A stretch of DNA of 64,000 bases from the NCBI RefSeq assembly GCF_017571495.1, contig NZ_JAGETZ010000001.1:806001-870000 (forward strand). Direction: 5' to 3'. A program made the translations under genes and the position numbers. The DNA comes from Hymenobacter negativus. Its GTDB lineage: Bacteria; Bacteroidota; Bacteroidia; Cytophagales; Hymenobacteraceae. Positions 1-64,000 of this stretch are shown piece by piece. The notes under the pieces are model-generated. The model was not told where the DNA came from and did no database searches. It saw only the letters and a list, made by a program, of their open reading frames with translations. Numbering within the stretch: the first letter of the stretch is position 1; every line of letters begins with the position of its first letter.

Positions 1-603
1 CGCGACGTCCAGAAAGTTCTTGATGGTAAAAACCGAGCCGGTATATTCCAGCTTATACAAGCACAAGTTGCTGTGCTCGAAGCCTTCCATACAACTGAGC
101 GGGTAGTTGAGCAGCTGGCAAAGCATGACGCGCATGGCCCGGCCGTGCATGCAGACGAGGACGGTTTGCTCGTCGTCGCGGGCTTTCAGCAGCTCAATGA
201 ACGGGCGCTGGCGGGCGGCTACTTCGGCCGGGCTTTCGCCGCCGGTGAGGCGGGCGTTGTCGTCGCCGGCTACCCAACCAGCCAGCACTGCGCGGTATTC
301 GGCGTCCTCGTCCATGGTGATGCGAGTGCCCTCCCGCACGCCCCAGCTTATTTCGTTGAGGCCGGCGTGGGCCTCGTGGGGTAAGCCAAGGTCGAGAAAC
401 TGCTGCACCGATTCGTGGGTGCGGCGCAACGTGGAGGTGTAAACCTTATCGAAGGGAATGTGGCCATAAGCGGCGAAAAACTGCGCAGCCTGGCGGCGAC
501 CGGTGTCGTTCAGGCTGGAATCGACGCCGCTGCCCTGCACGATGCCGCGCACGTTGAAATCAGTCTGGCCGTGGCGCAGCAGGAAAATGGTTCGGGGCCT
601 CAC
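1..603 (-). CDS. Histidine phosphatase family protein (3' end outside window)
   Basis: The minus-strand frame encodes a phosphoglycerate-mutase-like phosphatase. The catalytic motif LLRHGQTDFN lies near the N terminus, and EISWGVREG, a candidate proton-donor region, and VLVCMHGRAMR, with the second catalytic histidine, follow in the family order. About 201 residues are present and the frame runs off the left edge. No ATG is in frame; GTG at 603 is chosen because it leaves about eight residues before the beta strand leading to RHG, and TTG at 627 is the alternative. The substrate cannot be read from sequence. It is divergent from menI, and a TACTTTG box on its strand lies in the shared upstream region. 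The plus-strand ORFs here are antisense shadows. Confidence 0.85.
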   Translation of the reverse strand, partial: MRPRTIFLLRHGQTDFNVRGIVQGSGVDSSLNDTGRRQAAQFFAAYGHIPFDKVYTSTLRRTHESVQQFLDLGLPHEAHAGLNEISWGVREGTRITMDEDAEYRAVLAGWVAGDDNARLTGGESPAEVAARQRPFIELLKARDDEQTVLVCMHGRAMRVMLCQLLNYPLSCMEGFEHSNLCLYKLEYTGSVFTIKNFLDVA

Positions 604-667
604 GTTGCGTGTAATTTTGCGTAACAATCGGTCAACAATCCCTCAAAGTACGGGGTTTGACTTTTAG

Positions 668-765
668 TGGTTCGTTGCGGATTGTTGGTTGTTAGCCCAA
701 CAATGTCCGCAGGTTATTTCCTTCCACAGACTAACAACTGACAACAGATACCTGACAACGAACCT
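668..765. repeat. Imperfect inverted repeat abutting menI
   Basis: A GGTTCGTTG...TTGTTAG arm near 672-695 is mirrored by CTAACAACTGACAAC...CAACGAACC at about 731-764, ending directly before the menI ATG. The AACAACTGACAAC wording is typical of dispersed intergenic repeats. It may form a leader hairpin. Confidence 0.5.
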
Positions 766-1200
766 ATGACCCTGGAAGAAATACGGCGCTGGACCGCCTC
801 CCGCCCTACTCTGGCCGATGCCCTCGGCATGGAGCTCACCGAAGTGACGGATGATTATCTGGAAGGCCGCATGCCGGTAGACGGCCGCACGCACCAGCCC
901 ATGGGCCTGCTGCACGGCGGGGCCTCGGTGGCGCTGGCCGAAACGCTGGGCAGCATCGCTGCCATGTTGCGCGTGGACCGGACCAAGCAAGCATGCGTGG
1001 GGCTGGAAATCAACGCCAACCACATCAAAGGGGTGCGCGATGGCTGGGTGCGCGGCCGGGCCACGCCGGTGCACATCGGGCGCAGCACGCAGGTGTGGGA
1101 AATCCGCATCACGCACGAGGAAACGGGCGCGCTGGTCTGCCTCAGCCGCATCACGATGGCCGTGATTGACTTGCCGGCCGCTAGCCCAAAAGCTGTTTAG
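766..1200 (+). CDS. menI: Hotdog-fold thioesterase, likely DHNA-CoA thioesterase MenI
   Basis: This 144-residue single hotdog domain of the PaaI/YdiI type should hydrolyse 1,4-dihydroxy-2-naphthoyl-CoA to free DHNA in the cytoplasm. The motif GLLHGGASVALAET (about residues 47-60) carries the expected histidine and catalytic glutamate, and VGLEINANHIKGVR matches the conserved second strand of E. coli MenI. The stop codon is immediately followed by the menF ATG with no gap, so the two are almost certainly co-transcribed, which strongly favours the menaquinone role over a generic acyl-CoA thioesterase. Length is normal for the family. Substrate is inferred from similarity and neighbours. Confidence 0.85.
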   Translation: MTLEEIRRWTASRPTLADALGMELTEVTDDYLEGRMPVDGRTHQPMGLLHGGASVALAETLGSIAAMLRVDRTKQACVGLEINANHIKGVRDGWVRGRATPVHIGRSTQVWEIRITHEETGALVCLSRITMAVIDLPAASPKAV

Positions 1201-2436
1201 ATGCAGGCCGGTCAACTTCGACAATTGCCCTGGCCGGCCGTGGCGGCCGAGCTCGATGCCCCGGCCCGGCTGCGCCATCTGGCGGCGGGGGCGCTGCGCA
1301 CCGGCCGGCCGCTGGCCATCTGGCGTGAGCCCGGCCAGGAGCACCCCCGCATGCTGGCGGCCCGCTCCCTCGAAGCCAGCTATACTGGTTTGCCGCCGGC
1401 TCTCAACGACCAGGCCCCGGCAGGATTTGCGTTCTTTCCCTTCCGCGATTCGGACCACAACCCGGCCCTGTTCCTGCCCGCTGACGTGCGCTACGACCTG
1501 GCCCAGCCCGAAACAGTGACCGTGACAGCCGCTGCCCGCGAGCTGCTGCCTGGCCTCACGGCCTGGCTAGCCATGCCGCCCCTGGCTGAGTTGGTCTGGC
1601 ACCATAGCCAGAACCCCGTGCCCCACACCGCCACCGAGGCCGAGTACACCGCGCTGGTCCGCACAGGCGTGGCAGCCATTGCCGGGAAATCGGTGGTGAA
1701 AGTGGTGTCGTCGCGGGCAACTCGCCGGGCGCTGTCGCCGGGCTTCGACCCGCTGGCGGCTTTCATGGAGCTGAGCGAGAAGTACCCACGGGCGTTTGTG
1801 TCATTGGTGAGCGCGCCGGGCGTGGGCACTTGGCTGGGCGCCTCGCCGGAACTGCTGGCGGAAGTGACGGCCGATGGGCAGTTTCACACCATGGCGTTGG
1901 CGGGTACCCAGCCGCTCAAGCCCGGTCTGCTGCCGCAGGATGCCATCTGGCGGCAGAAGGAAATTGAGGAGCAAGCGCTGGTGGCCCGCTACATTGTGAG
2001 CTGCTTCAAGCAGCTGCGGCTGCGTGAGTACCACGAAACCGGCCCGCGCACCGTAGCCGCCGGGCAGCTCCTGCACCTGCGCACCGATTTTGAAGTGGAC
2101 CTCAAAAATGTGCCTACGCCGGCCTCACTGGGCACCGATATGCTGCGCCTGCTACACCCGACTTCGGCTGTAGGCGGTATGCCCAAAACAGCGGCAATGC
2201 ATTTTTTACAGCAGCACGAGGGCTACGACCGCGCCTACTACAGCGGCTTCCTAGGCCCCGTGAATGTGGCCGCGCCCGGCATCTCGCGCCTCTTCGTGAA
2301 CCTGCGCTGCCTGCAGATGCGCGCCACCGAGGCCGTCCTCTACGCCGGCACCGGCCTCACTATCGACTCCGACCCGACCCGGGAATGGCAGGAAACGGAG
2401 ATGAAAATGCAAACCATAAGTGCGGTGCTGCATTGA
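1201..2436 (+). CDS. menF: Isochorismate synthase
   Basis: A 411-residue chorismate-binding enzyme that isomerises chorismate to isochorismate, the first committed step of the MenF/D/H/C/E/B menaquinone route. The second half has the family signatures GASPELLAE, LAGTQPLK, LHPTSAVGGMPK, YSGFLGP and the C-terminal YAGTGLTIDSDP...EWQETEMKMQTI block with metal- and substrate-binding acidic residues. The N-terminal part is divergent, as is usual. The ATG starts directly after the menI stop. The TGA stop lies inside the left arm of an inverted repeat that fills the spacer to menD. Salicylate or anthranilate synthase activity is unlikely given menD downstream. Confidence 0.93.
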   Translation: MQAGQLRQLPWPAVAAELDAPARLRHLAAGALRTGRPLAIWREPGQEHPRMLAARSLEASYTGLPPALNDQAPAGFAFFPFRDSDHNPALFLPADVRYDLAQPETVTVTAAARELLPGLTAWLAMPPLAELVWHHSQNPVPHTATEAEYTALVRTGVAAIAGKSVVKVVSSRATRRALSPGFDPLAAFMELSEKYPRAFVSLVSAPGVGTWLGASPELLAEVTADGQFHTMALAGTQPLKPGLLPQDAIWRQKEIEEQALVARYIVSCFKQLRLREYHETGPRTVAAGQLLHLRTDFEVDLKNVPTPASLGTDMLRLLHPTSAVGGMPKTAAMHFLQQHEGYDRAYYSGFLGPVNVAAPGISRLFVNLRCLQMRATEAVLYAGTGLTIDSDPTREWQETEMKMQTISAVLH

Positions 2437-2519
2437 ACAATTGACAATGAGCAATGAATAATGTGTTCTAGCTGCTCTCAAAAATTGCTCATTGCTCACT
2501 GTTAATTGTTCATTGATTA
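2433..2519. repeat. Dyad repeat between menF and menD
   Basis: TGAACAATTGACAATGAGCA near 2434-2453 is mirrored with a few mismatches by TGCTCACTGTTAATTGTTCA near 2494-2513. The left arm includes the menF stop codon. Transcripts could form a long hairpin, so it may be a processing or attenuation site, or simply a dispersed repeat. Confidence 0.65.
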
Positions 2520-2522
2520 AAA

Positions 2523-4280
2523 ATGCAGGCTGTTTATAATATCGCCGAAATCTGCGCCCGCCACGGAATTACCGATGTCGTACTTTCGCCTGGTTCGCGC
2601 TCGGCACCGCTTACGCTGGCTTTTGCCCGTCACCCGGAACTAACGGTGCGGGTGGTACCCGACGAGCGGGCGGCGGCATTCATAGGTCTGGGTATCGCCC
2701 AGGCCCAGCGGCGGGCGGTGGCGCTGGTCTGCACGTCGGGTACGGCCGGATTGAATTACGCGCCGGCTGTAGCAGAGGCATTTTTCCAGCACATTCCGCT
2801 GGTGATTTTCACCGCCGACCGGCCGCCGGAATGGATTGACCAGCTTGATGGACAGACCATTCGACAGCGCAACTTATACGGCGCGCATGCCAAGGGCGAG
2901 TTCGAGTTCCCGGTGGATACCACGCACGCCGATGCTAAATGGCATTCGGCGCGCATTGTGAACGAGGCCATCAACCTGGCCCAGGCCGCGCCCGCCGGGC
3001 CGGTGCAGGTGAATGTGCCGCTGCGGGAGCCGTTTTACCCCAAGGCTGGCGAGGGCATTGGGTATGAGAAGGATGTGAAGATTACCCGGGAAGCACCGAT
3101 GCCCTCTTCAAGCATTGATGCAGACGTCTATCAAGAGTTGAAGCAGGCGAAGCGAATGCTACTAGTAGTCGGCCAGCAACCGGCAAATGCACGGGTTACA
3201 GCAGCAGTTCTCCGATTCGCAGAGGTATTTGGCGTGCCAGTAGTAAGTGACAGCATCGCCAACATTGCCAGCCCGATTCCAATTCGGGAAGGGGGTTCCG
3301 GAGCTTATTATCCCGATGCATCCAGCTTATTAGCATCGGCCGGCCAGTTGATGACGCATCAGGATGTATTTCTAGCGGGCATGCCAGCAGCGGTCAAACA
3401 GGATTTACAGCCGGACCTGCTTATCACATTTGGCCAATCATTGATTTCCAAGAGCTTAAAGTTGTTTTTGCGAGACGCAGCGCCCTCGCAACATTGGCAT
3501 ATTCAGGCAACCGGACCAGTAGCAGACACCTTCCGCAGCCTTACCAAAATTATTCGCTGTGAACCCGAACAGTTCTTTTCACGCTGGGCGCCGGCCCAAC
3601 TGCCTGCCCGCGAAACCTTGCAGCCCTGGCAGCAGGCCGAAGCCGGAGCCACGACTTTTTTGAATTCGTTTTTCAATTCGGAAGCGGTGTTTAATGAATT
3701 CTCTGTTTTCCGCGTGGCTTTGGCAGCACTGCAACCCCAAACCGCCCTGCACCTAGCCAACAGCATGGCCGTGCGCTACGCCAACATCCTCGGCATCCCG
3801 CAAGGCCGGCAGATTGAAGTTTTCGCCAACCGCGGCACCAGTGGCATCGACGGCTGCAACTCCACCGCCGTGGGTGCGGCGCTGGCCCAGCCCGGCAGGC
3901 CGGTGGTATTAATGACCGGCGACGTGGCGTTTTTCTACGACCGCAACGCCTTTTGGCACAACTACCCCACGCCGAACCTGCGCGTGGTGCTGTTCAACAA
4001 CCACGGCGGCGGCATCTTCCGCATCATCGATGGGCCGCGCCAACAGCCGGAGCTGGACGAGTTTTTCGAGACGCGCCAGTTGCTTACGGCCGAGAACACG
4101 GCCCGGGATTTCAACCTGCGCTACTTCCCGGTTTCCTCGTATGCTGAACTTGAAGCCGCGCTACCGGTTTTCTTTGCGGCCGAAACCGGCGCGGCGATTC
4201 TGGAAGTCTTCACCGACTCGAAGACCAACGCGGCGTTCTTCGAAGAATACCGGGCGGCGGTGAAACACGCCTTTTCGTAA
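2523..4280 (+). CDS. menD: SEPHCHC synthase (2-succinyl-5-enolpyruvyl-6-hydroxy-3-cyclohexene-1-carboxylate synthase)
   Basis: A 585-residue thiamine-diphosphate enzyme joining isochorismate and 2-oxoglutarate. The N-terminal pyrimidine-binding domain has VLSPGSRSAPLTLAF, TSGTAGLNYAPAVAEAFF and the DGQTIRQRNLYG loop. The C-terminal pyrophosphate domain has RGTSGIDGCNSTA, the GDVAFFYDRNAFW metal motif and NNHGGGIFRIIDGP. Length matches the family. The central segment, roughly 3100-3560, uses noticeably more A/T-ending codons than the flanks. The gene lies between two dyad repeats but in the same orientation as menF and menB. Confidence 0.96.
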   Translation: MQAVYNIAEICARHGITDVVLSPGSRSAPLTLAFARHPELTVRVVPDERAAAFIGLGIAQAQRRAVALVCTSGTAGLNYAPAVAEAFFQHIPLVIFTADRPPEWIDQLDGQTIRQRNLYGAHAKGEFEFPVDTTHADAKWHSARIVNEAINLAQAAPAGPVQVNVPLREPFYPKAGEGIGYEKDVKITREAPMPSSSIDADVYQELKQAKRMLLVVGQQPANARVTAAVLRFAEVFGVPVVSDSIANIASPIPIREGGSGAYYPDASSLLASAGQLMTHQDVFLAGMPAAVKQDLQPDLLITFGQSLISKSLKLFLRDAAPSQHWHIQATGPVADTFRSLTKIIRCEPEQFFSRWAPAQLPARETLQPWQQAEAGATTFLNSFFNSEAVFNEFSVFRVALAALQPQTALHLANSMAVRYANILGIPQGRQIEVFANRGTSGIDGCNSTAVGAALAQPGRPVVLMTGDVAFFYDRNAFWHNYPTPNLRVVLFNNHGGGIFRIIDGPRQQPELDEFFETRQLLTAENTARDFNLRYFPVSSYAELEAALPVFFAAETGAAILEVFTDSKTNAAFFEEYRAAVKHAFS

Positions 4281-4281
4281 C

Positions 4282-4385
4282 TGTCATGCTGACGAAGGAA
4301 GCATCTTATCACGGCTGCTTTCGTTGGTTTTAGTAACTCTTGCAGCGCGGACGTGATAAGATTCTTCGCTGTGCTCAGAATGACA
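4282..4385. repeat. Dispersed inverted repeat between menD and menB
   Basis: TGTCATGCTGACGAAGG...CTTATCACG (4282-4313) is mirrored by CGTGATAAGATTCTTCG...CAGAATGACA (4352-4385). The TGTCATnCTGA...GAAGnATCTTATC wording appears in shorter forms near 20430 and 61811, so it looks like a genome-wide REP or MITE-type element. Confidence 0.7.
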
Positions 4386-4392
4386 AAAGTCT

Positions 4393-5217
4393 ATGACCGA
4401 ACCCATTGTCTGGACTCCGATTAAGGAGTTCAAAGAAATCATCTTCTCGCAGTTTGGCGGCATCGCCAAAATCAGCATCAACCGGCCGCAGGTGCACAAC
4501 GCCTTCACGCCGCTCACGGTGCAGGAAATGATTGATGCCATGCGCATCTGCCAGGACCGCACCGATATTGGCGTTATCATCCTAACCGGTGAGGGCGGCC
4601 GGGCCTTCTGCTCGGGCGGCGACCAAAGCGTGCGCGGCCACGGCGGCTACGTGGGCGAGGACACCGTACCCCGCCTCAACGTGCTGGAACTGCAGAAAAT
4701 CATCCGCTCTATCCCGAAGCCGGTGGTGGCCATGGTGGCGGGCTGGGCCATTGGCGGCGGCCACGTGCTGCACGTGGTGTGCGACCTGACCGTGGCGGCC
4801 GACAACGCCCGTTTCGGTCAGACTGGCCCGAATGTGGGCTCGTTTGATGGCGGCTTTGGCGCCTCCTACCTTGCCCGCGTGGTGGGCCAGAAGAAGGCCC
4901 GCGAAATCTGGTTTCTATGCGACCAGTATGACGCCCAGGAAGCCCTCGACATGGGCCTGGTAAACAAAGTAGTACCGCTCGATAAGCTCGAAGAAACCAC
5001 TGTGGCCTGGTGCCACAAGATTCTCCAGAAAAGCCCGCTCTCGTTGCGCATGCTCAAGTCGAGCTTCAATGCGGAACTCGACGGGCAGGCAGGTATTCAG
5101 GAGCTGGCCGGCAACGCCACACTACTCTACTACCTGAGCGACGAAGCCAAGGAAGGCCGCAACGCCTACATGGAAAAGCGTCAACCCGATTTCTCGAAAT
5201 TTCCCAAATTCCCGTAA
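4393..5217 (+). CDS. menB: 1,4-dihydroxy-2-naphthoyl-CoA synthase
   Basis: A 274-residue crotonase-fold enzyme that closes the naphthoquinone ring from O-succinylbenzoyl-CoA. Diagnostic MenB features are [49 protein letters not shown] (oxyanion hole), [18 protein letters not shown] and the characteristic C terminus [16 protein letters not shown]. Length is typical. It ends the first block of men genes and is followed by a strong rho-independent terminator before the amidase gene. Confidence 0.96.
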
Positions 5218-5242
5218 CGCAACATTGCTTCTTGACATTTCA

Positions 5243-5280
5243 CAAAGCGCTTGGCTATTTAGCCAGGCGCTTTGCTTTTT
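5243..5280 (+). terminator. Rho-independent terminator after menB
   Basis: A GC-rich stem (CAAAGCGC-TGGCT paired with AGCCAGGCGCTTTG, one mismatch) is followed by a T-rich run. It lies about 25 nt after the menB stop. Confidence 0.85.
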
Positions 5281-5424
5281 CCCCCTATTTAATAGCTGTT
5301 TTGTTGAAATTATCGAAAATTTAACCTGATTTTACCTACATATTCGATAGCAAATACAAAGAACAATCGATACTTTAGGACTGCCGAAATCCTCCTGAAC
5401 CACGAACCCTTTCGGCAGTCTACT

Positions 5425-7680
5425 ATGAAGAAAAGTCTACTCCTGTGGGCGGGCCTGCTGGGCCTGTCCCCCACCCTACATGCCCAGACGGGCTCCCGCC
5501 AGGCGGCTGGCCAAGCCGTGAGCGCTGACACGCCGTACGCCACTGATTTTGCGGAAGCTTACCGCCGCTACCCTGCCATTCCGCGCGGGGTGCTGGAAGC
5601 GGTGGCGTACACCCAAACCCACATCCGGCACCTTGGCCCTACTGAGCAAGCCAGTTGCACAGGCATGCCCCTGGCCGCTGGCGTGATGGGCCTGATTGCC
5701 GACGGCAAAGGCTATTTCCGCGAAAACCTGGGGCTGGTGGCCCGGCTCGCCGACGTAAATGCTGACCTTATCCAGACGAGCCCGCGGGCGCACATCCTGG
5801 CCTACGCGGCGGCTTATGCTCGACTGGCCACGGAGCAAAAGCTCACCGCTGCCGACCCGGCCCGCCACCTGCCAGTGCTGCTGGCCCTGAGCGAGTTGCC
5901 CCTGGCAAAAGATGCGGTGAGCACCTTCACGCTCGATTCGCATCTCTACAGTGTGCTGACGTTCCTCAACAAGGCCGAAAACCAGCAGCGCTACGGCTTT
6001 CCGGACTATCACCTGGACCTGCAGAGAATTTTTGGCGCCAACTACCAGGTGCTGAGCTCCGGCACAGCTCAGGTATCGGAGCGGCAGGTGCGAGGCGAAG
6101 GCCAGACATTTGACCCAAACAGCTCGACCTACGCCCGGGTGGCTTCGAGCGACTACGGCCCCGCCATCACGGACCTAACAACGTGCAACTACAGCTCGCG
6201 TGGCGGCGTGGCCGTTACCCACTACGCTATTCATACGGTGCAGGGCACGTACGCCAGCTGCATTTCGTGGTTTAAGAACTGCTCGGCGCAGGTATCGGCG
6301 CACTACGTGGTGCGTTCCAGCGATGGGCAGGTGACGCAGATGGTGAGCGAGGCCAACAAGGCCTGGCACATCGGCTCGGAAAACCCCTATACCATTGGCA
6401 CGGAGCACGAAGGCTACGTAGACGATGCCTCCTGGTACACTACGGCGATGTATAATAGCTCGGCGGCGCTGGCCCGCGACATCTGCGCGAGCGGCTACGG
6501 CATCAGCGGGCTGCGCACATTTTACGGGGCGGCTACCACGGGGACCTTCAGCACGGGCGCATGCGTGAAAATCAAAGGCCACCAGCACTTCCCCAACCAA
6601 ACCCATACCGACCCCGGCGTGAACTGGAACTGGGAGAAATTCTACACCCTCATCAACAACGCCCCCACGGTTACGACGCTGACGGCTGCCACGGGCACCG
6701 TGTACGACGCCGGCGGGGCCAGCGCCAACTACCCCGACGACGTGCGCCAGTGCCAGCTCATTGCCCCAACGGGTGCCACAAGCGTTAGCCTGACTTTCAG
6801 CAGCTTCGACGTGGAAAGCGGCTACGACCACCTACTGGTGTATGACGGGGCCAACAATCAGGCGCCGCTCATCGGCAAATATTCGGGCACAGCAAGCCCA
6901 GGCACACTCACGGCCTCGTCGGGCAAAATGTTCTTGGAGCTGCGTAGCGACTGCGCCACCACGCGGCCCGGCTTCGCGGCCACCTGGTCGTCGGCGGGTG
7001 GCGGGAGCGCCAGTTGCCCCACCGACAGCTACGAGGCCAACGAAACTCTGGCGACTGGCAAAGCCATTGGCGTGAACGTGAACAACACGGCCTACGTGTG
7101 CCCGGCGGCTGATGTGGACTGGTACCGCTTCAGCAGCAGCACGACCAACAACAACATCAAGGTGACCCTCACTACCCTGCCGGCCGACTATGACTTGGAA
7201 CTCTATGACGCCGGCGGCACGCTGCTGTACTCCTCGACCTCAGCCAGCACCACGGCCGAAACCATTGTCTACAACGGTGCGCCAGCGGCCACCTATTACG
7301 TGAAAGTGTACGGCTACAACGGCGCGACCAGCAGTTCGGCCTACACCCTGCGCGTTTCGACCCAGTCCGTCGCCTGGTCTTCGTCGGCGGCAATAGCCAG
7401 CCGCCTGAATGCCTCCACGCCCGAGCAGCCGGTGGTCACCATTACCAATCCGGTGCAGGCTGGTACCAAAGCCTGGCTGACGGTGACGGGCTACGACGGC
7501 CCGGCCGACATCGTGCTGCGTGATTCCCGGGGCCTGCCCGTGGGAGCCAGCACGCACGCCGAAATCGTATCGGAACAGCCGTTGGGCTACTTACTGCCGG
7601 CCAACCTGTCGCCCTCGGTTTATATCGTTACGCTCCAACTCCGCACCCACGTCGAGTACGTGAAGCTGCTGGTGCAATAA
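5425..7680 (+). CDS. Secreted N-acetylmuramoyl-L-alanine amidase with CUB-like, PPC and T9SS sorting domains
   Basis: A 751-residue exported protein. Residues 1-21 form a signal peptide ending LHAQ. The region about 30-200 is helical and unidentified. About 235-415 is an Amidase_2/PGRP-like fold with zinc-ligand candidates in VTHYAIHTVQG and KGHQHFPNQTHTDPG. About 425-530 is CUB-like (SGYDHLLVYDG). About 535-650 is a bacterial pre-peptidase C-terminal domain (DWYRFSS, YDLELYDAGG, YYVKVYGY). The tail (PSVYIVTLQL, VEYVKLLVQ) resembles a type A T9SS sorting domain. It should cleave peptidoglycan amide bonds outside the cell, on other bacteria or its own wall. It separates menB from menE but has no metabolic link to them. 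Confidence 0.8.
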   Translation: MKKSLLLWAGLLGLSPTLHAQTGSRQAAGQAVSADTPYATDFAEAYRRYPAIPRGVLEAVAYTQTHIRHLGPTEQASCTGMPLAAGVMGLIADGKGYFRENLGLVARLADVNADLIQTSPRAHILAYAAAYARLATEQKLTAADPARHLPVLLALSELPLAKDAVSTFTLDSHLYSVLTFLNKAENQQRYGFPDYHLDLQRIFGANYQVLSSGTAQVSERQVRGEGQTFDPNSSTYARVASSDYGPAITDLTTCNYSSRGGVAVTHYAIHTVQGTYASCISWFKNCSAQVSAHYVVRSSDGQVTQMVSEANKAWHIGSENPYTIGTEHEGYVDDASWYTTAMYNSSAALARDICASGYGISGLRTFYGAATTGTFSTGACVKIKGHQHFPNQTHTDPGVNWNWEKFYTLINNAPTVTTLTAATGTVYDAGGASANYPDDVRQCQLIAPTGATSVSLTFSSFDVESGYDHLLVYDGANNQAPLIGKYSGTASPGTLTASSGKMFLELRSDCATTRPGFAATWSSAGGGSASCPTDSYEANETLATGKAIGVNVNNTAYVCPAADVDWYRFSSSTTNNNIKVTLTTLPADYDLELYDAGGTLLYSSTSASTTAETIVYNGAPAATYYVKVYGYNGATSSSAYTLRVSTQSVAWSSSAAIASRLNASTPEQPVVTITNPVQAGTKAWLTVTGYDGPADIVLRDSRGLPVGASTHAEIVSEQPLGYLLPANLSPSVYIVTLQLRTHVEYVKLLVQ

Positions 7681-7701
7681 GTAACTCAAAGTGATGTATT
7701 A

Positions 7702-7744
7702 CAAGACCGCCCGACTCGCATTTTGCGGGTCGGGCGGTTTCTTG
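7702..7744. terminator. Bidirectional terminator
   Basis: CAAGACCGCCCGACtCGCA and its mirror around a short loop form a stem of about 16 bp flanked by T-rich sequence. It serves the amidase gene and, on the other strand, the small ORF at 7776-7973. Confidence 0.85.
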
Positions 7745-7775
7745 TTAAGCCAACTTGCAGCTTGAACTGGCTGCG

Positions 7776-7973
7776 TTAGTAGCTGAACCCAATGGCGTGC
7801 AGGCACGAACACCAGCTAAAGAAGAACCGCCGGTCTTCCTGCTTGCGCTGTTTTTTGATAGCCTTGGCGCGGGCTTTGATTTCGGCAGTAGTGAAGCTGC
7901 GGCATGGCACGTTGGCGGTGGGTTGGGGTACAGCCGGCACTCCGGCAACAAATGGAAGCGGGTGGGAATTCAT
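7776..7973 (-). CDS. Small hypothetical protein
   Basis: A 65-residue frame on the minus strand, not recognised. It has an ATG, a lysine/arginine-rich central helix (EIKARAKAIKKQRKQEDR) and a C-terminal FFFSWCSCLHAIGFSY patch with two cysteines. It is convergent with the amidase gene and shares its terminator. Other frames here encode only low-complexity shadows. The clear charge pattern and the terminator at its 3' end favour a real gene, but the evidence is thin. Confidence 0.4.
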   Translation of the reverse strand: MNSHPLPFVAGVPAVPQPTANVPCRSFTTAEIKARAKAIKKQRKQEDRRFFFSWCSCLHAIGFSY

Positions 7974-8105
7974 GGCTGAGCTTGGATGGTGTGTAGTAAT
8001 AATACGCTTTTTTCAGCTGAAAGGCAAGTGGCTACAAGGCCTTCGCCAGGCCGGTGGCGGGCGCTGGATGGGCCGGACCATGCCAATGCGCCGTAGTTTT
8101 ACCCT

Positions 8106-9206
8106 ATGACTCCTCCCCTTCCCACTTCCCTGCTGCTCAATGGTCGCGAGTTCAGCTACGCCGCCATTCAAGAATATCCGGCCCGCCTAGCAGAGCCGTT
8201 GAACGGCTACGAAGCCAAGGTGCTGGACTTTATCCGGCAGTGGCTGAATGGCACGCAGGAATTTAACCTGACGACTTCGGGCAGCACGGGGCCACCCGCG
8301 CCCATCGTGCTGCGGCGGCGGCAGCTGGAGGCGTCGGCCCGACGCACCGCTGACTTTTTTGACCTTGGGCCCGGCGACCGGGCGCTGGTCTGCCTCAACT
8401 GCGAATACATCGGTGGCATGATGATGCTGGTGCGCGGCCTGGAGCGCAACATGCACCTGACCATTGTGGAGCCGCACGCCGACCCATTTGCCCACGTGGC
8501 GGCCAATGCAGAATTTGATTTCTCCGCCTTTGTGCCGCTGCAATTGAAGACGATACTAGCAGCCGGCCACGCGAAGCGGCTCAACCGAATGAAGGCCATT
8601 TTAGTAGGCGGCGCGCCGGCCGATGCCACGCTGCAACAGGAGCTGCAGCCGCTCAGCGCTGCCGTGTGGCTGACATATGGCATGACCGAAACCTGCTCGC
8701 ACGTAGCGTTGCGCCGGCTGAATGGCCCGCAGGCGAGTACCTCGTTCCGAGTGCTGTCGGGCATTGCGGCGGGGCAGGACGAGCGCGGCTGCCTGACCCT
8801 GCGCGGCGATGTGACCGACGACCAGCTCATCACCACTAATGATGTGGTGAATCTGCTCGATTCCCACACCTTTGAATGGCTGGGCCGCGCCGACTTCGTG
8901 ATAAACTCCGGCGGCGTGAAGGTGCCGGCCGAGAAAGTAGAGTTGGTGCTGGACGTGGCCCTGGCCGAAATCGGGGAGTCGCGGCGCTGCTTTGTGGCGG
9001 GCCAGCCCGATGAGCGCCTGGGCCAGGCCATAACGGCTTTCATAGAAGGCCCGGCGCTGACAGCGGCGCAGGAAGAGCAGCTAAGAAAGCTATTGGCTGA
9101 GCGCCTGGGCCGCTACGAGCAACCGAAGCAGGTGGTGTATGTGCCCGAGTTCCAGACCACGGCCACCGGCAAGCTGAACCGAGCCGCTACGCTGCGCACG
9201 CTGTAG
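8106..9206 (+). CDS. menE: O-succinylbenzoate-CoA ligase (AMP-dependent synthetase)
   Basis: A 366-residue adenylate-forming enzyme that activates o-succinylbenzoate with ATP and CoA, giving the substrate of MenB. It has the P-loop-like TTSGSTGPPAPIVL, the aromatic/AMP motif TYGMTETCSHVALR, the hinge motif GRADFVINSGGVKV and the C-terminal lysine motif TATGKLNRA. The family N terminus is shortened, as in other Bacteroidota MenE proteins. It lies 2.9 kb beyond menB, separated by the amidase gene and terminators, so it is probably transcribed separately. menC and menA are not in the window. Confidence 0.9.
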   Translation: MTPPLPTSLLLNGREFSYAAIQEYPARLAEPLNGYEAKVLDFIRQWLNGTQEFNLTTSGSTGPPAPIVLRRRQLEASARRTADFFDLGPGDRALVCLNCEYIGGMMMLVRGLERNMHLTIVEPHADPFAHVAANAEFDFSAFVPLQLKTILAAGHAKRLNRMKAILVGGAPADATLQQELQPLSAAVWLTYGMTETCSHVALRRLNGPQASTSFRVLSGIAAGQDERGCLTLRGDVTDDQLITTNDVVNLLDSHTFEWLGRADFVINSGGVKVPAEKVELVLDVALAEIGESRRCFVAGQPDERLGQAITAFIEGPALTAAQEEQLRKLLAERLGRYEQPKQVVYVPEFQTTATGKLNRAATLRTL

Positions 9207-9325
9207 CGGCGCAATAGCCAGCACCTCGCCGTGGGCAACTTAAGCGCCGACATGGTAACGGCTGCAACGAGGAAACACGCCGGGGCTCGTGCGGTGGCGG
9301 CGAATTCGCGCTACGGCAAAAAGGC

Positions 9326-9333
9326 TAGCTTTG
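9326..9333 (+). promoter_or_regulatory. -7 box of the M49 peptidase gene
   Basis: TAGCTTTG fits the Bacteroidota consensus TAnnTTTG exactly, 28 nt before the chosen ATG at 9362. No clear -33 TTG is seen. Confidence 0.55.
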
Positions 9334-9361
9334 TGCTCCACTACAGCTCACTTTTTTGCTT

Positions 9362-11455
9362 ATGAAACGCAGGTTACTTCCCGTTGCGGCGCTGGGTTTG
9401 CTCACGCTCACCCAGTGCAATTCTTCCACTTCGTCTTCGGAGGCGAATAAGAGCGGCACGACTGCCGCAGCGGCCGATACAGCATCGTTTAAGGTTATCA
9501 ACGAGCAGTTTGCGGACTTGCGGCTGTTGCGCTACCAGGTGCCAGGGTTCACGGCATTGAGCGCGAAGCAGAAGGAAATGCTGTATTACCTCTACGAGGC
9601 GGCGCTGAGCGGGCGCGACATCGTGTATGACCAGAACTACAAGCACAACCTGCGCGTGCGCCGCACGCTGGAGGCCATTTGGGAAGCGAACCAGCAGCAG
9701 CTGAGCTCCTCCGACGACGCCCAGAAGCTGAGCGTGTATGCCAAGCGCGTGTGGTTTTCCAACGGCATTCACCACCACTACTCCACCCGCAAGTTTGTAC
9801 CCGAATGCACCCCGGACTATTTTGCCAAGCTGGTGAAATCCGTGGATGCCAAGACGCTGCCCTTGCAGCCGGGCGAAACCGTAGACCAATTCATCAGCTT
9901 CATCACGCCCATTATCTTCGACCCCAACGTGGCCCCGAAGCGAGTGAACCAAGTGGCGGGCCAGGATTTGATTAAAACGTCGGCCACCAACTTTTATGGC
10001 GAGGGCGTGACGCAGGCCGAAGTGGAAGCCTTCTATGCCAAGAAAATCGACAAAAACGACCAAGCCCCGATTTCCTACGGCCTGAACTCGCAGCTGGCCA
10101 AGAATAAAGACGGACAACTGGAAGAGCGCACCTGGAGCACCAACGGCATGTACGCGCCCGCTATTAAGCGCATGGTGGGCTGGCTGCAGAAGGCCGCCAA
10201 CGTGGCCGAAACGCCCGAGCAAAAAGATGCGCTGACCAAGCTCATCAGCTTTTACCAGTCCGGCAGCCTGAAAACCTGGGACGACTACAACATTGCCTGG
10301 GTCAAGGACACGAAGTCGGCCATTGACGTCGTGAATGGCTTCATTGAGGTATACGGCGACCCGCTGGGATACCGCGCCACGTACGAATCGGTGGTGAGCT
10401 TCCGCGACGAGGAAGCCACCAAGCGCATCAAGGCTATTGGCGACCAGGCGCAGTGGTTCGAGGACCACTCGCCGATAATGGACCAGCACAAAAAGAAAAA
10501 CGTAGTGGGCATCACCGCCAAAGTCATTACGACGGTGGTGGAGTCCGGCGACGCTGCCCCGAGCACGCCCATCGGCATCAACCTGCCCAACGCTACCTGG
10601 ATTCGCAAGCAGTACGGCTCTAAATCGGTGAACCTTGGCAACATTGTGGAGGCCTACGACCGCGCCAGCGCCAGCTCCGGCATGCTGGATGAGTTTGCGT
10701 ACTCGCCCGAAGAAATTGCCCGCGCCCGCCAATACGGCGCGCTGGCTGGCAAGCTGCACACCGACATGCACGAGGTTATCGGCCACGCATCGGGGCAGAT
10801 AAACCCCGGCGTGGGCACCACCAAGGAAACCCTGAAAAACTACGCCTCGGCCCTGGAAGAAGCCCGCGCCGACCTCGTGGCCCTCTACTACCTGCCCGAT
10901 GCCAAGCTACAGGAGCTGGGCGTGGCCCCATCGCCCGACGTGGCCAAGGCCGAATACGACTCCTACCTGCGCGGCGGCCTCATCACGCAGCTCACGCGCC
11001 TGCAACCGGGCGAAACCGTGGAGGAAGCCCACATGCGCAACCGCCAAATGGTGGCCAAGTGGGTGCTGGAGCACGGCAAAAAAGACAACGTGGTGGAGCT
11101 GGCCAAGCGCGACGGCAAAACCTTCGTGCACATCAACGACTACGCAAAGCTGCGCACGCTCTTCGGCGAGCTGCTGCGGGAGTTGCAACGCCTCACAAGC
11201 GAGGGCGACTTCAAAGCTGGCAAAAACCTCATCGAAACCTACGGCGTGCAAGTCGACCAAGCCCTGCACAAGGAGGTGCTGGCCCGCTACGAGAAGCTGC
11301 ACATTGCGCCTTACCAGGGCTTCATTCAGCCGCGCCTGGTGCCTACGCTGAACGGTGACCAGGTGACGGACGTGACCATTGAGTACCCCACCAACTTCCC
11401 GCAGCAGATGCTGGATTACGGCAAAAAGTATTCCTTCCTGCCCAATTACAACTAA
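9362..11455 (+). CDS. Dipeptidyl-peptidase III-like M49 metallopeptidase, lipoprotein
   Basis: A protein of about 697 residues with a lipoprotein signal (MKRRLLPVAALGLLTLTQC). The zinc motif HEVIGH at about residues 470-475 is the M49 HExxGH variant, and LEEARADLVALYYL downstream supplies the third ligand. It should remove dipeptides from oligopeptide N termini, probably in the periplasm. The ATG at 9362 is preferred to an upstream TTG at 9356 because it starts the signal peptide exactly and leaves a normal leader after the -7 box. Length fits the bacterial family. It is monocistronic, ending at a strong terminator. Confidence 0.9.
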   Translation: MKRRLLPVAALGLLTLTQCNSSTSSSEANKSGTTAAAADTASFKVINEQFADLRLLRYQVPGFTALSAKQKEMLYYLYEAALSGRDIVYDQNYKHNLRVRRTLEAIWEANQQQLSSSDDAQKLSVYAKRVWFSNGIHHHYSTRKFVPECTPDYFAKLVKSVDAKTLPLQPGETVDQFISFITPIIFDPNVAPKRVNQVAGQDLIKTSATNFYGEGVTQAEVEAFYAKKIDKNDQAPISYGLNSQLAKNKDGQLEERTWSTNGMYAPAIKRMVGWLQKAANVAETPEQKDALTKLISFYQSGSLKTWDDYNIAWVKDTKSAIDVVNGFIEVYGDPLGYRATYESVVSFRDEEATKRIKAIGDQAQWFEDHSPIMDQHKKKNVVGITAKVITTVVESGDAAPSTPIGINLPNATWIRKQYGSKSVNLGNIVEAYDRASASSGMLDEFAYSPEEIARARQYGALAGKLHTDMHEVIGHASGQINPGVGTTKETLKNYASALEEARADLVALYYLPDAKLQELGVAPSPDVAKAEYDSYLRGGLITQLTRLQPGETVEEAHMRNRQMVAKWVLEHGKKDNVVELAKRDGKTFVHINDYAKLRTLFGELLRELQRLTSEGDFKAGKNLIETYGVQVDQALHKEVLARYEKLHIAPYQGFIQPRLVPTLNGDQVTDVTIEYPTNFPQQMLDYGKKYSFLPNYN

Positions 11456-11490
11456 CGCTTGGCAGGCACCTGCCCACCCGGCAACTCACC

Positions 11491-11523
11491 CAAACGGGGG
11501 CTTCGATTTGGAGCCCCCGTTTG
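11491..11523 (+). terminator. Terminator after the M49 peptidase gene
   Basis: A perfect 12-bp stem, CAAACGGGGGCT paired with AGCCCCCGTTTG, around a 9-nt loop. The T-run is short. Confidence 0.8.
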
Positions 11524-11733
11524 CGTTCGCAGGGCTTTGGGTACTGTAAAATCCTGGCTGCGACGGGCCATTTAGAGCATAAGTAATAGCGGACCATAGC
11601 GCGCACTGCAGTCCAGCTTAATTGACTAGCGTTGCCTTGAGGGCGTACTTTGTTGGCTACGGCCGGTTGTTCTGCTCCGAACAACCGGCCGCATTGTTTT
11701 GGGCCCGGTGCCCGCTCACGTTGCTGCTGTGTA

Positions 11734-12627
11734 TTGAAGAACTGCCTGATTTTCCTTCCAAGCCCTCCAATCATTCGTCTGGTCGTTAGCCTGTTACTGT
11801 TTGGCAGCATGTGGCACAGCGCCCGGGCCCAAACGCTGGCTCCGGCCGACACCACCCAGAGCACCACCGCCCGCACCGATACGACTGCTGTGCCCACCGT
11901 GGCTCCGGCGGCCGGGGGCGCCGCCGGGCTGCCTTCCACCGAGTTCGAGACCTACAACGCCAGCGGGCGCGGCGTGCGCTACACGGCCTCGCTCACTGGC
12001 CTCTACACTACCGGCACCGTGAACCGGGTGTTTCTGAGCACCAGCCACACGGCCAACTTTGCCTTCCAGGGTGGTCGGTGGCGGTTGCCGCTGGGCTTTA
12101 ATTTCAGCTACGGCCGACAAAACGGCTTGCTCAACGAGCGCGAGGCCGCCCTGCTAGCCACGCCTTCGTACCAGCGCGGACGCTGGAAAGGCTACGGCCT
12201 GGCCAATGCCGAGCGCAGCAACCTGCGTGCCATCAACTACCGCGTGGTGGGTGGCTTGGGTGCAGGCTACCAACTCTATGGCGACACGCTCAAGAACGAA
12301 ATCAGCTTGAGCTACTTCCTGCTGTACGAAGAAACCCAGTACCTAACCGAGCTGCATCGGCAGGTATTGCGCCACTCAGCGCGCCTCAAAACGCACTTCA
12401 CCACTGGCCCGGTGGTGCTCGACGCCCTGGTGTACTACCAGCCCGCCGTGCAGGCCCCCACCACCGATTACCGCGTGAATGGCAACGCGGCCGCCACCAT
12501 GCGCCTCTCGCGCCGCCTGGCGCTCACCATCACCTACACCTATTCGCTCGAAAGCATCAACGTGGCCGGGCGCAGTCCGGTCAACACGAATCTATCGGCC
12601 GGCTTCACGTACTCGACGGGGAAATAG
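11734..12627 (+). CDS. Outer-membrane beta-barrel protein, DUF481-like
   Basis: A protein of about 297 residues. Starting at TTG 11734 gives MKNCLIF followed by a hydrophobic segment and SARAQ, a good signal peptide; the longer frame from 11650 adds an unconvincing cysteine-rich N terminus. A threonine/alanine-rich linker follows, then alternating-residue strands with repeated aromatic-glycine pairs (FSYGRQNGLLNERE, NAERSNLRAINYRVVGGLGAGYQLY, SLSYFLLYEETQYL) ending SAGFTYSTGK, the pattern of DUF481-type barrels induced by salt or other stress in other bacteria. Function is unknown. It is convergent with the next gene at 30-bp spacing. Confidence 0.7.
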   Translation: MKNCLIFLPSPPIIRLVVSLLLFGSMWHSARAQTLAPADTTQSTTARTDTTAVPTVAPAAGGAAGLPSTEFETYNASGRGVRYTASLTGLYTTGTVNRVFLSTSHTANFAFQGGRWRLPLGFNFSYGRQNGLLNEREAALLATPSYQRGRWKGYGLANAERSNLRAINYRVVGGLGAGYQLYGDTLKNEISLSYFLLYEETQYLTELHRQVLRHSARLKTHFTTGPVVLDALVYYQPAVQAPTTDYRVNGNAAATMRLSRRLALTITYTYSLESINVAGRSPVNTNLSAGFTYSTGK

Positions 12628-12657
12628 GTGCGGGGTTGGGGCTTTTCCGGACGGCTG

Positions 12658-13356
12658 CTAGCTGCCCCGCATATTAGTTTGGGTGAACAACGGCTCTTTC
12701 TCCTTGAACACTTTGATGAGCTCGCCGAGAAACAGGTTGGCCCGCAGGTAGAACACCGGACCATTCAGCTCTTTCTGGATGCCTTTGGGTATGAATACCG
12801 GCTGCCGCCAGCCAGCACCCGTGCCCACCCCTCCCCAGCGGAAGATGCGGTACTGCGCGGCCATCGCGGGCTCGACGACGCCCAGAAACTCCCGGGGCGT
12901 TTTGTCGAGGTCACCGTCGTCGGCTTCGTAGAGGACGTAAACGGAGCCGAGCCCCAGCTGCATATTAGCGCTGAGTTCCCAACGGCGGTTTTCGAGCAGC
13001 ACGTAGCCCGCGTAGGCCGCCAGGTAGCGAAAGCGCAGCTCGGCGTCGGCATCTTCGGCGGCGTTGTCGGGCTTGGCCTGGCGGGTGGGCACGCCAGTGC
13101 TGAGGAAATAAATAGCCGCCCCGGTCCGGAAACGGCTTTTAAACTCCATGCCCAGCTTGAGGCCGTTGATGGTGGTGAGGTGGTGGTTGATGATGGAATA
13201 GCGCGAGTCGTACTGCGCCACAAAGCGGTTGTGCGGCAGTCGCGGAATAGCCGGCCGGCCCTTGAGCGAGTCGCGGGATGCGGCAGCGGGCGGGCGGGCC
13301 AGGGCCGCCGGTGCAGCCAACAATAGCCCACCCAACAAATAGCGAAACAAAGACAT
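12658..13356 (-). CDS. Hypothetical exported protein, probable barrel
   Basis: A protein of about 232 residues, not recognised. The ATG at 13356 gives MSLFRYLLGGLLLAAPAALARP, a clear signal peptide; the longer frame to 13497 adds unlikely sequence. The mature part alternates polar and aromatic residues (GLKLGMEFKSRF, YLAAYAGYVLLENRRWELS, FRWGGVGTGAGW), suggesting an outer-membrane or periplasmic beta protein. It is convergent with the DUF481-like gene and ends 30 bp from it. Confidence 0.65.
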   Translation of the reverse strand: MSLFRYLLGGLLLAAPAALARPPAAASRDSLKGRPAIPRLPHNRFVAQYDSRYSIINHHLTTINGLKLGMEFKSRFRTGAAIYFLSTGVPTRQAKPDNAAEDADAELRFRYLAAYAGYVLLENRRWELSANMQLGLGSVYVLYEADDGDLDKTPREFLGVVEPAMAAQYRIFRWGGVGTGAGWRQPVFIPKGIQKELNGPVFYLRANLFLGELIKVFKEKEPLFTQTNMRGS

Positions 13357-13642
13357 AGGTGCCAGATACGTAGGAACAGTGCAGCGGGTGGCAGCCGCAG
13401 CCGGATAATAACCGCGCGGACCGCTGGTAGTTATCAGGCTGGTCCGGCGGTGCTGGCCGCCACTACTTCCGCGTCGGTACCGGAAGCCGATTAGCAAGGA
13501 GGCGCGGTAGCCCTAAATCCGCAGGAATTGGCTACGTTACCTCTGAAGCGGGGAGAAATGCAGACTGAGTGAGATGCCCAATGGCTCGAAAAGGCAGGAC
13601 GTGACCTTTCTGCAATGGATTGTTTCGCCCCGCCGCTCCCGC

Positions 13643-13669
13643 TGCTTCGCCTGCCGAATCAGTCGCTTC
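13643..13669 (+). promoter_or_regulatory. Two direct repeats, candidate LytTR operator
   Basis: TGCTTC (13643-13648) and CGCTTC (13664-13669) are exactly 21 bp apart. A TGTTTC at 13621, 22 bp further upstream, may be a third half. The proximal copy ends 36 nt before the -7 box at 13706, matching the arrays before the genes at 21756 and 27620. Confidence 0.5.
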
Positions 13670-13705
13670 GCCCCGGATGCCCTAGCGGCCGGCAGTTTCA
13701 AAACG

Positions 13706-13713
13706 TAAGTTTG
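13706..13713 (+). promoter_or_regulatory. -7 box of the ABA4-like gene
   Basis: TAAGTTTG, an exact TAnnTTTG match, 26 nt upstream of the ATG at 13740. Confidence 0.6.
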
Positions 13714-13739
13714 ACGCAGTTATCCCAACCCCGCCCGCC

Positions 13740-14183
13740 ATGCTTACGCCCGACCTGCTGTTTAAAATTGCCAACAACGTGGCCGTGCTGGGCTGGCTCT
13801 TGCTGCTGCTGGCCCCACGCTGGCGCGGCACCCGCGCCGTGGTGCTCAGTGGCGCCCTGCCCCTGCTGCTGGCTGCCACTTATGTGGTGGTCATCGGCTA
13901 CCAGACCGTGGCCCATCCCGCGCCGGGCGCGGGATTTAACTCGCTGGCGCAGGTGGCGGCCCTGTTTCGTGAGCCGTGGGCGCTGACGGCGGGCTGGGTG
14001 CATTATCTGTGTTTTGATATGGCGGTGGGCATCTGGGAAAGCCGCGATGCCCAGCGGCGCGGGGTGCCCCACCTGCTGCTGTTGCCCTGCCTGGTGGCCA
14101 CGTTCATGCTCGGCCCGCTGGGGCTTCTGCTGTACTCGGCGGCGCGGCGGCGTTATCCACGGCCGGCCGTGGCGGCCATTTAG
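13740..14183 (+). CDS. ABA4-like (DUF4281) integral membrane protein
   Basis: A 147-residue protein with four predicted transmembrane helices: about 5-25, 33-53, 83-105 (WVHYLCFDMAVGIWESRDA) and 113-135 (LLLLPCLVATFMLGPLGLLLY). The WVHYLxFD(M/L)xxGxW motif and the GPxGLLLY end are characteristic of the family named after plant ABA4, which is needed for neoxanthin formation. Bacterial members have no settled function, though a carotenoid or membrane role is possible. A -7 box and 21-bp-spaced repeats lie just upstream. Confidence 0.8.
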   Translation: MLTPDLLFKIANNVAVLGWLLLLLAPRWRGTRAVVLSGALPLLLAATYVVVIGYQTVAHPAPGAGFNSLAQVAALFREPWALTAGWVHYLCFDMAVGIWESRDAQRRGVPHLLLLPCLVATFMLGPLGLLLYSAARRRYPRPAVAAI

Positions 14184-14209
14184 CGCAGTCTCGCATTCAG
14201 GGCATTGTT

Positions 14210-14245
14210 GCACGGACGCTGTAGTCCGCGCTACTGCGTCCGTGC
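14210..14245. repeat. Short palindromic repeat
   Basis: GCACGGACGC is mirrored by GCGTCCGTGC around a 16-nt centre containing TAGTCCGCG. It lies 27 nt after the ABA4-like gene and may act as a terminator; it looks like a REP element. Confidence 0.6.
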
Positions 14246-14322
14246 GACTATACAGGTCTGGGTGCAGGGCTTTCGGTTCGCTGTGTTCAGGATGACATCA
14301 TAAGAAACCTACCCCCAGACCA

Positions 14323-15303
14323 ATGCCGATGAGCACTAACGGACCCCACACCACCCGCAGCCGGAACTCCGGGCAACGTAAAAGGCTCCCCGGTATGGGA
14401 GACATTGTGCGGCAATATGGCCGCGGCTATCTGTTATTGCTGATGCTCCTGCTCTTGGTAGTACCGGCCCAGGCACAGCTACCGGATTTCACCACGGAAA
14501 ATATCCGGTTCGATTGTGCGGGAGTGACACTGGCCGGCACCGTGTTTACGCCCAGGCATCCGGTGGCGGCGGTCGTCCTCGTACACGGGTCTGGCCAGGA
14601 AAAACGGATGACGGGCTGGGCAACCCTTCTGGCAGGAAGCGGCATTGCGGTGCTGACGTATGACAAGCGCGGCGTGGGCGAATCGGGTGGAGTGTATGCG
14701 GGCCCGGAAGTCGGCACCAACAACGTTGACGCGGCCAATCTCGACCTGCTGGCGGGCGATGCCAGCGCTGCCGTTAATGCGCTGTTGGCGCATTTGCCTG
14801 CCCAGCACGGGCCGATTGGCCTGCTGGGTGCTAGCCAGGCAGGCTGGGTAATCCCAATGGCCGCCGGAAAGAACAGCACGGTGCGGTTCATGGTGGTATT
14901 TAGCGGACCCGTTGTTACGGCCCGCGAGCAGTTGCGCTTTCAGTTTTTTACGCAGGGCAAGCGCGATTTTTGGGAGACGCACACCGAAGCGGAGGCCCGC
15001 GAACACCTGCGCAACGACACCGACCGGTACCAGTTTGCAGATACCGATGCGCGTGCCGTCCTCGCTACGCTCTCCATCCCCGGGCTTTGGCTTTTTGGTG
15101 GGAAGGACGTGCAGGCTCCGGTGAGCTTGTCGATGGAACACCTTGATGTGCTCAAAGCCCAGGGCAAGCCTTACGAGTACCGGTTGTTTCCGGCTTTGGG
15201 GCATAACACGGCTTTCGATGCCGCGCACGAACCTTCCGACGCGGCCCTTCAATGGATTAAAGAACTGGCTAGCCGCCCGAAAAAGAAGAACAAACAGCGG
15301 TAA
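14323..15303 (+). CDS. Exported alpha/beta hydrolase
   Basis: A 326-residue serine hydrolase. After a basic stretch, GRGYLLLLMLLLLVVPAQAQ forms a signal peptide, so ATG 14395 (MGDIVRQYGRG) is an equally good start. The fold motifs are VLVHGSGQEKR (oxyanion region), YDKRGVGESGG, the nucleophile elbow GASQAGW, an acidic residue near LFGGKDVQAP and the catalytic histidine in LGHNTAF. The proline/S33-like acyl peptidase and esterase groups share this layout. Substrate is unknown. It should act in the periplasm or at the surface. Confidence 0.8.
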   Translation: MPMSTNGPHTTRSRNSGQRKRLPGMGDIVRQYGRGYLLLLMLLLLVVPAQAQLPDFTTENIRFDCAGVTLAGTVFTPRHPVAAVVLVHGSGQEKRMTGWATLLAGSGIAVLTYDKRGVGESGGVYAGPEVGTNNVDAANLDLLAGDASAAVNALLAHLPAQHGPIGLLGASQAGWVIPMAAGKNSTVRFMVVFSGPVVTAREQLRFQFFTQGKRDFWETHTEAEAREHLRNDTDRYQFADTDARAVLATLSIPGLWLFGGKDVQAPVSLSMEHLDVLKAQGKPYEYRLFPALGHNTAFDAAHEPSDAALQWIKELASRPKKKNKQR

Positions 15304-15496
15304 GTGTAGCCGGCAGGAGGCTCGGGATGGGGCCGTCCAAGGCCGCGCCATTCCTGCCCCGATTGATTTAATGCCTGCTATTCAGCGGTGGCAAGGCCCT
15401 CCGTCTCTGCTTACCGTGCGCAAAATACTGAAGATGACAGTCAGCCGGCGCACGGTATCACACAACTCCACTTCCCTCCTTAAACTCCATTATGCC

Positions 15497-16357
15497 ATGA
15501 AAACTGCCCTGCTTGAAACGCCGCTTTTTTCGTCGGGAGCCCCGACCGGGTCCGTTTTTTCGTCTTTAACGACGGCGCTGCGGGTGCTACACCGCGTGAA
15601 CCCGCTGCTGTCGTGGACCGGCTGGGTGAATGTGGCCCTGGCCATACTGGCCCTGACGCTGCTACTGGTCGACCACCGCCTGGTGACGGGCGCGCCGGTT
15701 TGGATGAAGCCGCTGAAGTTCTCGCTGTCCATCCTCGCCTTCGCCTGGACGCTGGGCTGGCTACTGGCCGATTTGCCGCTGGCGGCGCAGCGCGCCGTGC
15801 ACTACATCAGCTGGGGCGTGGCAGTGAGCATGGTGGTGGAGCAATTCGTGATTTTTGTGCAGGCGGCCCGAGGCACCACCTCACACTATAACGGTACCTC
15901 GGCGCTAAACGGCATCCTGTTCGGCCTGATGGGCATTTTCATCCTGGTAAATACCTTAATGACGGTGTGGGCACTGTTTCTGGTGTGGCAGCATCCGCTG
16001 CACGGGCCGGTGGGCTACGTGTGGGGCGTGCGCCTGGGGCTGCTGCTGTTTCTGGTGGGCAGCGTGCTGGGCGGGATGATGATTCACAACATGCAGCACA
16101 CCGTGGGCGCCCCCGACGGCGGCCCCGGCCTGCCCGGCCTGGGCTGGAGCACCCGCGCCGGCGACCTACGCATTGCCCACTTCCTGGGCATGCACGCCCT
16201 GCAAGTGCTGCCGCTGCTGGGCTGGGCCCTGAGCAGTTGGACGCCGCGCCTAGCCGCGCCCCTCACCTGGATGGGGGCGGCGCTCTACGCCGCGGCCGTG
16301 GGGGGCTTGTTTGCGCTGGCTATGGCCGGGCGCCCGCTGTGGGCGGGCAGCAATTGA
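15497..16357 (+). CDS. Multi-pass membrane protein of unknown function
   Basis: A protein of about 286 residues, not assigned. The start is the ATG at 15497 (MKTALLETPLFSS); the upstream extension to 15143 is the shadow of the hydrolase gene. About seven hydrophobic helices are visible, with conserved-looking features such as WMKPLKFSLSI, HYISWGVAVSMVVEQF and GGMMIHNMQHTVG. His-rich positions inside helices could bind heme or metal, but this is speculation. It precedes another small membrane protein gene in the same direction. Confidence 0.7.
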   Translation: MKTALLETPLFSSGAPTGSVFSSLTTALRVLHRVNPLLSWTGWVNVALAILALTLLLVDHRLVTGAPVWMKPLKFSLSILAFAWTLGWLLADLPLAAQRAVHYISWGVAVSMVVEQFVIFVQAARGTTSHYNGTSALNGILFGLMGIFILVNTLMTVWALFLVWQHPLHGPVGYVWGVRLGLLLFLVGSVLGGMMIHNMQHTVGAPDGGPGLPGLGWSTRAGDLRIAHFLGMHALQVLPLLGWALSSWTPRLAAPLTWMGAALYAAAVGGLFALAMAGRPLWAGSN

Positions 16358-16463
16358 ACAATGGAGGAGCAAGTCCTCCGGGTAGGCCCCTATCCCTACA
16401 GCCACGGTCCGCATCCTTCCGCAGCCCCAATCCTGATTTACTCCATACTCGCGCCTGTTCATC

Positions 16464-17129
16464 ATGCCCTCGCTGCATCAGCTCAACATTCTTGTGCACG
16501 TTGCCTTTGGCTCGCTGGCGCTGCTGGTGGGGCTCGGGCCCATGCTCACGGCTAAGGGCGGGGCGGCCCACGTCCGCTTCGGCCGCTGGTTTCTGGGGCT
16601 GGCCACGGGGGCACTCATCACGGCTGTGCTAGGGCTGGCGGTGTTCAACTTCCGACCGTTTCTTACCGTGATTGTGCTGCTGAGCGTGTACCAGGCCTAT
16701 TCCGGCTACCGGGCGTTGCGCACCCGGGCCACGGGCCCTACCCTGCGCGACGGGGTGTTTTCGGCCGTGTTTCTGGTGGGCGGACTAACGTTTCTGCTGC
16801 TCCTGCCACGCATTCGGCTGGTGTGGTCGCCGGTGGTGATGTACAGCACGCTGGGAGTGCTGCTGACGATGACGGTGTACGATTTGAGCCGGTTTGGGTG
16901 GCGGGCACGGTGGCGGCGCGGGGCCTGGCTCTACGAGCACATCTGGAAGATGATGAGCACGTATGCCGCGCTGTTGTCGGCTTTTACGGGCACAGTGCTG
17001 GCCGCTTATCAGCCGTACAGCCAGTTTGTGCCCTCGGTGCTGGGCTCGGTGGCGGCGTGGGGCTTCATGGGGATGGTGTACTGGCAGCGGCGGAAGCGAG
17101 TTGCTGATTTGGAGATAATCAGTGGCTAA
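16464..17129 (+). CDS. Multi-pass membrane protein, DUF2306-like layout
   Basis: A 221-residue protein with about six transmembrane helices. HVAFGSLALLVGLGPML and the following KGGAAHVRFGRWF resemble DUF2306-type proteins, which start with a helix pair around HxxxG and KG..H...G signatures. The C-terminal part has YEHIWKMMSTYAALLSAFTG. Its role is unknown. The next gene, a sensor kinase, begins 22 bp after the stop (or overlaps it if GTG 17122 is used), so this protein may be co-expressed with the kinase/regulator pair and could be its membrane partner. Confidence 0.65.
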   Translation: MPSLHQLNILVHVAFGSLALLVGLGPMLTAKGGAAHVRFGRWFLGLATGALITAVLGLAVFNFRPFLTVIVLLSVYQAYSGYRALRTRATGPTLRDGVFSAVFLVGGLTFLLLLPRIRLVWSPVVMYSTLGVLLTMTVYDLSRFGWRARWRRGAWLYEHIWKMMSTYAALLSAFTGTVLAAYQPYSQFVPSVLGSVAAWGFMGMVYWQRRKRVADLEIISG

Positions 17130-17151
17130 AGTCCAGTACCTTGGTCGGGTG

Positions 17152-18180
17152 ATGAACGACCGCCGCTTTTTGTTGGGAGGCATTCCGCTGCTGGGTTTGC
17201 TGATTACGGTCCTGACGCTACCCACTGGGGGGTACAGTGGGCGGTTGCTGTTTGGGCACTGGGTCATTTCGGTGTATTTCACCACGGGGTACTGGCTGAG
17301 CAACCGCCAGCTGTGGGCCGGGCTACTGCGCCGCCTGCCCCGCCCCGAGCAGACGCCGCGGCGCCTCTGGCTGCTGGCGAGCCTGGCCCTACTCCTCACC
17401 ACGCTGGCGTCGGTGGCACTTTTTCTGCCCATGCACTGGCTGATGCCCCGCTACTTTGAGCTGTCGTGGAGTTCCTTGCTCGAGCAAACCAAGTTCAGCA
17501 TGGTGCCCACGGCGGCCGTGCTCACGCTCTACGAGGCCATGTATTTTTTCGAGCAGTGGAAAGGCAACCTGCACCGCGCCGAGCAGCTGGCCCGCACCCA
17601 AACCCAGGCCCAGCTCGACGCCCTGCAAAGCCAGCTCGACCCGCACTTCCTATTCAACAACCTCAACACGCTGGCCGCCCTCATCGAGCCAGAAAACGCG
17701 CCGGCCCAGCAATTTGTGGAACAGCTGGCCGATGTGTACCGCTACGTGCTGCTGGCCCAGGGCCAGTCCACCGTGCCGCTGGCCGAGGAAATGGCCTTTA
17801 TCGAGACTTACCTGGCGCTGCACAAAACCCGGTTTCGCGACAATCTGGTGGTCGACATTGACGTGCCGCCCGCCGCCCTGGCCCGCCGTGTGGCCCCGCT
17901 CAGCGTGCAGCTGCTGGTGGAAAACGCGCTGAAGCACAACGAGGCCTCGCGCCAGCACCCGCTGCACCTGCGCATCGCGGCCCCGGCCGACGCCCCCGAT
18001 TTCCTACTGGTCGAAAATACCCTGCGGCCCCGTACCGCCGGCCTTGCCCCGGGCACCGGCACTGGCCTGGCCAACGTGCGCCGCCGCTACGAGCTGCTGG
18101 GCGTGGCCGTGCCCGTCGAAATCCAGGAAACACCGGACAAATTCGCGGTAAAACTTCCGTTGCTGCCTCCCTCACCATGA
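17152..18180 (+). CDS. LytS/YehU-type sensor histidine kinase
   Basis: A protein of about 342 residues with four N-terminal membrane helices and a cytoplasmic His_kinase/HATPase region. The phosphoacceptor motif is LQSQLDPHFLFNNLNTL, the N box LLVENALKHN and the G box GTGTGLANVRRRYELL, as in LytS/YehU kinases that lack a separate dimerisation-domain H box. ATG 17152 is chosen; GTG 17122 in frame would overlap the preceding gene. Its stop overlaps the start of the LytTR regulator gene by four bases (ATGA), so the two form a two-component system with the kinase in the inner membrane. No separate sensory domain is visible. Confidence 0.88.
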   Translation: MNDRRFLLGGIPLLGLLITVLTLPTGGYSGRLLFGHWVISVYFTTGYWLSNRQLWAGLLRRLPRPEQTPRRLWLLASLALLLTTLASVALFLPMHWLMPRYFELSWSSLLEQTKFSMVPTAAVLTLYEAMYFFEQWKGNLHRAEQLARTQTQAQLDALQSQLDPHFLFNNLNTLAALIEPENAPAQQFVEQLADVYRYVLLAQGQSTVPLAEEMAFIETYLALHKTRFRDNLVVDIDVPPAALARRVAPLSVQLLVENALKHNEASRQHPLHLRIAAPADAPDFLLVENTLRPRTAGLAPGTGTGLANVRRRYELLGVAVPVEIQETPDKFAVKLPLLPPSP

Positions 18181-18950
18181 CCATTCTGCTCCTCGAAGAC
18201 GAGTACCCCGCCGCCGAACGCCTGCAGCGCCTGCTCGTCCAGGCCGCCCCCGACGCCCAGGTGTTGGCCGTGCTCGACACCGTGGCCGGGGCGCTGGCCT
18301 GGCTGGCGGCCAACCCCGCCCCTAACCTCATTCTCAGCGACATTCAGCTGGCCGACGGCCTGAGCCTCGAAATCTGGGAGCAGGCCGTGGTACCCAGCCC
18401 GGTCATCTTCACCACCGCCTTCGATGCCTACGCCATCCGGGCTTTCCAGGCCAACAGCGTGGCCTACCTGCTGAAACCCGTGAAGCTGGCCGAGTTGCAA
18501 GCCGCCTTGGCCAAGCTGCGGCAATGGGAATCAAGAGGTATTCCTGATTCAGCAGCGCCCACCTCTCCCATCGAGCGGTTGCTCGATGCCCTGCCCCGGC
18601 CCGGCCGGCCCTACAAAACCCGGTTTCTGGTGCGGCAGGGCGACGTGCTGCTGCCCCTGCCGGTGGCCGAAGCGGCGTGGTTTATCAGCCGCAACGAAAC
18701 TGTGACGTTGGTCGCAACCGACGGCCGCCGCTTCGTGCTCGACTACACGCTGGAGCAGCTCGAAAGCCTGCTCGACCCCGCCCAGTTCTTCCGCCTCAAC
18801 CGCCAAATCATTGCCCAATTGCCGGCCGTGCGCCGCCTGCACCCGCATTTCAACGGCAAGCTGCTGGTCGAATTGCACCCCGCCGCCCCAGAGGAAGTGT
18901 TGGTGAGCCGCGAGAAAGCCAGCACCGTAAAAACGTGGCTGGAAGGGTAG
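18177..18950 (+). CDS. LytTR-family response regulator
   Basis: A 257-residue regulator with an N-terminal receiver (ILLLEDEYPAAERL acidic pocket, phosphoacceptor aspartate in LILSDIQLADGL, lysine in YLLKPVKL) and a C-terminal LytTR DNA-binding domain (about 145-255; FLVRQGDVLLPL, RFVLDYTLEQLESLL, FFRLNRQIIAQL, VLVSREKASTVKTWL). LytTR proteins bind two direct repeats about two helical turns apart. Translationally coupled to the upstream kinase. See the 21-bp repeat operators at 13643, 22561 and 29927. Confidence 0.92.
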   Translation: MTILLLEDEYPAAERLQRLLVQAAPDAQVLAVLDTVAGALAWLAANPAPNLILSDIQLADGLSLEIWEQAVVPSPVIFTTAFDAYAIRAFQANSVAYLLKPVKLAELQAALAKLRQWESRGIPDSAAPTSPIERLLDALPRPGRPYKTRFLVRQGDVLLPLPVAEAAWFISRNETVTLVATDGRRFVLDYTLEQLESLLDPAQFFRLNRQIIAQLPAVRRLHPHFNGKLLVELHPAAPEEVLVSREKASTVKTWLEG

Positions 18951-18985
18951 CTTTCGGCGTATCTTGTTTGTTTAATTCCCTTGTC

Positions 18986-19573
18986 ATGACTGCCATCAAG
19001 CTAAAAAGCCCCTTGCTCGAACGCCTCACCGACGAGGAGTTCTACCAGTTCTGCATGGACAACCGCGACCAGCGCATCGAGCGCGATGCCCAACATCAAA
19101 TCACTATTATGCCCCCTACCAACTCTGAAACCGGCGCTGCTAATAGTGAAATTGCAGCTGACCTTGTGATTTGGAATCGCCAGCATAAGTTGGGCAAGAC
19201 CTTTGATTCTTCATCTGGCTTTACGCTCGATACCGGAGCCATGCTCTCGCCCGATGCCAGCTGGATAGCCTGGGAAAACTGGAATGCTTTGAGCTCGGAT
19301 GACCGGCGCGGCTTCGCCCGCATCTGCCCCGATTTTGTAGTAGAGCTGCTCTCGCCTACCGACCGCCTCACCGACACCATGCGCAAGATGGAGCACTGGC
19401 TCGAAGCTGGGGCGAAGCTCGGCTGGCTTATCGACCCTGGCACTGAGTCGGTTTATATTTTTGAGCCCGGCCAGCCCGTGCGGCCAACAGTGGGATTTGA
19501 ACAGGATTTGGTGGCTGGGCCGCTAATGCCCGGTTTTGCGCTGGAGCTGCGGCGACTCAAAAAGGATTTTTAA
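18986..19573 (+). CDS. Uma2-family PD-(D/E)XK nuclease-like protein
   Basis: A 195-residue protein starting at ATG 18986. The Uma2 core is visible: SPDASWIAW, then PDFVVELLSPTD, then MRKMEHWLEAGAKLGWLIDP. The aspartate and glutamate of PDFVVEL and the lysine downstream fit the restriction-like active site. These proteins are abundant in Bacteroidota and cyanobacteria, mostly of unknown role. It sits between the two kinase/regulator pairs, 35 bp after the first, and converges on the second at a perfect palindromic terminator. Confidence 0.85.
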   Translation: MTAIKLKSPLLERLTDEEFYQFCMDNRDQRIERDAQHQITIMPPTNSETGAANSEIAADLVIWNRQHKLGKTFDSSSGFTLDTGAMLSPDASWIAWENWNALSSDDRRGFARICPDFVVELLSPTDRLTDTMRKMEHWLEAGAKLGWLIDPGTESVYIFEPGQPVRPTVGFEQDLVAGPLMPGFALELRRLKKDF

Positions 19574-19576
19574 AAT

Positions 19577-19598
19577 GGTTGCGTTTCGAAACGCAACC
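19577..19598. terminator. Perfect 22-bp palindrome between convergent genes
   Basis: GGTTGCGTTTC is followed directly by its mirror GAAACGCAACC. It lies between the Uma2 stop and the convergent regulator stop, so it most likely ends both transcripts. Confidence 0.75.
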
Positions 19599-19604
19599 CT
19601 TCCA

Positions 19605-20399
19605 CTACCTATCCAGCCAGCTCTTGAACACATTCACCTTTTCGCGGCTCACTAGCACCTGCGCATCAGGGGCGGTGGGCTTGAGCACGGTTTGGAGACG
19701 GGAATTGGTGTAGTGGATGATGTCCTGGATGGCCGACTGCTGGGCCAGATAGGCGCGGTTGAGGCGGAAGAAGCGGCGAGGGTCCAGCAGGGTTTCGAGC
19801 TGGTCCATGGTGTAGTCGACCACGAACTTGCGGCCTTCGGTGGTTTGGAGGAAGGTGGCTTTTTCGAGGCTGAAGAAGTACGCAATCTGGTCGAGGGGCA
19901 CCACTTTCAGGTGTTCGCCCACCCGCACCACAAACTGGGTTTTGTAGCTGGTGGCCGGCGGTGCCGCTTGCTGCATCTGCTGCATGAGTTGGGCCAGCAG
20001 CGCCGGGTCGAACGCCGGAGCGGCGGCCGGCGTCGCGGGCAGGCGTTCGCGCAGCTTGCGCAGGGCGTCGCGCAGCTCCTCCTCATCGATGGGCTTAAGC
20101 AGGTAGTCGACGCTATTTACCTTAAAGGCCTGGAGCGCATACTGGTCGTAGGCGGTGGTGAAGATGACCGGACAGCGCACCGTGGCTCGCTCGAAAATCT
20201 CGAAGCTCAGGCCATCGGCCAGGTGAATGTCGAGGAATAGCACATCGGGGGCGGGACCGGTTTCGAGCATGGCCACGGCCTGGCTCACGGCCTCGGCTGT
20301 GCCGAGAACCTGCAAAGGGTCGGGCTGGCGGGCCAGCATGTCGGCGAGGCGGCGGGCGGCGAGGGGTTCGTCTTCAACGATGAGGGCACGGAGGGGCAT
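19605..20399 (-). CDS. LytTR-family response regulator (second system)
   Basis: A 264-residue regulator with receiver motifs ALIVEDEPLAARRL, VLFLDIHLADGL (aspartate phosphoacceptor) and YLLKPIDEEEL, then a proline/alanine linker with polyglutamine-like LMQQMQQ, then a LytTR domain (YKTQFVVRVGEHLKVV, FVVDYTMDQLETLL, FFRLNRAYLAQ, VLVSREKVNVFKSWL). Clearly paralogous to the regulator at 18177. Downstream of and on the same strand as its kinase, but separated from it by a 24-bp-arm repeat. Confidence 0.92.
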   Translation of the reverse strand: MPLRALIVEDEPLAARRLADMLARQPDPLQVLGTAEAVSQAVAMLETGPAPDVLFLDIHLADGLSFEIFERATVRCPVIFTTAYDQYALQAFKVNSVDYLLKPIDEEELRDALRKLRERLPATPAAAPAFDPALLAQLMQQMQQAAPPATSYKTQFVVRVGEHLKVVPLDQIAYFFSLEKATFLQTTEGRKFVVDYTMDQLETLLDPRRFFRLNRAYLAQQSAIQDIIHYTNSRLQTVLKPTAPDAQVLVSREKVNVFKSWLDR

Positions 20400-20431
20400 A
20401 AGCTGTAGGAGAAGCAGAACGTCATGTAGGG

Positions 20432-20496
20432 CGCAGCATCTTTACCGCAATACTAACGCCATCAAACGGGATTACTACTGCGGCAAAGATGCTGCG
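20432..20496. repeat. Inverted repeat between kinase and regulator genes
   Basis: CGCAGCATCTTTACCGCA (from 20432) is mirrored by TGCGGCAAAGATGCTGCG (to 20496), with 21 of 24 positions matching over the full arms. The GCATCTT wording relates it to the dispersed repeat at 4282. It could change the regulator/kinase ratio by processing or partial termination. Confidence 0.65.
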
Positions 20497-20531
20497 TTGC
20501 GCGCTGGATAAGGTTCTTTTAAGTTTAAAAC

Positions 20532-21647
20532 CTACAGCACCAGCAGTGGCAGCGTTACCACAAACTCACCGGCTTCCTCCCCTATCGCCAACGGCTTATT
20601 GGTCAGGAAGGCGTAGCGGGCGGCCAGGTTTTTCAGGCCCAGGCCGGACGACTCGCCCGGCGCGAGGCGGCGCGGGCGCAGGGTGTTGCGCACGGTCAGG
20701 GTGTGGGCGGCGGGGTCGAGCGCGACGGATACCCGCAGTGGGTTGGCCTGGAAGGCGGCGTTGTGCTTGATGACGTTTTCGAGCAGCAGCTGCAGGGCCA
20801 GCGGCGGCACGTAGTACGGGGCCAGCACGGCGGGTGGCAGGTCCATTTCTACAGCCAGGGCGTTGCCGAGGCGGGTTTTCTGCAGGTACAGGTAGCTTTC
20901 GGCGAAACGCACTTCCTGGGTTAGCGGCACCATTTCCTGGCTTTCGCTATCGAGCACGTAGCGGTACACCTGCGAAAGCTGGCGGATGAAGCGCACGGCG
21001 CGGGCGGGGTCGTTTTCTTCCACCAGGCTGGTCAGCGCATTCAGCGAGTTGAACAAAAAATGCGGGTCCACCTGCCGGCGTAAGGAATCGAGGCGGGCTA
21101 CGGCGGTTTCTTTTTCGAGGCGCTCGGCCCGCACGGCGGCATCGCGCCACTGAAAGAAAAACGCCCGGCTGTGGTTGAACAGCGAAACGATGACCGTGAT
21201 AATAAGCGGCATGAGCACCTGCCAGTACATGGCCCCCGACCATAGCCGGGCCATTGGCTCGTGCTGAATGAGCAGTAGCAAGGCATTCATTCCCACAATC
21301 ACCGCCGCGGAGCCGCCCAGCGACACCGCCAGGGTGAGCAGCAGCCGGCGCAACGGCTGCGCCGACCACGGGTAGAGGCGGTTGAGCCATTCTACTACGT
21401 AGCCATTCGTGAACCATAGGCTGACGCTGTAAAACACGGTATAAGCGTAGGTGATGGCAAAGGCTTTCCAGCTGTGCAGCGCACTCGGGTTCATCAGCAC
21501 GCTGATGCCTAAGGCCATAACCAGGATAATCCGCACGGTCCGTCCCAATGCCCGCAACGAGGTGGGCGCCGCCCGAAACGCATTGGGGATGGCAGAAGCG
21601 GAAGAATCGGGAGCAGCCACGGCAGCAGACAGAGAAGTTTGCATCAA
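20532..21647 (-). CDS. LytS/YehU-type sensor histidine kinase (second system)
   Basis: A 371-residue kinase with four membrane helices near residues 35-165 and a cytoplasmic domain. The key motifs are LRRQVDPHFLFNSLNAL (phosphoacceptor histidine), LLLENVIKHN (N box) and SSGLGLKNLAARYAFL (G box). Orthodox length, no added sensory domain. The upstream start (MMQTSLSAAVAAPDSS) is a normal ATG. It is followed by its LytTR regulator gene at 20399, with a 130-bp repeat-bearing gap. Confidence 0.9.
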   Translation of the reverse strand: MMQTSLSAAVAAPDSSASAIPNAFRAAPTSLRALGRTVRIILVMALGISVLMNPSALHSWKAFAITYAYTVFYSVSLWFTNGYVVEWLNRLYPWSAQPLRRLLLTLAVSLGGSAAVIVGMNALLLLIQHEPMARLWSGAMYWQVLMPLIITVIVSLFNHSRAFFFQWRDAAVRAERLEKETAVARLDSLRRQVDPHFLFNSLNALTSLVEENDPARAVRFIRQLSQVYRYVLDSESQEMVPLTQEVRFAESYLYLQKTRLGNALAVEMDLPPAVLAPYYVPPLALQLLLENVIKHNAAFQANPLRVSVALDPAAHTLTVRNTLRPRRLAPGESSGLGLKNLAARYAFLTNKPLAIGEEAGEFVVTLPLLVL

Positions 21648-21696
21648 AGTAAGGGGCTAACAGCAGAAGTCAGAATGGTTGAATAGCGTTTTGAAA

Positions 21697-21735
21697 AACC
21701 TTCGAACAACACGCTCAGCATGACGTTCGAAGGTT
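21697..21735. terminator. Hairpin downstream of the secreted repeat protein gene
   Basis: AACCTTCGAAC is mirrored by GTTCGAAGGTT, 11 bp with a 17-nt loop. It lies just after the stop of the minus-strand gene at 21756-22463 and before the second kinase gene. Confidence 0.6.
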
Positions 21736-21755
21736 AACCAACTCCGCTTTTGGCC

Positions 21756-22463
21756 TTACTTGGTGGCCGCAGTGGCTACCTCGTACTGCTTCAGCCGGCC
21801 TTCGAGCTGGCGCTGGCCCCAGTTGGGCATTAGAGCGGTGGCGGGTTTGAAGGCCGCAAATTTGCTCTGGGCTTCCTGGTAGAGGGGCTTGGCGACTTCG
21901 GGGCCGCCGCCGAACATTTTGGGCGTGAAGTTCACGTTGTTGGCTCCCACCAGGTAGGCGCGGGGGTTGTCCGGGTTCAGCTTTTTGGCCTGCGCCACGG
22001 TTTCATTTACCAGGCCCGAGTACTTCATGGAGCGTGCCATGGGCGAGATGGCCAGGCGGGCCTGGTAGATGTAGGCTTGCAACGTAAGCAGCTCCGATTC
22101 GTCGCCGTGCAGCTTGCGGGCCTGGGCCAGGGCCGCTTCGGCCTGGTCGAGGGTTTGGTCTTTGGCGTCGCCGTCTTCCTTGCTCTGAAACACGTTGATG
22201 AGCAAGGCATAGGCCTGGTAGTAGCGGGGCAACCAGTCGGCGGGGGCCACGGTGGCGGCCCGTTCCAGCTTGGCGGCAACGGCCTTGAGGGCGGCCGGGT
22301 CGCCGGTGTTCATCAGGTCGGCAATGGTGGAGGCCATCAGGGTGGTGTAGGAATCGGCGGGCGCGGCGCTGGCGGCGGCCGCAGCGGGCGCGGCGGGTTG
22401 CGACTGGGCCACGGCGGCAAGCGAAGCGGCGGCGAGGGCGAGGGTGAGCAGGGCAGTTTTCAT
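21756..22463 (-). CDS. Secreted TPR-like helical protein
   Basis: A 235-residue protein with signal peptide MKTALLTLALAAASLAAVAQ, an alanine/proline-rich stretch, then helical repeats resembling tetratricopeptide units (LERAATVAPADWLPRYYQAYA, LDQAEAALAQARKL, AQAKKLNPDNPRAYLVGANNV). GNxxFxxKMFGGGPE-like wording (NNVNFTPKMFGGG) is conserved-looking. No enzyme motif. It probably acts in the periplasm. Its promoter region carries a -7 box and 21-bp-spaced repeats identical in layout to those of the TonB receptor gene, and it lies next to a LytTR system that may control it. Confidence 0.7.
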   Translation of the reverse strand: MKTALLTLALAAASLAAVAQSQPAAPAAAAASAAPADSYTTLMASTIADLMNTGDPAALKAVAAKLERAATVAPADWLPRYYQAYALLINVFQSKEDGDAKDQTLDQAEAALAQARKLHGDESELLTLQAYIYQARLAISPMARSMKYSGLVNETVAQAKKLNPDNPRAYLVGANNVNFTPKMFGGGPEVAKPLYQEAQSKFAAFKPATALMPNWGQRQLEGRLKQYEVATAATK

Positions 22464-22517
22464 CGGTTGGGGCTGGGGGTTGAAAGGTGGTTAGAATTAG
22501 TGGCCGGGTTGATGATT

Positions 22518-22525
22518 CAAAGGTG
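22518..22525 (-). promoter_or_regulatory. -7-like box in a promoter shared with the TonB receptor
   Basis: CACCTTTG on the minus strand, inside the conserved block GTTGATGnnTCAAAGGTG (plus strand 22508-22525). The same block occurs at 29874-29891. Confidence 0.5.
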
Positions 22526-22560
22526 GCAGCCGGCCGGGCCGGCCGAAAATTGCCGTGACC

Positions 22561-22602
22561 GAAGCGTCGGATGAGGCCGATGAAGCGACAGCCGGCCTGG
22601 AC
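22561..22602 (-). promoter_or_regulatory. 21-bp direct repeats, candidate LytTR operator
   Basis: GAAGCG occurs at 22561 and 22582 on the plus strand, i.e. CGCTTC on the sense strand of the gene at 21756. The nearer copy is 35 nt from the -7 box, the same distance as at the TonB receptor promoter. Confidence 0.55.
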
Positions 22603-22698
22603 CAGTCGGGCGCAGGTTTTGGCCGGCCGAGTGCAACCCCGCACCGCCCAGGCGGCTCCTACCAGCATTCCAACCCTCTTTTCCTCCTTATCCAGCGT

Positions 22699-23388
22699 AT
22701 GCGCTACCCTTCCGTTATTGCTCTGAGCGGCCTGCTGCTGCAAGTGTCGCTACCCGGCCAGGCCCAAACCGCCCCGGCCCCCGCGCCCCGCTTCTTTGTG
22801 GGGCTGGCCGCTTACCGCAGCTACTACCAGCCGCTCGAAAGCCGCCCGGGCGTTTCCGGCTTCGCGGTGCCCCTGCAGCTCACGGCGGGCTATCAGCTGC
22901 GCCCGCGCCTAGCGGTGCAGGTAGGCCTGGCGTACAGCGGCTCATCCTATGCCTACGAGGGAGAGGGCTACTTCTATAACCTCAACCGGCCTCAGGGCAC
23001 CTACTACCGCTACACGGGCAAGAGCAACATTCGCACAGCCTCGGCCTCGGTGCTGGCCCGCTACACCCTCACCCGCAAGCCCGAACACCGCCTGCAGTTC
23101 GACGCCTTGGGTGGCTTCACCCTGGAATACCGCCGCGGCGCCGACCACGGCACCTACATCGACAGCGTGGGCGGCAGCCGCAACGAGAATCCCTACGACA
23201 ACCGCGGCACTGACAACGCCCTGCTGCTCACGGCTGGCCTGGGCACCCGCTACCGCCTGACCCCGCGCTTCGACCTCTCCCTGGACCTGCTGCTCAACCG
23301 CTCCCTCACCTCGCCTATTTATTTCAACTACCAGGGAGGCCTCACCGGCAGCGCCGCGCTCGGCCTGCGCTACCGGTTTGGGAAGTAG
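22699..23388 (+). CDS. Outer-membrane beta-barrel protein
   Basis: A protein of about 229 residues starting at ATG 22699 (MRYPSVIALSGLLLQVSLPGQAQ signal peptide). The mature protein alternates hydrophobic and polar residues with typical barrel strands (LTAGYQLRPRLAVQVGLAYSG, TASASVLARYTLTRK, LDLLLNRSLTSPIYF) and ends in SAALGLRYRFGK, close to the usual aromatic terminal residue. The function is unknown, and it resembles PF13568-like small porin folds. It is divergent from the secreted TPR-like gene. Confidence 0.75.
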   Translation: MRYPSVIALSGLLLQVSLPGQAQTAPAPAPRFFVGLAAYRSYYQPLESRPGVSGFAVPLQLTAGYQLRPRLAVQVGLAYSGSSYAYEGEGYFYNLNRPQGTYYRYTGKSNIRTASASVLARYTLTRKPEHRLQFDALGGFTLEYRRGADHGTYIDSVGGSRNENPYDNRGTDNALLLTAGLGTRYRLTPRFDLSLDLLLNRSLTSPIYFNYQGGLTGSAALGLRYRFGK

Positions 23389-23399
23389 TGCAGGGTCGT

Positions 23400-23450
23400 A
23401 AATCCATTAAAAAGGCCGCTCCGGTAACGGAGCGGCCTTTTTAATGGATT
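23400..23450. terminator. Bidirectional terminator, 23-bp arms
   Basis: AATCCATTAAAAAGGCCGCT and three further bases are perfectly mirrored around GTAA. The convergent genes on both sides end here. Confidence 0.9.
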
Positions 23451-23470
23451 AATGCTAATACATTCCTGCT

Positions 23471-23890
23471 CTAAGCGGGCAGGGTGGGCTTGTGGGCCGT
23501 TACCAGGGTTTGCGCATTGGTCAGCACCGTTACTTGGGCATTTACCTGCTCGGTGTCTACATCGGCCAGGAAGGCGACGGCGCCGGTGCGGGCCTGGCCG
23601 CGCTCGGTGAGGTTGTCCTTCCGGTCGTTGGCGCGGCGCAGCTTGCCGCTGGTGGTGCGCTGCTGGGCAGCCGTGAGCCCAGGCACGGCCAGCATGGCCT
23701 CCAGACCGGCAATTTCGGCATTCACGCCCGCCAGCTGGGCTGTGACCGAGGTGCTGGTGCGGCCCGCCTGCCGGTCGGCGTAGTCGAGGCTGTCGTCGCG
23801 GTGCTGGTAGGTATCCAGCTCTGCCTCGAGGCTTTCGAGGGCTTCGTCGCACTCGGCGCGGGTAGTGAGCTTGGTTAGGTCAAGGGCCAT
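23471..23890 (-). CDS. Small coiled-coil-like hypothetical protein
   Basis: A 139-residue protein, not recognised. ATG 23890 starts MALDLTKLTTRAECDEAL; the frame to 23935 lacks a better start and runs over the promoter. It is acidic to neutral, almost wholly helical, with heptad-like leucine/alanine spacing in ECDEALESLEAELDTYQ and AQLAGVNAEIAGLEAML. One cysteine. It has its own near-consensus promoter (TTG, 19 nt, TATGTTTG) and is followed by a strong terminator, so it is probably a well-expressed single gene. It lies downstream of the XRE regulator gene on the same strand. Confidence 0.65.
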   Translation of the reverse strand: MALDLTKLTTRAECDEALESLEAELDTYQHRDDSLDYADRQAGRTSTSVTAQLAGVNAEIAGLEAMLAVPGLTAAQQRTTSGKLRRANDRKDNLTERGQARTGAVAFLADVDTEQVNAQVTVLTNAQTLVTAHKPTLPA

Positions 23891-23932
23891 AAAAAGTGGG
23901 TAAAAGGGTTGAAGGAAATTAGTTGTGTTTTC

Positions 23933-23962
23933 CAAACATATCCATATTTATACGTAATTCAA
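23933..23962 (-). promoter_or_regulatory. Bacteroidota-type promoter for the coiled-coil protein
   Basis: On the minus strand a -33 TTG (23962-23960), 19-nt spacer and -7 TATGTTTG (23940-23933) fit the consensus TTG-N19-TAnnTTTG exactly. It lies in an AT-rich gap of 100 bp. Confidence 0.8.
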
Positions 23963-23991
23963 CTTGTTGATACAAAATATATCTTAGCGCC

Positions 23992-24543
23992 TTACAGCCG
24001 CCCTGCTTCGTCACCGGTCAGCAGGGTGGCCAGGGCTGCGGCTTCGGTTTCAAAGGCCTCGGCCTGCAGGCGCAGCACCAGGCGCTCGGCCACGGCCTCG
24101 GGGCCCAGCTCCCGGGCGGCCTGCTCCTGCCGGCGCAGCAGCCAGGGGCGGGTGCGCGCATCGGCCGCGGCCAGCAGAGCGGGCAGCACCTGCTGCCAGC
24201 GCCGGGCCTGGGCGGCGTGCACTTCCAGCGGGCGCAGGCGGCGGCGCAGGTTGGCGGCCCGGTACTGGCAAAAGTCGCACCGCGCCTTCAGGGGTTCCGG
24301 GTCGGGCAGGGCTTCAGGGACGGGGGCCGCTGGGCTGGCCGGGGCATCGGGGGCGGGCAGCCAGGCAGCCAGCGGGGCCAGGCGCAGCAGCACCTGACTG
24401 GGCAGCACTTTCCGGCCAGCTTCGAGGTGGCCGATGAAGGCCGCCGTCACACCCAGGTAGGCAGCCAGCTCGCTTTGCTGCAAGCCAAAATAGTGGCGCA
24501 CGGTCTGCACCAGTGTGGTAGACGGGATTGATTTACGAGCCAT
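23992..24543 (-). CDS. XRE-family helix-turn-helix regulator
   Basis: A 183-residue protein starting at ATG 24543 (MARKSIPSTT). Residues about 8-58 are a Cro/C1-type helix-turn-helix (TVRHYFGLQQSELAAYLGV, FIGHLEAGRKVLPSQ). The C-terminal half is proline/alanine-rich, then helical with a CDFC pair (about residue 93) and many arginines, and has no recognised ligand domain. A perfect 16-bp inverted repeat containing the -7 box lies 4 bp upstream of the start, a layout that suggests autorepression. The longer frame to 24720 is rejected because it would read through that operator. Confidence 0.8.
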   Translation of the reverse strand: MARKSIPSTTLVQTVRHYFGLQQSELAAYLGVTAAFIGHLEAGRKVLPSQVLLRLAPLAAWLPAPDAPASPAAPVPEALPDPEPLKARCDFCQYRAANLRRRLRPLEVHAAQARRWQQVLPALLAAADARTRPWLLRRQEQAARELGPEAVAERLVLRLQAEAFETEAAALATLLTGDEAGRL

Positions 24544-24547
24544 GAAT

Positions 24548-24588
24548 GAGGTAGGATATTTTTTGAAGCTACAAAAATATCCTACCTC
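24548..24588 (-). promoter_or_regulatory. Palindromic operator overlapping the XRE gene promoter
   Basis: GAGGTAGGATATTTTT (24548-24563) is perfectly mirrored at 24573-24588 across a 9-nt spacer. On the gene's strand the distal arm contains TATTTTTG (24579-24572), an exact TAnnTTTG -7 box. A dimeric repressor bound here would block RNA polymerase, most simply the XRE protein itself. Confidence 0.75.
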
Positions 24589-24615
24589 CACTCTGCTTCT
24601 CGAAGAAGCTGCTTG

Positions 24616-24846
24616 CCCTAGCGTACGCTGTACCCCGAAGCTGTGCTTCGGCCGAACGAGGCGCTCAACGAGTTGCCCTTGGTAAACGGCTACCCCCCTC
24701 ACGGCCGGAGCGCGCATCAAGCCCCGGCCCAGCTACCGCAATGTGCAAGTGGTGTTCGAGCTGACGCCCTATGCCAATGCATGCCTTGATGGGGGCTACG
24801 GACGCACGCTGCCGGGGCTGGCCTATAACTTCCGACGGGCCGACTG
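24616..24846 (+). pseudogene. Frameshifted remnant, possibly of an outer-membrane protein end
   Basis: From about 24616 one frame reads RTLYPEAVLRPNEALNELPL and VNGYP. After a run of six C at about 24693-24698 the sense moves to another frame: LTAGARIKPRPSYRNV, VVFELTPYANACLDGGYGR, then LPGLAYNFRRAD and a stop at 24846. Removing one C restores a single frame of about 75 codons. The ending is reminiscent of a barrel terminus or a small secreted protein, but the family was not identified. No start is present. Confidence 0.35.
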
Positions 24847-24886
24847 ACCCGGCTGGCGCGAGGTCGTAGCCGCCAGGGGCCCGCCT

Positions 24887-25384
24887 TTAATGAGCTGAAT
24901 AGGTTCTTATATCAACGAACGTGCTTCCGTTGTTGGTATAGGGTGCGGATGCGGAAGTCAAGGTAGTAGCCGTCAGGCTCCGTACATACTTAGGAGTTGA
25001 CCCTGGTTGGCCGGGATTGAGCACAATCTCCGTTTCGTTCGACGCGAAAGCCCAGGTTCCACTAATAAGGTACCCCGGGTAAGTAGCACTGCACTTTATC
25101 AGTCCTTCGTCTATGGTAAAGGATTTGTCGGCATGATAATATTCGAAGTCATCCAGAGAGCAGGGGTCATAGCTTGTAAGCGGATAGGTGGTGGTTGTCA
25201 CTACGCCCGCAGCAGTAGTTTCTACTATAGCGAAACTCTCCAGCTTCCACCCCGAACTTGTTAGCCATACTTCCCGCTGAGATGGTTTGGCGGGCTCTGG
25301 CTCGCTGGATTTTTTGCAATCGGTAAGAGCAAATGTGCTGCTGGTAAGGAAGGCCAGCGTCAGCAAACGTAAAGGGGAGTTCAT
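24887..25384 (-). CDS. Small lipoprotein, lipocalin-like
   Basis: A protein of about 165 residues from ATG 25384 (MNSPLRLLTLAFLTSSTFALTDC), a lipoprotein signal with cysteine after LTD. The mature part contains WLTSSGWKLESFAIV near its start, SLDDFEYYHADKSFTIDEG in the middle and SGTWAFASNETEIVL, the layout of the lipocalin-like/DUF5004-type lipoproteins common in Bacteroidota. The ligand is unknown. GC content is lower than in neighbours, suggesting relaxed codon use or recent arrival. Confidence 0.7.
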   Translation of the reverse strand: MNSPLRLLTLAFLTSSTFALTDCKKSSEPEPAKPSQREVWLTSSGWKLESFAIVETTAAGVVTTTTYPLTSYDPCSLDDFEYYHADKSFTIDEGLIKCSATYPGYLISGTWAFASNETEIVLNPGQPGSTPKYVRSLTATTLTSASAPYTNNGSTFVDIRTYSAH

Positions 25385-25746
25385 GTATGGAAATAAGAAG
25401 GTGGATTTAGGTAGTAACGCTCGCCTTCCCATTAACTATACGTTGAGCACTATCTTTATTTAAATGCAGAGAAGCTGTGTTGTATACCGGAACTGAGCCT
25501 TTCGCACTGAATATTGCTTTTGATGCCACGGGACACTGTCTACCGGGAACGCCTGCGCGCCATCCGTCCTCGATACGGTGGCTTATCTCAAAAGCTGTTT
25601 GCGCTACCTGAGATAAATCCGCCGACAGAGTGAAGCACGGGATAGGAAGCCTGGCGACGAAGAGAGTCACCCTAATGAATAGGGCCACGCCGGATGCTTC
25701 GTTTTGGCGACGCCACACCCGTACCTTCCGCCTTTTCTGCACCATC
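25385..25746. other. 362-bp divergent intergenic region
   Basis: AT-richer than the surroundings, between two divergent lipoprotein genes. A 36-codon frame at 25523-25633 is discussed under rejected items. No convincing promoter or repeat was seen. Confidence 0.4.
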
Positions 25747-26610
25747 ATGACCTTTCCTCTTTCGCACCACTTGCCGGCCGTAGCCCTCCTGGGCGTGCTG
25801 CTGACCGGCTGCTCCCCCACCCCCGACAAGCCCGCCGCGACTACCGCCACCCGTCCGGCGAAGGCAGCCGAAAAGCCCTTCGTGGGCACCATCCGGCTGG
25901 TGGAGCATCGGTATGTGCTGGGCATTCGCAGCACCGACTACGTCACGCTCACCTTCGACGGCCCCCGGCTGCGGCGGGAGGTGCGCCCCGGCGGCTTCGC
26001 CGATTCTACCGAGCGGTACGGCCTCATCGCCGACCTGCGCACCGACAGCGTGACCTACTACGTGCAGGATGCCCAGCTTAATGCCCACTGCCGCCTGGCC
26101 CGCGCCAGCTATCTGGCCAGTGTAGCGGCCAACGCGCCCCTTTTCACCGCCCTGGACCGCAAGCCCTACAGCACCATTTTCGAGCCCCTGCCGCCGGGCT
26201 CCCCCGCTTTGCGCAGCGCGGCGGTAGCGGGGCCGGCCCTGCGCCGCCTCAGCAGCTACCAGGCCGTCCTGTTTCTGCTGCCCGACCACGGCCGCTGCGA
26301 CGTCTTCTACTCGGAGCAAGTGCGGGTACCCAAGGCGGCGCTGGCCTACATCGAGCACCACGCGCCGGCCGCGCTGCCCTCCCTGGCGCTGGCCGTGCAC
26401 TACACCCCACCACCTCAGTCCAATGCAGCCGGCCTGCTCGACCGGCTGCACCAGCGGCTAAACAACGCTTTCTCCGAAGACACCGATTTCGATTCCTTCG
26501 ACCCCAACGCATCGGCCGATTCCTTCGACCTGCCCAGCGGCTCAACCAACAACCTAGAGGAAACCATGTCGGCCGAAACCCATTCGTCACACCATCACCA
26601 CCATCATTAA
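25747..26610 (+). CDS. Hypothetical lipoprotein with a natural C-terminal hexahistidine
   Basis: A protein of about 287 residues, not recognised. ATG 25747 gives MTFPLSHHLPAVALLGVLLTGC, a lipoprotein signal; the frame to 25630 is an unlikely extension. The core (about 45-220) is mixed alpha/beta with YVTLTFDGPRLRREVRPGG, RYGLIADLRTDSVTYYV and two or three cysteines (AHCRLA, GRCDVF). The tail is acidic and serine/asparagine-rich (FSEDTDFDSFDPNASAD) and ends SSHHHHHH before the stop. The histidine end could bind metal; it is genomic, not a cloning tag, because the context is continuous. Confidence 0.7.
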   Translation: MTFPLSHHLPAVALLGVLLTGCSPTPDKPAATTATRPAKAAEKPFVGTIRLVEHRYVLGIRSTDYVTLTFDGPRLRREVRPGGFADSTERYGLIADLRTDSVTYYVQDAQLNAHCRLARASYLASVAANAPLFTALDRKPYSTIFEPLPPGSPALRSAAVAGPALRRLSSYQAVLFLLPDHGRCDVFYSEQVRVPKAALAYIEHHAPAALPSLALAVHYTPPPQSNAAGLLDRLHQRLNNAFSEDTDFDSFDPNASADSFDLPSGSTNNLEETMSAETHSSHHHHHH

Positions 26611-26715
26611 GCGGGCTTGCCGGCCGGCTTATAGAAAAGACTTGTTCCCGAATACGCAAAAATGAAAAAAGAACGTCCTGCTGAGCGCAGCCGACTTTAC
26701 AATTTTCTGTATTTA

Positions 26716-26910
26716 ACCCAAGTTGCGGACGATGGCATGAGAGCCCCAGCGGGGTCGTACCCGGAGGGCGACACTTGTCCAACGAGTGTCGCCCTCCGGG
26801 TACGACCCCGCTGGGGATTTAAAATCCACCCATAGCGGCTGTTACTACCGATAGGTCGGCCTCCGGGTACGACCCCGCTGGTGCTTAACCGCATTGTCCG
26901 CAACTTGGGT
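26716..26910. mobile_element. 195-bp MITE-like element with 15-bp terminal repeats
   Basis: ACCCAAGTTGCGGAC (26716-26730) is perfectly mirrored at 26896-26910, and TATTTA flanks both sides (26710-26715, 26911-26916) as a possible target duplication. Inside, 26744-26775 is perfectly mirrored at 26785-26816 (32 bp, 9-nt loop), and part of that arm, CTCCGGGTACGACCCCGCTG, recurs at 26861. No ORF of transposase size, so it would need a transposase in trans. Confidence 0.75.
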
Positions 26911-26940
26911 TATTTAGGAGCAAGTCTAAAGTAGCACTTC

Positions 26941-27065
26941 CGCAGTCGAAGAGCCGCGACGCGGCGGCACTAATTGTTCAACGGTGGTACCCCGTATTGC
27001 GGCTCTGTGTTGTTTTTTCTAGTATATCTACCAACATGCTGCCGCGTCGCGGCTCTTCGACTGCG
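26941..27065. repeat. 125-bp element with 29-bp near-perfect inverted ends
   Basis: CGCAGTCGAAGAGCCGCGAC and nine more bases (26941-26969) are mirrored at 27037-27065 with one mismatch. The interior contains an additional partial GCGGCTC copy. It carries no gene and is probably a second non-autonomous or REP-type element. Confidence 0.7.
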
Positions 27066-27181
27066 CAGGTCCTGGTAAGAATAAACGCCCAGTCCCTCCA
27101 CTGACGCATGTTTAGCCGTAACTCGTGCCGGCTATTTGGGCGAGGCTACGCCGCGCAGCCGAACGCACTAGTTGGGTCTAC

Positions 27182-27523
27182 CTACCGCTCATCTGGCGGG
27201 CAGCCATCAGCCACGATGCAGGTAATTTCCACCGTCTGGCCAACGAGGCAGCTGCTGGCAGCAATTGGCCGGTAGCCGATGCGCACCCGCTGGCCATTGA
27301 GTTTATTGAAGCGCAGCCAGGTGAAGCCGCTGGGCTCCAGCCGTTCGCCAGTAGCCAGCTCCAACACGGAGCCGCAGCCGGCCGGGTCGCTAAGGTCGCG
27401 GATGGTGGCCAGCGTGTTACATTCGTAGCATTCGGTGGAAACAGACAACGAAATAAACAGGACTGCAAACAGCCCCAATAAGGCCGTTTGCAGCAACCGA
27501 GCGAAGAATAAAGGAACAGGCAT
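27182..27523 (-). CDS. Small exported cysteine-rich protein
   Basis: A 113-residue protein starting at ATG 27523 (MPVPLFFARLLQTALLGLFAVLFISLSVS), an N-terminal export signal or anchor. The mature part has about five cysteines (ECYECNTL, AGCGSV, SSCLVG, ITCIV, DGCPP) and a WLRFNKLNGQRVRIGYRP strand pair, suggesting a small disulphide-stabilised beta domain. Family not identified. It lies 97 bp downstream of the TonB receptor on the same strand and may be co-transcribed. Confidence 0.6.
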   Translation of the reverse strand: MPVPLFFARLLQTALLGLFAVLFISLSVSTECYECNTLATIRDLSDPAGCGSVLELATGERLEPSGFTWLRFNKLNGQRVRIGYRPIAASSCLVGQTVEITCIVADGCPPDER

Positions 27524-27619
27524 AGGTGCGGGGGTCCTGGATACCCCCACCTGACAGGTGCGGCCCCCAATAGGCTGCCAGCGGTATCCAAACCAACCAC
27601 CCTGCACCATCCACCTGCC

Positions 27620-29857
27620 TCAGTCCGGCCGCTCGTTCAAATCGACCTTGCTGGTCTTATTGATGGAGATGAACACGCCCACGAACAACATGCGGGGAGC
27701 GGGGGGCGTCACGGCGGCGCTGCGAAGCTGGCCGCTGGTGTCGGGCTGGCCGGCGAAGGTGTAGCCGTAGATGTTCTGACGGCCCAGAATGTTGCTGGCC
27801 GACACGTAAATGATGGTGAACTGCCCAAACCAATGGGTGAGGTGGCTCACATTCAGGCTCAGGTCCTGGTAGCTGGGCAGGCTGCTTTGGTTGTAGCCGG
27901 GCAGGTTGGGGTTGTTGTAGCGGCGGGGCGAGCCGTAGCTGTAGGTGAAGCCCACCTGGGTGTGGATTTTCTGTACCCAGTACTTGCCCACCACGCTCAG
28001 GTTGTGCCGGGCCACGAAGGTGGGCACGGCCGAGATGGGGTCGGTGCGGAACAGGCGGCGCGTGTCCACAAAGCCGTAGCTCACCCAATAATCAGCCTTT
28101 TTGAAGGTGGTGCGGTCGCGGAACATCACGTCCAGGCCCCGAGCGTAGCCGCTACCGGCGTTCTGGTAGGTGGTGGGGTTGTAGGGTTGGGCGGCGCTGA
28201 AGGTGGTGAGCTGGGCGTAGTTCTTCTGGTAGATTTCGGCCCGCAGGGTGCGCTCCTTCACCTGGTGCTGGTAGGTGAGCATGTAGTGCTCGGCTCGCTC
28301 AAACTGCAGGGCGTGGCTGATGCGCAGCAAGTCGGTAGTGGGCGACTGGTAGAAGTAGCCCCAGGCAGCCGAGAGCTGGCTGTTTTCGCCGGTTTTATAA
28401 GCCAGGCCCAGGCGCGGGGCGGCGTTGAAGCGGCCCAGCAGGGCTGAGTATTCGGTGCGCAGGCCGGCGCGGCCGGCCAGCTTGTTGCTCAGCATCAGGT
28501 CGCTTTCCAGGAAGGCGGCGCCGCGCTGCTCGTCCACGCCAAGGTCCTGGGTGGGCGCTTCGGCCGTGGCCTGGTATTGCTGGCGGTAGCGCTGGGCATA
28601 GCCTTCGAGGCCCACTTTGAGGTTGAACCAGGTGCTGGCCGAGTCGTTGGTGAGCACCAGCCGGGCCACGGCCGAGCGGTCGAGGTCGTGCAAGGATTGC
28701 ACGTCGGGGCGGATGAGGTTGTCATCCTGGGTCAGGGCCAGGCCGGTGTTCAGGCTCCAGCCGCGGGTGAGGGGGGCGCGGTAGGTAGCGTTGAGGTAGG
28801 CGTTGTCGTTGGCCAGGCTCACGGGGTGGCCGGTGGCTTCAAACTCGGGGTTGGCATCGGGCTGGCGCAGGGCCAGGCGCTGGCGGCTGTAGGTGCCGTA
28901 CACTTTCAGCATGCCGGCCTCCCCTACTTTGTGGGCCAGCTTCAGCGAGCCGCCCATTTGCAAAGGCGCTTTTTCCCAGCCCAGGTTCTGGGGCACGAGG
29001 TTATAGTAAGGTGCGAGGTTGGTGTAGTCGGCCGTCACGGCCAGGCTGGTGCGGTCCCAGCGCTTGGTGCGAGCCACGCTGCCGCCTATGCTCAGCAGCG
29101 AAAGGCTGGTCATGGTTTCGGGGGCGAGGTCGGTCGAGTTCAGGGCCACCACGGCGCTCAGCGCCTGCCCATACTCGGCCGAGTAGCCACCCGTGCTGAA
29201 CACCGTGCCTTTAAACAGGAAAGGCGAAAACCGACCGCGGGAAGCCACATTCGGCACCGCGCTGCCGTAGGGCGTTTGTACAGGCAGGCCGTCGAGGTAG
29301 GTTTTGGTTTCCGAAGCCGCCCCGCCACGCACGAAGAGCTGGCCGGTTTCGCCGTTGCGGGTAGTGCCGGGCAGGGCGTTGAGCGCCCCGGCAATGTCGC
29401 CCAGCGCGCCGGCCGTGGTCACGATGTCGAGGGGCTTGAGCACGGCGGCGCGCTTCTCATCGCTGGCCTCGAAGGCCCCGGCCGTCACCACCACGTCGCC
29501 GAGGGCGGCGCGGCTGGCTTTCAGCTTGAGGTTGGGCAGGCTGATAGGGCCTTTGCCCAGCGTCACCAGCACTTCCAGCGGCTCGTATCCGATGAAGGTG
29601 GCCACCAGCACGGCCGGGCCGGCGGCATGGTCGGTGCGAAAGGAGAAGCGGCCCAGCGAGTCGGTGCTGGCCCCGTCGAACGTGGTTTTCAGAAACACGT
29701 TCACGCCCGGCAGCGGCTGGCCGCCCGCATCGCGCACAACTCCACTGAGCGACTGGGTGGCTGAGCGGATGGGGGAACTTTCGGCGGGCGCGGCTTGGGC
29801 GAGGGCGGTGGCAGGGGCGCTCAGCAGGAAGAGCAGCGGGAGAAGTGAGGTTTTCAT
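27620..29857 (-). CDS. TonB-dependent receptor with carboxypeptidase-like N-terminal domain
   Basis: A protein of about 745 residues from ATG 29857 (MKTSLLPLLFLLSAPATALAQ). The order is signal peptide, carboxypeptidase-regulatory-like beta-sandwich (about 30-115; SGVVRDAGGQPLPGVNVF, GRFSF, IGYEPLEV), plug (GALNALPGTTRNGETGQLF, VRGGAASETKTYLDGLPV), then a large barrel with many aromatic-ended strands. The C terminus (SKVDLNERPD) is not aromatic. The substrate is unknown and no SusD partner is adjacent, so a SusC role is unlikely. The promoter region has a -7-like box and five 21-bp-spaced repeats. Confidence 0.85.
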   Translation of the reverse strand: MKTSLLPLLFLLSAPATALAQAAPAESSPIRSATQSLSGVVRDAGGQPLPGVNVFLKTTFDGASTDSLGRFSFRTDHAAGPAVLVATFIGYEPLEVLVTLGKGPISLPNLKLKASRAALGDVVVTAGAFEASDEKRAAVLKPLDIVTTAGALGDIAGALNALPGTTRNGETGQLFVRGGAASETKTYLDGLPVQTPYGSAVPNVASRGRFSPFLFKGTVFSTGGYSAEYGQALSAVVALNSTDLAPETMTSLSLLSIGGSVARTKRWDRTSLAVTADYTNLAPYYNLVPQNLGWEKAPLQMGGSLKLAHKVGEAGMLKVYGTYSRQRLALRQPDANPEFEATGHPVSLANDNAYLNATYRAPLTRGWSLNTGLALTQDDNLIRPDVQSLHDLDRSAVARLVLTNDSASTWFNLKVGLEGYAQRYRQQYQATAEAPTQDLGVDEQRGAAFLESDLMLSNKLAGRAGLRTEYSALLGRFNAAPRLGLAYKTGENSQLSAAWGYFYQSPTTDLLRISHALQFERAEHYMLTYQHQVKERTLRAEIYQKNYAQLTTFSAAQPYNPTTYQNAGSGYARGLDVMFRDRTTFKKADYWVSYGFVDTRRLFRTDPISAVPTFVARHNLSVVGKYWVQKIHTQVGFTYSYGSPRRYNNPNLPGYNQSSLPSYQDLSLNVSHLTHWFGQFTIIYVSASNILGRQNIYGYTFAGQPDTSGQLRSAAVTPPAPRMLFVGVFISINKTSKVDLNERPD

Positions 29858-29883
29858 CGGGAGCCAGCGGTTAGTTGATGGCT

Positions 29884-29891
29884 CAAAGGTG
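29884..29891 (-). promoter_or_regulatory. -7-like box of the TonB receptor gene
   Basis: CACCTTTG on the minus strand within GTTGATGnnTCAAAGGTG (29874-29891), the same block as at 22508. Confidence 0.5.
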
Positions 29892-29926
29892 ACGGCGGGC
29901 CAGCCAGGGTTCAATTAAAAGCCTCC

Positions 29927-30031
29927 GAAGCGCCAATCGGCCCGGATGGACCGCTCGTCGGGCCAGATGAACCGCTGGCCGGTTTAGCCGAGCTGCTGGC
30001 CGATACAACCGAACCTCTCGCCGCCCCAGTC
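29927..30031 (-). promoter_or_regulatory. Five direct repeats at 21-bp spacing, candidate LytTR operator
   Basis: Units begin at 29927 (GAAGCGCC), 29948 (GGACCGCTCG), 29969 (GAACCGCTGG), 29990 (GAGCTGCTGG) and 30011 (GAACCTCTCG), each 21 bp long without gaps. The first begins 35 nt beyond the -7 box. On the sense strand the cores read CGCTTC or GCGGTTC, similar to half-sites of LytTR proteins. Confidence 0.6.
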
Positions 30032-30067
30032 GTTGGCATGAGAACGTTCCAGCGGGAATCCGTCCGG

Positions 30068-30075
30068 TACTTTTG
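30068..30075 (+). promoter_or_regulatory. -7 box of the first PAS gene
   Basis: TACTTTTG, an exact TAnnTTTG match, 73 nt upstream of ATG 30149. Confidence 0.5.
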
Positions 30076-30148
30076 CGGCCCGGCATAACAGGCTTCACAA
30101 CGCCCTCATGTGCTAAACTCTACTTTTCGTGCCGAAACCGTCATTACC

Positions 30149-31459
30149 ATGGCCTCTCTTACTCCCGTCGACTACCAATCCCTGTTTCATGCGCTGCCGG
30201 GCTCTTACCTGCTGCTGGCCCCCGACGGCACCGTGGTCGACAATTCCGACCAGCACGTAGCCGTGTCCATGCTGCCGCGCGCACAGTCGCAGGGCCGCAA
30301 CATCTTCGATGCCTACCCTTCGGCCCCCGAAAGCCAGCGCGACCTCGATGCCTCACACGAGCAGGTGCGCCGCACCCTGCGCCCCGATGCCATGCCCCTG
30401 CTGCGCTACGACCTGGAACGCCCCGCCGAGCAGGGCGGCGGCACCGAGGAGCGGTATTGGCAAATCACGCACCATCCCATTCTCGATGCCCAGGGCCAGC
30501 TGCAATACATCCTGCAAATGCCGCAGGACGTGACCGAACAGCACCGTGCCACCCTACAGGCCGCCGAGGCCCAGAAGGCCCTCGACGAAGCCCGGCTACG
30601 CACCGATTTCATTCTCGAAAGCCTGCCGGTGCTGGTTTGGACCAACCGGCCCGATGGCACACCCGACTACTTCAATCCCCGCTGGCTGGAGCTTACGGGT
30701 AAGAAGCACGAGGAGCTGATAACCGAATCAACCTGGGATGACATTACCCATCCCGACGACCGTGCCAACCTGGTGCAAGCCTGGCAGGATGCCCTGCGCA
30801 AGGGCCAGCTGTTTCAGCACGAATACCGCCTGCGCCGCCACGATGGCCAGTACCGCTGGCTGCTGATTCGGGTATCGCCCCGGCTCGATGCCGAGGGCCG
30901 CATCACCATGTGGGTAGGCGCGGGCAGCGACATCACCGAGCAGCGCCAGATGGTGCAGGAGCTGCTGCAAGCCAACGAGCAGCAGGCCATCCTCTCCGAC
31001 CAGGCCTACCAAACCTACCGACAGGCTGAAGTCCAACGTGAAACCTACGAAAGCCTGTTTATGCAGGCACCAGCGCTTATCTGCATCCTGCGCGGGCCCG
31101 ATTTCCGCTACGATTTCGTGAATACCCGCTACCAGGACCTGTTCCGGGGCCGGCAGTTGGTGGGTTTGCCATTGGTAGACGCCTTGCCCGAGCTGCAGTC
31201 GCAGGGCATTGTAGAGCTGCTCGAAAACGTGTACAGCACCGGCGAAACGTTCTACGGCAATGAGGTTCCCCTGCAATTGCAGCGCCCCGATGGCACCGCG
31301 TTTAGTGGGTTTTACAACTTTACCTATCAGCGTTTTTCCGAGGCCAATCAGCCCACTGGCATCATGGTTTCGGCCTTCGATGTCACCGCTTTGGTGCAAG
31401 CCCGGCATGCCCTCGAACGCCTCCGTGATGCCGGTCCCACCGGCTTTCCGCCGGGCTAA
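30149..31459 (+). CDS. Three-PAS protein without an output domain (copy 1)
   Basis: A protein of about 436 residues starting at ATG 30149 (MASLTPVDYQSLFHALPG). PAS 1 (about 8-125) is followed by a short coil, PAS 2 (about 150-270; FNPRWLELTGK, EYRLRRHDGQYRWLL with a PAC strand WVGAGSDITEQRQ), a longer coil and PAS 3 (about 305-425; SLFMQAPALICILRGPDF). It stops where a histidine kinase dimerisation domain would normally begin, and no kinase, GGDEF or methyl-acceptor part follows. It is soluble and probably cytoplasmic. It is followed by a small CZB-like gene and is paralogous to the gene at 31970. A free-standing sensor or a partner-binding scaffold is inferred. Confidence 0.85.
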   Translation: MASLTPVDYQSLFHALPGSYLLLAPDGTVVDNSDQHVAVSMLPRAQSQGRNIFDAYPSAPESQRDLDASHEQVRRTLRPDAMPLLRYDLERPAEQGGGTEERYWQITHHPILDAQGQLQYILQMPQDVTEQHRATLQAAEAQKALDEARLRTDFILESLPVLVWTNRPDGTPDYFNPRWLELTGKKHEELITESTWDDITHPDDRANLVQAWQDALRKGQLFQHEYRLRRHDGQYRWLLIRVSPRLDAEGRITMWVGAGSDITEQRQMVQELLQANEQQAILSDQAYQTYRQAEVQRETYESLFMQAPALICILRGPDFRYDFVNTRYQDLFRGRQLVGLPLVDALPELQSQGIVELLENVYSTGETFYGNEVPLQLQRPDGTAFSGFYNFTYQRFSEANQPTGIMVSAFDVTALVQARHALERLRDAGPTGFPPG

Positions 31460-31524
31460 TTTGTCAGTTGTGTAGGGCCGTGGCCCGGTAATTGTTTTCC
31501 CAACCTCGTATTCCCAGTCTTTGC

Positions 31525-31884
31525 ATGCCCCTCACCTCCTTTGACTTTCAGCAGGCCCGCGTGAAGCAGGTCTTGTTTAAGTCGCGGCTGCGCTCGGTAC
31601 TCTACGGGGTGCGGGAGGCTGAGCCCTCCCTCTTCTCTGTGACCGAAAACCCGCTCGGTCAGTGGCTGCAGTCGTCGCTGAAACCTCAGCTGGGCACGCA
31701 ACCCGCTGTGCATGAGTTGGAGCGCATGCTTCAGCAAATGCTACGCACCGGCCAGGACCTGGCCGCCCGCTACCAGCGCGGCCAGATTGAGGAAGCCCGC
31801 GCCGGACTCGACCAGGTGAACAGCTATGCCGACCGCATTGAGGCATTGCTGCATACCCTAGAGCAAAATACCCTGGCACAATAG
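31525..31884 (+). CDS. Small CZB-like helical protein lacking zinc ligands (copy 1)
   Basis: A 119-residue protein from ATG 31525. The order FDFQQARVKQVLFKSRLRSV, then NPLGQW (residues 42-47), then helices with GQDLAARYQRGQIEEAR follows the chemoreceptor zinc-binding (CZB) domain, a helical bundle in bacterial chemoreceptors. The ligand histidine before the K/R-L motif and the cysteine before LGxW are replaced (KQVLF and N), and the one histidine (H63) is not kept in copy 2. It should not bind zinc as CZB does. It lies 65 bp after the PAS gene, so a partner role is inferred. Confidence 0.7.
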   Translation: MPLTSFDFQQARVKQVLFKSRLRSVLYGVREAEPSLFSVTENPLGQWLQSSLKPQLGTQPAVHELERMLQQMLRTGQDLAARYQRGQIEEARAGLDQVNSYADRIEALLHTLEQNTLAQ

Positions 31885-31969
31885 CCGCCCCCACGGCGGT
31901 GGCCTGCCACCCTGTCTTACTTTCATGCTTCGTTTGCGGTTGTGCTAACCGCTTTGCTTTTTTTTGCTC

Positions 31970-33277
31970 ATGCCCGCCTCCATTGACTATCAGCACCTGT
32001 TCCGTTCCCTACCCGACAGCTTTCTTGTGATGGCCCCGGACGCGACCATCCTGGACAATACCGACAGCCACGTAGCTGCTTCGCTGAAATCGCGCGAAGA
32101 AGTGCTGGGCCGCACGCTGTTCGAAGCCTACCCGTCGGTCGACCAGAACCAGGGCGACGTCATTGCTGCCTCGCACGAGCACGTACGCCAGCACCTGGAG
32201 CCTCACACCATGCCCCTCATTCGCTACGACCTGGAGGTGCCCGCCGAGCAGGGCGGCGGTTTTGAGGAAATGTACTGGCAGGCTACTCACTACCCCGTGC
32301 TCAACGAGCAGGGCCAGCTGCAATACATTGTGCAACGCACCCAGAATGTGACCGAGCAGTACCGGGCCGCCCAGGCCGCCGCGTTGGCCCAGGCCGCGCT
32401 GGCTGAGTCGCGGGAACGCACCATTTTCATGCTCAACAACCTGCCCGTCTTCATCTGGACGGCGCAGCCCGATGGCAGCCGCGACTTCTTCAACCCGCGC
32501 TGGCTGGCTTTCACCGGCCTCACAATGGACCAGGAAACCGGCTGGCAATGGGCCGAGCGCCTGCACCCCGACGACAAAGACCGGGTGCTTAATTCCTGGC
32601 GGCACTCCACTGCTACCGGCGACCCATACCAAGTAGAATACCGCCTGCGCCGCCACGACGGCCAGTACCGCTGGATACTTTCGCGCGCCACCCCGCGCCG
32701 CGCCGCCGAGGGCCACATCACCATGTGGGTGGGCGGCGCTACCGACATTAACGAGCAGCGCCAGATGGTGCAGGAACTGCTACAGGCTAACGAGCAGCAA
32801 GCTGTGCTTTCGGAGCAGGCCTACCAGATGTACCAGAAAGCCGAGGGCCAGCGCGAAACCTACGAAAGCCTGTTTATGCAGGCGCCAGCCATGATTTGCA
32901 TCCTGCGCGGCCCCGAGCACCGCTACGAGTTTGTGAACCCAAAGTATCAGCAGCTCTTCCCACACCGGCAGCTGGTAGACCACACGGTGGCCGAGGTGCT
33001 GCCCGAAGTAAAAGAACAAGGCATCATCGATATTCTGGATAAGGTGTACCAGACTGGCGAAACCTTCCACGGCAACGAACTGAAACTGCAGCTGGAGCGC
33101 GACGCCAGTGGCACACTGCACGACTCGTATTTCAATTTCACCTACCAGCAGTTCCGCGAAAACGGTCAGCCGGCCGGTATCATGGTGTTCGCCTTCGAAG
33201 TCACCGACTTTGTGCTGGCGCGCCTGGTCCTTGAACAACTGGGAGCTGCCGGCCAGGCCGATGGCACTGCCCAGTAG
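31970..33277 (+). CDS. Three-PAS protein without an output domain (copy 2)
   Basis: A 435-residue paralogue of the protein at 30149, starting at ATG 31970 (MPASIDYQHLFRSLPDSFLV). The same layout is seen: PAS 1 (about 6-125), PAS 2 (about 150-268; FNPRWLAFTGLT, EYRLRRHDGQYRWIL), coil, PAS 3 (about 300-420; LFMQAPAMICILRGPEHRYE). Again no catalytic domain follows; the C terminus is the short helix VTDFVLARLVLEQL. The two copies are highly alike in PAS 2 and PAS 3 (for example HDGQYRW, QRQMVQELLQANEQQA), more diverged in PAS 1, which may carry the signal specificity. Confidence 0.85.
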   Translation: MPASIDYQHLFRSLPDSFLVMAPDATILDNTDSHVAASLKSREEVLGRTLFEAYPSVDQNQGDVIAASHEHVRQHLEPHTMPLIRYDLEVPAEQGGGFEEMYWQATHYPVLNEQGQLQYIVQRTQNVTEQYRAAQAAALAQAALAESRERTIFMLNNLPVFIWTAQPDGSRDFFNPRWLAFTGLTMDQETGWQWAERLHPDDKDRVLNSWRHSTATGDPYQVEYRLRRHDGQYRWILSRATPRRAAEGHITMWVGGATDINEQRQMVQELLQANEQQAVLSEQAYQMYQKAEGQRETYESLFMQAPAMICILRGPEHRYEFVNPKYQQLFPHRQLVDHTVAEVLPEVKEQGIIDILDKVYQTGETFHGNELKLQLERDASGTLHDSYFNFTYQQFRENGQPAGIMVFAFEVTDFVLARLVLEQLGAAGQADGTAQ

Positions 33278-33331
33278 GTCCGTTCAGCCGCGTGCCTGTC
33301 TCTTTTTTTCGCTTCGCCTTTTCCCCTTCTC

Positions 33332-33682
33332 ATGCCCCTTACCTCCTTTGACTTTCAGCAGGCCCGCGTGAAGCAGGTCTTGTTTAAGTCGCGGCTGCGC
33401 TCGGTGCTCTACGGGGTACGCGAGGCCGAGCCGGCCCTCTTTTCCGTGGCCGAAAACCCGCTCGGCCAGTGGATTCAAACCGTTCTTAAGCCCCAAACTC
33501 CCGGCCAGTCCGCCGTACGCGAGCTAGAACAAGTGCTCCAGCAGATGCTGCGCACCGGCCAGGACCTGGCCACCCGCTACCAGCGCGGCCACCTCGAAGA
33601 AGCCCGGGCCGGCCTCGACCAGGTGAATAGCTATGCCGACCGCATCGAACGCCTGCTCACCGGCCTGGAACAAGCCGCCTAA
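33332..33682 (+). CDS. Small CZB-like helical protein lacking zinc ligands (copy 2)
   Basis: A 116-residue paralogue of the protein at 31525. The first 33 residues are almost identical in both protein and DNA (MPLTSFDFQQARVKQV onward), while the middle and end have diverged, so the duplication is recent or the 5' ends have undergone gene conversion. NPLGQW (residues 42-47) is kept; the lone histidine of copy 1 is arginine here. It follows the second PAS gene by 54 bp and ends 2 bp before a very long terminator-like palindrome. Confidence 0.7.
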   Translation: MPLTSFDFQQARVKQVLFKSRLRSVLYGVREAEPALFSVAENPLGQWIQTVLKPQTPGQSAVRELEQVLQQMLRTGQDLATRYQRGHLEEARAGLDQVNSYADRIERLLTGLEQAA

Positions 33683-33683
33683 C

Positions 33684-33761
33684 GAGCAGCGTTATTTATG
33701 CCAAAAAGAAGGCCCTGCTATAATTTGCAGGGCCTTCTTTTTGGCATAAATAACGCTGCTC
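33684..33761. terminator. Perfect 35-bp inverted repeat between convergent genes
   Basis: GAGCAGCGTTATTTATGCCA and fifteen more bases (33684-33718) are perfectly mirrored at 33727-33761 around TATAATTT. The GGCCCTGC core with A/T-rich outer parts makes it a strong bidirectional terminator. It starts at the end of the CZB-like gene. Confidence 0.85.
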
Positions 33762-33767
33762 AACTGG

Positions 33768-34535
33768 TTATAGATTGAATAGCTCGGCTGCGTTGCGGGT
33801 AGTAGCTTCGGCCACTTCTTCGGGGGGTTTGCCTAGCATTTCAGCTACGCGGCGCAACACCAGCGGCAGGTAAGCCGGCTCGTTGCGCTTGCCCCGGTGC
33901 GGCACGGGCGCCAGGTAGGGGCAGTCCGTTTCCAGCAGCAAATGCTCCAGGCCAATGCCGGGCAGCACTTTGTCGGCCCCGCCGTTTTTAAAGGTAGCCA
34001 CCCCACCAATCCCCAGCTTAAATCCCAGCCGGATAACCTGCTCCGCCTCTTCAGCCGAACCCGAGAAGCAGTGAAATACGCCCCGTAACGTGCCATCTTG
34101 GGCGGCTTCTACCAGGGCCACGGTTTCGGCAAAGGCCTCGCGGGTGTGCAGCACGATGGGCAGCTTGTGCTTTTTGGCCAGACTGAGTTGGATTTTTAGC
34201 GCTTCCTGTTGCTCGGCCAGCAAGGTTTTGTCCCAGTGCAGGTCCAGCCCAGCCTCGCCTACGGCCGCGAAGGGTCGGCGGTTCAGCCAGGTTTCTACCT
34301 CATACAGCTGCTGCTCGAAGCCGCGCGTGACCGAGCACGGGTGCAGCCCCATCATAGCAAAGCAGGTTTCCGGCGACTGAGCTTCCAGCTCCAGCATGGC
34401 GTTGATGCTGGAATGGTCAATATTGGGCATCACGATGGTGCGCACGCCGGCGTCCTGGGCACGGCGCAGCGCATCGAGCCGGTCGGCCTTAAATTGTTCG
34501 GAGTAGAGGTGGGCGTGCGAGTCGGTAATGTGCAT
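33768..34535 (-). CDS. TatD-family metal-dependent hydrolase
   Basis: A 255-residue TIM-barrel enzyme starting at ATG 34535 (MHITDSHAHLYSEQF). Metal ligands and motifs are DSHAHL, GLHPCSVTRG, GEAGLDLHWDKT, LPIVLHTRE, FHCFSG and LLLETDCPYLAP. The family has 3'-5' nuclease or esterase activity and is implicated in DNA repair and quality control; the exact substrate here is uncertain. Length is normal. It converges on the PAS/CZB cluster and is divergent from the ferredoxin gene. Confidence 0.93.
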   Translation of the reverse strand: MHITDSHAHLYSEQFKADRLDALRRAQDAGVRTIVMPNIDHSSINAMLELEAQSPETCFAMMGLHPCSVTRGFEQQLYEVETWLNRRPFAAVGEAGLDLHWDKTLLAEQQEALKIQLSLAKKHKLPIVLHTREAFAETVALVEAAQDGTLRGVFHCFSGSAEEAEQVIRLGFKLGIGGVATFKNGGADKVLPGIGLEHLLLETDCPYLAPVPHRGKRNEPAYLPLVLRRVAEMLGKPPEEVAEATTRNAAELFNL

Positions 34536-34586
34536 GGCAATGGTTTGAAGCTGCAAAGGTCGGGCGCGGCAGCACAATCAGCGCGG

Positions 34587-34621
34587 TTTTGGTCGGTGAA
34601 AGCTCCCAGTTAGTAATTTCG
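34587..34621 (+). promoter_or_regulatory. Promoter of the ferredoxin gene
   Basis: TTTTGG (34587-34592) and TAATTTCG (34614-34621) give a -33/-7 pair with about 21-nt spacing, one mismatch from TAnnTTTG. The ATG at 34676 is 54 nt downstream. Confidence 0.45.
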
Positions 34622-34675
34622 CGCCCTTGGAAAGTAGCTTTGGGCTGTTTGTGAAATCCTTCCTCGCCCAACCCC

Positions 34676-35026
34676 ATGGCCATCTTCATAACCAGCGACT
34701 GCATTCAGTGCGGCGCCTGTGAGCCGGAATGCCCTAACAATGCCATTTATGAGCAAGGCGCGACCTGGCGTTGGGCCGATGGCACCACCTTGCAAGCCGT
34801 TGCCAACACCGATGGGGAGGTTGAGTTGGCCTTGCTCCCGCATGCTCCACTGTCGGAAATAGATTTTTACATCGTGCCAGGCAAGTGCACCGAGTGCGTC
34901 GGCTTTCACGAAGAGCCCCAATGCGCCGTAGTGTGCCCCGTGGATTGCTGTGTGGACGACCCCGACCACCGCGAAACCCGCGAACTGCTTCTGGCCCGCA
35001 AGGAGCAGCTTCATGCGGCGGCTTAG
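34676..35026 (+). CDS. 4Fe-4S dicluster ferredoxin, YfhL-like
   Basis: A 116-residue cytoplasmic electron carrier with two cluster motifs: CIQCGACEPECP near the N terminus and CTECVGFHEEPQCAVVCPVDC near residue 73. The unusual spacing of the second motif (CxxC then a long loop, then CxxxCP) is typical of the Alvin-type ferredoxins that include YfhL. Partner enzymes are not identifiable here. It is monocistronic, with a promoter upstream. Confidence 0.93.
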   Translation: MAIFITSDCIQCGACEPECPNNAIYEQGATWRWADGTTLQAVANTDGEVELALLPHAPLSEIDFYIVPGKCTECVGFHEEPQCAVVCPVDCCVDDPDHRETRELLLARKEQLHAAA

Positions 35027-35056
35027 CCCATAATGTACTTCTTGTAATCCAGTATA

Positions 35057-36175
35057 TCACTGATAACGTCTCCCCTTCCATATCACGGCCCCGCCGCGGA
35101 GCTGAAAGGCCAGAATGGCGCCGGTAATGGCCAGGGTGTACAACTCAAACAGCGGCAGCAGCCACCAGCGCAGCCGCACCCCGGCCCGCCAATGAGCCAG
35201 CCCCGCCAGTGTGCCCTGCACCAGCACCTTCGCGCCCCAGATGCCCAGCGCCAGCCCCGGCCCAGCCCAAAAGGCCACGCCCACCAGCGCCGGCCAGAAG
35301 CCACTGAAAAACAGCAGCTCCAGCCGCAGCCGCAACGGCAAGCCCGCCACGCCGCGCAGCCAGCGCTGCCGCTGCCGCAATAGCGCCGACCAGGTGGGCA
35401 TCGGCAATGAGTCGGCTCGCACTTGGGCGTTAAAAACCTGCCGGAAGCCAAAACCGGCCGCCAGCACGGCCTGAAACAGCGCGAAATCCTCCGTCACGGA
35501 GAAGGGCAAGGCCTCGTAACCGCCTGTGACTTCGTAGGCGGCGCGGGTCACGAGCATGTTGTTGCCCATGGCCGTTACGGGGCGCCCCAGGTCGCTCACC
35601 ACTTGCACCATGCTCAGCGACAGCAGCCAGTCGATGCCTTGCAGCCGATGAAACAGGCGGGACCCATCCACAGCCGTGATGCCCGTGACGGTGCCCACCC
35701 CGGGCGCGGCGTGCGCCAGCACCGCCTCTATCCAGGTCGTAGGCAGACTGATATCGGCATCGGTAATAAAGAAAAAGTTAGTAGTTGCTAGTCGCGCCAG
35801 ATGCGCCAGCACATTGGCCTTGCCCCGCGCCTGGCCTAGCATTTCGGTGATGGGAATAACCCGGAAATGGCCCGCGAAGCCCTGCATCGCAGCCTCCGCC
35901 ACAGTGGCTGTGCGGTCGGTGCTGGCATCATCGCCCACCAGTATTTCCAGTAGCTCAGCCGGGTAGTTCAGCTGCCGCAGGCTGGCCAGGCAGCGGGGCA
36001 GCGCCATTTCTTCATCACGGGCTGCGATGAGAATACTCACGCGCGGCAACGGCACAGGCAGTGGCCCCGTCAGGCTGGCCCCGCTTCGGCTGCCGAAGCG
36101 CCACGCCGTGTAGGCCATGCCCAACAGCCACAACGCCAGAAATCCCACCATCAGCAGCAGCCATATAGTACTCAC
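35057..36175 (-). CDS. Family 2 glycosyltransferase, membrane-anchored
   Basis: A 372-residue inverting glycosyltransferase with an N-terminal membrane helix (MSTIWLLLMVGFLALWLLGM) and two to three C-terminal helices. GT-A motifs are VSILIAARDEE, EILVGDDASTDRT, FFITDADISLP and the QxxRW-like RQRQRWLRG, as in chain-building or N-acetylglucosamine-adding enzymes. Its start overlaps the deacetylase gene end by 4 bp (ATGA), so both are one transcript. The pairing suggests synthesis and deacetylation of a surface glycan. Confidence 0.88.
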   Translation of the reverse strand: MSTIWLLLMVGFLALWLLGMAYTAWRFGSRSGASLTGPLPVPLPRVSILIAARDEEMALPRCLASLRQLNYPAELLEILVGDDASTDRTATVAEAAMQGFAGHFRVIPITEMLGQARGKANVLAHLARLATTNFFFITDADISLPTTWIEAVLAHAAPGVGTVTGITAVDGSRLFHRLQGIDWLLSLSMVQVVSDLGRPVTAMGNNMLVTRAAYEVTGGYEALPFSVTEDFALFQAVLAAGFGFRQVFNAQVRADSLPMPTWSALLRQRQRWLRGVAGLPLRLRLELLFFSGFWPALVGVAFWAGPGLALGIWGAKVLVQGTLAGLAHWRAGVRLRWWLLPLFELYTLAITGAILAFQLRGGAVIWKGRRYQ

Positions 36176-36849
36176 AATGCGCAGAATTGAAAGCCCTGCT
36201 CGGCGAAGTGTGCCAACAGGCGCGGCAGCACGAACCGCAGCCGCGCACTGGCCTTGCGGCTATCGTGAAACACCACGATGTCGCCGGCCCGCACGGCAGC
36301 CAAGGCAAACCGCAGGCAGTTTTCGGGGCTGAGCGCGGGGTCGTAGTCGCGGGTGAGGGCCGACCACATGATGAGGCGAAAATCAGCCTTCAGGGCGGGG
36401 AGCAAGGGCCAGGTCAGGCGGCCGTAGGGCGGACGAAATAGGGGCTTAGCCACCGATTCAGCCAGCCCTACGCCGGCCAGTACCTGCTGGCACCGGGCAG
36501 CTTCGGCCAGGTAGTCGGGGTGGGCAGTAGCCCAGGCACTGCGGTGGTGGTAGGTATGGTTGCCAAGACGATGCCCGGCTGCCAAGGCGGCACGGGCAAT
36601 ATCAGGGTAGCGCTCCACATTTTCGCCCACGCAGAAAAACGACGCCTTTGCGTTGTAAAGCGCCAATTGTTCCAGCACCCAGGGCGTTTCTTCGGGAATG
36701 GGGCCGTCGTCGAAAGTCAGGTAGAGCACCGGAGCGCCGGTGGGGGTACGGCGCGGGCCGGTCCATTCGCAGCCAGGTAGCAAGGCGTGCAACAGCCGGG
36801 GCGGGCGGGTAAGCAGCGCCGCTTCGAGCCAGGCATTTACCGTTGGCAT
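36172..36849 (-). CDS. Polysaccharide deacetylase (NodB-like, CE4)
   Basis: A 225-residue enzyme with the CE4 motifs LTFDDGPIPEET (motif 1, metal-binding aspartates), HRLGNHTYHHRS (motif 2, HxxxH ligands), RPPYGRL (motif 3) and IVFHDSR (motif 5). It should remove N-acetyl groups from a polysaccharide. There is no clear signal peptide, so the location is uncertain, cytoplasmic or membrane-associated. It overlaps both the upstream unknown gene (1 nt) and the downstream glycosyltransferase (4 nt), a tight operon. Confidence 0.88.
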   Translation of the reverse strand: MPTVNAWLEAALLTRPPRLLHALLPGCEWTGPRRTPTGAPVLYLTFDDGPIPEETPWVLEQLALYNAKASFFCVGENVERYPDIARAALAAGHRLGNHTYHHRSAWATAHPDYLAEAARCQQVLAGVGLAESVAKPLFRPPYGRLTWPLLPALKADFRLIMWSALTRDYDPALSPENCLRFALAAVRAGDIVVFHDSRKASARLRFVLPRLLAHFAEQGFQFCAL

Positions 36850-37394
36850 CAGAAACGTACCACGCGCATGAAGGGCACAGTGGTATCGGGCAACGGGCCA
36901 AGCACGGCAGCCAGTATTTCCAGGAAGGCGTCAGCGGTGTTGGGCTGGCCGCCCGCGGGTCCACGGCCCAGATGCCGGTGCACGTCGCCGGCCCACTCCC
37001 CCACCACGGTGGGCGTGCCAGCTGGCCCGCTCAGACCCAAGGTGGCTTCGAGAGTGAAATAGCGCGGGCGCTTTTCCTCGGCTTCGGTTTCGGCCGGCTC
37101 ATCTTCCTCTTCGTAGATGAGGGCCGAGAAATGGGCCTCCATGGTGGCTTGTGGGGCCGGTAGGTGCAGCAGGGCCGCCACACGGCCAGCTACTTCGTGC
37201 CAGCTCAGGCGCAGGCCCCGGGGTGCCACCCGGTCGGCCAGGGGCAGGTTTTCGGCGGCCTTGTCCCACACATAGTGCAGCAGTTCCTTGGCCAGGTACG
37301 GGTCGCTCAGCTCGCGGCGCACCGACAACGGCCGGCGCCACGCCAATTGCGGCAATAGCACATGCGTAAAATTGTAGGGATGCGAACGGGCCAT
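36849..37394 (-). CDS. Hypothetical protein in a glycan operon
   Basis: A 181-residue soluble protein, not recognised. It begins MARSHPYNFTHVLLPQLAWRRP, contains an acidic patch EEEDEPAETEAEEKRP and ends in ILAAVLGPLPDTTVPFMRVV. No signal peptide or membrane helix. It overlaps the deacetylase start by one base (TGATG), which implies coupled translation, so it probably serves the same pathway. Bacteroidota often have such conserved unknowns beside polysaccharide genes. Confidence 0.7.
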   Translation of the reverse strand: MARSHPYNFTHVLLPQLAWRRPLSVRRELSDPYLAKELLHYVWDKAAENLPLADRVAPRGLRLSWHEVAGRVAALLHLPAPQATMEAHFSALIYEEEDEPAETEAEEKRPRYFTLEATLGLSGPAGTPTVVGEWAGDVHRHLGRGPAGGQPNTADAFLEILAAVLGPLPDTTVPFMRVVRF

Positions 37395-37444
37395 AACAGC
37401 AGCAAAAGTACGGACGCGGCGCTAAGTGCGGAACGATAAAACGC

Positions 37445-38923
37445 TTACTCCTCTTTCAGCGCCGGAGCTTCTTTCAGCCAGGAGTCGGCCCGAACCAGCA
37501 GGGCGAGGCAGATGAAGAACACCGGCCCAATCTTATCTACTTCCACCAGCTCATTCAGCGTGAGGTGAAACACGATGACGACGAACGAAAGCAGCGCGGC
37601 CAGCACCACACGCCGCACTTCGGGGTGCTGGCGCGAGCGGTGATAGAGGTTTTCGCCCGCCAGCAGCGCCGTGGCAATGAGCGTGACGAACAGCAGAAAG
37701 CCCGGCAGCCCCTGCTCGGCCAGTTGCAGCAGAAAGTAGTTGTGGGTGGTCGATTTCTCGGGATTGTCGCTCACGTAGGTACGGAAGCTCCTCACCGTGT
37801 AGCGCTTATACTCCGGGTAGAAGGTAGCCGCTCCGCTGCCGGTCAGGGGCTTGTCGCCAATCATGCGGGCAGCGGCTACCCAGCGATAGATGCGCTCCAT
37901 GCCCGAAACGTCCTGCATTTTGTAGGTAGCCTCCAGGTGCTTCTCGAAGTTCTTGCCGTTGAACACCGTGCGCTCGTAGTTGGGAGCGTACTCCATGTAC
38001 CGGTCGCCGGTCACCACATACGCCACGCCCAGCACTGTACTCACGGCAACCGTCAGCAGCAGCACCTTGGTCAGGCGCAGGCGCATCACCCAATAAAACA
38101 GGCCCGCAATCGGTATCGAAAGAATGGAAGCACGGGTGAACGACGTGAGCAGCCCGAACAACAGGATGCCCAGTGCAATGCGCCAAACCAGCCGAGCCGT
38201 CAGGTTTTGTGTGGCCCGCATGGCGTACCACACAAACGGTACCAGCAGTGCCAGCATAGTGGCATAAATGACGTGGTTGCGAAAAAACGGGTGCAGCGCC
38301 CAGTTGATTTTGGCAAAGCTGAAGCCATCGGTGGCATGGCGGCTCACTACATACAGCACGCTCAGGCAGGCTCCGGTGGTGTATAGCACCACGAAGCGCC
38401 AGGCATCCTTCGGCTGCCGCACAATGAGCAAAGTCCCCAGCAGAAAGGGCGTGATATACCAACCTTTAGCCAGCAAATATTTGAAGGACTTGAGCTTATC
38501 AACCGAAAAAATCGTATCGATAGCCGTCCACAGCACCATCAGGGCCAGAATAACCAGTAGCGGGTGCACCCATTCCCGGCGTGGCAGGTGGCCGGCTCCC
38601 AGCATGAGAGCGCCGGCCACGCAGGCCGTGAGCGCCAACATCAATGGCTCGGAAGGCACGTCCATGCTCAACCCACCAAACAGGCTGATTTCCTGCGTGA
38701 AGGGTAATAGGAAAAATAATGTGTAGTAAATCCAGCGCCACTCCACCAGGGCCACCGTCAGGCCTACGGCCAGCACGGCAGGCAGCAGCAGCGCCGGCAT
38801 CTCGGCCAGTGCGGCTGCGGCTCCGCCCAGCAGCAGCAGCGCCACAAAGCCCATAAACAGCAGTTGCGGTCCTTCCAACGACCGCCACCACTGGCCCAGG
38901 CGCTCGTTCACGGACGGATTCAC
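37445..38923 (-). CDS. O-antigen ligase-like membrane protein
   Basis: A 492-residue protein with about 11-12 predicted transmembrane helices and a large periplasmic loop near residues 295-390 (RYMEYAPNYERTVF, GSGAATFYPEYKRY, STTHNYFLLQLAEQGLPGF). The THNYxLxxLAExG pattern is the Wzy/WaaL signature. It should join glycan units to a lipid or protein carrier, or polymerise a repeat unit. Its start overlaps the chain-length gene end by four bases. Confidence 0.88.
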   Translation of the reverse strand: MNPSVNERLGQWWRSLEGPQLLFMGFVALLLLGGAAAALAEMPALLLPAVLAVGLTVALVEWRWIYYTLFFLLPFTQEISLFGGLSMDVPSEPLMLALTACVAGALMLGAGHLPRREWVHPLLVILALMVLWTAIDTIFSVDKLKSFKYLLAKGWYITPFLLGTLLIVRQPKDAWRFVVLYTTGACLSVLYVVSRHATDGFSFAKINWALHPFFRNHVIYATMLALLVPFVWYAMRATQNLTARLVWRIALGILLFGLLTSFTRASILSIPIAGLFYWVMRLRLTKVLLLTVAVSTVLGVAYVVTGDRYMEYAPNYERTVFNGKNFEKHLEATYKMQDVSGMERIYRWVAAARMIGDKPLTGSGAATFYPEYKRYTVRSFRTYVSDNPEKSTTHNYFLLQLAEQGLPGFLLFVTLIATALLAGENLYHRSRQHPEVRRVVLAALLSFVVIVFHLTLNELVEVDKIGPVFFICLALLVRADSWLKEAPALKEE

Positions 38924-39987
38924 GCGGGGCGGACGGCGGTGGGCCGGTTATGACGGTACAACTCCAGCAGCGCGATGAACACCACCGACAGCGCAAAAGT
39001 CAGCAGCATCGAGCCCAGCACAATAAGTGAACGCACCGGCTTAAATTTTCGGGTAGCCGGATACGCCTTCTGTACCAGGTACAGGCTTGAAATCCGTCCT
39101 TTAATACTCAGTTCAGCAGTCTCATAAGCCGAACGGGCCCCGATGAGGCGGGATTGCAAGTCGGCTACGCGGGTCGTGAACATCGACAGCGAGTCAGCGC
39201 CCTGCACGTAACGCTCCAGATTGATGAGGTTGCCGCCGTCAGCCCGGGTTAGGCCTCGCAGCATCCGCTTGAGGCCGGCCACATCGCCGCCGCTTGCTTC
39301 GGCCTTGCGCAGAGCGGCTTCCGTCTCGATGAGTTGCTTCACCATGTAGCGGCCCTGCATTTCGAGCCCGAAGATGCCGTAGCGGTGGCGGGCCCCAACC
39401 AGTTCGCGGCGGCTGCGCTCGTAGTTGGTGCTCAGGTACTCGTAGCGTTGGCGATAGAGGTTTAGCACCTGACGGCGGTTTTCCAACGTCAGCTGCTGGT
39501 TTACCGAGTCGATGACCTGCACCAGCGTATTGGCTATCTGCGCCGCTATATTTTTATCCTTATCACTGAAGGTAAGCTCAATGGCATCGCGCTCATTGTG
39601 CACAATGCTCAGGTTGCTAGTAAATTCGCTCAGTACAGAGTTATCAGCAACATCGTCGCCTGGCGCGCCGGCCTTGTAGTGCTTATGAAGATTAAACTTC
39701 TTGATAACCAGCTCAGCAACCGGCTGCGATTCGCCGATGGTGATGGCCCGATCCAAGTCTTCCGCCCGACCGCTGAGCTCCAGCTTGCCGCCGTCAACCA
39801 GGCGGTCGGGGTCGGTGGTCTGCGGGTTGGTGGGGATGAAAATGGCGGTGGAGCGGTATACGTTGGGCATCAGCAGCGCCACGATAACACTCACAATAGC
39901 AGCAAGTACTACGGCCCCGGCTACAAAGTATTTCCAGCGGTTGATAATGGGCCCCAGGCCCACCAGCGAGAAAGAAGGTGTTGACAT
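38920..39987 (-). CDS. Wzz-like polysaccharide chain-length determinant
   Basis: A 355-residue protein from ATG 39987 (MSTPSFSLVGLGPI) with a transmembrane helix near each end (YFVAGAVVLAAIVSVIVALL, and a helix at about 330-350 followed by ELYRHN) and a long periplasmic coil (RQRYEYLSTNYERSRRELVG, ALRKAEASGGDV). The N-terminal YRSTAIFIP is the Wzz motif. It regulates polymer length with the adjacent ligase/polymerase. It is divergent from the flippase gene. Confidence 0.88.
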   Translation of the reverse strand: MSTPSFSLVGLGPIINRWKYFVAGAVVLAAIVSVIVALLMPNVYRSTAIFIPTNPQTTDPDRLVDGGKLELSGRAEDLDRAITIGESQPVAELVIKKFNLHKHYKAGAPGDDVADNSVLSEFTSNLSIVHNERDAIELTFSDKDKNIAAQIANTLVQVIDSVNQQLTLENRRQVLNLYRQRYEYLSTNYERSRRELVGARHRYGIFGLEMQGRYMVKQLIETEAALRKAEASGGDVAGLKRMLRGLTRADGGNLINLERYVQGADSLSMFTTRVADLQSRLIGARSAYETAELSIKGRISSLYLVQKAYPATRKFKPVRSLIVLGSMLLTFALSVVFIALLELYRHNRPTAVRPA

Positions 39988-40115
39988 AAAAACGAAAAAG
40001 GCACCCATATCCCCGCTCGTAATTTGAAAGGCGCAGGAACGGGATGAGGGCAGGCAAAGATAGCCGAAAAATGGCCCCGGTACGGTAATTTCGGCGGCTG
40101 GCCCGGCCCATTGTG

Positions 40116-40123
40116 TAGCTTTG
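40116..40123 (+). promoter_or_regulatory. -7 box of the flippase gene
   Basis: TAGCTTTG, an exact TAnnTTTG match. It overlaps the TTG at 40121 that opens the longest flippase frame, so the true start is probably further downstream. Confidence 0.6.
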
Positions 40124-41608
40124 CGCTCCCCAACGCGGCGCGCTGGGATTTATTTCGGTTTTAGCCTCTTCGTCAGCATCAAACGGTTTTTCGGCAATAT
40201 CAGCTTCGTCGTCCTGCTCAACCTGCTGGTGAAACCCGGCTGGGTCGTGGTCGAAAACCTGGTGCAGGACCAGCTCGGGCATGCCACCTTTGGCCTTATA
40301 GCCGCCCTTTCGGCTTTGGCAATGGTAGTGGCCGCTATTTCCGACTTGGGCCTGACGCCCTACGCCGTGCAGCGCGTGGCCGCCGAGCCCAGCTTCATGG
40401 CCGAAACCTTTCCCACCCTGCTGCCCCTGCGTGGTGCGCTCAATTTTGTAGCCTTGGCCGCTATGCTCCTGGCAGGTTACCTATGGGGCTATCGGGGGCC
40501 CGAGCTGCTGCTGCTGCTGGCTGTGGGCACGGCACTGCTACTAGCGCAATACGGCCAGTTTTTACGCGGCACGCTGCAAGCGCATCAAAAGTTTAATACC
40601 GATGCCGTGCTCTCGGTAGTGGAGAAATTCCTGTTGCTCGGCGCCGTGCTGGTCCTCATCCCGGTGGGCCTCACGCTGCCGCGCTACGTCGGCGTGAGGC
40701 TGGGCGCGGCAGTATTTACCACCGTACTGCTCTACGGGTTGATGACGCGTTTTTTTGGCCGCGTTAGATACCGCTGGCATGGCCCGCTGGCGCGTACTGC
40801 GCTGCGAGCCAGCATGCCCTTTGCCCTCATGACCCTGCTCTACGGGGTCAATGAACGCATTGATATGCTGATGCTTGAGCGCCTGGCCTCCCCCACCGAG
40901 GCCGGCTATTACACGGGTGCCTACCGCTGGGTCGATGCCGTGATGATGTATGCCTGGACGGTGCTGCCGCTGTTTTTTGCCAAGTTTGCCAGCGTGCCAA
41001 AAGATGCCGGCGCTCAGCGCCAGTTGCTCTGGTTTGGGCAGCGCGTGGTCACGCTGCCCATGCTCTTCGTCGTGGCTTTCATCCTCTTCCGGGGCGAGGT
41101 CGTATTCTGGCAGTTCAGCCATAGCAGCCCGGCCGAAATTGCACGCATGACCCTGTGTCTGAAGATACTGTTCATCAACGTACTAGTACACGCCTTATTT
41201 GCCATTTATAGCACCTTGCTCACCAGTACCACTCACGAGCGCGCCGTAAGCTGGTTGGTGGCCCTCAGCATCATTCTAAACGTGGGCCTGAACGTGGTGT
41301 TCTTACCGCGTTTCGGCGCCGTTGCTGCTTCGGTCGATACGCTTGTATGCGCGGCGGCGGTATCGGTAGGCTACCTGGTGCTGGTGAGCCGGCGCACGGG
41401 CGTGGGTGTGCCATTCCGGCTACTGGCGCGGCTGCTGCTGGCGTTTGGGCTGCTGTGCGGCGTGTGGTTTGGGCTGCAATACGGCTTGTACCTGAGTTGG
41501 TGGCTGGAATCAGGCATCATGGCCGTGGTTTTTGGGTTGATTGTGCTGGGAACCGGCTTGGTGCGCCAGAGCGAAATCAGCCAGCTGCTGCCAGGAAAAA
41601 AATCATGA
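40121..41608 (+). CDS. Polysaccharide flippase, MATE/MVF-type (Wzx-like)
   Basis: A protein of up to 495 residues with about 14 transmembrane helices, typical of Wzx lipid-linked glycan flippases (LNLLVKPGWVVVENLVQDQL, FALMTLLYGVNERIDMLMLE, FVVAFILFRGEVVFW). It should export undecaprenyl-linked units for the neighbouring ligase. The start is uncertain: the only canonical upstream start is TTG 40121, which lies inside a perfect -7 box. Non-canonical ATT 40148, or an initiation close to SIKRFFGNISF, may be used. Divergent from the chain-length gene and 61 bp before the glycosyltransferase gene. Confidence 0.85.
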   Translation: MRSPTRRAGIYFGFSLFVSIKRFFGNISFVVLLNLLVKPGWVVVENLVQDQLGHATFGLIAALSALAMVVAAISDLGLTPYAVQRVAAEPSFMAETFPTLLPLRGALNFVALAAMLLAGYLWGYRGPELLLLLAVGTALLLAQYGQFLRGTLQAHQKFNTDAVLSVVEKFLLLGAVLVLIPVGLTLPRYVGVRLGAAVFTTVLLYGLMTRFFGRVRYRWHGPLARTALRASMPFALMTLLYGVNERIDMLMLERLASPTEAGYYTGAYRWVDAVMMYAWTVLPLFFAKFASVPKDAGAQRQLLWFGQRVVTLPMLFVVAFILFRGEVVFWQFSHSSPAEIARMTLCLKILFINVLVHALFAIYSTLLTSTTHERAVSWLVALSIILNVGLNVVFLPRFGAVAASVDTLVCAAAVSVGYLVLVSRRTGVGVPFRLLARLLLAFGLLCGVWFGLQYGLYLSWWLESGIMAVVFGLIVLGTGLVRQSEISQLLPGKKS

Positions 41609-41669
41609 CGCCCCTAAAAGCCGTTCTGGTTTCCTAATCCGATTAACCTGCTAAAACCCTGCGTTTGCG

Positions 41670-42818
41670 ATGCACGTTGCCATCAATACCCGCTTTCTGC
41701 TGCCCGGCGACCATCTGGAAGGCATTGGCCGCTTCACGTACGAGACGTTGATGCATCTGGTAGCGCAGCATCCGGAGGTTACGTTTCACTTTCTTTTCGA
41801 CCGGGCCTACGATGCGCGCTACCTGTTTGGGCCCAACGTGGTGCCGCATGTGTTGTTTCCACCGGCGCGGCACCCGTTCCTGTTCATTGCGTGGTTTGAG
41901 GGCGCGGTAGCACGTTGGCTGACCCGGCACAAACCGGCTGCTTTCCTCAGCACCGACGGCTTTACGACCCTGAACACCACCGTGCCGCGCGTGACGGTAA
42001 TCCACGACTTAGCCTTTGAGCATTTTCCGCTTGATGTAGGCTTTCTGCAACGGAAATACTACCACTTCTTCATGCCGCGCTTTGCCCGGGCTTCGGCGCA
42101 ATTGGTAGTCGTTTCGGAAGCCACCAAGGCCGATGTGGTGCAGACCTACGGTACTGCTCCGGATAAAATCAGCGTAGCGTACAATGCTCCGGCCGACTTT
42201 TTCCAGCCTCAGCCCGAGGCCAGCCAGCGCGAAACCCGGCGTAAATTCAGCCACGGCCAGCCATATTTTCTATTCGTTGGGGCCTTGCAGCCCCGCAAAA
42301 ACCTCGGCACCCTGCTCCGCGCTTTCGATTTATTCAAGGAAAACAATGGCCCGGCCGCGCACGATGCCCAGTTGCTCATTGTGGGCCGCAAAGCCTGGAA
42401 AGCAGGGCCCATCCTCGATGCCTACCAGCAGATGCAGCACCAAAAGGCGGTGCATTTCACCGGTCGCGTAGCCGACGCTGAGCTGGCCGGCCTCTATGCT
42501 GCAGCCCGGGCCACGGTGTACGTTCCCTATTTTGAAGGGTTTGGCATTCCCATTGTGGAGGCGCAGGCCAGTGGCTGTCCGGTGCTAACGGCCAGCGTCA
42601 GCTCAATGCCGGAAGTGGCCGGGCCCGATGGTGCGCTCCTCGTCGACCCGCGCAATGCTGAAGACATTGCCGCCGGCCTGGGCCGTTTGTGGCAGGAGGC
42701 CGAATTGCGGCAGTCATTGGTGGCACAGGGCCTGGCCAACATATCCCGGTTTTCGTGGGCCCGTAGCGCTGAGATGTTGTGGCAAGCCATCAGTAAGGCC
42801 GCCTCACAAAGTAAATAG
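41670..42818 (+). CDS. Family 4 glycosyltransferase
   Basis: A 382-residue retaining GT-B glycosyltransferase. VTVIHDLAFEHFPLDVGF and FFMPRFARASAQLVVVSEATK belong to the N-terminal half; the C-terminal domain has PYFLFVGALQPRKNLGTLL (sugar-nucleotide region), HFTGRVADAELAGLYAAA and the EX7E-type PYFEGFGIPIVEAQASGCPV followed by SMPEVAG. Donor and acceptor sugars cannot be deduced. It ends the polysaccharide cluster, probably co-transcribed with the flippase gene. Confidence 0.92.
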   Translation: MHVAINTRFLLPGDHLEGIGRFTYETLMHLVAQHPEVTFHFLFDRAYDARYLFGPNVVPHVLFPPARHPFLFIAWFEGAVARWLTRHKPAAFLSTDGFTTLNTTVPRVTVIHDLAFEHFPLDVGFLQRKYYHFFMPRFARASAQLVVVSEATKADVVQTYGTAPDKISVAYNAPADFFQPQPEASQRETRRKFSHGQPYFLFVGALQPRKNLGTLLRAFDLFKENNGPAAHDAQLLIVGRKAWKAGPILDAYQQMQHQKAVHFTGRVADAELAGLYAAARATVYVPYFEGFGIPIVEAQASGCPVLTASVSSMPEVAGPDGALLVDPRNAEDIAAGLGRLWQEAELRQSLVAQGLANISRFSWARSAEMLWQAISKAASQSK

Positions 42819-42880
42819 TCGGGTTGGCTGGCTATTGGAAAGCTCCGGTTGGGAGGCGGATGGGTAACGGAGTATTTGCA

Positions 42881-43441
42881 CTACGAACATTCAGCGGCAA
42901 CTTGCTGAATTTGGGTCACATGACGTTCCGCGTGCTTCGCCAGGAAATACACCAGCTCGTACACATCAATTTTTCCGAGGGCATTTACCGTCATGGTGGT
43001 GTGATAAAGCACGCCTTCTCCGTTGGGCATACGCGCCAATACGGCTTGGCATTGGTGCAGTTGCTGCTGCAGCGTAATCGCTACTTCAAGAGGTGATTTT
43101 TCTCCTCTCGGCTCCATATGTTCGGGACGAATCCAGGGGAAGGCCCGGTGCTGGCCAATCTGGTTCAGCTTATCCCGCTCGAAATGCAGATTTGCCAGCT
43201 CAGTTGCCAAATCGAGGTTGTTGAGATTTTTGAGGGCTTTCGTCGCGCCTTTTTCAATCAGGATGAGCAGGTAATGGTTTGTGAGCGCCACATGCTCCAG
43301 AATCTCGTCAATGGTCCAGCCACCGCTGGCTGGCCGATAAACACGCAAAGGCCCGGGCGCGGCAAACCACTCGTTTAGCTGGTCGAAAGCTGAAACGAGG
43401 GCATGGTTTATTTCTGCTATCAGCGCGGCGGGCTGCATCAT
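42881..43441 (-). CDS. DinB-family putative metal-dependent protein
   Basis: A 186-residue four-helix-bundle protein. The DinB layout is seen in FDQLNEWFAAPGPLRVYRP, SGGWTIDEILEHVALTNHYLL (first histidine ligands) and YELVYFLAKHAERHVTQIQQV (two C-terminal histidines). Bacterial members bind metal and act in thiol transfer or damage response, with no defined substrate here. It lies 3 bp downstream of the phosphatase gene, so it is very likely co-transcribed with it. Confidence 0.88.
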   Translation of the reverse strand: MMQPAALIAEINHALVSAFDQLNEWFAAPGPLRVYRPASGGWTIDEILEHVALTNHYLLILIEKGATKALKNLNNLDLATELANLHFERDKLNQIGQHRAFPWIRPEHMEPRGEKSPLEVAITLQQQLHQCQAVLARMPNGEGVLYHTTMTVNALGKIDVYELVYFLAKHAERHVTQIQQVAAECS

Positions 43442-43444
43442 TTC

Positions 43445-44761
43445 CTACTTAAAGCGGCAGCTCAGAATCGTCACGTCGTCGGCAAACTGGGCATCGTGGG
43501 CGCTAAAAGCGTTGATGCTCCGCAGCAGCTCCTGGTGCAGCTTGGGCAGCGGCAGGTAGCGGTTGCGCTGCAGCACTTCCAGCACGCCTTCTTCGCCAAA
43601 CTCATTGCTGTGCTCGTCAAATACTTCGGTAAGGCCATCGGTGTAGAGCAGCAGCAGCGAGTGCGGTGGAATCGCGATTTCGCCCACCCGCAAAATCGGC
43701 AGCTCTTCCATAATGCCGAGCATGACCGTGCCGTCCTTGAGGGGCTTCACAGTGCCGTTGTCGGCCAGCAGCAGCGGGTCGTTGTGGCCGGCGTTCACGT
43801 ATTGCAGGTGGCGAGTGCGGCGGTTGTAGATGCCAAAGAAGGCCGTAATGAACTTCTCACCGCCCGAGTTGCGAAACAGTAAGTGATTGAGCTCCGGTAC
43901 AATAGTGGCCAGCGCTACGCCCTGACGTAGCAGCGTGCGCAGCCCGGCCTGGAAGTTCGACATCAGCAGTGAAGCTGGTACGCCCTTGCCGCTCACATCG
44001 GCCACGCACAGCAGCAGGCGGTCAGCGTCTATCTCCACCACATCGTAGTAGTCGCCACCGATTTCGGTGTGGGGCACGTAGCTGCGCTCAATGGCCAGGT
44101 CGCGGTCGTTGGGCAGGGTGCGGGGGAAAAGCATGGACTGCACTTCCTGGGCAATTTCGATTTCCTTGCGCACAGCGGCATCGGCCACGCGCTGGGCTTG
44201 CAGGCGGCGGTTTTCCACGGCCCCAATCAGGGTGTTGGCCAGCGAGCTAAGGAAAGGAATCAGCTGCTGACGGTCGTAATCGTTGCGCAGGCCGCCCACA
44301 AATACGTAGGCCGCAACCTGACGCTGGCGCATAATGGGCAGCACCAACTCGTAGGGGTCCCAGGCGGGTCCCAGGAGCAGGTCTTCCACGGCCTGGGGCT
44401 GCGTCACGCCACCTTCGAGCAAATGGGTCGAGAGCTGGAGCTTCTCGGCGGTGCCGAGGTCGCAGCCGAGGCATAAGCGCACCCGAAAATCATTGCCTTC
44501 CTTCACAAATAGCACCAGCTGCACCACGTTGCGCTGGCCTTGCAGGGTGAGGCGCAGCATGTGGTACAGCTCGTCCACGGAGTGGTCGCGGGCCGTCATG
44601 TCGTGGGCCACGCCCAGCACGGTATCCAGTTCGAACTGCTTGAGCTGCAGCTGACGGCGCAGCAATTTCAACTGCTCGTCGCGAGCGGCTAGCGCGGCTG
44701 ATTGAGCGGCCGCAAGGTCAGCTGATGACTCAGCAGAAGAAAGTGGAGCAGCAGCGGCCAT
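43445..44761 (-). CDS. GAF-PP2C (SpoIIE/RsbU-type) serine phosphatase
   Basis: A 438-residue protein with an N-terminal helix, a GAF-like domain (about 50-190; VLGVAHDMTARDHSVDELYHM start), and a C-terminal PP2C phosphatase (about 225-438; LLLCVADVSGKGVPASLLM, YVNAGHNDPLLL, LLLYTDGLTEVFDEHSNEFG, FADDVTILSCRFK with the conserved metal aspartates). It probably dephosphorylates an anti-sigma antagonist or STAS protein in a partner-switching pathway, responding to a ligand bound by GAF. No anti-sigma partner is in this window. It is upstream of DinB on the same strand. Confidence 0.92.
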   Translation of the reverse strand: MAAAAPLSSAESSADLAAAQSAALAARDEQLKLLRRQLQLKQFELDTVLGVAHDMTARDHSVDELYHMLRLTLQGQRNVVQLVLFVKEGNDFRVRLCLGCDLGTAEKLQLSTHLLEGGVTQPQAVEDLLLGPAWDPYELVLPIMRQRQVAAYVFVGGLRNDYDRQQLIPFLSSLANTLIGAVENRRLQAQRVADAAVRKEIEIAQEVQSMLFPRTLPNDRDLAIERSYVPHTEIGGDYYDVVEIDADRLLLCVADVSGKGVPASLLMSNFQAGLRTLLRQGVALATIVPELNHLLFRNSGGEKFITAFFGIYNRRTRHLQYVNAGHNDPLLLADNGTVKPLKDGTVMLGIMEELPILRVGEIAIPPHSLLLLYTDGLTEVFDEHSNEFGEEGVLEVLQRNRYLPLPKLHQELLRSINAFSAHDAQFADDVTILSCRFK

Positions 44762-44815
44762 ACAACAAAGTAATGCGGCGAAAGCGAATTTTAAAATCCA
44801 CGCGGGGGTACAAAC

Positions 44816-46012
44816 TTACACCGCTACGGGCGTTTTGGGGTCGTAAGCGTCGCGAAGGCCATTACCAAGCAGATTAAAGCTAAGTACCAGCAACGATATA
44901 GCCGTGCCCGGCAGCAGCGTAAGCCACAGCCCGGCCTGGGTGCCGAGCAGGTCGTAGCCCTCCTTCACCATGAGGCCCCAGCTGGGCGCGGGTGGCTGCA
45001 CGCCCAGGCCCAGGAAGCTCAGGCCGGCCTCAAGCAGAATAGCCGAAGCAAAATTACTGGTAGCCAACACAATGAGCGGCCCACGCATATTTGGGAGCAG
45101 GTGCTGGGCAATGAGGCGCCAAGTGGGCAGGCCTAGCACACGCCCGGCCTCCACAAAAGTAGCGGAACGCAGGCTGAGCATCTGGCCGCGCACCACGCGG
45201 GCCACGTCTACCCACATGGTGAGACCGACGGCTACAAAGCTGACCCACACGCCTTTGCTATCCAGCGCCAGCGAAATAGCAATGACCAGCATGATGCCTG
45301 GAATGCTCCATACCACCGTCATCAGGCCCAGCAGCAGCGAATCGACCCAGCCGCCGAAGTAGCCGGCCACCGCGCCCACGGCCATGCCCAGTGCCAGCGA
45401 AATCAGCACCGCCACCAGCCCGATGCCCAGCGAGATGCGCGTGCCCAACAGCAGGCGGCTCAGCTCGTCGCGGCCGGCTTTGTCGGTGCCCAGCGCGTAA
45501 GTCCGGGTGATGAGGTGGTTTGCTTTGACTTCACGCTGTAGCTCGGCAGTTGGACCTGCGTGGCCAGTTATGCTACTCAGCGCTACGCGCCGAAGCCGGC
45601 CGGCTTCGGCAGAATGCTCGCCCAATGGCTTCAATAACAGTGAGTCGCCAGCAAATTCATAGCCACCGATGGGCGTTTCCTGGGTTTCGGGCTCGTGGCC
45701 ACGCAGCCAGGTAGCGAAGATGTTATTGCCGCCCACCCCATTGCGCGCCGAGTCAGGCAGCGGCTGGCGTAGCAGGAGTACCCGCAGGCCCGGAGCTTCT
45801 TTCTGAATCTGCACGAAGCCGTGGTTGGCATTGGGCGAGTTGTCAGGCATAACCCAGTAGCCCAGCAGGGCCACCAGCGTGCAGAGGGCAATAAAGGCCA
45901 GGCCGGCCACGGCGGGCCGGTTTTGCCACAGGCGCTGGCGCACGTAGTAGCCCGGCGGCCGGGCAGCCGCCGTGGCACTGGCGGAGGCGGCCGATACTGC
46001 CGTGGTTGCCAC
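44816..46012 (-). CDS. OppC-like peptide ABC transporter permease
   Basis: A 398-residue inner-membrane permease. GTG 46012, two bases after the stop of the upstream gene, is chosen because the longer frame reads antisense through that gene. The first helix (PAVAGLAFIALCTLVALLGYW) is followed by a long periplasmic insert, then five helices with the permease EAA motif near EAGRVLGLPTWRLIAQHLLP. It should transport oligopeptides or a similar solute with OppB/D/F partners not in the window. The insert is longer than in E. coli OppC but common in Bacteroidota. Confidence 0.85.
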   Translation of the reverse strand: MATTAVSAASASATAAARPPGYYVRQRLWQNRPAVAGLAFIALCTLVALLGYWVMPDNSPNANHGFVQIQKEAPGLRVLLLRQPLPDSARNGVGGNNIFATWLRGHEPETQETPIGGYEFAGDSLLLKPLGEHSAEAGRLRRVALSSITGHAGPTAELQREVKANHLITRTYALGTDKAGRDELSRLLLGTRISLGIGLVAVLISLALGMAVGAVAGYFGGWVDSLLLGLMTVVWSIPGIMLVIAISLALDSKGVWVSFVAVGLTMWVDVARVVRGQMLSLRSATFVEAGRVLGLPTWRLIAQHLLPNMRGPLIVLATSNFASAILLEAGLSFLGLGVQPPAPSWGLMVKEGYDLLGTQAGLWLTLLPGTAISLLVLSFNLLGNGLRDAYDPKTPVAV

Positions 46013-46014
46013 GC

Positions 46015-46272
46015 TTAGCGGGTGTTGTGCTTCAGGAGGCCTTCCTTCGAAGCCAGGTAGGCGGCATCGCGGGCAATGGCGCCGAAGGAGGTCGTTTCGT
46101 AAGCCAGCTCGGTGTCGGGGTCGGGCCAATAGCTGCGCACAAGGCCCTGTTCCAGCAGGCTGCGCAACTGGTCTTCGAGCTCAGCGGCGGGTAGGCCAGT
46201 TTTCTGAAGCAAGGTGCGGAATGGGGTGACGAAGTAGAGTTCGTCGAGCAGGTCATATTCGGGGTCAGTCAC
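46015..46272 (-). CDS. Small winged-helix-like hypothetical protein
   Basis: An 85-residue protein, not recognised. GTG 46272 (VTDPEYDLLDELYFV) is chosen over TTG 46302 because a TACATTTG box spans 46307-46300 and overlaps the latter. The layout FRTLLQKTGLPAAELEDQLR then LLEQGLVRSYWPDPDTEL resembles a small winged helix-turn-helix fold, but it lacks a second domain. It sits directly before the OppC-like gene with a 2-bp gap, so they are one transcript. Confidence 0.6.
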   Translation of the reverse strand: MTDPEYDLLDELYFVTPFRTLLQKTGLPAAELEDQLRSLLEQGLVRSYWPDPDTELAYETTSFGAIARDAAYLASKEGLLKHNTR

Positions 46273-46299
46273 GGGCAAAAGGGGCGTGCAGAGTTTGGG

Positions 46300-46307
46300 C
46301 AAATGTA
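46300..46307 (-). promoter_or_regulatory. -7 box before the small winged-helix-like gene
   Basis: TACATTTG on the minus strand, an exact TAnnTTTG match, 27 nt upstream of GTG 46272. It overlaps the TTG at 46302. Confidence 0.55.
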
Positions 46308-46386
46308 AGTCCGGCGCCCTTGACTGTTGGCAGCCGGCTTGGTCCGCTATTTTCGTCTCCGGGGTTGCCCTACCCTATTCCACTCC

Positions 46387-47124
46387 ATGCGCATCACCAA
46401 ACAGAAAGTCCTCTTCCTCCTGACTGGCTTCGCAGCGCTGGTAGCTGCTTGGTTTGCACTAGCGCAGCCCGAAGCTCCGGTTGCTTACGTCAGCTACCGG
46501 GTCGATTTGCGACGGGAGCAGCTTCGCCTGTATTGGAAAGACGCGCAAAACCAGCGCATTGGCAGCTTACTCCGGTTAGAAAAAGTCACTGCCGCGCAAG
46601 GCGACACGCTGGTTTTTGCCATGAACGCGGGCATGTTTACGGCCAGCCACGCGCCGCAGGGCCTCTTTATCCAGGCCGACAAAACCATCGTTCTGGCCGA
46701 CACCAGCGCTGGCGACGGCAATTTCTACCTCAAGCCCAACGGCATCTTTTACCTCACCACGGCCAATGAAGCACGCATCTGCCCAACGACGGATTTTCGG
46801 GCCAGCTCCCAGGTGCGCTACGCCACGCAGTCGGGGCCGATGCTGGTGATTGACGGCAACATCCATCCTGCCTTCCGGCCGGGCTCTTCCAATAAGTACG
46901 TCCGCAACGGCGTGGGCATTCTGCCCGATAAGCGGGTGCTGCTGGCCATGTCCAAAACGCCGGTCAGCCTGTATGACTTTGCCGACTATTTTCGCCGGGC
47001 CGGCTGCCGCAATGCCTTGTACCTCGATGGCTACGTGTCGCGCACCTACGCCCCGGCCGCCGGCTGGGTGCAGACTGATGGCGATTTTGGCGTCATCATC
47101 GGGGTTACCACACCAAAACAATAG
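46387..47124 (+). CDS. Exported phosphodiester glycosidase-like protein (NAGPA/DUF2233)
   Basis: A 245-residue protein from ATG 46387 (MRITKQKVLFLLTGFAALVAAWFALAQ), a signal peptide or anchor. The NAGPA-like fold is shown by LVFAMNAGMFTASHAPQGLF, FYLKPNGIFYL, ATQSGPMLVIDGNIHPAF, RNGVGILPDKRVLLAMS and ALYLDGYVSRTYAP, with the conserved N-G and D-G pairs. It probably hydrolyses a phosphodiester-linked sugar in the periplasm. It lies divergent from the small winged-helix-like gene. The next gene starts after 70 bp. Confidence 0.85.
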   Translation: MRITKQKVLFLLTGFAALVAAWFALAQPEAPVAYVSYRVDLRREQLRLYWKDAQNQRIGSLLRLEKVTAAQGDTLVFAMNAGMFTASHAPQGLFIQADKTIVLADTSAGDGNFYLKPNGIFYLTTANEARICPTTDFRASSQVRYATQSGPMLVIDGNIHPAFRPGSSNKYVRNGVGILPDKRVLLAMSKTPVSLYDFADYFRRAGCRNALYLDGYVSRTYAPAAGWVQTDGDFGVIIGVTTPKQ

Positions 47125-47161
47125 GGGACTAGTATCGGCTGGCGTAGTGCAGCCGGGGCCA

Positions 47162-47169
47162 TACATTTG
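47162..47169 (+). promoter_or_regulatory. -7 box of the acyltransferase gene
   Basis: TACATTTG, exact TAnnTTTG, 25 nt before ATG 47195. Confidence 0.6.
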
Positions 47170-47194
47170 GGCTCCACCCCTGCTTTTGTTGCCG

Positions 47195-48352
47195 ATGCGG
47201 CCCGACCTTTTGCCAGCGCCCCCTCCCAAACTGCATTTTGCCTCCCTCGAAGCGCTGCGATTTTTTGCCTTTCTCAAGGTCTTCTTCTTCCACGTTCCCA
47301 TTCAGCTCGACTGGCCAGTGTTGCAGTACCTGAAGCGCGGGGGCGGCATCGGGGTGGAGTTTTTTTTCGTGCTGAGCGGCTTTCTCATCACCTACTTACT
47401 GGTGGCCGACAAGCAGGTCCGAGGCCAAGTTGATGCACGCAGTTTTCTGATTAGGCGAAGCTTGCGCATCTGGCCACTATTTTACGGCGGGGTATTGCTG
47501 GCGTTCCTACTGCCCGATGACCTAGCCGACCACTGGGGATTTCACACGGTGAGCGGCGGCTATGCACCCGACTGGCGCTTCTCGTTCACGTTTTTGGAGA
47601 ACTACAAGATGCTGCTGATGGACAACTTTCCGCGCACCACGCCGCTGCCGGTATTTTGGTCGCTGTGCATTGAGGAGCATTTTTACCTGGTGTGGGTGGG
47701 CGCCATTTTCCTGGTAGCGCGTCGGCACGTTCCTGTCTTTCTGCTGGCTTGCCTGCCGCTGGCCTACGCTTGCCGCTACGTGGAGCCGCTGGTTTTCCCA
47801 CAAAATGTATCAATGGAAACCAACGACTTGCTTACTCATATTGATGTATTTGCCATCGGCGGTCTGCTGGGCTATTGGGTGGCCGTGGATTATGCAGGGT
47901 TTTCGGCCCGGGTCAACGGCTGGCGACTGCGTTGGCGCTACGGGCTCATTGCGTTGGTCGTGCTGGCCGTGGTATTTCAGGTCGAAGTGCTGCCCTACGT
48001 GCCGGGCAGTTGGTTCAATGTATTCCGGCCGACCGTTGTGGCCACATTATTTGCGGCACTCATTGCCATGTTTTTGCCGGCTCATTCTGCTATTCAACTC
48101 ACCAATCCGGTGCTGGCCTACCTAGGTCGCATCAGCTACGGGCTGTATGTGTCTCATATCATCGCCATCCACGTTATTGGCCAATACTGCACCAGACACG
48201 GCATTCTCATCGATACCGTGGGCAAGAACATACTGCTGGTTGCGGGCATTTTTGGGTCAACCGTGGCCGTGAGCAGCCTGTCTTTTCACTACTTCGAGCA
48301 GCCCTTTCTCCGGCTACGCGAACGCCTTACCCGGCCCCGGCTGGCAGCATAG
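47195..48352 (+). CDS. Acyltransferase 3 family membrane protein
   Basis: A 385-residue protein with about ten transmembrane helices and acyltransferase-3 motifs: SLEALRFFAFLKVFFFHV (RxxAxxxVxxxH-like catalytic histidine), GVEFFFVLSGFLITYLL and WSLCIEEHFYLVWV (SxxVEExFY-like). It should transfer an acyl group to a surface sugar, such as O-antigen or exopolysaccharide acetylation. ATG 47195 is chosen because a -7 box lies 25 nt upstream; the longer frame to 46850 runs over the glycosidase gene. Confidence 0.92.
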   Translation: MRPDLLPAPPPKLHFASLEALRFFAFLKVFFFHVPIQLDWPVLQYLKRGGGIGVEFFFVLSGFLITYLLVADKQVRGQVDARSFLIRRSLRIWPLFYGGVLLAFLLPDDLADHWGFHTVSGGYAPDWRFSFTFLENYKMLLMDNFPRTTPLPVFWSLCIEEHFYLVWVGAIFLVARRHVPVFLLACLPLAYACRYVEPLVFPQNVSMETNDLLTHIDVFAIGGLLGYWVAVDYAGFSARVNGWRLRWRYGLIALVVLAVVFQVEVLPYVPGSWFNVFRPTVVATLFAALIAMFLPAHSAIQLTNPVLAYLGRISYGLYVSHIIAIHVIGQYCTRHGILIDTVGKNILLVAGIFGSTVAVSSLSFHYFEQPFLRLRERLTRPRLAA

Positions 48353-48355
48353 CAT

Positions 48356-48898
48356 TTACTGGCAGCCAACAACCACTGCTACTTCCCGGGCCGCTACATT
48401 CCCTTCCTGCGAATTGATATAGGCAATGATTGAGGTAATTTCCTTGTCAGACAGCGCAAACGACGGCATTTGCTGCTTATTGAATTTATTGAACAGTGCC
48501 ACCCCGTACTCGTCGCCGCTGGCCACTACTTTGCTGGAATTCTTTACCCACGGCAGAATCCAGGCCACTGGCCGGCGCTTGCTGATGCCCGCAAGCGCGG
48601 GGCCAACCACTTGCTCATTTACGGCGTGGCATTGGGCGCAATTGCCTTTGAAAAGGGCATCGCCGGCGGCTACCTCATCGGTTTGTGCTGATGCCGTGAC
48701 GCTCTGCATATTGCCGCACGTTGGAACAACCACCTCGCCACGGACGCTTGTCGTGTCATTTGCCGCCTGCGTTACCGCTGCTATGTCATCGGCCGCGAAG
48801 CCCGCGAGTCCGGCCGCGCTCAAGAGGGTAAATCCAAACAGGACGGCTATCAGAGCCATGCCCACGGTGAGGGCGAAACCAACCGGATTGCGCTTCAT
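48356..48898 (-). CDS. Monoheme cytochrome c, membrane-anchored
   Basis: A protein of about 180 residues starting at ATG 48898 (MKRNPVGFALTVGMALIAVLFGF), which forms an N-terminal helix, an anchor or a signal peptide. The heme motif CAQCH lies after GDALFKGN, and MPSFALSDKEITSIIAYI gives the distal methionine and the C-terminal helix. Two additional cysteines lie in PTCGNM and at the end (VGCQ). It is a class I periplasmic cytochrome, probably carrying electrons to a terminal oxidase. Convergent with the acyltransferase gene, with 3 bp between stops. Confidence 0.92.
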   Translation of the reverse strand: MKRNPVGFALTVGMALIAVLFGFTLLSAAGLAGFAADDIAAVTQAANDTTSVRGEVVVPTCGNMQSVTASAQTDEVAAGDALFKGNCAQCHAVNEQVVGPALAGISKRRPVAWILPWVKNSSKVVASGDEYGVALFNKFNKQQMPSFALSDKEITSIIAYINSQEGNVAAREVAVVVGCQ

Positions 48899-49104
48899 AA
48901 GACATTGAGCGTTGGTGGAATATATATGCGGCAAATTTACCATCCAAGCCCGTTGAGGTGTTTTTTGATAGCTCGTTTTTGATGCATTTCCTATCCAGTT
49001 AGTAGCAATGGCGCGACAACGACGTGCTGGCAATTTCGAAGCGGTTTAAGAAGTCGGTTAAAGCAGTCAACCCGACTTTCTTTCAACTAGCTAAACAGCT
49101 TCTT

Positions 49105-49112
49105 TAGCTTTG
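49105..49112 (+). promoter_or_regulatory. -7 box of the membrane protein at 49142
   Basis: TAGCTTTG, exact TAnnTTTG, 29 nt before ATG 49142. Confidence 0.55.
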
Positions 49113-49141
49113 CCGGAAACCCGAACGCCGTGCCGCCCCTT

Positions 49142-49684
49142 ATGAGCCTGTTGTTAACTGTGTCCTCGGTGCTGCTCGATGGCTACATTTTGTGCGTCGC
49201 TATGTTGCTCAGCGGGCTCATGCTATTGCCAAGGCACCGCAAATCAAACAGGCATTTGCTGGCCCAGGCAAATACGCTGCTGCTGTTCGGCGCCCTGCTG
49301 CTTATACTGCTGATGGCCTGGGAAATATTCCAGCTTGTGCCATTCAAGAATGAATGGGACTGGTTCGCCTTTGCGAACCGGATAACCGGGCCCTATTGGT
49401 TTCTTTTCTGGGCTATTGTGGTTTGGAAGGTGCTACTGCCCCAGCTTTTCTGGCGTAAAAGACTCCGGCATAGCATAGCCCTCACGGCGGTGATAGTGGC
49501 CGGGTTGGCCTTCACGTTGTACGCGCCAATTTTACCGTTTCTATTCCGTGACTACCTCCCGTCAAGCTGGGGCATAGAACCGAGCTATCTTAGCCTGCTG
49601 GCCTACGCGGGTGGCTTTCTCATAATTCTACGAGCCATGCGCTGGTTCCGGAAGAGGCAGAACCTGGCAGCCAATCGCGGTTGA
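49142..49684 (+). CDS. Four-helix membrane protein of unknown function
   Basis: A 180-residue protein, not recognised. ATG 49142 is chosen; GTG 49130 adds four residues. Four to five hydrophobic helices are visible (LLTVSSVLLDGYILCVAM, NTLLLFGALLLILLMAWEI, GPYWFLFWAIVVWKVLLP, IALTAVIVAGLAFTLYA). No catalytic motif. It converges on the glycosyltransferase gene with 9 bp between stops. A perfect -7 box precedes it, so it is likely expressed. Confidence 0.65.
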   Translation: MSLLLTVSSVLLDGYILCVAMLLSGLMLLPRHRKSNRHLLAQANTLLLFGALLLILLMAWEIFQLVPFKNEWDWFAFANRITGPYWFLFWAIVVWKVLLPQLFWRKRLRHSIALTAVIVAGLAFTLYAPILPFLFRDYLPSSWGIEPSYLSLLAYAGGFLIILRAMRWFRKRQNLAANRG

Positions 49685-49693
49685 GAGCAGCGG

Positions 49694-50845
49694 CTACCGC
49701 ACTGCCCTGCCCTTCCACTCGTAGCCGCCGTGCAGGCCCGCCAAGCCCACCGCCAGTGCATACGGCGCATACAGCACCTGCAATGGCATAAGTCCCCACA
49801 GCCACTCGCGCCGCCCTAGAAACCCCAATACTGGCCCCAGCAGCCACGCATCAGCCCCCAGCTTGAGGGCCCAGCCAGCCAGCACCCAGGGCCAGAGCGC
49901 CGGCCGGCACAGTCCCGCCACGGCCCCGACCGCCAGCGCCACATTAGCCCCTAGCACTAACAGCGCCAAGTAGCGCGAGGCCCCGCTCTGGTAATGGCGC
50001 CACTTGCTGGCCCAGCGCACCCGCTGCCGTAGCAGTGCCTGCAACGTGGGGGGCGCGGCCGTGCGGGCAATGGCCCCTGCATCGGTCAGAAAATGCGCCG
50101 TGCCGGGAAAGGCTGCATGCATTTTATGGAGCAGAAACTCGTCGTCGCCGCTGGCCAGGTGGTTATTGTCCAGGTAGCCGCCCACGGCGTCGAAGGCGGT
50201 GCGGCGGTAGGCTAAGTTAGCGCCGTTGCACATGGTGGGGTACTGACGGGCCAGGCAGGCGCCGCCCACTCCCACCAAGCCAGCAAATTCCAATCCCATA
50301 AGCGCGGCAAAAAAAGTATCCGGTCCCGTAAGCAGCACCGGCCCGCTGATGAAATTAGCCGACGGCTTTTGCATCATAAGTCCCGCGTAGGCCGCCAGCC
50401 AGCCGGGACCAAGTCGGCAGTCGGCGTCGGTACACACGAGCCAGGGAGCGCGAGCCGCTTGCAAAGCAGCTTGCAAAGCAGCTTTTTTACCGGTCTGAGC
50501 AGCCGGCAAGCTGATTAAACGCAGGGTGAAGCCAGTTTCCCGCGCAGCCGCAGCGACTAGCGCGGCGGTGGCATCGGTGGAGTGGTCATCGGCAATCAGC
50601 ACTTCAAACTGCGCGGCGGGCAGGGTTTGGGCCACAAGGTCGCGGATGAGCTGAGGCAGGGCTTCGGCCTCGTTGCGGGCAGCAATGAGAACGGAGAATT
50701 TTAATTCGGAATTATCATCTACCGATTCCTCATGCTTCATTCCAGATTCCGCATTTAGCAACGCGTCCCAGCCGCTACGTAGCCAAACCATCACGGCGGC
50801 GTAGGCTACGGGGAATGCCAGCAGGCTGATTTGCAGGACTGTCAT
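49694..50845 (-). CDS. Family 2 glycosyltransferase
   Basis: A 383-residue membrane-associated GT-A enzyme starting at ATG 50845 (MTVLQISLLAFPVAYAAVM). Motifs are FSVLIAARNEAEALP, VLIADDHSTDATAAL, PWLVCTDADCRLGPGW, SGDDEFLLHKMH and the RQRVRWASKW motif, with helices at both ends. Donor and acceptor are unknown. The ATG shares one base (TAATG) with the stop of the upstream flippase-like gene, so the two are translationally coupled; a glycolipid pathway using both is likely. Confidence 0.9.
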   Translation of the reverse strand: MTVLQISLLAFPVAYAAVMVWLRSGWDALLNAESGMKHEESVDDNSELKFSVLIAARNEAEALPQLIRDLVAQTLPAAQFEVLIADDHSTDATAALVAAAARETGFTLRLISLPAAQTGKKAALQAALQAARAPWLVCTDADCRLGPGWLAAYAGLMMQKPSANFISGPVLLTGPDTFFAALMGLEFAGLVGVGGACLARQYPTMCNGANLAYRRTAFDAVGGYLDNNHLASGDDEFLLHKMHAAFPGTAHFLTDAGAIARTAAPPTLQALLRQRVRWASKWRHYQSGASRYLALLVLGANVALAVGAVAGLCRPALWPWVLAGWALKLGADAWLLGPVLGFLGRREWLWGLMPLQVLYAPYALAVGLAGLHGGYEWKGRAVR

Positions 50846-51804
50846 TATTTCCCGGCGCGCTTCTCGCGCAGCACGCGCAGGCCTGGCACCAGCAGCAGCC
50901 CGGCAGCGCTGGGCAGCGCAATATTGATGACCCACAAGCTCAGACTAGCCGAAAGCACGGGCAGCGCCGGCTGGCCCAGCAGGCCGAACAAGTGCGTGGC
51001 CGACAGCTCCCGCACGCCCACATCGGCCAGGGCATTGAGCGAGGGCACCAATGATTTCAAAAAGAAAGTGCCTGCCACCGCCGCCAGGCCTGGCCCTACC
51101 GGCCCACGCACCCCATAGGCCGCAAGCAGCAGCATAAACTGCCCGCAGAACACCGCATAGCGCAGCCCCGAAATGGCCAGCACCGCATGCAGCGCCCGCG
51201 CCGGATAGGTGGGCATGATGGCCAGCGCCGGCCGGAACCGCCGCAACGGCCGCCACACGCCCAACGCCGCCAGCAGCAGCCGCGAGCGGTACAACGGCAC
51301 CAGCACCAGCGCGCTCAGCAGCACCGCCGAGGCCGCCACGCCCAGCCCCGCCGCCGGGTAGCCTTTTAAGTAAAAGGTGAGCAGAAAGTAGAGCAGGCCT
51401 GCCATGCCGGCCAGCACCGTAGCCACCAGCTGGCAGTAGCGCCCCAGAAAAACCGCCCCCAGCGCACTCACCCGGCGGCTTTTCAGCTCGATGATGCGGC
51501 CGGCGTAGTCGCCCACTCGATTGGGGGTGGCGAAGCCCAGCGTGAGGCCTACCAGCACCGCCCGGAAGCTGCGCCCGAACGTAACCGGCTCCAGGTGCCG
51601 GGCCAGGCGGTACCACTTCCAGGCCTCCAGGCCCCAGTTGAGGGGCACCAGGGCCAGGGCCAGCAGCACCGGCCCGCGCCCGGCCCCACCCAGCGTAGTG
51701 CTGAGCAGCTGCCGCCAGGCGGCGGCCGTATCGGGCGCGGCGAAAATGGAATTGTACAGCAGGCCCAGCGTGAGCAGCGTCACCCCAATCTTGCCCCAGA
51801 ACAC
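50845..51804 (-). CDS. Flippase-like membrane protein (lysylphosphatidylglycerol synthase TM family, UPF0104)
   Basis: A protein of about 319 residues with roughly eight transmembrane helices. The family signature is NWGLEAWKWYRL, ALGFATPNRVGDYAGR-like wording (TLGFATPNRVGDYAGRI) and the late ALADVGVRE. GTG 51804 (VFWGKIGVTLLTLG) is chosen; the only further start is inside the antisense of ruvC, and the intervening proline/threonine stretch has no ATG or GTG. Members act as flippases for glycolipids or aminoacyl lipids. Coupled to the glycosyltransferase gene and divergent from ruvC. Confidence 0.8.
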   Translation of the reverse strand: MFWGKIGVTLLTLGLLYNSIFAAPDTAAAWRQLLSTTLGGAGRGPVLLALALVPLNWGLEAWKWYRLARHLEPVTFGRSFRAVLVGLTLGFATPNRVGDYAGRIIELKSRRVSALGAVFLGRYCQLVATVLAGMAGLLYFLLTFYLKGYPAAGLGVAASAVLLSALVLVPLYRSRLLLAALGVWRPLRRFRPALAIMPTYPARALHAVLAISGLRYAVFCGQFMLLLAAYGVRGPVGPGLAAVAGTFFLKSLVPSLNALADVGVRELSATHLFGLLGQPALPVLSASLSLWVINIALPSAAGLLLVPGLRVLREKRAGK

Positions 51805-51937
51805 CAGCCGCCGCCACTGTCGGGCGCGCCGGGTTTCGGGTTCGGCCGGGCCAGGGTTGGGTCCGGTGTCGGCAGTAGTTGTTGCCGAAGTAGGGGCTGA
51901 AACTTCAGCGGCTGGCGGAACCCCTTGGCTGGGGTTG

Positions 51938-51945
51938 TAACTTTG
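51938..51945 (+). promoter_or_regulatory. -7 box of ruvC, very close to the start
   Basis: TAACTTTG, exact TAnnTTTG, ends 6 nt before the ruvC ATG at 51952, implying a leaderless or nearly leaderless mRNA if used. Confidence 0.5.
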
Positions 51946-51951
51946 TGTCAG

Positions 51952-52593
51952 ATGCCTGCTCCCCTTCGCCCCCGCCCCGCTCCCGCCCCGGATTTGCTGC
52001 CCAAAATTATCATGGGCGTCGACCCCGGCACCCAGATTATGGGCTACGCCCTGATTGAGGTGCGCGGCCAGCGCGTGGATGTGCTGTGCTACGACGTTAT
52101 CAATATGAAGGCGCTCGGGTCGAATCACGCCGTAAAGCTAAAGCGGATTTTCGACCGCATGCTGGAGCTGATTGATGAATACCTGCCCGATGAGCTGGCC
52201 ATCGAAGCCCCGTTTTTTGGGGTAAACGTGCAAAGCATGCTCAAGCTGGGCCGGGCGCAGGGCGTGGCCATCGCAGCGGCCCTGTCGCGCCAGATTCCTT
52301 ACGTGGAGTACGCACCCACCAAGGTGAAGCAGTCCGTCACGGGCTCCGGCTCGGCTACGAAGGAGCAGGTGGCCCATATGCTGCGCCAAACCCTCACGCT
52401 GCCGCCCATTGCCGAGGCCAGCAAGTTTCTGGATGCGACCGATGCGCTTTCCGTGGCCATGTGCCACCACTACCAGAAGGGCAACAATGCGGGCGTGAGT
52501 GGTGGCAAAAGCTGGGGCAAGTTCCTGGCCGACAACCCGGAGCGGCTGGGCGCCAGCACGAGTTCAGGCAAGAAAAAAGCAGCTACTAAGTAG
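51952..52593 (+). CDS. ruvC: Crossover junction endodeoxyribonuclease
   Basis: A 213-residue Holliday junction resolvase cutting four-way DNA junctions with RuvAB. The RNase H-fold catalytic residues are present: D in IIMGVDPGTQIMGYAL, E in LAIEAPFFGVN, the GSATKEQVAHML loop and D in LDATDALSVAMCHHY. The N-terminal extension (MPAPLRPRPAPAPD) is proline-rich, and a start at ATG 52012 would remove it. The -7 box argues for ATG 51952 with a leaderless transcript, or a start further in. It is divergent from the flippase-like gene. Confidence 0.95.
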   Translation: MPAPLRPRPAPAPDLLPKIIMGVDPGTQIMGYALIEVRGQRVDVLCYDVINMKALGSNHAVKLKRIFDRMLELIDEYLPDELAIEAPFFGVNVQSMLKLGRAQGVAIAAALSRQIPYVEYAPTKVKQSVTGSGSATKEQVAHMLRQTLTLPPIAEASKFLDATDALSVAMCHHYQKGNNAGVSGGKSWGKFLADNPERLGASTSSGKKKAATK

Positions 52594-52608
52594 CAAAGCA
52601 GCTGTGGT

Positions 52609-52944
52609 TTATCCTGCAACGCTCATTTCGCTTCCCTCTACTCTAACAGATAGTTGGGGTCCTGATTCTTGTGGTTTCCAATCCAGTTCCAGTGCTTGTA
52701 ATATCCATTGAGAAATATCAGATGGTATTACCGGCATTACCTCATTGGTTCCCCAATCTTTTGGGTGCTTTCTATCGGTATGTACCACAAGCGTCGTGCC
52801 CGGCTCTTCAGCAAGTTCAATTGCTACATGGAGGCAACCATCTCCATAATCAGCTTGAAGGTATGTAGCTTTTCTTCGGATGAGCCATAAGTAGTGTTCA
52901 CCCCCAACAACTATTTTTCTTGTTCCTTTTTTTGGAATTGACAT
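52609..52944 (-). CDS. Conserved hypothetical protein
   Basis: A 111-residue soluble protein. The order KKGTRKIVVGGEHYLWLIRR, KATYLQADYGDGCLHVAI, LVVHTDRKHPKDWG then PVIPSDISQWILQALELDWK resembles an uncharacterised family with the pattern RKIVVdgxxyxWxxR...P(S/A)xVaxxIxxALxxGW. No known domain. It is AT-richer than its neighbours and convergent with ruvC, with 15 bp between. No signal peptide or membrane helix. Confidence 0.65.
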   Translation of the reverse strand: MSIPKKGTRKIVVGGEHYLWLIRRKATYLQADYGDGCLHVAIELAEEPGTTLVVHTDRKHPKDWGTNEVMPVIPSDISQWILQALELDWKPQESGPQLSVRVEGSEMSVAG

Positions 52945-52997
52945 TTCTATCTGATGATTTTTTTATAGCAAACCCGTTTAGCAAGTTACCTACCCAG

Positions 52998-54065
52998 CTA
53001 CTTCAGCGCCTTCGGCCAGGCGTAGTTTTTCGACCACTCCTGAAACACGGCTACTTCGTTGGGATGGGCCGCCAGCCACTTCTGCACCGCAGGCACCTCG
53101 GTTTGGGAGGAATGACTGAGGTAGGTGAACGCCGGCACAAAGCCCTTTTTCTCCATCTCGACGAAGTACGGCACGTAGTAATTCCACGTGAAGCCCTGTT
53201 GCTTGCTACTCAATTCCCCCAGCCCCTTGCAGAGCGCAGCAAACTGCTGGCTGAACTGCTCCAGGCTACTCAGTGCCGGAACACCTTTGTCGAGGGTGCT
53301 GGCCCGGGTGATGGACAGCAGCAGTTCGGCCGGGCCAAAATTGTCGGGGCCGTCGCTTTTGCCATTGGTGCCATTCAGCGCACTGCTGGATATATTGATG
53401 GCTATAGACTTTTCGCCTGTGCGCGTCACGCCCAGGGACATGGCCTTATCCAGCATCGGAAGGCGCTGCGCGGAGCGGGCACTGCCCGGTTCCAGGACCA
53501 GAAAGCGCCCCAGCGACAGGATGCCCGGAATGCGCGACTGGTTGGCTAGCTGCATCACGCCCAGGCTCATGTGGGAGCTGGCGTGGTTGGGGCTCAGCGC
53601 AATGGCCTGCTGAAAGCTGCCGATACAGGCCGGCACTTGGCCGCTGGTGGCCTGGGCCACTCCCATATTGAAGTGGAGTTCACTCGAACCAGGATGGTGC
53701 TTCAGCCCATCCTCGTAGATGTGGATGGCTTCTTTGGTCTTTTTCAGCGCATCGAGGCTGTTGCCATAGGTTACGTAGACGCTTTGGTCAGCATTGGGGT
53801 CCGCCTTCACCAGTTGCTCGCAAATGCCCGCAGCCTCTTTGTTACGGCCCATGGAGTTGTAGGTCAATGCCAGCTCACTGAGGGTCAGGGCATCGTTGGG
53901 CGCGATGGCTAGGGCTTGTTTGTATTTGGCCTCGGCTTCGGCGTACTGGCCAGCATCGTAAAGCTTGATGCCTTGCTCAACCAAGTCGTGGGCAGCGGGA
54001 GCTGTCTGGGCTGCTACGCTTCTGGCACAGCTTATCAGTAGCAGAAATAGGAAAGCTTTCATCAT
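52998..54065 (-). CDS. Exported TPR protein with a conserved C-terminal domain (copy 1)
   Basis: A protein of about 355 residues starting at ATG 54065 or 54062 (MKAFLFLLLISCARSVAAQ signal peptide). Residues about 25-180 are tetratricopeptide repeats (GIKLYDAGQYAEAEAKYKQA, NHASSHMSLGVMQLANQS). The C-terminal part (about 200-355) is conserved with copy 2 and includes GKSDGPDNFGPAELLLSI and FTWNYYVPYFVEMEKKGF, ending in HPNEVAVFQEWSKNYAWP. This domain is not one I recognise. It may bind a periplasmic partner. The two copies flank the PhzF gene, both on the minus strand. Confidence 0.75.
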   Translation of the reverse strand: MMKAFLFLLLISCARSVAAQTAPAAHDLVEQGIKLYDAGQYAEAEAKYKQALAIAPNDALTLSELALTYNSMGRNKEAAGICEQLVKADPNADQSVYVTYGNSLDALKKTKEAIHIYEDGLKHHPGSSELHFNMGVAQATSGQVPACIGSFQQAIALSPNHASSHMSLGVMQLANQSRIPGILSLGRFLVLEPGSARSAQRLPMLDKAMSLGVTRTGEKSIAINISSSALNGTNGKSDGPDNFGPAELLLSITRASTLDKGVPALSSLEQFSQQFAALCKGLGELSSKQQGFTWNYYVPYFVEMEKKGFVPAFTYLSHSSQTEVPAVQKWLAAHPNEVAVFQEWSKNYAWPKALK

Positions 54066-54146
54066 TCGAAAATGGGCTAATGAACAGTAGAAAGGTATCA
54101 GCTTATTGCTCACCAACGCCTGATTAACAGAAAACAATATCCTGTT

Positions 54147-54953
54147 TTAACTAAAAGCCACCAGCAACTCCCCTACCGCATACGTCACGGCGTAGCCACT
54201 GATATCGACCCGCTCGCCCTCGCGCAAGCGGCACCACAAGTCGCCGCCACGAGCGGAAATCTGGCGGGCACGCAGTTCAGGCTTGCCCAGCTCGGTGGCC
54301 CAGAATGGGATGAGGGTGCTGTGCGCCGAGCCGGTAACGGGGTCTTCGGGCACGCCCACGCGGGGGCCAAAAAAGCGCGATACAAAGTCAATTTCGCCCG
54401 TGCCAGGAGCCGTGGCGATGATGCCTGTGTAGTCGAGCGCAGCTAGGGCGGCCATATCGGGACGCAGGGCAGCCACCTCTGCTTCAGTAGCAAATACGGC
54501 AACCAAATCGCGGGCGGCCAGCACGGCGTGAGGGGCCGCGCCCAGGGCTTCGGCCAAGGTGGCGGGCGGCGTTTCGAGGCGTTGCGGCGGCCGAGAGGGA
54601 AAATCGAGGGTGAGGCGGCTGGTGCTTTCGCGCGTGACCCGTAGCGGGCCGCTCTGGCTGTGAAATGTGACTTCGGTGCCCGCTAAATTGAGGTGCGTGA
54701 ACAGGACGTGCGCCGAGGCCAGAGTGGCGTGGCCACACAAATCAATTTCCACGGCGGGCGTAAACCAGCGGATGTCGTATTCGGCCGGCGTTCCGGCACG
54801 GGGCACGATGAAAGCCGTTTCGGCCAGGTTGTTTTCGGCCGCGAGCTGCTGCATCAGCGCAGCCGGCAAAGGAGTTTCGAGTGGGCAAACGCCAGCTGGG
54901 TTGCCGGTAAAGGGCGCCTGAGCAAAGGCATCGATGTGGAAGTAGCGGAGCAC
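54147..54953 (-). CDS. PhzF-family isomerase-like protein
   Basis: A protein of about 268 residues in the diaminopimelate-epimerase-like PhzF fold. GTG 54953 (VLRYFHIDAF) is chosen, as the family begins in this way; GTG 55004 would add an unlikely proline-rich end. The catalytic glutamate is in ENNLAETAFIVPR, with CGHATLASAHVL and GVPEDPVTGSAHSTLIPF as the second half-site. PhzF proteins isomerise small acids, and the actual substrate is unknown. It lies between the two TPR paralogues with an intergenic repeat array at its 5' side. Confidence 0.9.
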   Translation of the reverse strand: MLRYFHIDAFAQAPFTGNPAGVCPLETPLPAALMQQLAAENNLAETAFIVPRAGTPAEYDIRWFTPAVEIDLCGHATLASAHVLFTHLNLAGTEVTFHSQSGPLRVTRESTSRLTLDFPSRPPQRLETPPATLAEALGAAPHAVLAARDLVAVFATEAEVAALRPDMAALAALDYTGIIATAPGTGEIDFVSRFFGPRVGVPEDPVTGSAHSTLIPFWATELGKPELRARQISARGGDLWCRLREGERVDISGYAVTYAVGELLVAFS

Positions 54954-55021
54954 GGGTTCGGGGAGGGTTGATTTCTGTTGGCAAGGATACGGCGGCGGTG
55001 GCACTAGCGCCGCCCGTCGGG

Positions 55022-55056
55022 GACGGCGCGCCGGGGTCCGACCCCGGCGCGCCGTC
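55022..55056. repeat. Perfect 17-bp palindrome
   Basis: GACGGCGCGCCGGGGTC is mirrored directly after one base (55040-55056). It is entirely GC-rich and could form a strong cruciform or RNA hairpin at the edge of the array that follows. Confidence 0.75.
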
Positions 55057-55266
55057 AGAAAAGCCCGGGACGTGGATGAAATAACCCGGTGGGCCAGGCT
55101 ATTTTAGTGATACGCCGGGGTATTTCGGTGGGGCTCCAGGCTTCTTTATCGGGTTTCCGCGGCAGAAGCTCGGAATGCCGCTCCAAAAGGTCGACGGGTG
55201 ACTGCAAAAGCCCGGCTCTTCACTCCCAAAGCCCGACAACCGTGGCTTTTTTAGTGGCGGGCCGGG
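55057..55266. repeat. Ten-unit array with exact 21-nt period
   Basis: The 210-nt segment divides into ten 21-nt units without any gap. Most units share a core like AAAAGCCCGG followed by CC(A/G)GG near the end; units at 55099 and 55246 (CTATTTTAGTG, CTTTTTTAGTG) are similar to each other. Units are only about half identical, but phase is exact. On the minus strand this is a seven-residue repeat (PGxxP-like), but a stop codon at about 55099-55101 interrupts it, so a coding role is doubtful. It lies upstream of phzF. Confidence 0.6.
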
Positions 55267-55375
55267 CCGGCGATGAACAGCTGCAAAGTGGCAGCACATT
55301 GCAAACGCGCGCCAGCTCCCTGATGCAATCAATGAGCACACGACTGGTTAGCATTACGAATGCCTGTCCTTTTTG

Positions 55376-56449
55376 CTACTTGAGGGGCTTGGGCCACAGG
55401 TAGTTTTTGGACCATTCCCGAAACACGGCTACCTCATTGGGATGGGCCACCAGCCACTGCTGAACTTCGGGCGCATCGGTCTGGGAAGAGTGAATGAGGT
55501 AGGTGAGTGCCGGCACGTAGCCCTTCTTTTCCAGCTCGACAAAATAGGGCACGTAATACCCCCAGGTAAAGCCCGTAGGCTTTTTCGCGCTTAGCTCGGC
55601 CAAGTCCTCACAGAGAACAGTGAGTTGTTTGCTAAACCGCTCCATACTGCTCACGGCCTGGCCGTCCTCGCCCAGATTTTGCGCGCCGGCGGCCGCCAGC
55701 ACCAGCTCGGCCTGCCCGAAATTGTCCGGGATTTCGCGTTTGCGGCCCGCATCTTTCACCGCTTTTTCCGATAGACTGATGGTGATGGCCTGTTCTCCGG
55801 TTTGCGTAACCCCGGCCATCATTTCCTTGTCGAGCACCGGCAGGCGTTGGGTGGCCCGCTGGCTGCCCGGCTCCAGCACCAGAAAGCGCGCCAGGGCCAG
55901 AATGGACGGGATGCGCGCATCGGTGCGCGACTGCACCAGCCCCAGGCTCATGTGCGAGCTGGCATGGTTCGGGTTGCGCAGGACCGACTGCTGAAAGCTG
56001 CTAATGGCACCGGCCGCTTCGCCGCTGCCAGCCTGGGCAATGCCTTTGTTATAGTACAGGGCGTAGTAGTTGGGGTGGTGCCTGAGTCCGTCGTCATAGG
56101 CTTGCAGGGCCTGTTTCACCTTTTTCTGGCCGTCAAGGCTATTGCCGTAGGTTACGTACACGCTGCCTGCTATTTCGGGATTGGTTTTCAGCAGCTTTTC
56201 GCACACAGCGGCAGCTTCCGCGTAGCGATGCAGCGCGTTGTAAGTGAGCGCCAGCTCGCTGTTGGCCACTTCATCGGCGGGGTCGGTGGCCAGTGCCTGC
56301 TGGTATTTGGTTACGGCTTCGTCGTACTTACCATCGTCGTAGAGGCGCACGCCTTGCTCAACTAAATCGCGCTGGGCCGGATTGCCGCTGGTTTGGGCAG
56401 CTGCAACGCCAATGCTGGCAGACCACAGCAGGAACAGTAGTTTTTTCAT
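55376..56449 (-). CDS. Exported TPR protein with a conserved C-terminal domain (copy 2)
   Basis: A protein of about 357 residues from ATG 56449 (MKKLLFLLWSASIGVAAAQ). It is the paralogue of the protein at 52998: DLVEQGVRLYDDGKYDEAV, NHASSHMSLGLVQSRTDAR and VLEPGSQRATQRLPVLDKEM in the TPR half and EIPDNFGQAELVLAAAGAQ, FTWGYYVPYFVELEKKGY and HPNEVAVFREWSKNYLWPK in the C-terminal half. The C-terminal half is the more conserved, which suggests a shared partner or active site. The two genes lie around phzF on the same strand. Confidence 0.75.
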   Translation of the reverse strand: MKKLLFLLWSASIGVAAAQTSGNPAQRDLVEQGVRLYDDGKYDEAVTKYQQALATDPADEVANSELALTYNALHRYAEAAAVCEKLLKTNPEIAGSVYVTYGNSLDGQKKVKQALQAYDDGLRHHPNYYALYYNKGIAQAGSGEAAGAISSFQQSVLRNPNHASSHMSLGLVQSRTDARIPSILALARFLVLEPGSQRATQRLPVLDKEMMAGVTQTGEQAITISLSEKAVKDAGRKREIPDNFGQAELVLAAAGAQNLGEDGQAVSSMERFSKQLTVLCEDLAELSAKKPTGFTWGYYVPYFVELEKKGYVPALTYLIHSSQTDAPEVQQWLVAHPNEVAVFREWSKNYLWPKPLK

Positions 56450-56568
56450 CAAATCGAGGGAGGGAAATATTGGCTGGCAAGTAACAGCGAAAGGGCTTGA
56501 TTTAGAAACCCTGACTACCACAAACCCAAGCATTCGGGCCGTTTCGGCATCCATGTACCGGCCGGGCC

Positions 56569-56644
56569 GTAGCGCAATCTTTCAGTTCGAGTCCCTGGAC
56601 GATACCCGAATGGCGCAGGGACACGAACGGAAAGTTCGCGCTAC
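56569..56644. repeat. Inverted repeat with 29-bp arms
   Basis: GTAGCGCAATCTTTCAGTTC and nine more bases (56569-56597) are mirrored at 56616-56644 with 25 of 29 positions matching. A GTAGCGCnAACTTTC-type dispersed element in a 344-bp gap that otherwise shows no gene. Confidence 0.65.
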
Positions 56645-56793
56645 TTGCCGCTGATTCCGAAACCGCCTTAGTAACCAGCAGCTAGTATTTTCAGAAATAT
56701 TTTTGGGCCCACGCAACCCTGCCGACTACTGGCCGGTCAGGGGGGCATAAGGCGGGCCGGTACCGCACGCCTTCACTACTAGTTTTCCTCTGC

Positions 56794-57366
56794 ATGCCGC
56801 CATCCATTACCCTGGTTGATGAGGCTTTGCTGGCTGCGTGCCGGCGGGGCGAATCGGCAGCGCAGTACCAACTCTATCAAAAACTTTCTTACTCCCTGAT
56901 GGGCGTCTGCCTGCGCTATTGCCCCAACCGGGACGAAGCCGAAGATGCCCTGCAAAACACCTTCGTAAAAATATTCACCCGCCTCGACCAGTACCGGGGG
57001 CAGGGACCATTCGAGGCCTGGGCGCGGCGCATCGCCGTCACCACTTCGCTGCATGCCCTGGAGCAGCACCGCCTGCGCCATCCCGGCCCCGGTGGCGAGG
57101 CCCTCGATGAACTGGCCGCCGACTTGCCCACTGCCGAGCCCTCTGCCCTCGACCATCTGGCCACTGCCGACCTGCTGGCGCTGCTGGCTACCCTGCCTCC
57201 CGGCTACCGCACGGTGCTCAACCTCTACGCCGTGGAGGGCTACTCGCACCAGGAAATCGGCGAGTTGCTGGGCATTGCCGAGGGCACGTCCAAATCGCAG
57301 CTGGCCCGGGCCCGCCGGCTGCTCGAAACCCGCCTGGCGGCCCAACACCACACTCAATTGCCATGA
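56794..57366 (+). CDS. ECF RNA polymerase sigma factor
   Basis: A 190-residue sigma-70 family protein. Region 2 (about 20-90) contains CPNRDEAEDALQNTFVKIFT and region 4 (about 130-185) the helix-turn-helix LLALLATLPPGYRTVLNLYA, EGYSHQEIGELLGIAEGTSK. Extracytoplasmic-function sigma factors direct RNA polymerase to stress or uptake genes and are normally held by a membrane anti-sigma factor. Here the next gene overlaps by four bases (ATGA) and encodes a single-helix membrane protein with a C-terminal barrel, which is the likely partner. The target promoters are not visible. Confidence 0.93.
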   Translation: MPPSITLVDEALLAACRRGESAAQYQLYQKLSYSLMGVCLRYCPNRDEAEDALQNTFVKIFTRLDQYRGQGPFEAWARRIAVTTSLHALEQHRLRHPGPGGEALDELAADLPTAEPSALDHLATADLLALLATLPPGYRTVLNLYAVEGYSHQEIGELLGIAEGTSKSQLARARRLLETRLAAQHHTQLP

Positions 57367-59249
57367 CCGACCGCGAACCCGATGACTTATACGATGCCCT
57401 GCGTGACCGCCTGGCCGACTACGGCCAGGAGCCGCCGGCGCCGCTGTGGGCCGGCATTCGGGCGCAGCTGCCGCCACCAGTGGCCCAGCCGCAGCTACGC
57501 CCCAAACGGCGGCGAGCCTCAGTGGTGCTGTTGCTTCTACTATTGGCAACGGCCAGTGGCGTGGGCTGGCACTGGTGGCAGCAGCCAAAGAACAGCGGCT
57601 CTGCCAATTCGCCACTGGCGATTTTGACTTCAAAAAACGCTGAACTAAGCAATCAGAAATCAGCATTAGCCCATTCGCAAGCTGAACGAGAACGTGCCAT
57701 TACGCCTGCTTCTTCTGCCTCTGCCCAACCAACTGCGCCTGACGAAACCTTAAGCCCTGGTCTAGCAGGGACCAGTACAGCGGCTGGCTCCGTGCCTTCG
57801 ACTGGCCGAAGCAACGAGGTGAGTGCCGGGAATTCGGGCGTGGCAACTGGCAGCCCAATAGCGCGCAATGGTGCAGCTGCTTCAGTTGCCAGCGCCGCGG
57901 CTGGTGCAAAAATGGCTTCGAAAGCCGTGGTGGCTGGTGCGCTGATAGACGGTTCCAAACCACTAGCGGTGCGGCGCACACCAAAGCGTCAGGCGCACGA
58001 GCCAGCCACTGATGGCGCGACGGTAGCCACCATTTCGGGCGGAACTGCCGCCCGGCAAGGGCAAGGCCTGAACCAGCACTCATTGGGCAATGAAGTGGCC
58101 GCGAATTTATCTAAAAAACCGGGTACTACTAGCCCATGGACGGCCGCAAAAACAGCGGCAGCTACCCGGCAATCAGCAGCGCGGCGGGCACCGGGCGCCT
58201 CTATCGCAGCTACTGCACTGAGCAGGCAGTCGGCCAAACGCCAGCCCTTAACCGGACCTACGGCCCGAGACATAGCGGCGCGTTCGGCAGCTGCACGGGT
58301 ACAATCGGCCACCGGCCAGCCAGCCGCAGCAGCTCCTGCTGCATCAGTTGATGGAGTGCCAGAAGCTACTGTAAAATCCTTCAGCAGCACTGGCTTGGCC
58401 ACGGCATCAGGCCCAGACTGGCTGCAAGCCCGCGCCGTGGCGCTGCAGCTAGCGGCCGGGCCGGCGCTGCCGCAGCCCCAGGCAGCAACCGTGGCGCCCA
58501 ACGAGCCGCCGGCTTCGGTGCGGCCGCGCTGGGCGGTGCAGGTGCTGGCCGGCCCAGCCCTCACCTACCGGCAGCTAAGCAGTCCGGCATCTGGTGGTAT
58601 CGGTACCACCAGCCCTTCCTCAAGTCCGGGTACTTCCTTTAGCTCGCGTACCTCATCTACCACCAGTGTCGCGGAGTTGGAGCGCCCGGCGCTGGGCAGC
58701 GGTTTCCAGGTGAATGTGCGCCGCTCCCTCACCGAGCGCTGGACGCTGAGCGCCGGCCTGGGCTACGCTGAGTATGCCACCCGGCTGGCCCTGCAGCAGG
58801 TACATGTCACGACCAGAGTTGGCAGCGTGGCAAACACGGCCCCCAGCCAGGATTCAGCCACTACCAGTATTCACCGCCGCGATACCTACCGCTTCGTAAC
58901 GCTGCCCCTGCGGGTGGGCTACGCCCGGCCCCTCACGCCCCGCTGGAGCGTGGGCCTGCTGGCCGGGGCCGATGTGGCCGTCTATATCGGCGGCAGCAGC
59001 ACTGAGGGCAGCACCTGCGCCTGCCAAACCCAGTCCTGGGGCCTCACGGGCAGCCCGTACCGCCGCGTGAGCGTGGGCGCCAGCCTCGGAGCTGAGGTGC
59101 GCTACCGCCTCAACGGGCGCTGGGAGCTGCTGGCGCAGCCCACGGCTACCTACATGCTCACCCCCTTGGCCCAGAGCACCACGGCATATTCCCGACGCCA
59201 TTTACTGGGCGGCACGGCCCTGCTGGGCGCTTCCTACACCTTGCCCTAA
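57363..59249 (+). CDS. Anti-sigma-like single-helix protein fused to an outer-membrane beta-barrel
   Basis: A 628-residue protein. Residues about 1-50 are cytoplasmic-like (DDLYDALRDRLADYGQEPPA, then basic RPKRRRA), followed by one transmembrane helix (about 54-70; VVLLLLLLATASGVGWHWW). About 75-390 is a long Ala/Ser/Thr-rich, low-complexity linker, and about 395-628 is a barrel domain (WAVQVLAGPALTYRQL, RRSLTERWTLSAGLGYAEY, LLGGTALLGASYTLP). The N terminus fits an anti-sigma factor holding the upstream sigma; the barrel would reach the outer membrane. No zinc-binding HxxxCxxC motif is present. Function inferred. Confidence 0.65.
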   Translation: MTDREPDDLYDALRDRLADYGQEPPAPLWAGIRAQLPPPVAQPQLRPKRRRASVVLLLLLLATASGVGWHWWQQPKNSGSANSPLAILTSKNAELSNQKSALAHSQAERERAITPASSASAQPTAPDETLSPGLAGTSTAAGSVPSTGRSNEVSAGNSGVATGSPIARNGAAASVASAAAGAKMASKAVVAGALIDGSKPLAVRRTPKRQAHEPATDGATVATISGGTAARQGQGLNQHSLGNEVAANLSKKPGTTSPWTAAKTAAATRQSAARRAPGASIAATALSRQSAKRQPLTGPTARDIAARSAAARVQSATGQPAAAAPAASVDGVPEATVKSFSSTGLATASGPDWLQARAVALQLAAGPALPQPQAATVAPNEPPASVRPRWAVQVLAGPALTYRQLSSPASGGIGTTSPSSSPGTSFSSRTSSTTSVAELERPALGSGFQVNVRRSLTERWTLSAGLGYAEYATRLALQQVHVTTRVGSVANTAPSQDSATTSIHRRDTYRFVTLPLRVGYARPLTPRWSVGLLAGADVAVYIGGSSTEGSTCACQTQSWGLTGSPYRRVSVGASLGAEVRYRLNGRWELLAQPTATYMLTPLAQSTTAYSRRHLLGGTALLGASYTLP

Positions 59250-59336
59250 TTACCCAAGTGGGCTGCTTTCGGTTGGCTGGCCAGCGGCTGGAAGGCACCC
59301 ACACCTCAGGGATTCACATATTTTCCTTTTCAACTC

Positions 59337-60320
59337 ATGAAGCAACTTGCTTTTCTATGCCTGGGCGTGGCCCTGCTGGCCGCCTGCCGCAAAGACGACG
59401 TCATTATCTGCGACCCGTTAGCCACGGCTACTTTCGCCGACCTGCGCGCCGCCGCGCCGGCCGTCCAGACCTTTACCTTCGACCTGGGCCGGGCTCAGTC
59501 CCTGCGCACCACGGGCGGAGCTACTATCTCCTTCCCGGCCAATTCCTTTGCCCTACCCAACGGCACCTTGGCTACGGGCCAGGCTACACTCCGGGTACGG
59601 GAGCTGCACTCGGTGAGCGACATGGTATTGGCTGGTCTGCACACCGACGTAGGAGGTAGGACCAATGCCCTGCTGGTTTCAGCAGGCGAGTTCAATATCC
59701 AGTTTTGGCAGGGTGCGACCCGCCTGCAGTGGCAGCGGTCGGTGACCACCGCTAATACTCCACAACCGACACTCTCTACTCCCGTCCCTGCCAGTGGGCT
59801 CGACACCACCCGTATGTTTTTGTGGAAGCTGCCATTTGCGGCCAATGGCGCGCTCCCAGTCAAAGCTGATTCGGTTGGATGGCAGCCGGCCGCTTTACAG
59901 GTCAATCCACAAGGACAGTTTTTTTGGCCTTCTCTCCCCGCCAGCAGCGGCCTCTACACCGCCGTGCTGCCCCTCGACTCCATTAGCTGGACCAATTTTG
60001 ACCAGTATTGGCGTCCCACCAGCAATGCCGTTTGGACCTGGAACCAGGTGCGGGTGCCGGCCGGGGCCTCCGAGAGCAGGGTTTACCTGCGCCCAGCTGG
60101 CTACACCAGCCTTTGCCGCACTTTCGGCACCAACGACCCCACCCTGTGGGAAAACCACTTCCCGAATGGAACTGACGTGCAAGCCATCGTGATTCAGATT
60201 CGGGATGGCCAGTTCTACTTCGGCACCCAGCGTTATAACTGGCAGCCTAATGTGGTCATGGCTCCTACGCTGGAAGCCCTCAGCAGTGCCGAAGTGGTGC
60301 AGCGCATCCGTCAACTATAG
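59337..60320 (+). CDS. Hypothetical lipoprotein
   Basis: A 327-residue protein starting MKQLAFLCLGVALLAAC, a lipoprotein signal with cysteine 17. The mature part contains TGGATISFPANSFALPNGT and ATLRVRELHSVSDMVLAG near the start, a threonine/proline linker, then SAEVVQRIRQL at the end. The F-x-F and P-N-S-F motifs recall carboxypeptidase-regulatory-like or immunoglobulin-type modules, but no confident family. It is separated from the barrel gene by 87 bp and is in the same orientation. The repeat array starts 7 bp after its stop. Confidence 0.65.
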   Translation: MKQLAFLCLGVALLAACRKDDVIICDPLATATFADLRAAAPAVQTFTFDLGRAQSLRTTGGATISFPANSFALPNGTLATGQATLRVRELHSVSDMVLAGLHTDVGGRTNALLVSAGEFNIQFWQGATRLQWQRSVTTANTPQPTLSTPVPASGLDTTRMFLWKLPFAANGALPVKADSVGWQPAALQVNPQGQFFWPSLPASSGLYTAVLPLDSISWTNFDQYWRPTSNAVWTWNQVRVPAGASESRVYLRPAGYTSLCRTFGTNDPTLWENHFPNGTDVQAIVIQIRDGQFYFGTQRYNWQPNVVMAPTLEALSSAEVVQRIRQL

Positions 60321-60326
60321 ACGGTT

Positions 60327-60536
60327 TCAGCACTTTAAGCAGGTCCCTGAAATATTTGAGGACCCTCGTCAAACATTTCAGGGGTTCCCTCAGACGTTTG
60401 ACGATGGTCCTCAAGCCCGTAAATAGGCCCCTTAAACGTTTGAGGAACCTATTTCATTCTTTGCGTAGGGCCTTTAAACGTTTAAGGGGTGGCCTCAAAT
60501 CTTTACCAGGGGTCATCAAAGGTGCTATAGCCCACC
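60327..60536. repeat. Ten-unit array with exact 21-nt period, AAACGTTT core
   Basis: Units of 21 nt begin at 60327, 60348, 60369, 60390, 60411, 60432, 60453, 60474, 60495 and 60516. Most read like TNAAACGTTTNAGG and end in a C-rich stretch; cores include AAATATTT, AAACATTT, AGACGTTT and AAACGTTT twice. No insertion or deletion breaks the phase over 210 nt. The last unit overlaps the hutI stop at 60525. No ORF is convincing; each core is a short dyad. Confidence 0.65.
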
Positions 60537-61781
60537 GATTACCACCTCGCGCACTGGGTTTTCGCCCAGCCAGTACGGGATTTCGGCCACGCTCCCCACA
60601 TTCAGCACCAGCAGGTCGGCGCGCTTGCCGGGGGCCAGGCTGCCGCAGTCGGCCGCGTGACCGATGGCCCAGGCGGCGTTGAGGGTGGCGGCGGCCACGG
60701 CCTCCTTGGGCGTGAAGCCCATTTTGAGGCAGGCCACCGATAGGGCCAGCCACAGGTTTTTGCTGGGGCACGAGCCGGGGTTGAAATCGGTGCTCAGGGC
60801 CACGGGCAAGCCATTGTCAATGAACTCGCGGCCGGGTGCATACTGGCTTTGGCGCAGAAATAATGGCACCAGCGGCAGCAGCACGGCCACGGTTTGCCCC
60901 TGGGTTTGCTGCGCGATGCGGCGGGCGGCGGCGGGCGTGAGGTAGTCGCAGTGGTCGACGCTGGTAGCGCCCAGCGCGGCGGCCATCTCGCAGCCGCCCA
61001 GGTCGTGCAGTTGCTCGGCGTGGATTTTCAGGCCGAAGCCCATTTTGTGGGCCTGCTCCAAGTAGTAGCGCGACACATCGAGCGGAAACGCGCCCTGCTC
61101 GCAGAAAATATCCACGTAGGCCGCCTCCCCTTTCAGGTCCGACAGCACTTCGCGTAAAATAAAGTCGACATAAGCCTGCGGGCCCGCCGCTTTAAATTCG
61201 GGCGGCACCACGTGGGCTCCCAGGAAGGTGGGCACCACCCGCACCGGCTGCTGACGGCCCGCCTGGCGGGCCACGCGCACCAGCCGCAGCTCGGTGTCGC
61301 GGTCTAGGCCGTAGCCGCTTTTGGCTTCCACGGTGGTCACGCCGTAAGCCTGAAAACCAGCCAAGTGGTGTAGGGCATTTTCCAGCAGCTCGGCTTCGGA
61401 GGCGGCGCGGGTGGCGCGCACGGTGCTCAGGATACCGCCGCCACTGGCCAAGATGTCGAGGTAGCTTTCGCCCCGCAGCTTGCGCTCAAATTCGTGGGCA
61501 CGGTTGCCGCCGAACACGAGGTGGGTATGGCACTCCACCAGGCCGGGCATCACCACGCAGCCGGTGGCATCAATGAGGCGGGTTTCGGGGCTGATGCGGG
61601 CCAGGTCCAGCTCATCCATCGGCCCGACGGCCACGATTTTATCGTCCACACAAGCCACGTACCCCCACTCGATAATAGTCCAGCCGGCAAGGTCGGGGCC
61701 AGCCAGCGGACGGTCAGTAGGGCCACCGGCCAGGGTCAGAACCTGCGCAGCGTGTTGAATCAGGAGCGTGTAGGAATGCAT
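60525..61781 (-). CDS. hutI: Imidazolonepropionase
   Basis: A 418-residue amidohydrolase opening the imidazolone ring in histidine degradation (4-imidazolone-5-propionate to formiminoglutamate). Motifs are VMPGLVECHTHLVFGGNR with the HxH metal pair, KIHAEQLHDLGGCEMA, SVDHCDYLTP and the STDFNPGSCPSKNL region with the metal aspartate. Length is normal. No hutH, hutU or hutG is adjacent. It lies downstream of the spore-photoproduct-lyase-like gene and is separated from it by a 23-bp-arm inverted repeat. Confidence 0.95.
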   Translation of the reverse strand: MHSYTLLIQHAAQVLTLAGGPTDRPLAGPDLAGWTIIEWGYVACVDDKIVAVGPMDELDLARISPETRLIDATGCVVMPGLVECHTHLVFGGNRAHEFERKLRGESYLDILASGGGILSTVRATRAASEAELLENALHHLAGFQAYGVTTVEAKSGYGLDRDTELRLVRVARQAGRQQPVRVVPTFLGAHVVPPEFKAAGPQAYVDFILREVLSDLKGEAAYVDIFCEQGAFPLDVSRYYLEQAHKMGFGLKIHAEQLHDLGGCEMAAALGATSVDHCDYLTPAAARRIAQQTQGQTVAVLLPLVPLFLRQSQYAPGREFIDNGLPVALSTDFNPGSCPSKNLWLALSVACLKMGFTPKEAVAAATLNAAWAIGHAADCGSLAPGKRADLLVLNVGSVAEIPYWLGENPVREVVIGGL

Positions 61782-61790
61782 GGGGTAAAA

Positions 61791-61857
61791 GTAAAACGTG
61801 AGCAGTATCTGTCATCCTGAGCGGAACTTAGGACGACAGACACTGCTCACGTTTTAC
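61791..61857. terminator. 23-bp-arm inverted repeat between the lyase-like gene and hutI
   Basis: GTAAAACGTGAGCAGTATCT and three more bases (61791-61813) are mirrored at 61835-61857 with one mismatch. The loop holds TCCTGAGC, related to the dispersed repeat wording at 4282. It overlaps the lyase-like stop and may end that transcript. Confidence 0.7.
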
Positions 61858-62984
61858 GTCCAGTACTGCACGGGGGCGTTGGGGAAGCGGCGCTGCCACT
61901 CGGTGTAAAACCACGCCTTCATTTCCCGCATTTGCTCGGGTTGGTACACGTATTTCAGGCCGCCGAACTTATTGCGCTTCACGGCACGGCCTTCTTCGGC
62001 GAGGTCCAGGCTGGTGTTGGGGTACCACTGCAGCAGGACGTCTTTTGAGCCGGGCGTGAAGCGGTGGGTGATGAACTCCACGGTCAGGTCGCAGTCGAAA
62101 TTCAGGGCGTTTTGCAGGCGGTCGAACAGCTCACTGTAATACAGCTGCCAGCCGGGAATGGGCATAATGGGCGCCAGCACCACGCCCACCGGGTAGCCCC
62201 CTCCGCCCGCACTTGCCGGCAATGCTAAGCGGCGCAATGCCTGTATCCGCGCTTCTACCGAGGCGGTGCCGCCTTCCAAACGCCGAACTACGGGCTCGGC
62301 GTTGAGGGAGAAGCGAGCCCGCGTGCGGCCCTGGTGCGGCAGGCCCAATAGCGGCCCAATGTGGTCGTACTTACTCACGAAGCGCAACTGGGCCCCTTCG
62401 CGGGTGCCGAAATGGCGCACGGCTTCGGCCAGGCTGCCGGTGAGGTGTTCGATGCCCAGCACATCGGTGTAGCAGCTGGCTTCGAAGCTGACCACCCGGC
62501 CGGACTGCTCGTAGCTGGCAGTATTGGCCAGCAGCTGGGGCAGGTTGGCGAAGGCTTTCACGACCGGAGGGCCGCTTAGGGAGCCGGCCAGGTAGCAGTA
62601 CTGGCAGTGGGCGGGGCAACCTTCGGCCAGGTTCAGCTGCCAGTCGGCGGAGGGCGGGGTGGGTTGCAGGCGCAAGGCACCGGCGGGGGCCTTCACCACG
62701 GCCAGGGTATTTTTGGCGGTGCGGTAGGTAGCGCGCACGTCGCCGCCGGGGTCGCGCAGGCCAGTGAGGCGGTTGCTTTTCAGCAGCTCTACCTCCAGGT
62801 TCTGAGCCGAGACGCGGGCCAGAATTTGCTGGCCGAACTCTTCGTCCAGGGCATCGGGCGTGAACACTACGCGCTGGGGCAGCCACAGCTTGGCCGAGTG
62901 GGTGCGCGGAGCCAGTGGCGCAGGCACGGGCTGGTCGGTGAGCAGGGTATCGGAAAGGGAAACCAAGGAGCTGGCAGGGAGCAT
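61854..62984 (-). CDS. Spore photoproduct lyase-like radical SAM protein
   Basis: A 376-residue enzyme of the SPL/SplB group. The radical SAM cluster is GCPAHCQYCYL (Cys123, Cys127, Cys130), and the C171 of VSFEASCYTDVLGIEHLTGS falls at the position of the hydrogen-donor cysteine of Bacillus SP lyase. In sporeformers it splits the spore photoproduct thymine dimer using SAM. Cytophagia do not form spores, so the actual damage or substrate is unclear. Length is slightly above the Bacillus enzyme. It lies upstream of hutI with a likely terminator between. Confidence 0.85.
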   Translation of the reverse strand: MLPASSLVSLSDTLLTDQPVPAPLAPRTHSAKLWLPQRVVFTPDALDEEFGQQILARVSAQNLEVELLKSNRLTGLRDPGGDVRATYRTAKNTLAVVKAPAGALRLQPTPPSADWQLNLAEGCPAHCQYCYLAGSLSGPPVVKAFANLPQLLANTASYEQSGRVVSFEASCYTDVLGIEHLTGSLAEAVRHFGTREGAQLRFVSKYDHIGPLLGLPHQGRTRARFSLNAEPVVRRLEGGTASVEARIQALRRLALPASAGGGGYPVGVVLAPIMPIPGWQLYYSELFDRLQNALNFDCDLTVEFITHRFTPGSKDVLLQWYPNTSLDLAEEGRAVKRNKFGGLKYVYQPEQMREMKAWFYTEWQRRFPNAPVQYWT

Positions 62985-63167
62985 AAAAGCAGGTTGGTGG
63001 CGGATAATTTACCAACACTTTTGCAGGCCAAATAAGTCCAGCAAAACCGCTTAAAATGTATTATCAGGCCATTTTTACAAGTAGCAGTAGCCGGTTAAAA
63101 TCCGGCTAAATCCATCGGCTTACCGGTGGTTTTCGTAAGGCCCAAAGAATTGCCCGCCCCCGTATTT

Positions 63168-63686
63168 ATGCTGCCCACCGAACCTGCTCCGCTCATCCTC
63201 ACCCTGACGCTGGATGCGGCGTCCCAAACGTATTTCAACCGCTTGCGGGAGCAACATTTTCCACCAAAAATCAACTACCTGGCGGCCCATCTCACGCTGT
63301 TTCACCACTTACCCGGCCACGAGCTGGCCGACATCAGCACCACCCTGCGGCAACTGAGCAACGCCCAGCGCCCGTTGCCACTTCAGGTTACGGGCCTGCG
63401 CTCGCTGGGCCGGGGGGTAGCCTTCCTGCTGGAGAATGAGGAATTGCGCGCCCTACACCGCCAGCTGCAAGCCGCATTTGCCCCGCGCCTCACGCCCCAG
63501 GACCAGCAGAAGCTTCAGCCCCACGTCACCATCCAGAACAAGGTCGACCCTGCGGTAGCCCGCCAATTACTGGCCGAAATGCAGGCCGATTTTACGCCAT
63601 TTGAAGCGTTGGGTACGGGGCTGCACCTGTGGGAATATCGCGGCGGGCCGTGGGCCAGCGTGGCGGAGTTTGGCTTTAGGGGATAG
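63168..63686 (+). CDS. 2H phosphoesterase / 2'-5' RNA ligase-like protein
   Basis: A 172-residue protein from ATG 63168 (MLPTEPAPLILTL); the upstream frame to 63126 lacks a better start. It carries the two HxT/S-type motifs expected of the 2H superfamily: HLTLFHHLPG and HVTIQNKVDP. Members hydrolyse or ligate 2'-5' or cyclic phosphates of RNA or nucleotides. The substrate is unknown. It lies in its own unit, convergent with the truncated gene at the right edge. Confidence 0.85.
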   Translation: MLPTEPAPLILTLTLDAASQTYFNRLREQHFPPKINYLAAHLTLFHHLPGHELADISTTLRQLSNAQRPLPLQVTGLRSLGRGVAFLLENEELRALHRQLQAAFAPRLTPQDQQKLQPHVTIQNKVDPAVARQLLAEMQADFTPFEALGTGLHLWEYRGGPWASVAEFGFRG

Positions 63687-63701
63687 CGAGCGGACGGGGC
63701 C

Positions 63702-64000
63702 TCATCTCCCGCCACTCTCCCATTCTGCCAATCCTTTTTGCCACTCCATTAATATTTGGGCCTGCACGGCGGCATCGGGTTGCAGACCGATAATAACGGA
63801 CGTGCCCTGTTCGCGGGCGTACGGGTCCGTGATGCTGGCAAAGCGCCGGTACTGGGTGAAATGGGAGGCCAGCTCGGGGTGAAACTCGTCGTCGATGATG
63901 AGGATGGCCTGGTACTGCTGCAATTGTTGGAATGGATACCAGAATAGAAAACTGCCGTTGAGGCTGTTGGCAGTTGGGATGGCGCGGTGGCTGTTGAAGT
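63702..64000 (-). CDS. Membrane protein C-terminal part, possibly an ArnT-like glycosyltransferase (5' end outside window)
   Basis: The minus-strand frame is open from the right edge to a stop at 63702, about 98 residues. The visible part reads AIPTANSLNGSFLFWYPFQQ, then YQAILIIDDEFHPELASHF, then TDPYAREQGTSVIIGLQPDA. The SLNxxFxxWYP and IDDE wording resembles the periplasmic C-terminal domain of Bacteroidota ArnT/GT39-like proteins, but the fragment is too short for certainty. It converges on the 2H phosphoesterase gene. Confidence 0.55.
   Translation of the reverse strand, partial: FNSHRAIPTANSLNGSFLFWYPFQQLQQYQAILIIDDEFHPELASHFTQYRRFASITDPYAREQGTSVIIGLQPDAAVQAQILMEWQKGLAEWESGGR

Follow-up and report, generated by a model that had tools for sequence, protein, structure and literature searches.

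Three promoters in the DNA analysed here (a 64,000-nucleotide stretch of the Hymenobacter negativus genome, referred to as the window) are preceded by direct repeats with a 21-bp period. Judged from sequence, these most probably represent the diverged operators of two autoregulated LytTR circuits, a reading in which binding and activation are both predicted and to which we assign a probability of about 0.8. It builds on the sites, their spacing, conservation and gene contexts, and on the homology of one encoded protein to HusA, and the mechanism is of a kind already known. The repeats would be the operators of LytTR response regulators, and two sister LytS-kinase/LytTR pairs, encoded tail to tail, would each govern the promoter of their own, presumably co-transcribed, unit in response to a signal. 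LT2 (P0002), acting on site A, would activate rather than repress the unit encoding the HusA-like protein, HK2 and LT2, as well as a separate TonB receptor gene, the two together representing a putative HusA/HusB-type porphyrin-uptake set. LT1 (P0001), acting on site B, would likewise activate the unit that extends from ABA4 to HK1 and LT1. A dimer is predicted to occupy the two half-sites on one face of the helix, immediately ahead of a weak -33 element, and to assist RNA polymerase at the -7 box, with positive feedback as the likely outcome.

Features of the cluster in the window, in order of position
Feature	Position	Strand	Remarks
Site 1: two motif-B half-sites, 21 bp apart	13643..13669	+	TGCTTC/CGCTTC at 13643/13664
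-7 box TAAGTTTG, ABA4 promoter	13706..13713	+	
ABA4-like membrane protein gene	13740..14183	+	PF14108, E 4.1e-38
Alpha/beta hydrolase gene	14323..15303	+	PF12146, E 2.9e-12; present in few relatives
ORF15, membrane protein gene	15497..16357	+	Conserved beside ABA4; matches no Pfam family
ORF16, membrane protein gene	16464..17129	+	No Pfam family above cut-off
HK1, LytS-type histidine kinase	17122..18180	+	PF06580, E 4.3e-25
LT1 (P0001), LytTR response regulator, proposed site-B reader	18177..18950	+	PF04397 and PF00072
LT2 (P0002), LytTR response regulator, proposed site-A reader	19605..20399	-	PF04397 and PF00072
HK2, LytS-type histidine kinase	20532..21647	-	PF06580, E 2.9e-25
P0003, HusA-like protein, TPR-like fold	21756..22463	-	phmmer, AlphaFold, Foldseek
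-7 box CACCTTTG, HusA-like unit	22518..22525	-	Kept at same distance in relatives
Site 2: two motif-A half-sites, 21 bp apart	22561..22587	-	GAAGCG at 22561/22582, CGCTTC on the minus strand
TonB-dependent receptor gene	27620..29857	-	PF13715, PF13620, PF07715
-7 box CACCTTTG, TonB receptor gene	29884..29891	-	
Site 3: five motif-A-like units, 21-bp steps	29927..30031	-	

Both P0001 and P0002 consist of a receiver domain (PF00072) and a C-terminal LytTR domain (PF04397), and are thus LytTR response regulators; by inspection, the receiver aspartate is at the conserved place (aligned D55 in P0001; SDIQLADG / LDIHLADG). LT1 and LT2 are 46% identical and carry fixed differences in the LytTR domain, e.g., RL.PHF.GK in LT1 versus DI.HYT.SR in LT2. 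Where both partners were found above the identity cut-offs, HK2 lay within 1 kb ahead of LT2 in 89 of 94 clusters and HK1 within 600 bp ahead of LT1 in 71 of 83, and wherever the two regulator genes were both found (85 clusters), they were arranged tail to tail. The presence of receiver domains and kinases rules out the LRS class, in which a LytTR regulator is paired with a membrane inhibitor and no kinase. ABA4, ORF15 and ORF16, examined for the signal of the LT1 circuit, gave no clue.

An earlier, sequence-only reading of the window had placed the repeats at all three promoters, and a recheck of the sequence confirmed their coordinates as well as the claimed distances of 36, 35 and 35 nt from the nearest unit to the -7 box at sites 1, 2 and 3. 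Site 3 had been described as five units: all five do follow at 21-bp steps, but the literal CGCTTC occurs only in the nearest, the other four being degenerate. Over an 84-bp stretch of site 3, 54 of 84 positions match at a 21-bp shift, a stronger self-match at this distance than any other in the window. The shared element GTTGATGnnTCAAAGGTG corresponds to the -7 box plus the adjoining downstream bases. The receptor gene probably starts at the ATG at 29857, because the alternative upstream TTG (29914) precedes the -7 box.

The same reading had suggested a genome search for the repeat followed by a -7 box. The literal repeat, YGCTTC-N15-YGCTTC, was found 19 times in the genome, compared to 29 times in the reversed control; alone it is therefore not enriched, and it was rejected as a regulon detector. 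However, when the box (TAnnTTTG or CACCTTTG) was sought 28–44 nt after the repeat, three of the 19 matches had one, all at 35–36 nt: site 1, site 2, and a repeat on contig 33 that precedes a different TonB receptor. The lack of enrichment speaks for an origin of the repeats by chance or from composition, an explanation that we consider extremely improbable and refuted by the conservation at orthologous promoters, which was set against shuffled, reversed and spacing controls (see below). The 21-bp spacing of a looser core was not special in the 1.5-kb flanks of this genome's 23 LytTR genes, a weak test because these flanks fall short of even sites 1 and 2. By eye, no motif was seen upstream of the receptor in a paralogous receptor/HusA-like pair on contig 18 (37% and 34% identical).

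The repeats fall into two related types, each with a 21-bp period. Site A, approximately CGACGCTTCATCCG-n6-CGACGCTTCGGTAAC, lies 38–39 nt ahead of the -7 box, upstream of the TonB receptor gene and of the gene for the TPR-like protein that heads the unit with the LytS-type kinase and P0002. Site B, approximately GCCGCTTCRCCC, lies upstream of ABA4, on the same strand as HK1 and P0001. Both have the core GCTTC[AG] and a nearly equal distance to the -7 box, and their flanks are consistently different. In the window, site 1 scored 31.7 on B (the window maximum) and 3.6 on A, site 2 scored 37.4 on A and 13.9 on B, and site 3 scored 11.4 on A and 4.6 on B; the best A score outside sites 2 and 3 was 6.4. 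By eye, the half-site is separated from the TTT/TTG element by about 10–11 nt in the A alignment, so that the paired direct half-sites, spaced by about 21 bp, stand upstream of a -35/-33 element, as in LytTR operators. Three-unit arrays hold the 21-bp register, and only 44 of 83 B matches at ABA4 have a recognised box 39–40 nt from the TTC. The period, the fixed -7 distance, the resemblance to published half-sites and the location before LytTR-encoding units give good support to the original proposal that these are LytTR sites. The proposal of one shared regulon, on the other hand, was not supported: sites 2 and 3 fit A better and site 1 fits B, and the motifs follow separate kinase/LytTR units.

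Conservation of the sites across Hymenobacter, which far exceeds chance, was assessed in 98 cluster regions, made up of the region described here and those of 97 of 100 relatives, with 95 TPR-like, 84 receptor and 65 ABA4 genes providing upstream sequences. (The three remaining relatives are G011, G028 and G071, of which G011 and G071 were examined separately.) Training used 83 TPR-like promoters for the A matrix and, for the B matrix, the same ABA4 promoters that were later scored with it; a reversed-sequence scan of the cluster regions served as the control for both. An A score of at least 8 was reached at all 95 TPR-like promoters (shuffles, 1/95) and at 78 of 84 receptor promoters (shuffles, 1/84); only the latter is an independent test of A, because no receptor promoter had entered the training set. 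B scored over 8 at 64 of the 65 ABA4 promoters, which are those that trained it. Across the 98 regions, 167 of 178 A matches were at TPR-like or receptor promoters, three were before HK2, and five with a score of at least 14 were located at ABA4, while B was out of place at one receptor and one TPR-like promoter. In 3.65 Mb, the reversed control gave no match for A and three for B. A precedes HK2 in G064 and G072, two genomes whose TPR-like gene is lost or a fragment. In 20 genomes, B was found before HK1, ORF15 or ORF16, and in 16 of these the examined region contains no ABA4.

Two further models, R1 for A (52 promoters) and R2 for B (44 promoters), drew on the same set, including the sites described here; the R1 rows for the two window sites carry a wrong offset. 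In the own genome, site 1 matched the B model with E = 6.1e-12 (the site itself being among the 44 rows), and sites 2 and 3 matched the A model with E = 2.3e-18 and 2.0e-7 (an offset copy of each being among the 52 rows). These E-values flatter the fit, since many matches are training sequences, and the informative part of the scans is the matches that are missing or extra. Match positions come from a reading of the tables, and a recount covered both the totals and the set of 20 genomes in which B precedes the kinase unit. Model A was matched in 58 of 61 genomes and had no match in three, and 107 of its 120 matches were at TPR-like or receptor promoters, with one more at a contig end.

We considered the possibility that a single LytTR protein, or both indiscriminately, reads all three sites, A and B being variants of one loose operator. 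The common core, period and -7 distance fit such a scheme, as do the 46% identity of the regulators and the contig-33 site, which was matched by both models. The division between A and B is also imperfect, because 15 of the 65 ABA4 promoters scored at least 8 on A as well (shuffles, 0). Against this, the flanks differ consistently, the scores place sites 1 and 2 clearly with one motif apiece, A and B each accompany a kinase/LytTR unit of their own, and the LytTR domains carry fixed differences. Furthermore, in the six genomes whose LT1 matches do not exceed 49% identity, A was found (6/6) and B was not (0/6), compared to B matches in 45 of the 55 others, although the absence of B is not independent evidence, because the ABA4 match is also missing in all six. 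Overall, a single loose operator appears unlikely. G071 has A before the receptor and B before ABA4 with no clear LT1, its best P0001 matches being merely 45% and 39% identical, which suits a shared operator. G029 also has A and B, with no P0001 match at E ≤ 1e-45 and neither kinase nor LytTR gene in its 10-kb examined region; a recent deletion may account for this. Both genomes could also point to some other activator that binds the repeats, with the LytTR genes as mere neighbours or targets, LytTR binding itself being a prediction. This we regard as very improbable, since the spacing, half-site form and promoter distance match the LytTR operators described in the available text of PMC6193735, and the site remains with the regulator unit across several Bacteroidota groups. 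Two sister regulators with distinguishable operators remain the preferred reading. In G025 and G001, a third kinase/LT1-like pair follows a receptor with B-like units upstream.

P0003 is, by sequence and predicted structure, a homologue of the HusA haemophore of Porphyromonas gingivalis, and porphyrin binding is a prediction from this homology. It matched HusA (6bqs) with a phmmer E-value of 1.1e-27 and a profile E-value of 1.4e-43. Its AlphaFold model (pLDDT 89.6) had 6bqs as the top Foldseek match (E 6.4e-10; TM 0.83 by target and 0.71 by query, rmsd 2.1) and displays the TPR-like, all-helical fold of the HusA haemophore family. Inspection of the N-terminus suggests that P0003 is exported. 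As far as described in the accessible parts of PMC6173696 and PMC10100897, HusA is a porphyrin-binding haemophore and HusB a TonB receptor, HusC and HusD are of no known function, and the HusA gene is linked to that of the receptor, as its homologue is here; the Hymenobacter set differs by including a kinase and a LytTR regulator. Gene order is the one observation that supports the receptor as a HusB orthologue.

Both the porphyrin-uptake-like cluster and the site that accompanies the regulator unit are present in several groups of Bacteroidota. Among 22 loci outside Hymenobacter with HusA-like, kinase and LytTR genes, 18 had a pair spaced by exactly 21 bp when no more than one mismatch was allowed, compared to 0–2 for other spacings from 14 to 31. 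With two mismatches allowed, the 21-bp pair was found in 21 of 22, but a spacing of 31 also in 12 of 22. A tentative extension, which we find conceivable yet rather doubtful, is that across Bacteroidota, HusA/HusB-type porphyrin uptake has a dedicated, self-reinforcing regulator in the form of a LytS/LytTR pair that reads an ancient 21-bp repeat. The Porphyromonas proteins HusC and HusD might then be such a pair, and the Hymenobacter pair would have been duplicated, one copy moving to ABA4 with a changed operator.

ComE binds two direct half-sites upstream of its promoters, and AgrA/ComE systems are peptide-sensing and act on Firmicutes promoters. The Hymenobacter pairs resemble this type in combining a LytTR response regulator with a kinase, and differ in their Bacteroidota -7/-33 promoters and receptor/HusA-like gene set. 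According to the accessible text of PMC4227749, AgrA likewise binds a pair of direct repeats that lies upstream of the promoters it acts on. In the parts of PMC6193735 available, LytTR direct repeats are 9 bp long, mostly with a 12-bp spacer, and near 10 bp from the -35 element. HdrRM and BrsRM of Streptococcus mutans and their relatives are alike in having a LytTR regulator and direct repeats about 21 bp apart, directly upstream of the -35 element and ahead of the regulator's own operon. These LRS pair the LytTR protein with a membrane inhibitor, in contrast to the receiver domain and LytS-type kinase of Hymenobacter, and the LRS-like repeats of Bacteroides differ in being 11 bp long with an 11-bp spacer; these two Bacteroides examples were the only LytTR operators of Bacteroidota that the literature search found, in that same text. 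The search found no publication linking LytTR to HusA or combining Hymenobacter with LytTR, and, in titles and abstracts, nothing on LytTR control of TonB receptors or HusA, although one query was swamped by unrelated words and is weak. Sister regulators with two distinguishable operators, placed tail to tail, offer a natural test of divergence in LytTR specificity, and the HusA link provides a concrete candidate regulator for a porphyrin-uptake system with two genes of no known function.

Matches to the models were also seen at other places. Of the 120 model-A matches, 12 lay elsewhere: four (L398, L399, L403 and L410) precede 2TM-domain genes and a fifth (L400) a gene that resembles these by look, two (L404 and L405) precede alpha/beta hydrolase genes, and one (L397) is near a gene whose DUF2306 match is below threshold; for the remaining four, no clear target emerged. 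Model B had 56 matches, seven of them located elsewhere, including those at the contig-33 receptor, a TonB receptor paralogue (L402) and a transpeptidase gene (L401).

Two gene groups lie tail to tail between 13.7 and 30 kb of the window, and three promoters bear the 21-bp-spaced repeats: that of ABA4 (site 1), that of the TPR-like/HK2/LT2 group (site 2) and that of the TonB-dependent receptor gene (site 3). HK1 and HK2 are kinases adjacent to the LytTR response regulators LT1 and LT2, respectively. The nearest named relatives of the LT2 protein are from Hymenobacter.

Features of the window and of related loci in the same genome
Feature	Position	Strand	Description
Plus-strand group		+	ABA4, hydrolase, two membrane proteins, HK1, LytTR regulator LT1
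Minus-strand group		-	TPR-like protein, HK2, LytTR regulator LT2
TonB-dependent receptor gene		-	5 kb beyond the TPR-like/HK2/LT2 group
Likely outer-membrane beta-barrel gene	window 22699-23388	+	divergent from the HusA-like unit
Protein with several PAS domains	window 30110-31459	+	divergent from the TonB receptor; adjoins the five-unit array
B/A-like repeat before a TonB receptor gene (L392, G000:C33:534500-542500)	near 540826-540870 of contig 33		36 nt from CACCTTTG
Paralogous receptor/HusA-like pair (L395)	G000:C18:20348-23121		37% and 34% identical

The repeats had been described in the sequence-only reading, and their coordinates and distances were confirmed. A genome search for the repeat with a -7 box had also been proposed. 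The literal repeat by itself was no more frequent than chance across the genome (7.1 Mb, 40 contigs), with 19 matches against 29 for a reversed control. Three of the 19 had a -7 box at 28-44 nt, every one at 35-36 nt: site 1, site 2 and a repeat on contig 33 that precedes a further TonB receptor gene. The strong evidence against chance is the conservation of the repeats across relatives. In a set of 98 cluster regions (our own and 97 relatives), a matrix for motif A, trained on 83 TPR-like promoters, scored at least 8 at 95/95 TPR-like promoters and at 78/84 receptor promoters, none of the latter used in training; dinucleotide shuffles gave one hit in each case. The TTC of the nearer unit was 38 nt from the -7 box in 82 of 93 TPR-like hits and 39 nt in four, with no recognised box in seven; for 74 receptor hits, the corresponding numbers were 53, 17 and four. 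At some promoters a third unit continued the 21-bp register.

ABA4 promoters carry motif B, a repeat related to A with different flanks. When whole clusters were scanned, motif A gave 178 hits, 167 of them at receptor or TPR-like promoters; of the others, five fell at ABA4, three just upstream of HK2 and three in other places. Motif B gave 110 hits, of which 83 fell at ABA4, one at a receptor promoter and one at a TPR-like promoter. With the reversed control there were no A hits and three B hits. A recognised box stood at 39-40 nt in 44 of the 83 B hits at ABA4, and some of those lacking one were farther array units or had altered boxes. The A/B split is not absolute, as 15 of 65 ABA4 promoters scored at least 8 on A (shuffles, 0).

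In two genomes in which the TPR-like gene is lost or fragmentary (G072, G064), A is positioned before HK2, and in 20 genomes B lies within 1.4 kb before HK1 or the intervening membrane protein genes ORF15 or ORF16; ABA4 was absent from the cluster region examined in 16 of these 20. Each motif thus tracks its own kinase/LytTR unit, which would be the mark of autoregulation. In the systems of PMC6193735, direct repeats are binding sites of LytTR proteins and mediate positive feedback, most having a 12-bp spacer and lying near 10 bp upstream of the -35 element. The window repeats fit those systems in spacing, place and half-site form, and are likely LytTR operators. We infer LytTR binding, activation and the signal alike. 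The single regulon that had been proposed gives way to two proposed sister circuits, with A and B each following its own unit. LT1 and LT2 are 46% identical, and fixed-position differences in their LytTR domains may account for the distinction between A and B. Such a mechanism belongs to a known class; of most interest is that an old LytTR-type operator is linked with porphyrin uptake of the HusA type.

That link comes from the TPR-like protein, whose N-terminus resembles an export signal and which matched no family in Pfam or NCBIfam. It matched Porphyromonas gingivalis HusA (6bqs, 6crl; phmmer 1.1e-27, profile 1.4e-43), and HusA was the sole Foldseek match below 0.001 for its AlphaFold model (pLDDT 89.6; TM 0.83 by target, rmsd 2.1). 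HusA is described in PMC6173696 as a TPR-like fold that binds haem and metal-free porphyrins, with homologues in Bacteroidetes only. HusB is a TonB-dependent receptor, and by gene order only the window's receptor is a candidate counterpart: in all 84 clusters that contain both genes, the receptor gene is upstream and shares its strand with the TPR-like gene, and in 58 of them the two are no more than 1.5 kb apart. The ORF from 22555 (+), corresponding to the beta-barrel gene, scored above the PF13505 cut-off; site 2, between this gene and the HusA-like unit, could act on both. No repeat was seen by eye upstream of the L395 pair.

The arrangement extends outside Hymenobacter. At 66 loci that have a relative of LT2, pairs of the core AC..TTC[AG] were counted: 17 had the 21-bp spacing, and no other spacing between 12 and 44 occurred more than three times. 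Twenty-two of these loci also have the TPR-like gene (receptor in the examined stretch for 17); in the 320 bp before either gene, 18 of the 22 had a 21-bp-spaced pair with no more than one mismatch, and every other spacing from 14 to 31 was seen in at most two. Pairs precede the receptor in Algoriphagus and Rufibacter and the TPR-like gene in Flavobacterium, often sharing ATCC and GGT flanks.

Models of A and B built from sequence alone were run on our own genome and on a set of 61 genomes; many matched promoters were themselves used in the models. In our own genome, A found the TPR-like (2.3e-18), receptor (2.0e-7) and, weakly, contig-33 receptor (0.008) promoters, and B found ABA4 (6.1e-12) and the contig-33 site (4.8e-4). 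Model A gave 120 matches in 58/61 genomes; as read from the tables, the two promoters account for 107 of these, a contig end for one and other places for 12. Model B gave 56 matches in 45/61, seven of them away from its expected promoters. Six genomes (G004, G016, G027, G036, G037, G046) had no LT1 match above 49% identity and retained A without B, which shows that A does not need LT1; they say less about B, because ABA4 is missing from all six. Two genomes count against the two-circuit scheme: in G071 and G029 both sites are retained and no clear LT1 is present. The G029 cluster region examined contained no kinase or LytTR gene, likely a recent deletion.

A third pair occurs in G025 and G001, where the genes after a receptor encode a kinase with 44% identity to HK1 and a regulator resembling LT1 (64%). 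This receptor has seven further close orthologues (~80% identical); by eye, five have B-like units upstream, L386 is doubtful and L382 has none. Our own genome retains this receptor on contig 33 with no kinase or LytTR gene adjoining. In five relatives (L398, L399, L400, L403, L410; four of them checked against Pfam) small 2TM-domain genes are closely preceded by an A-like repeat and may form a further set under LytTR control. In two relatives (L404, L405) A-like sites stand immediately before alpha/beta hydrolase genes; a hydrolase gene also lies downstream of ABA4 in the window.
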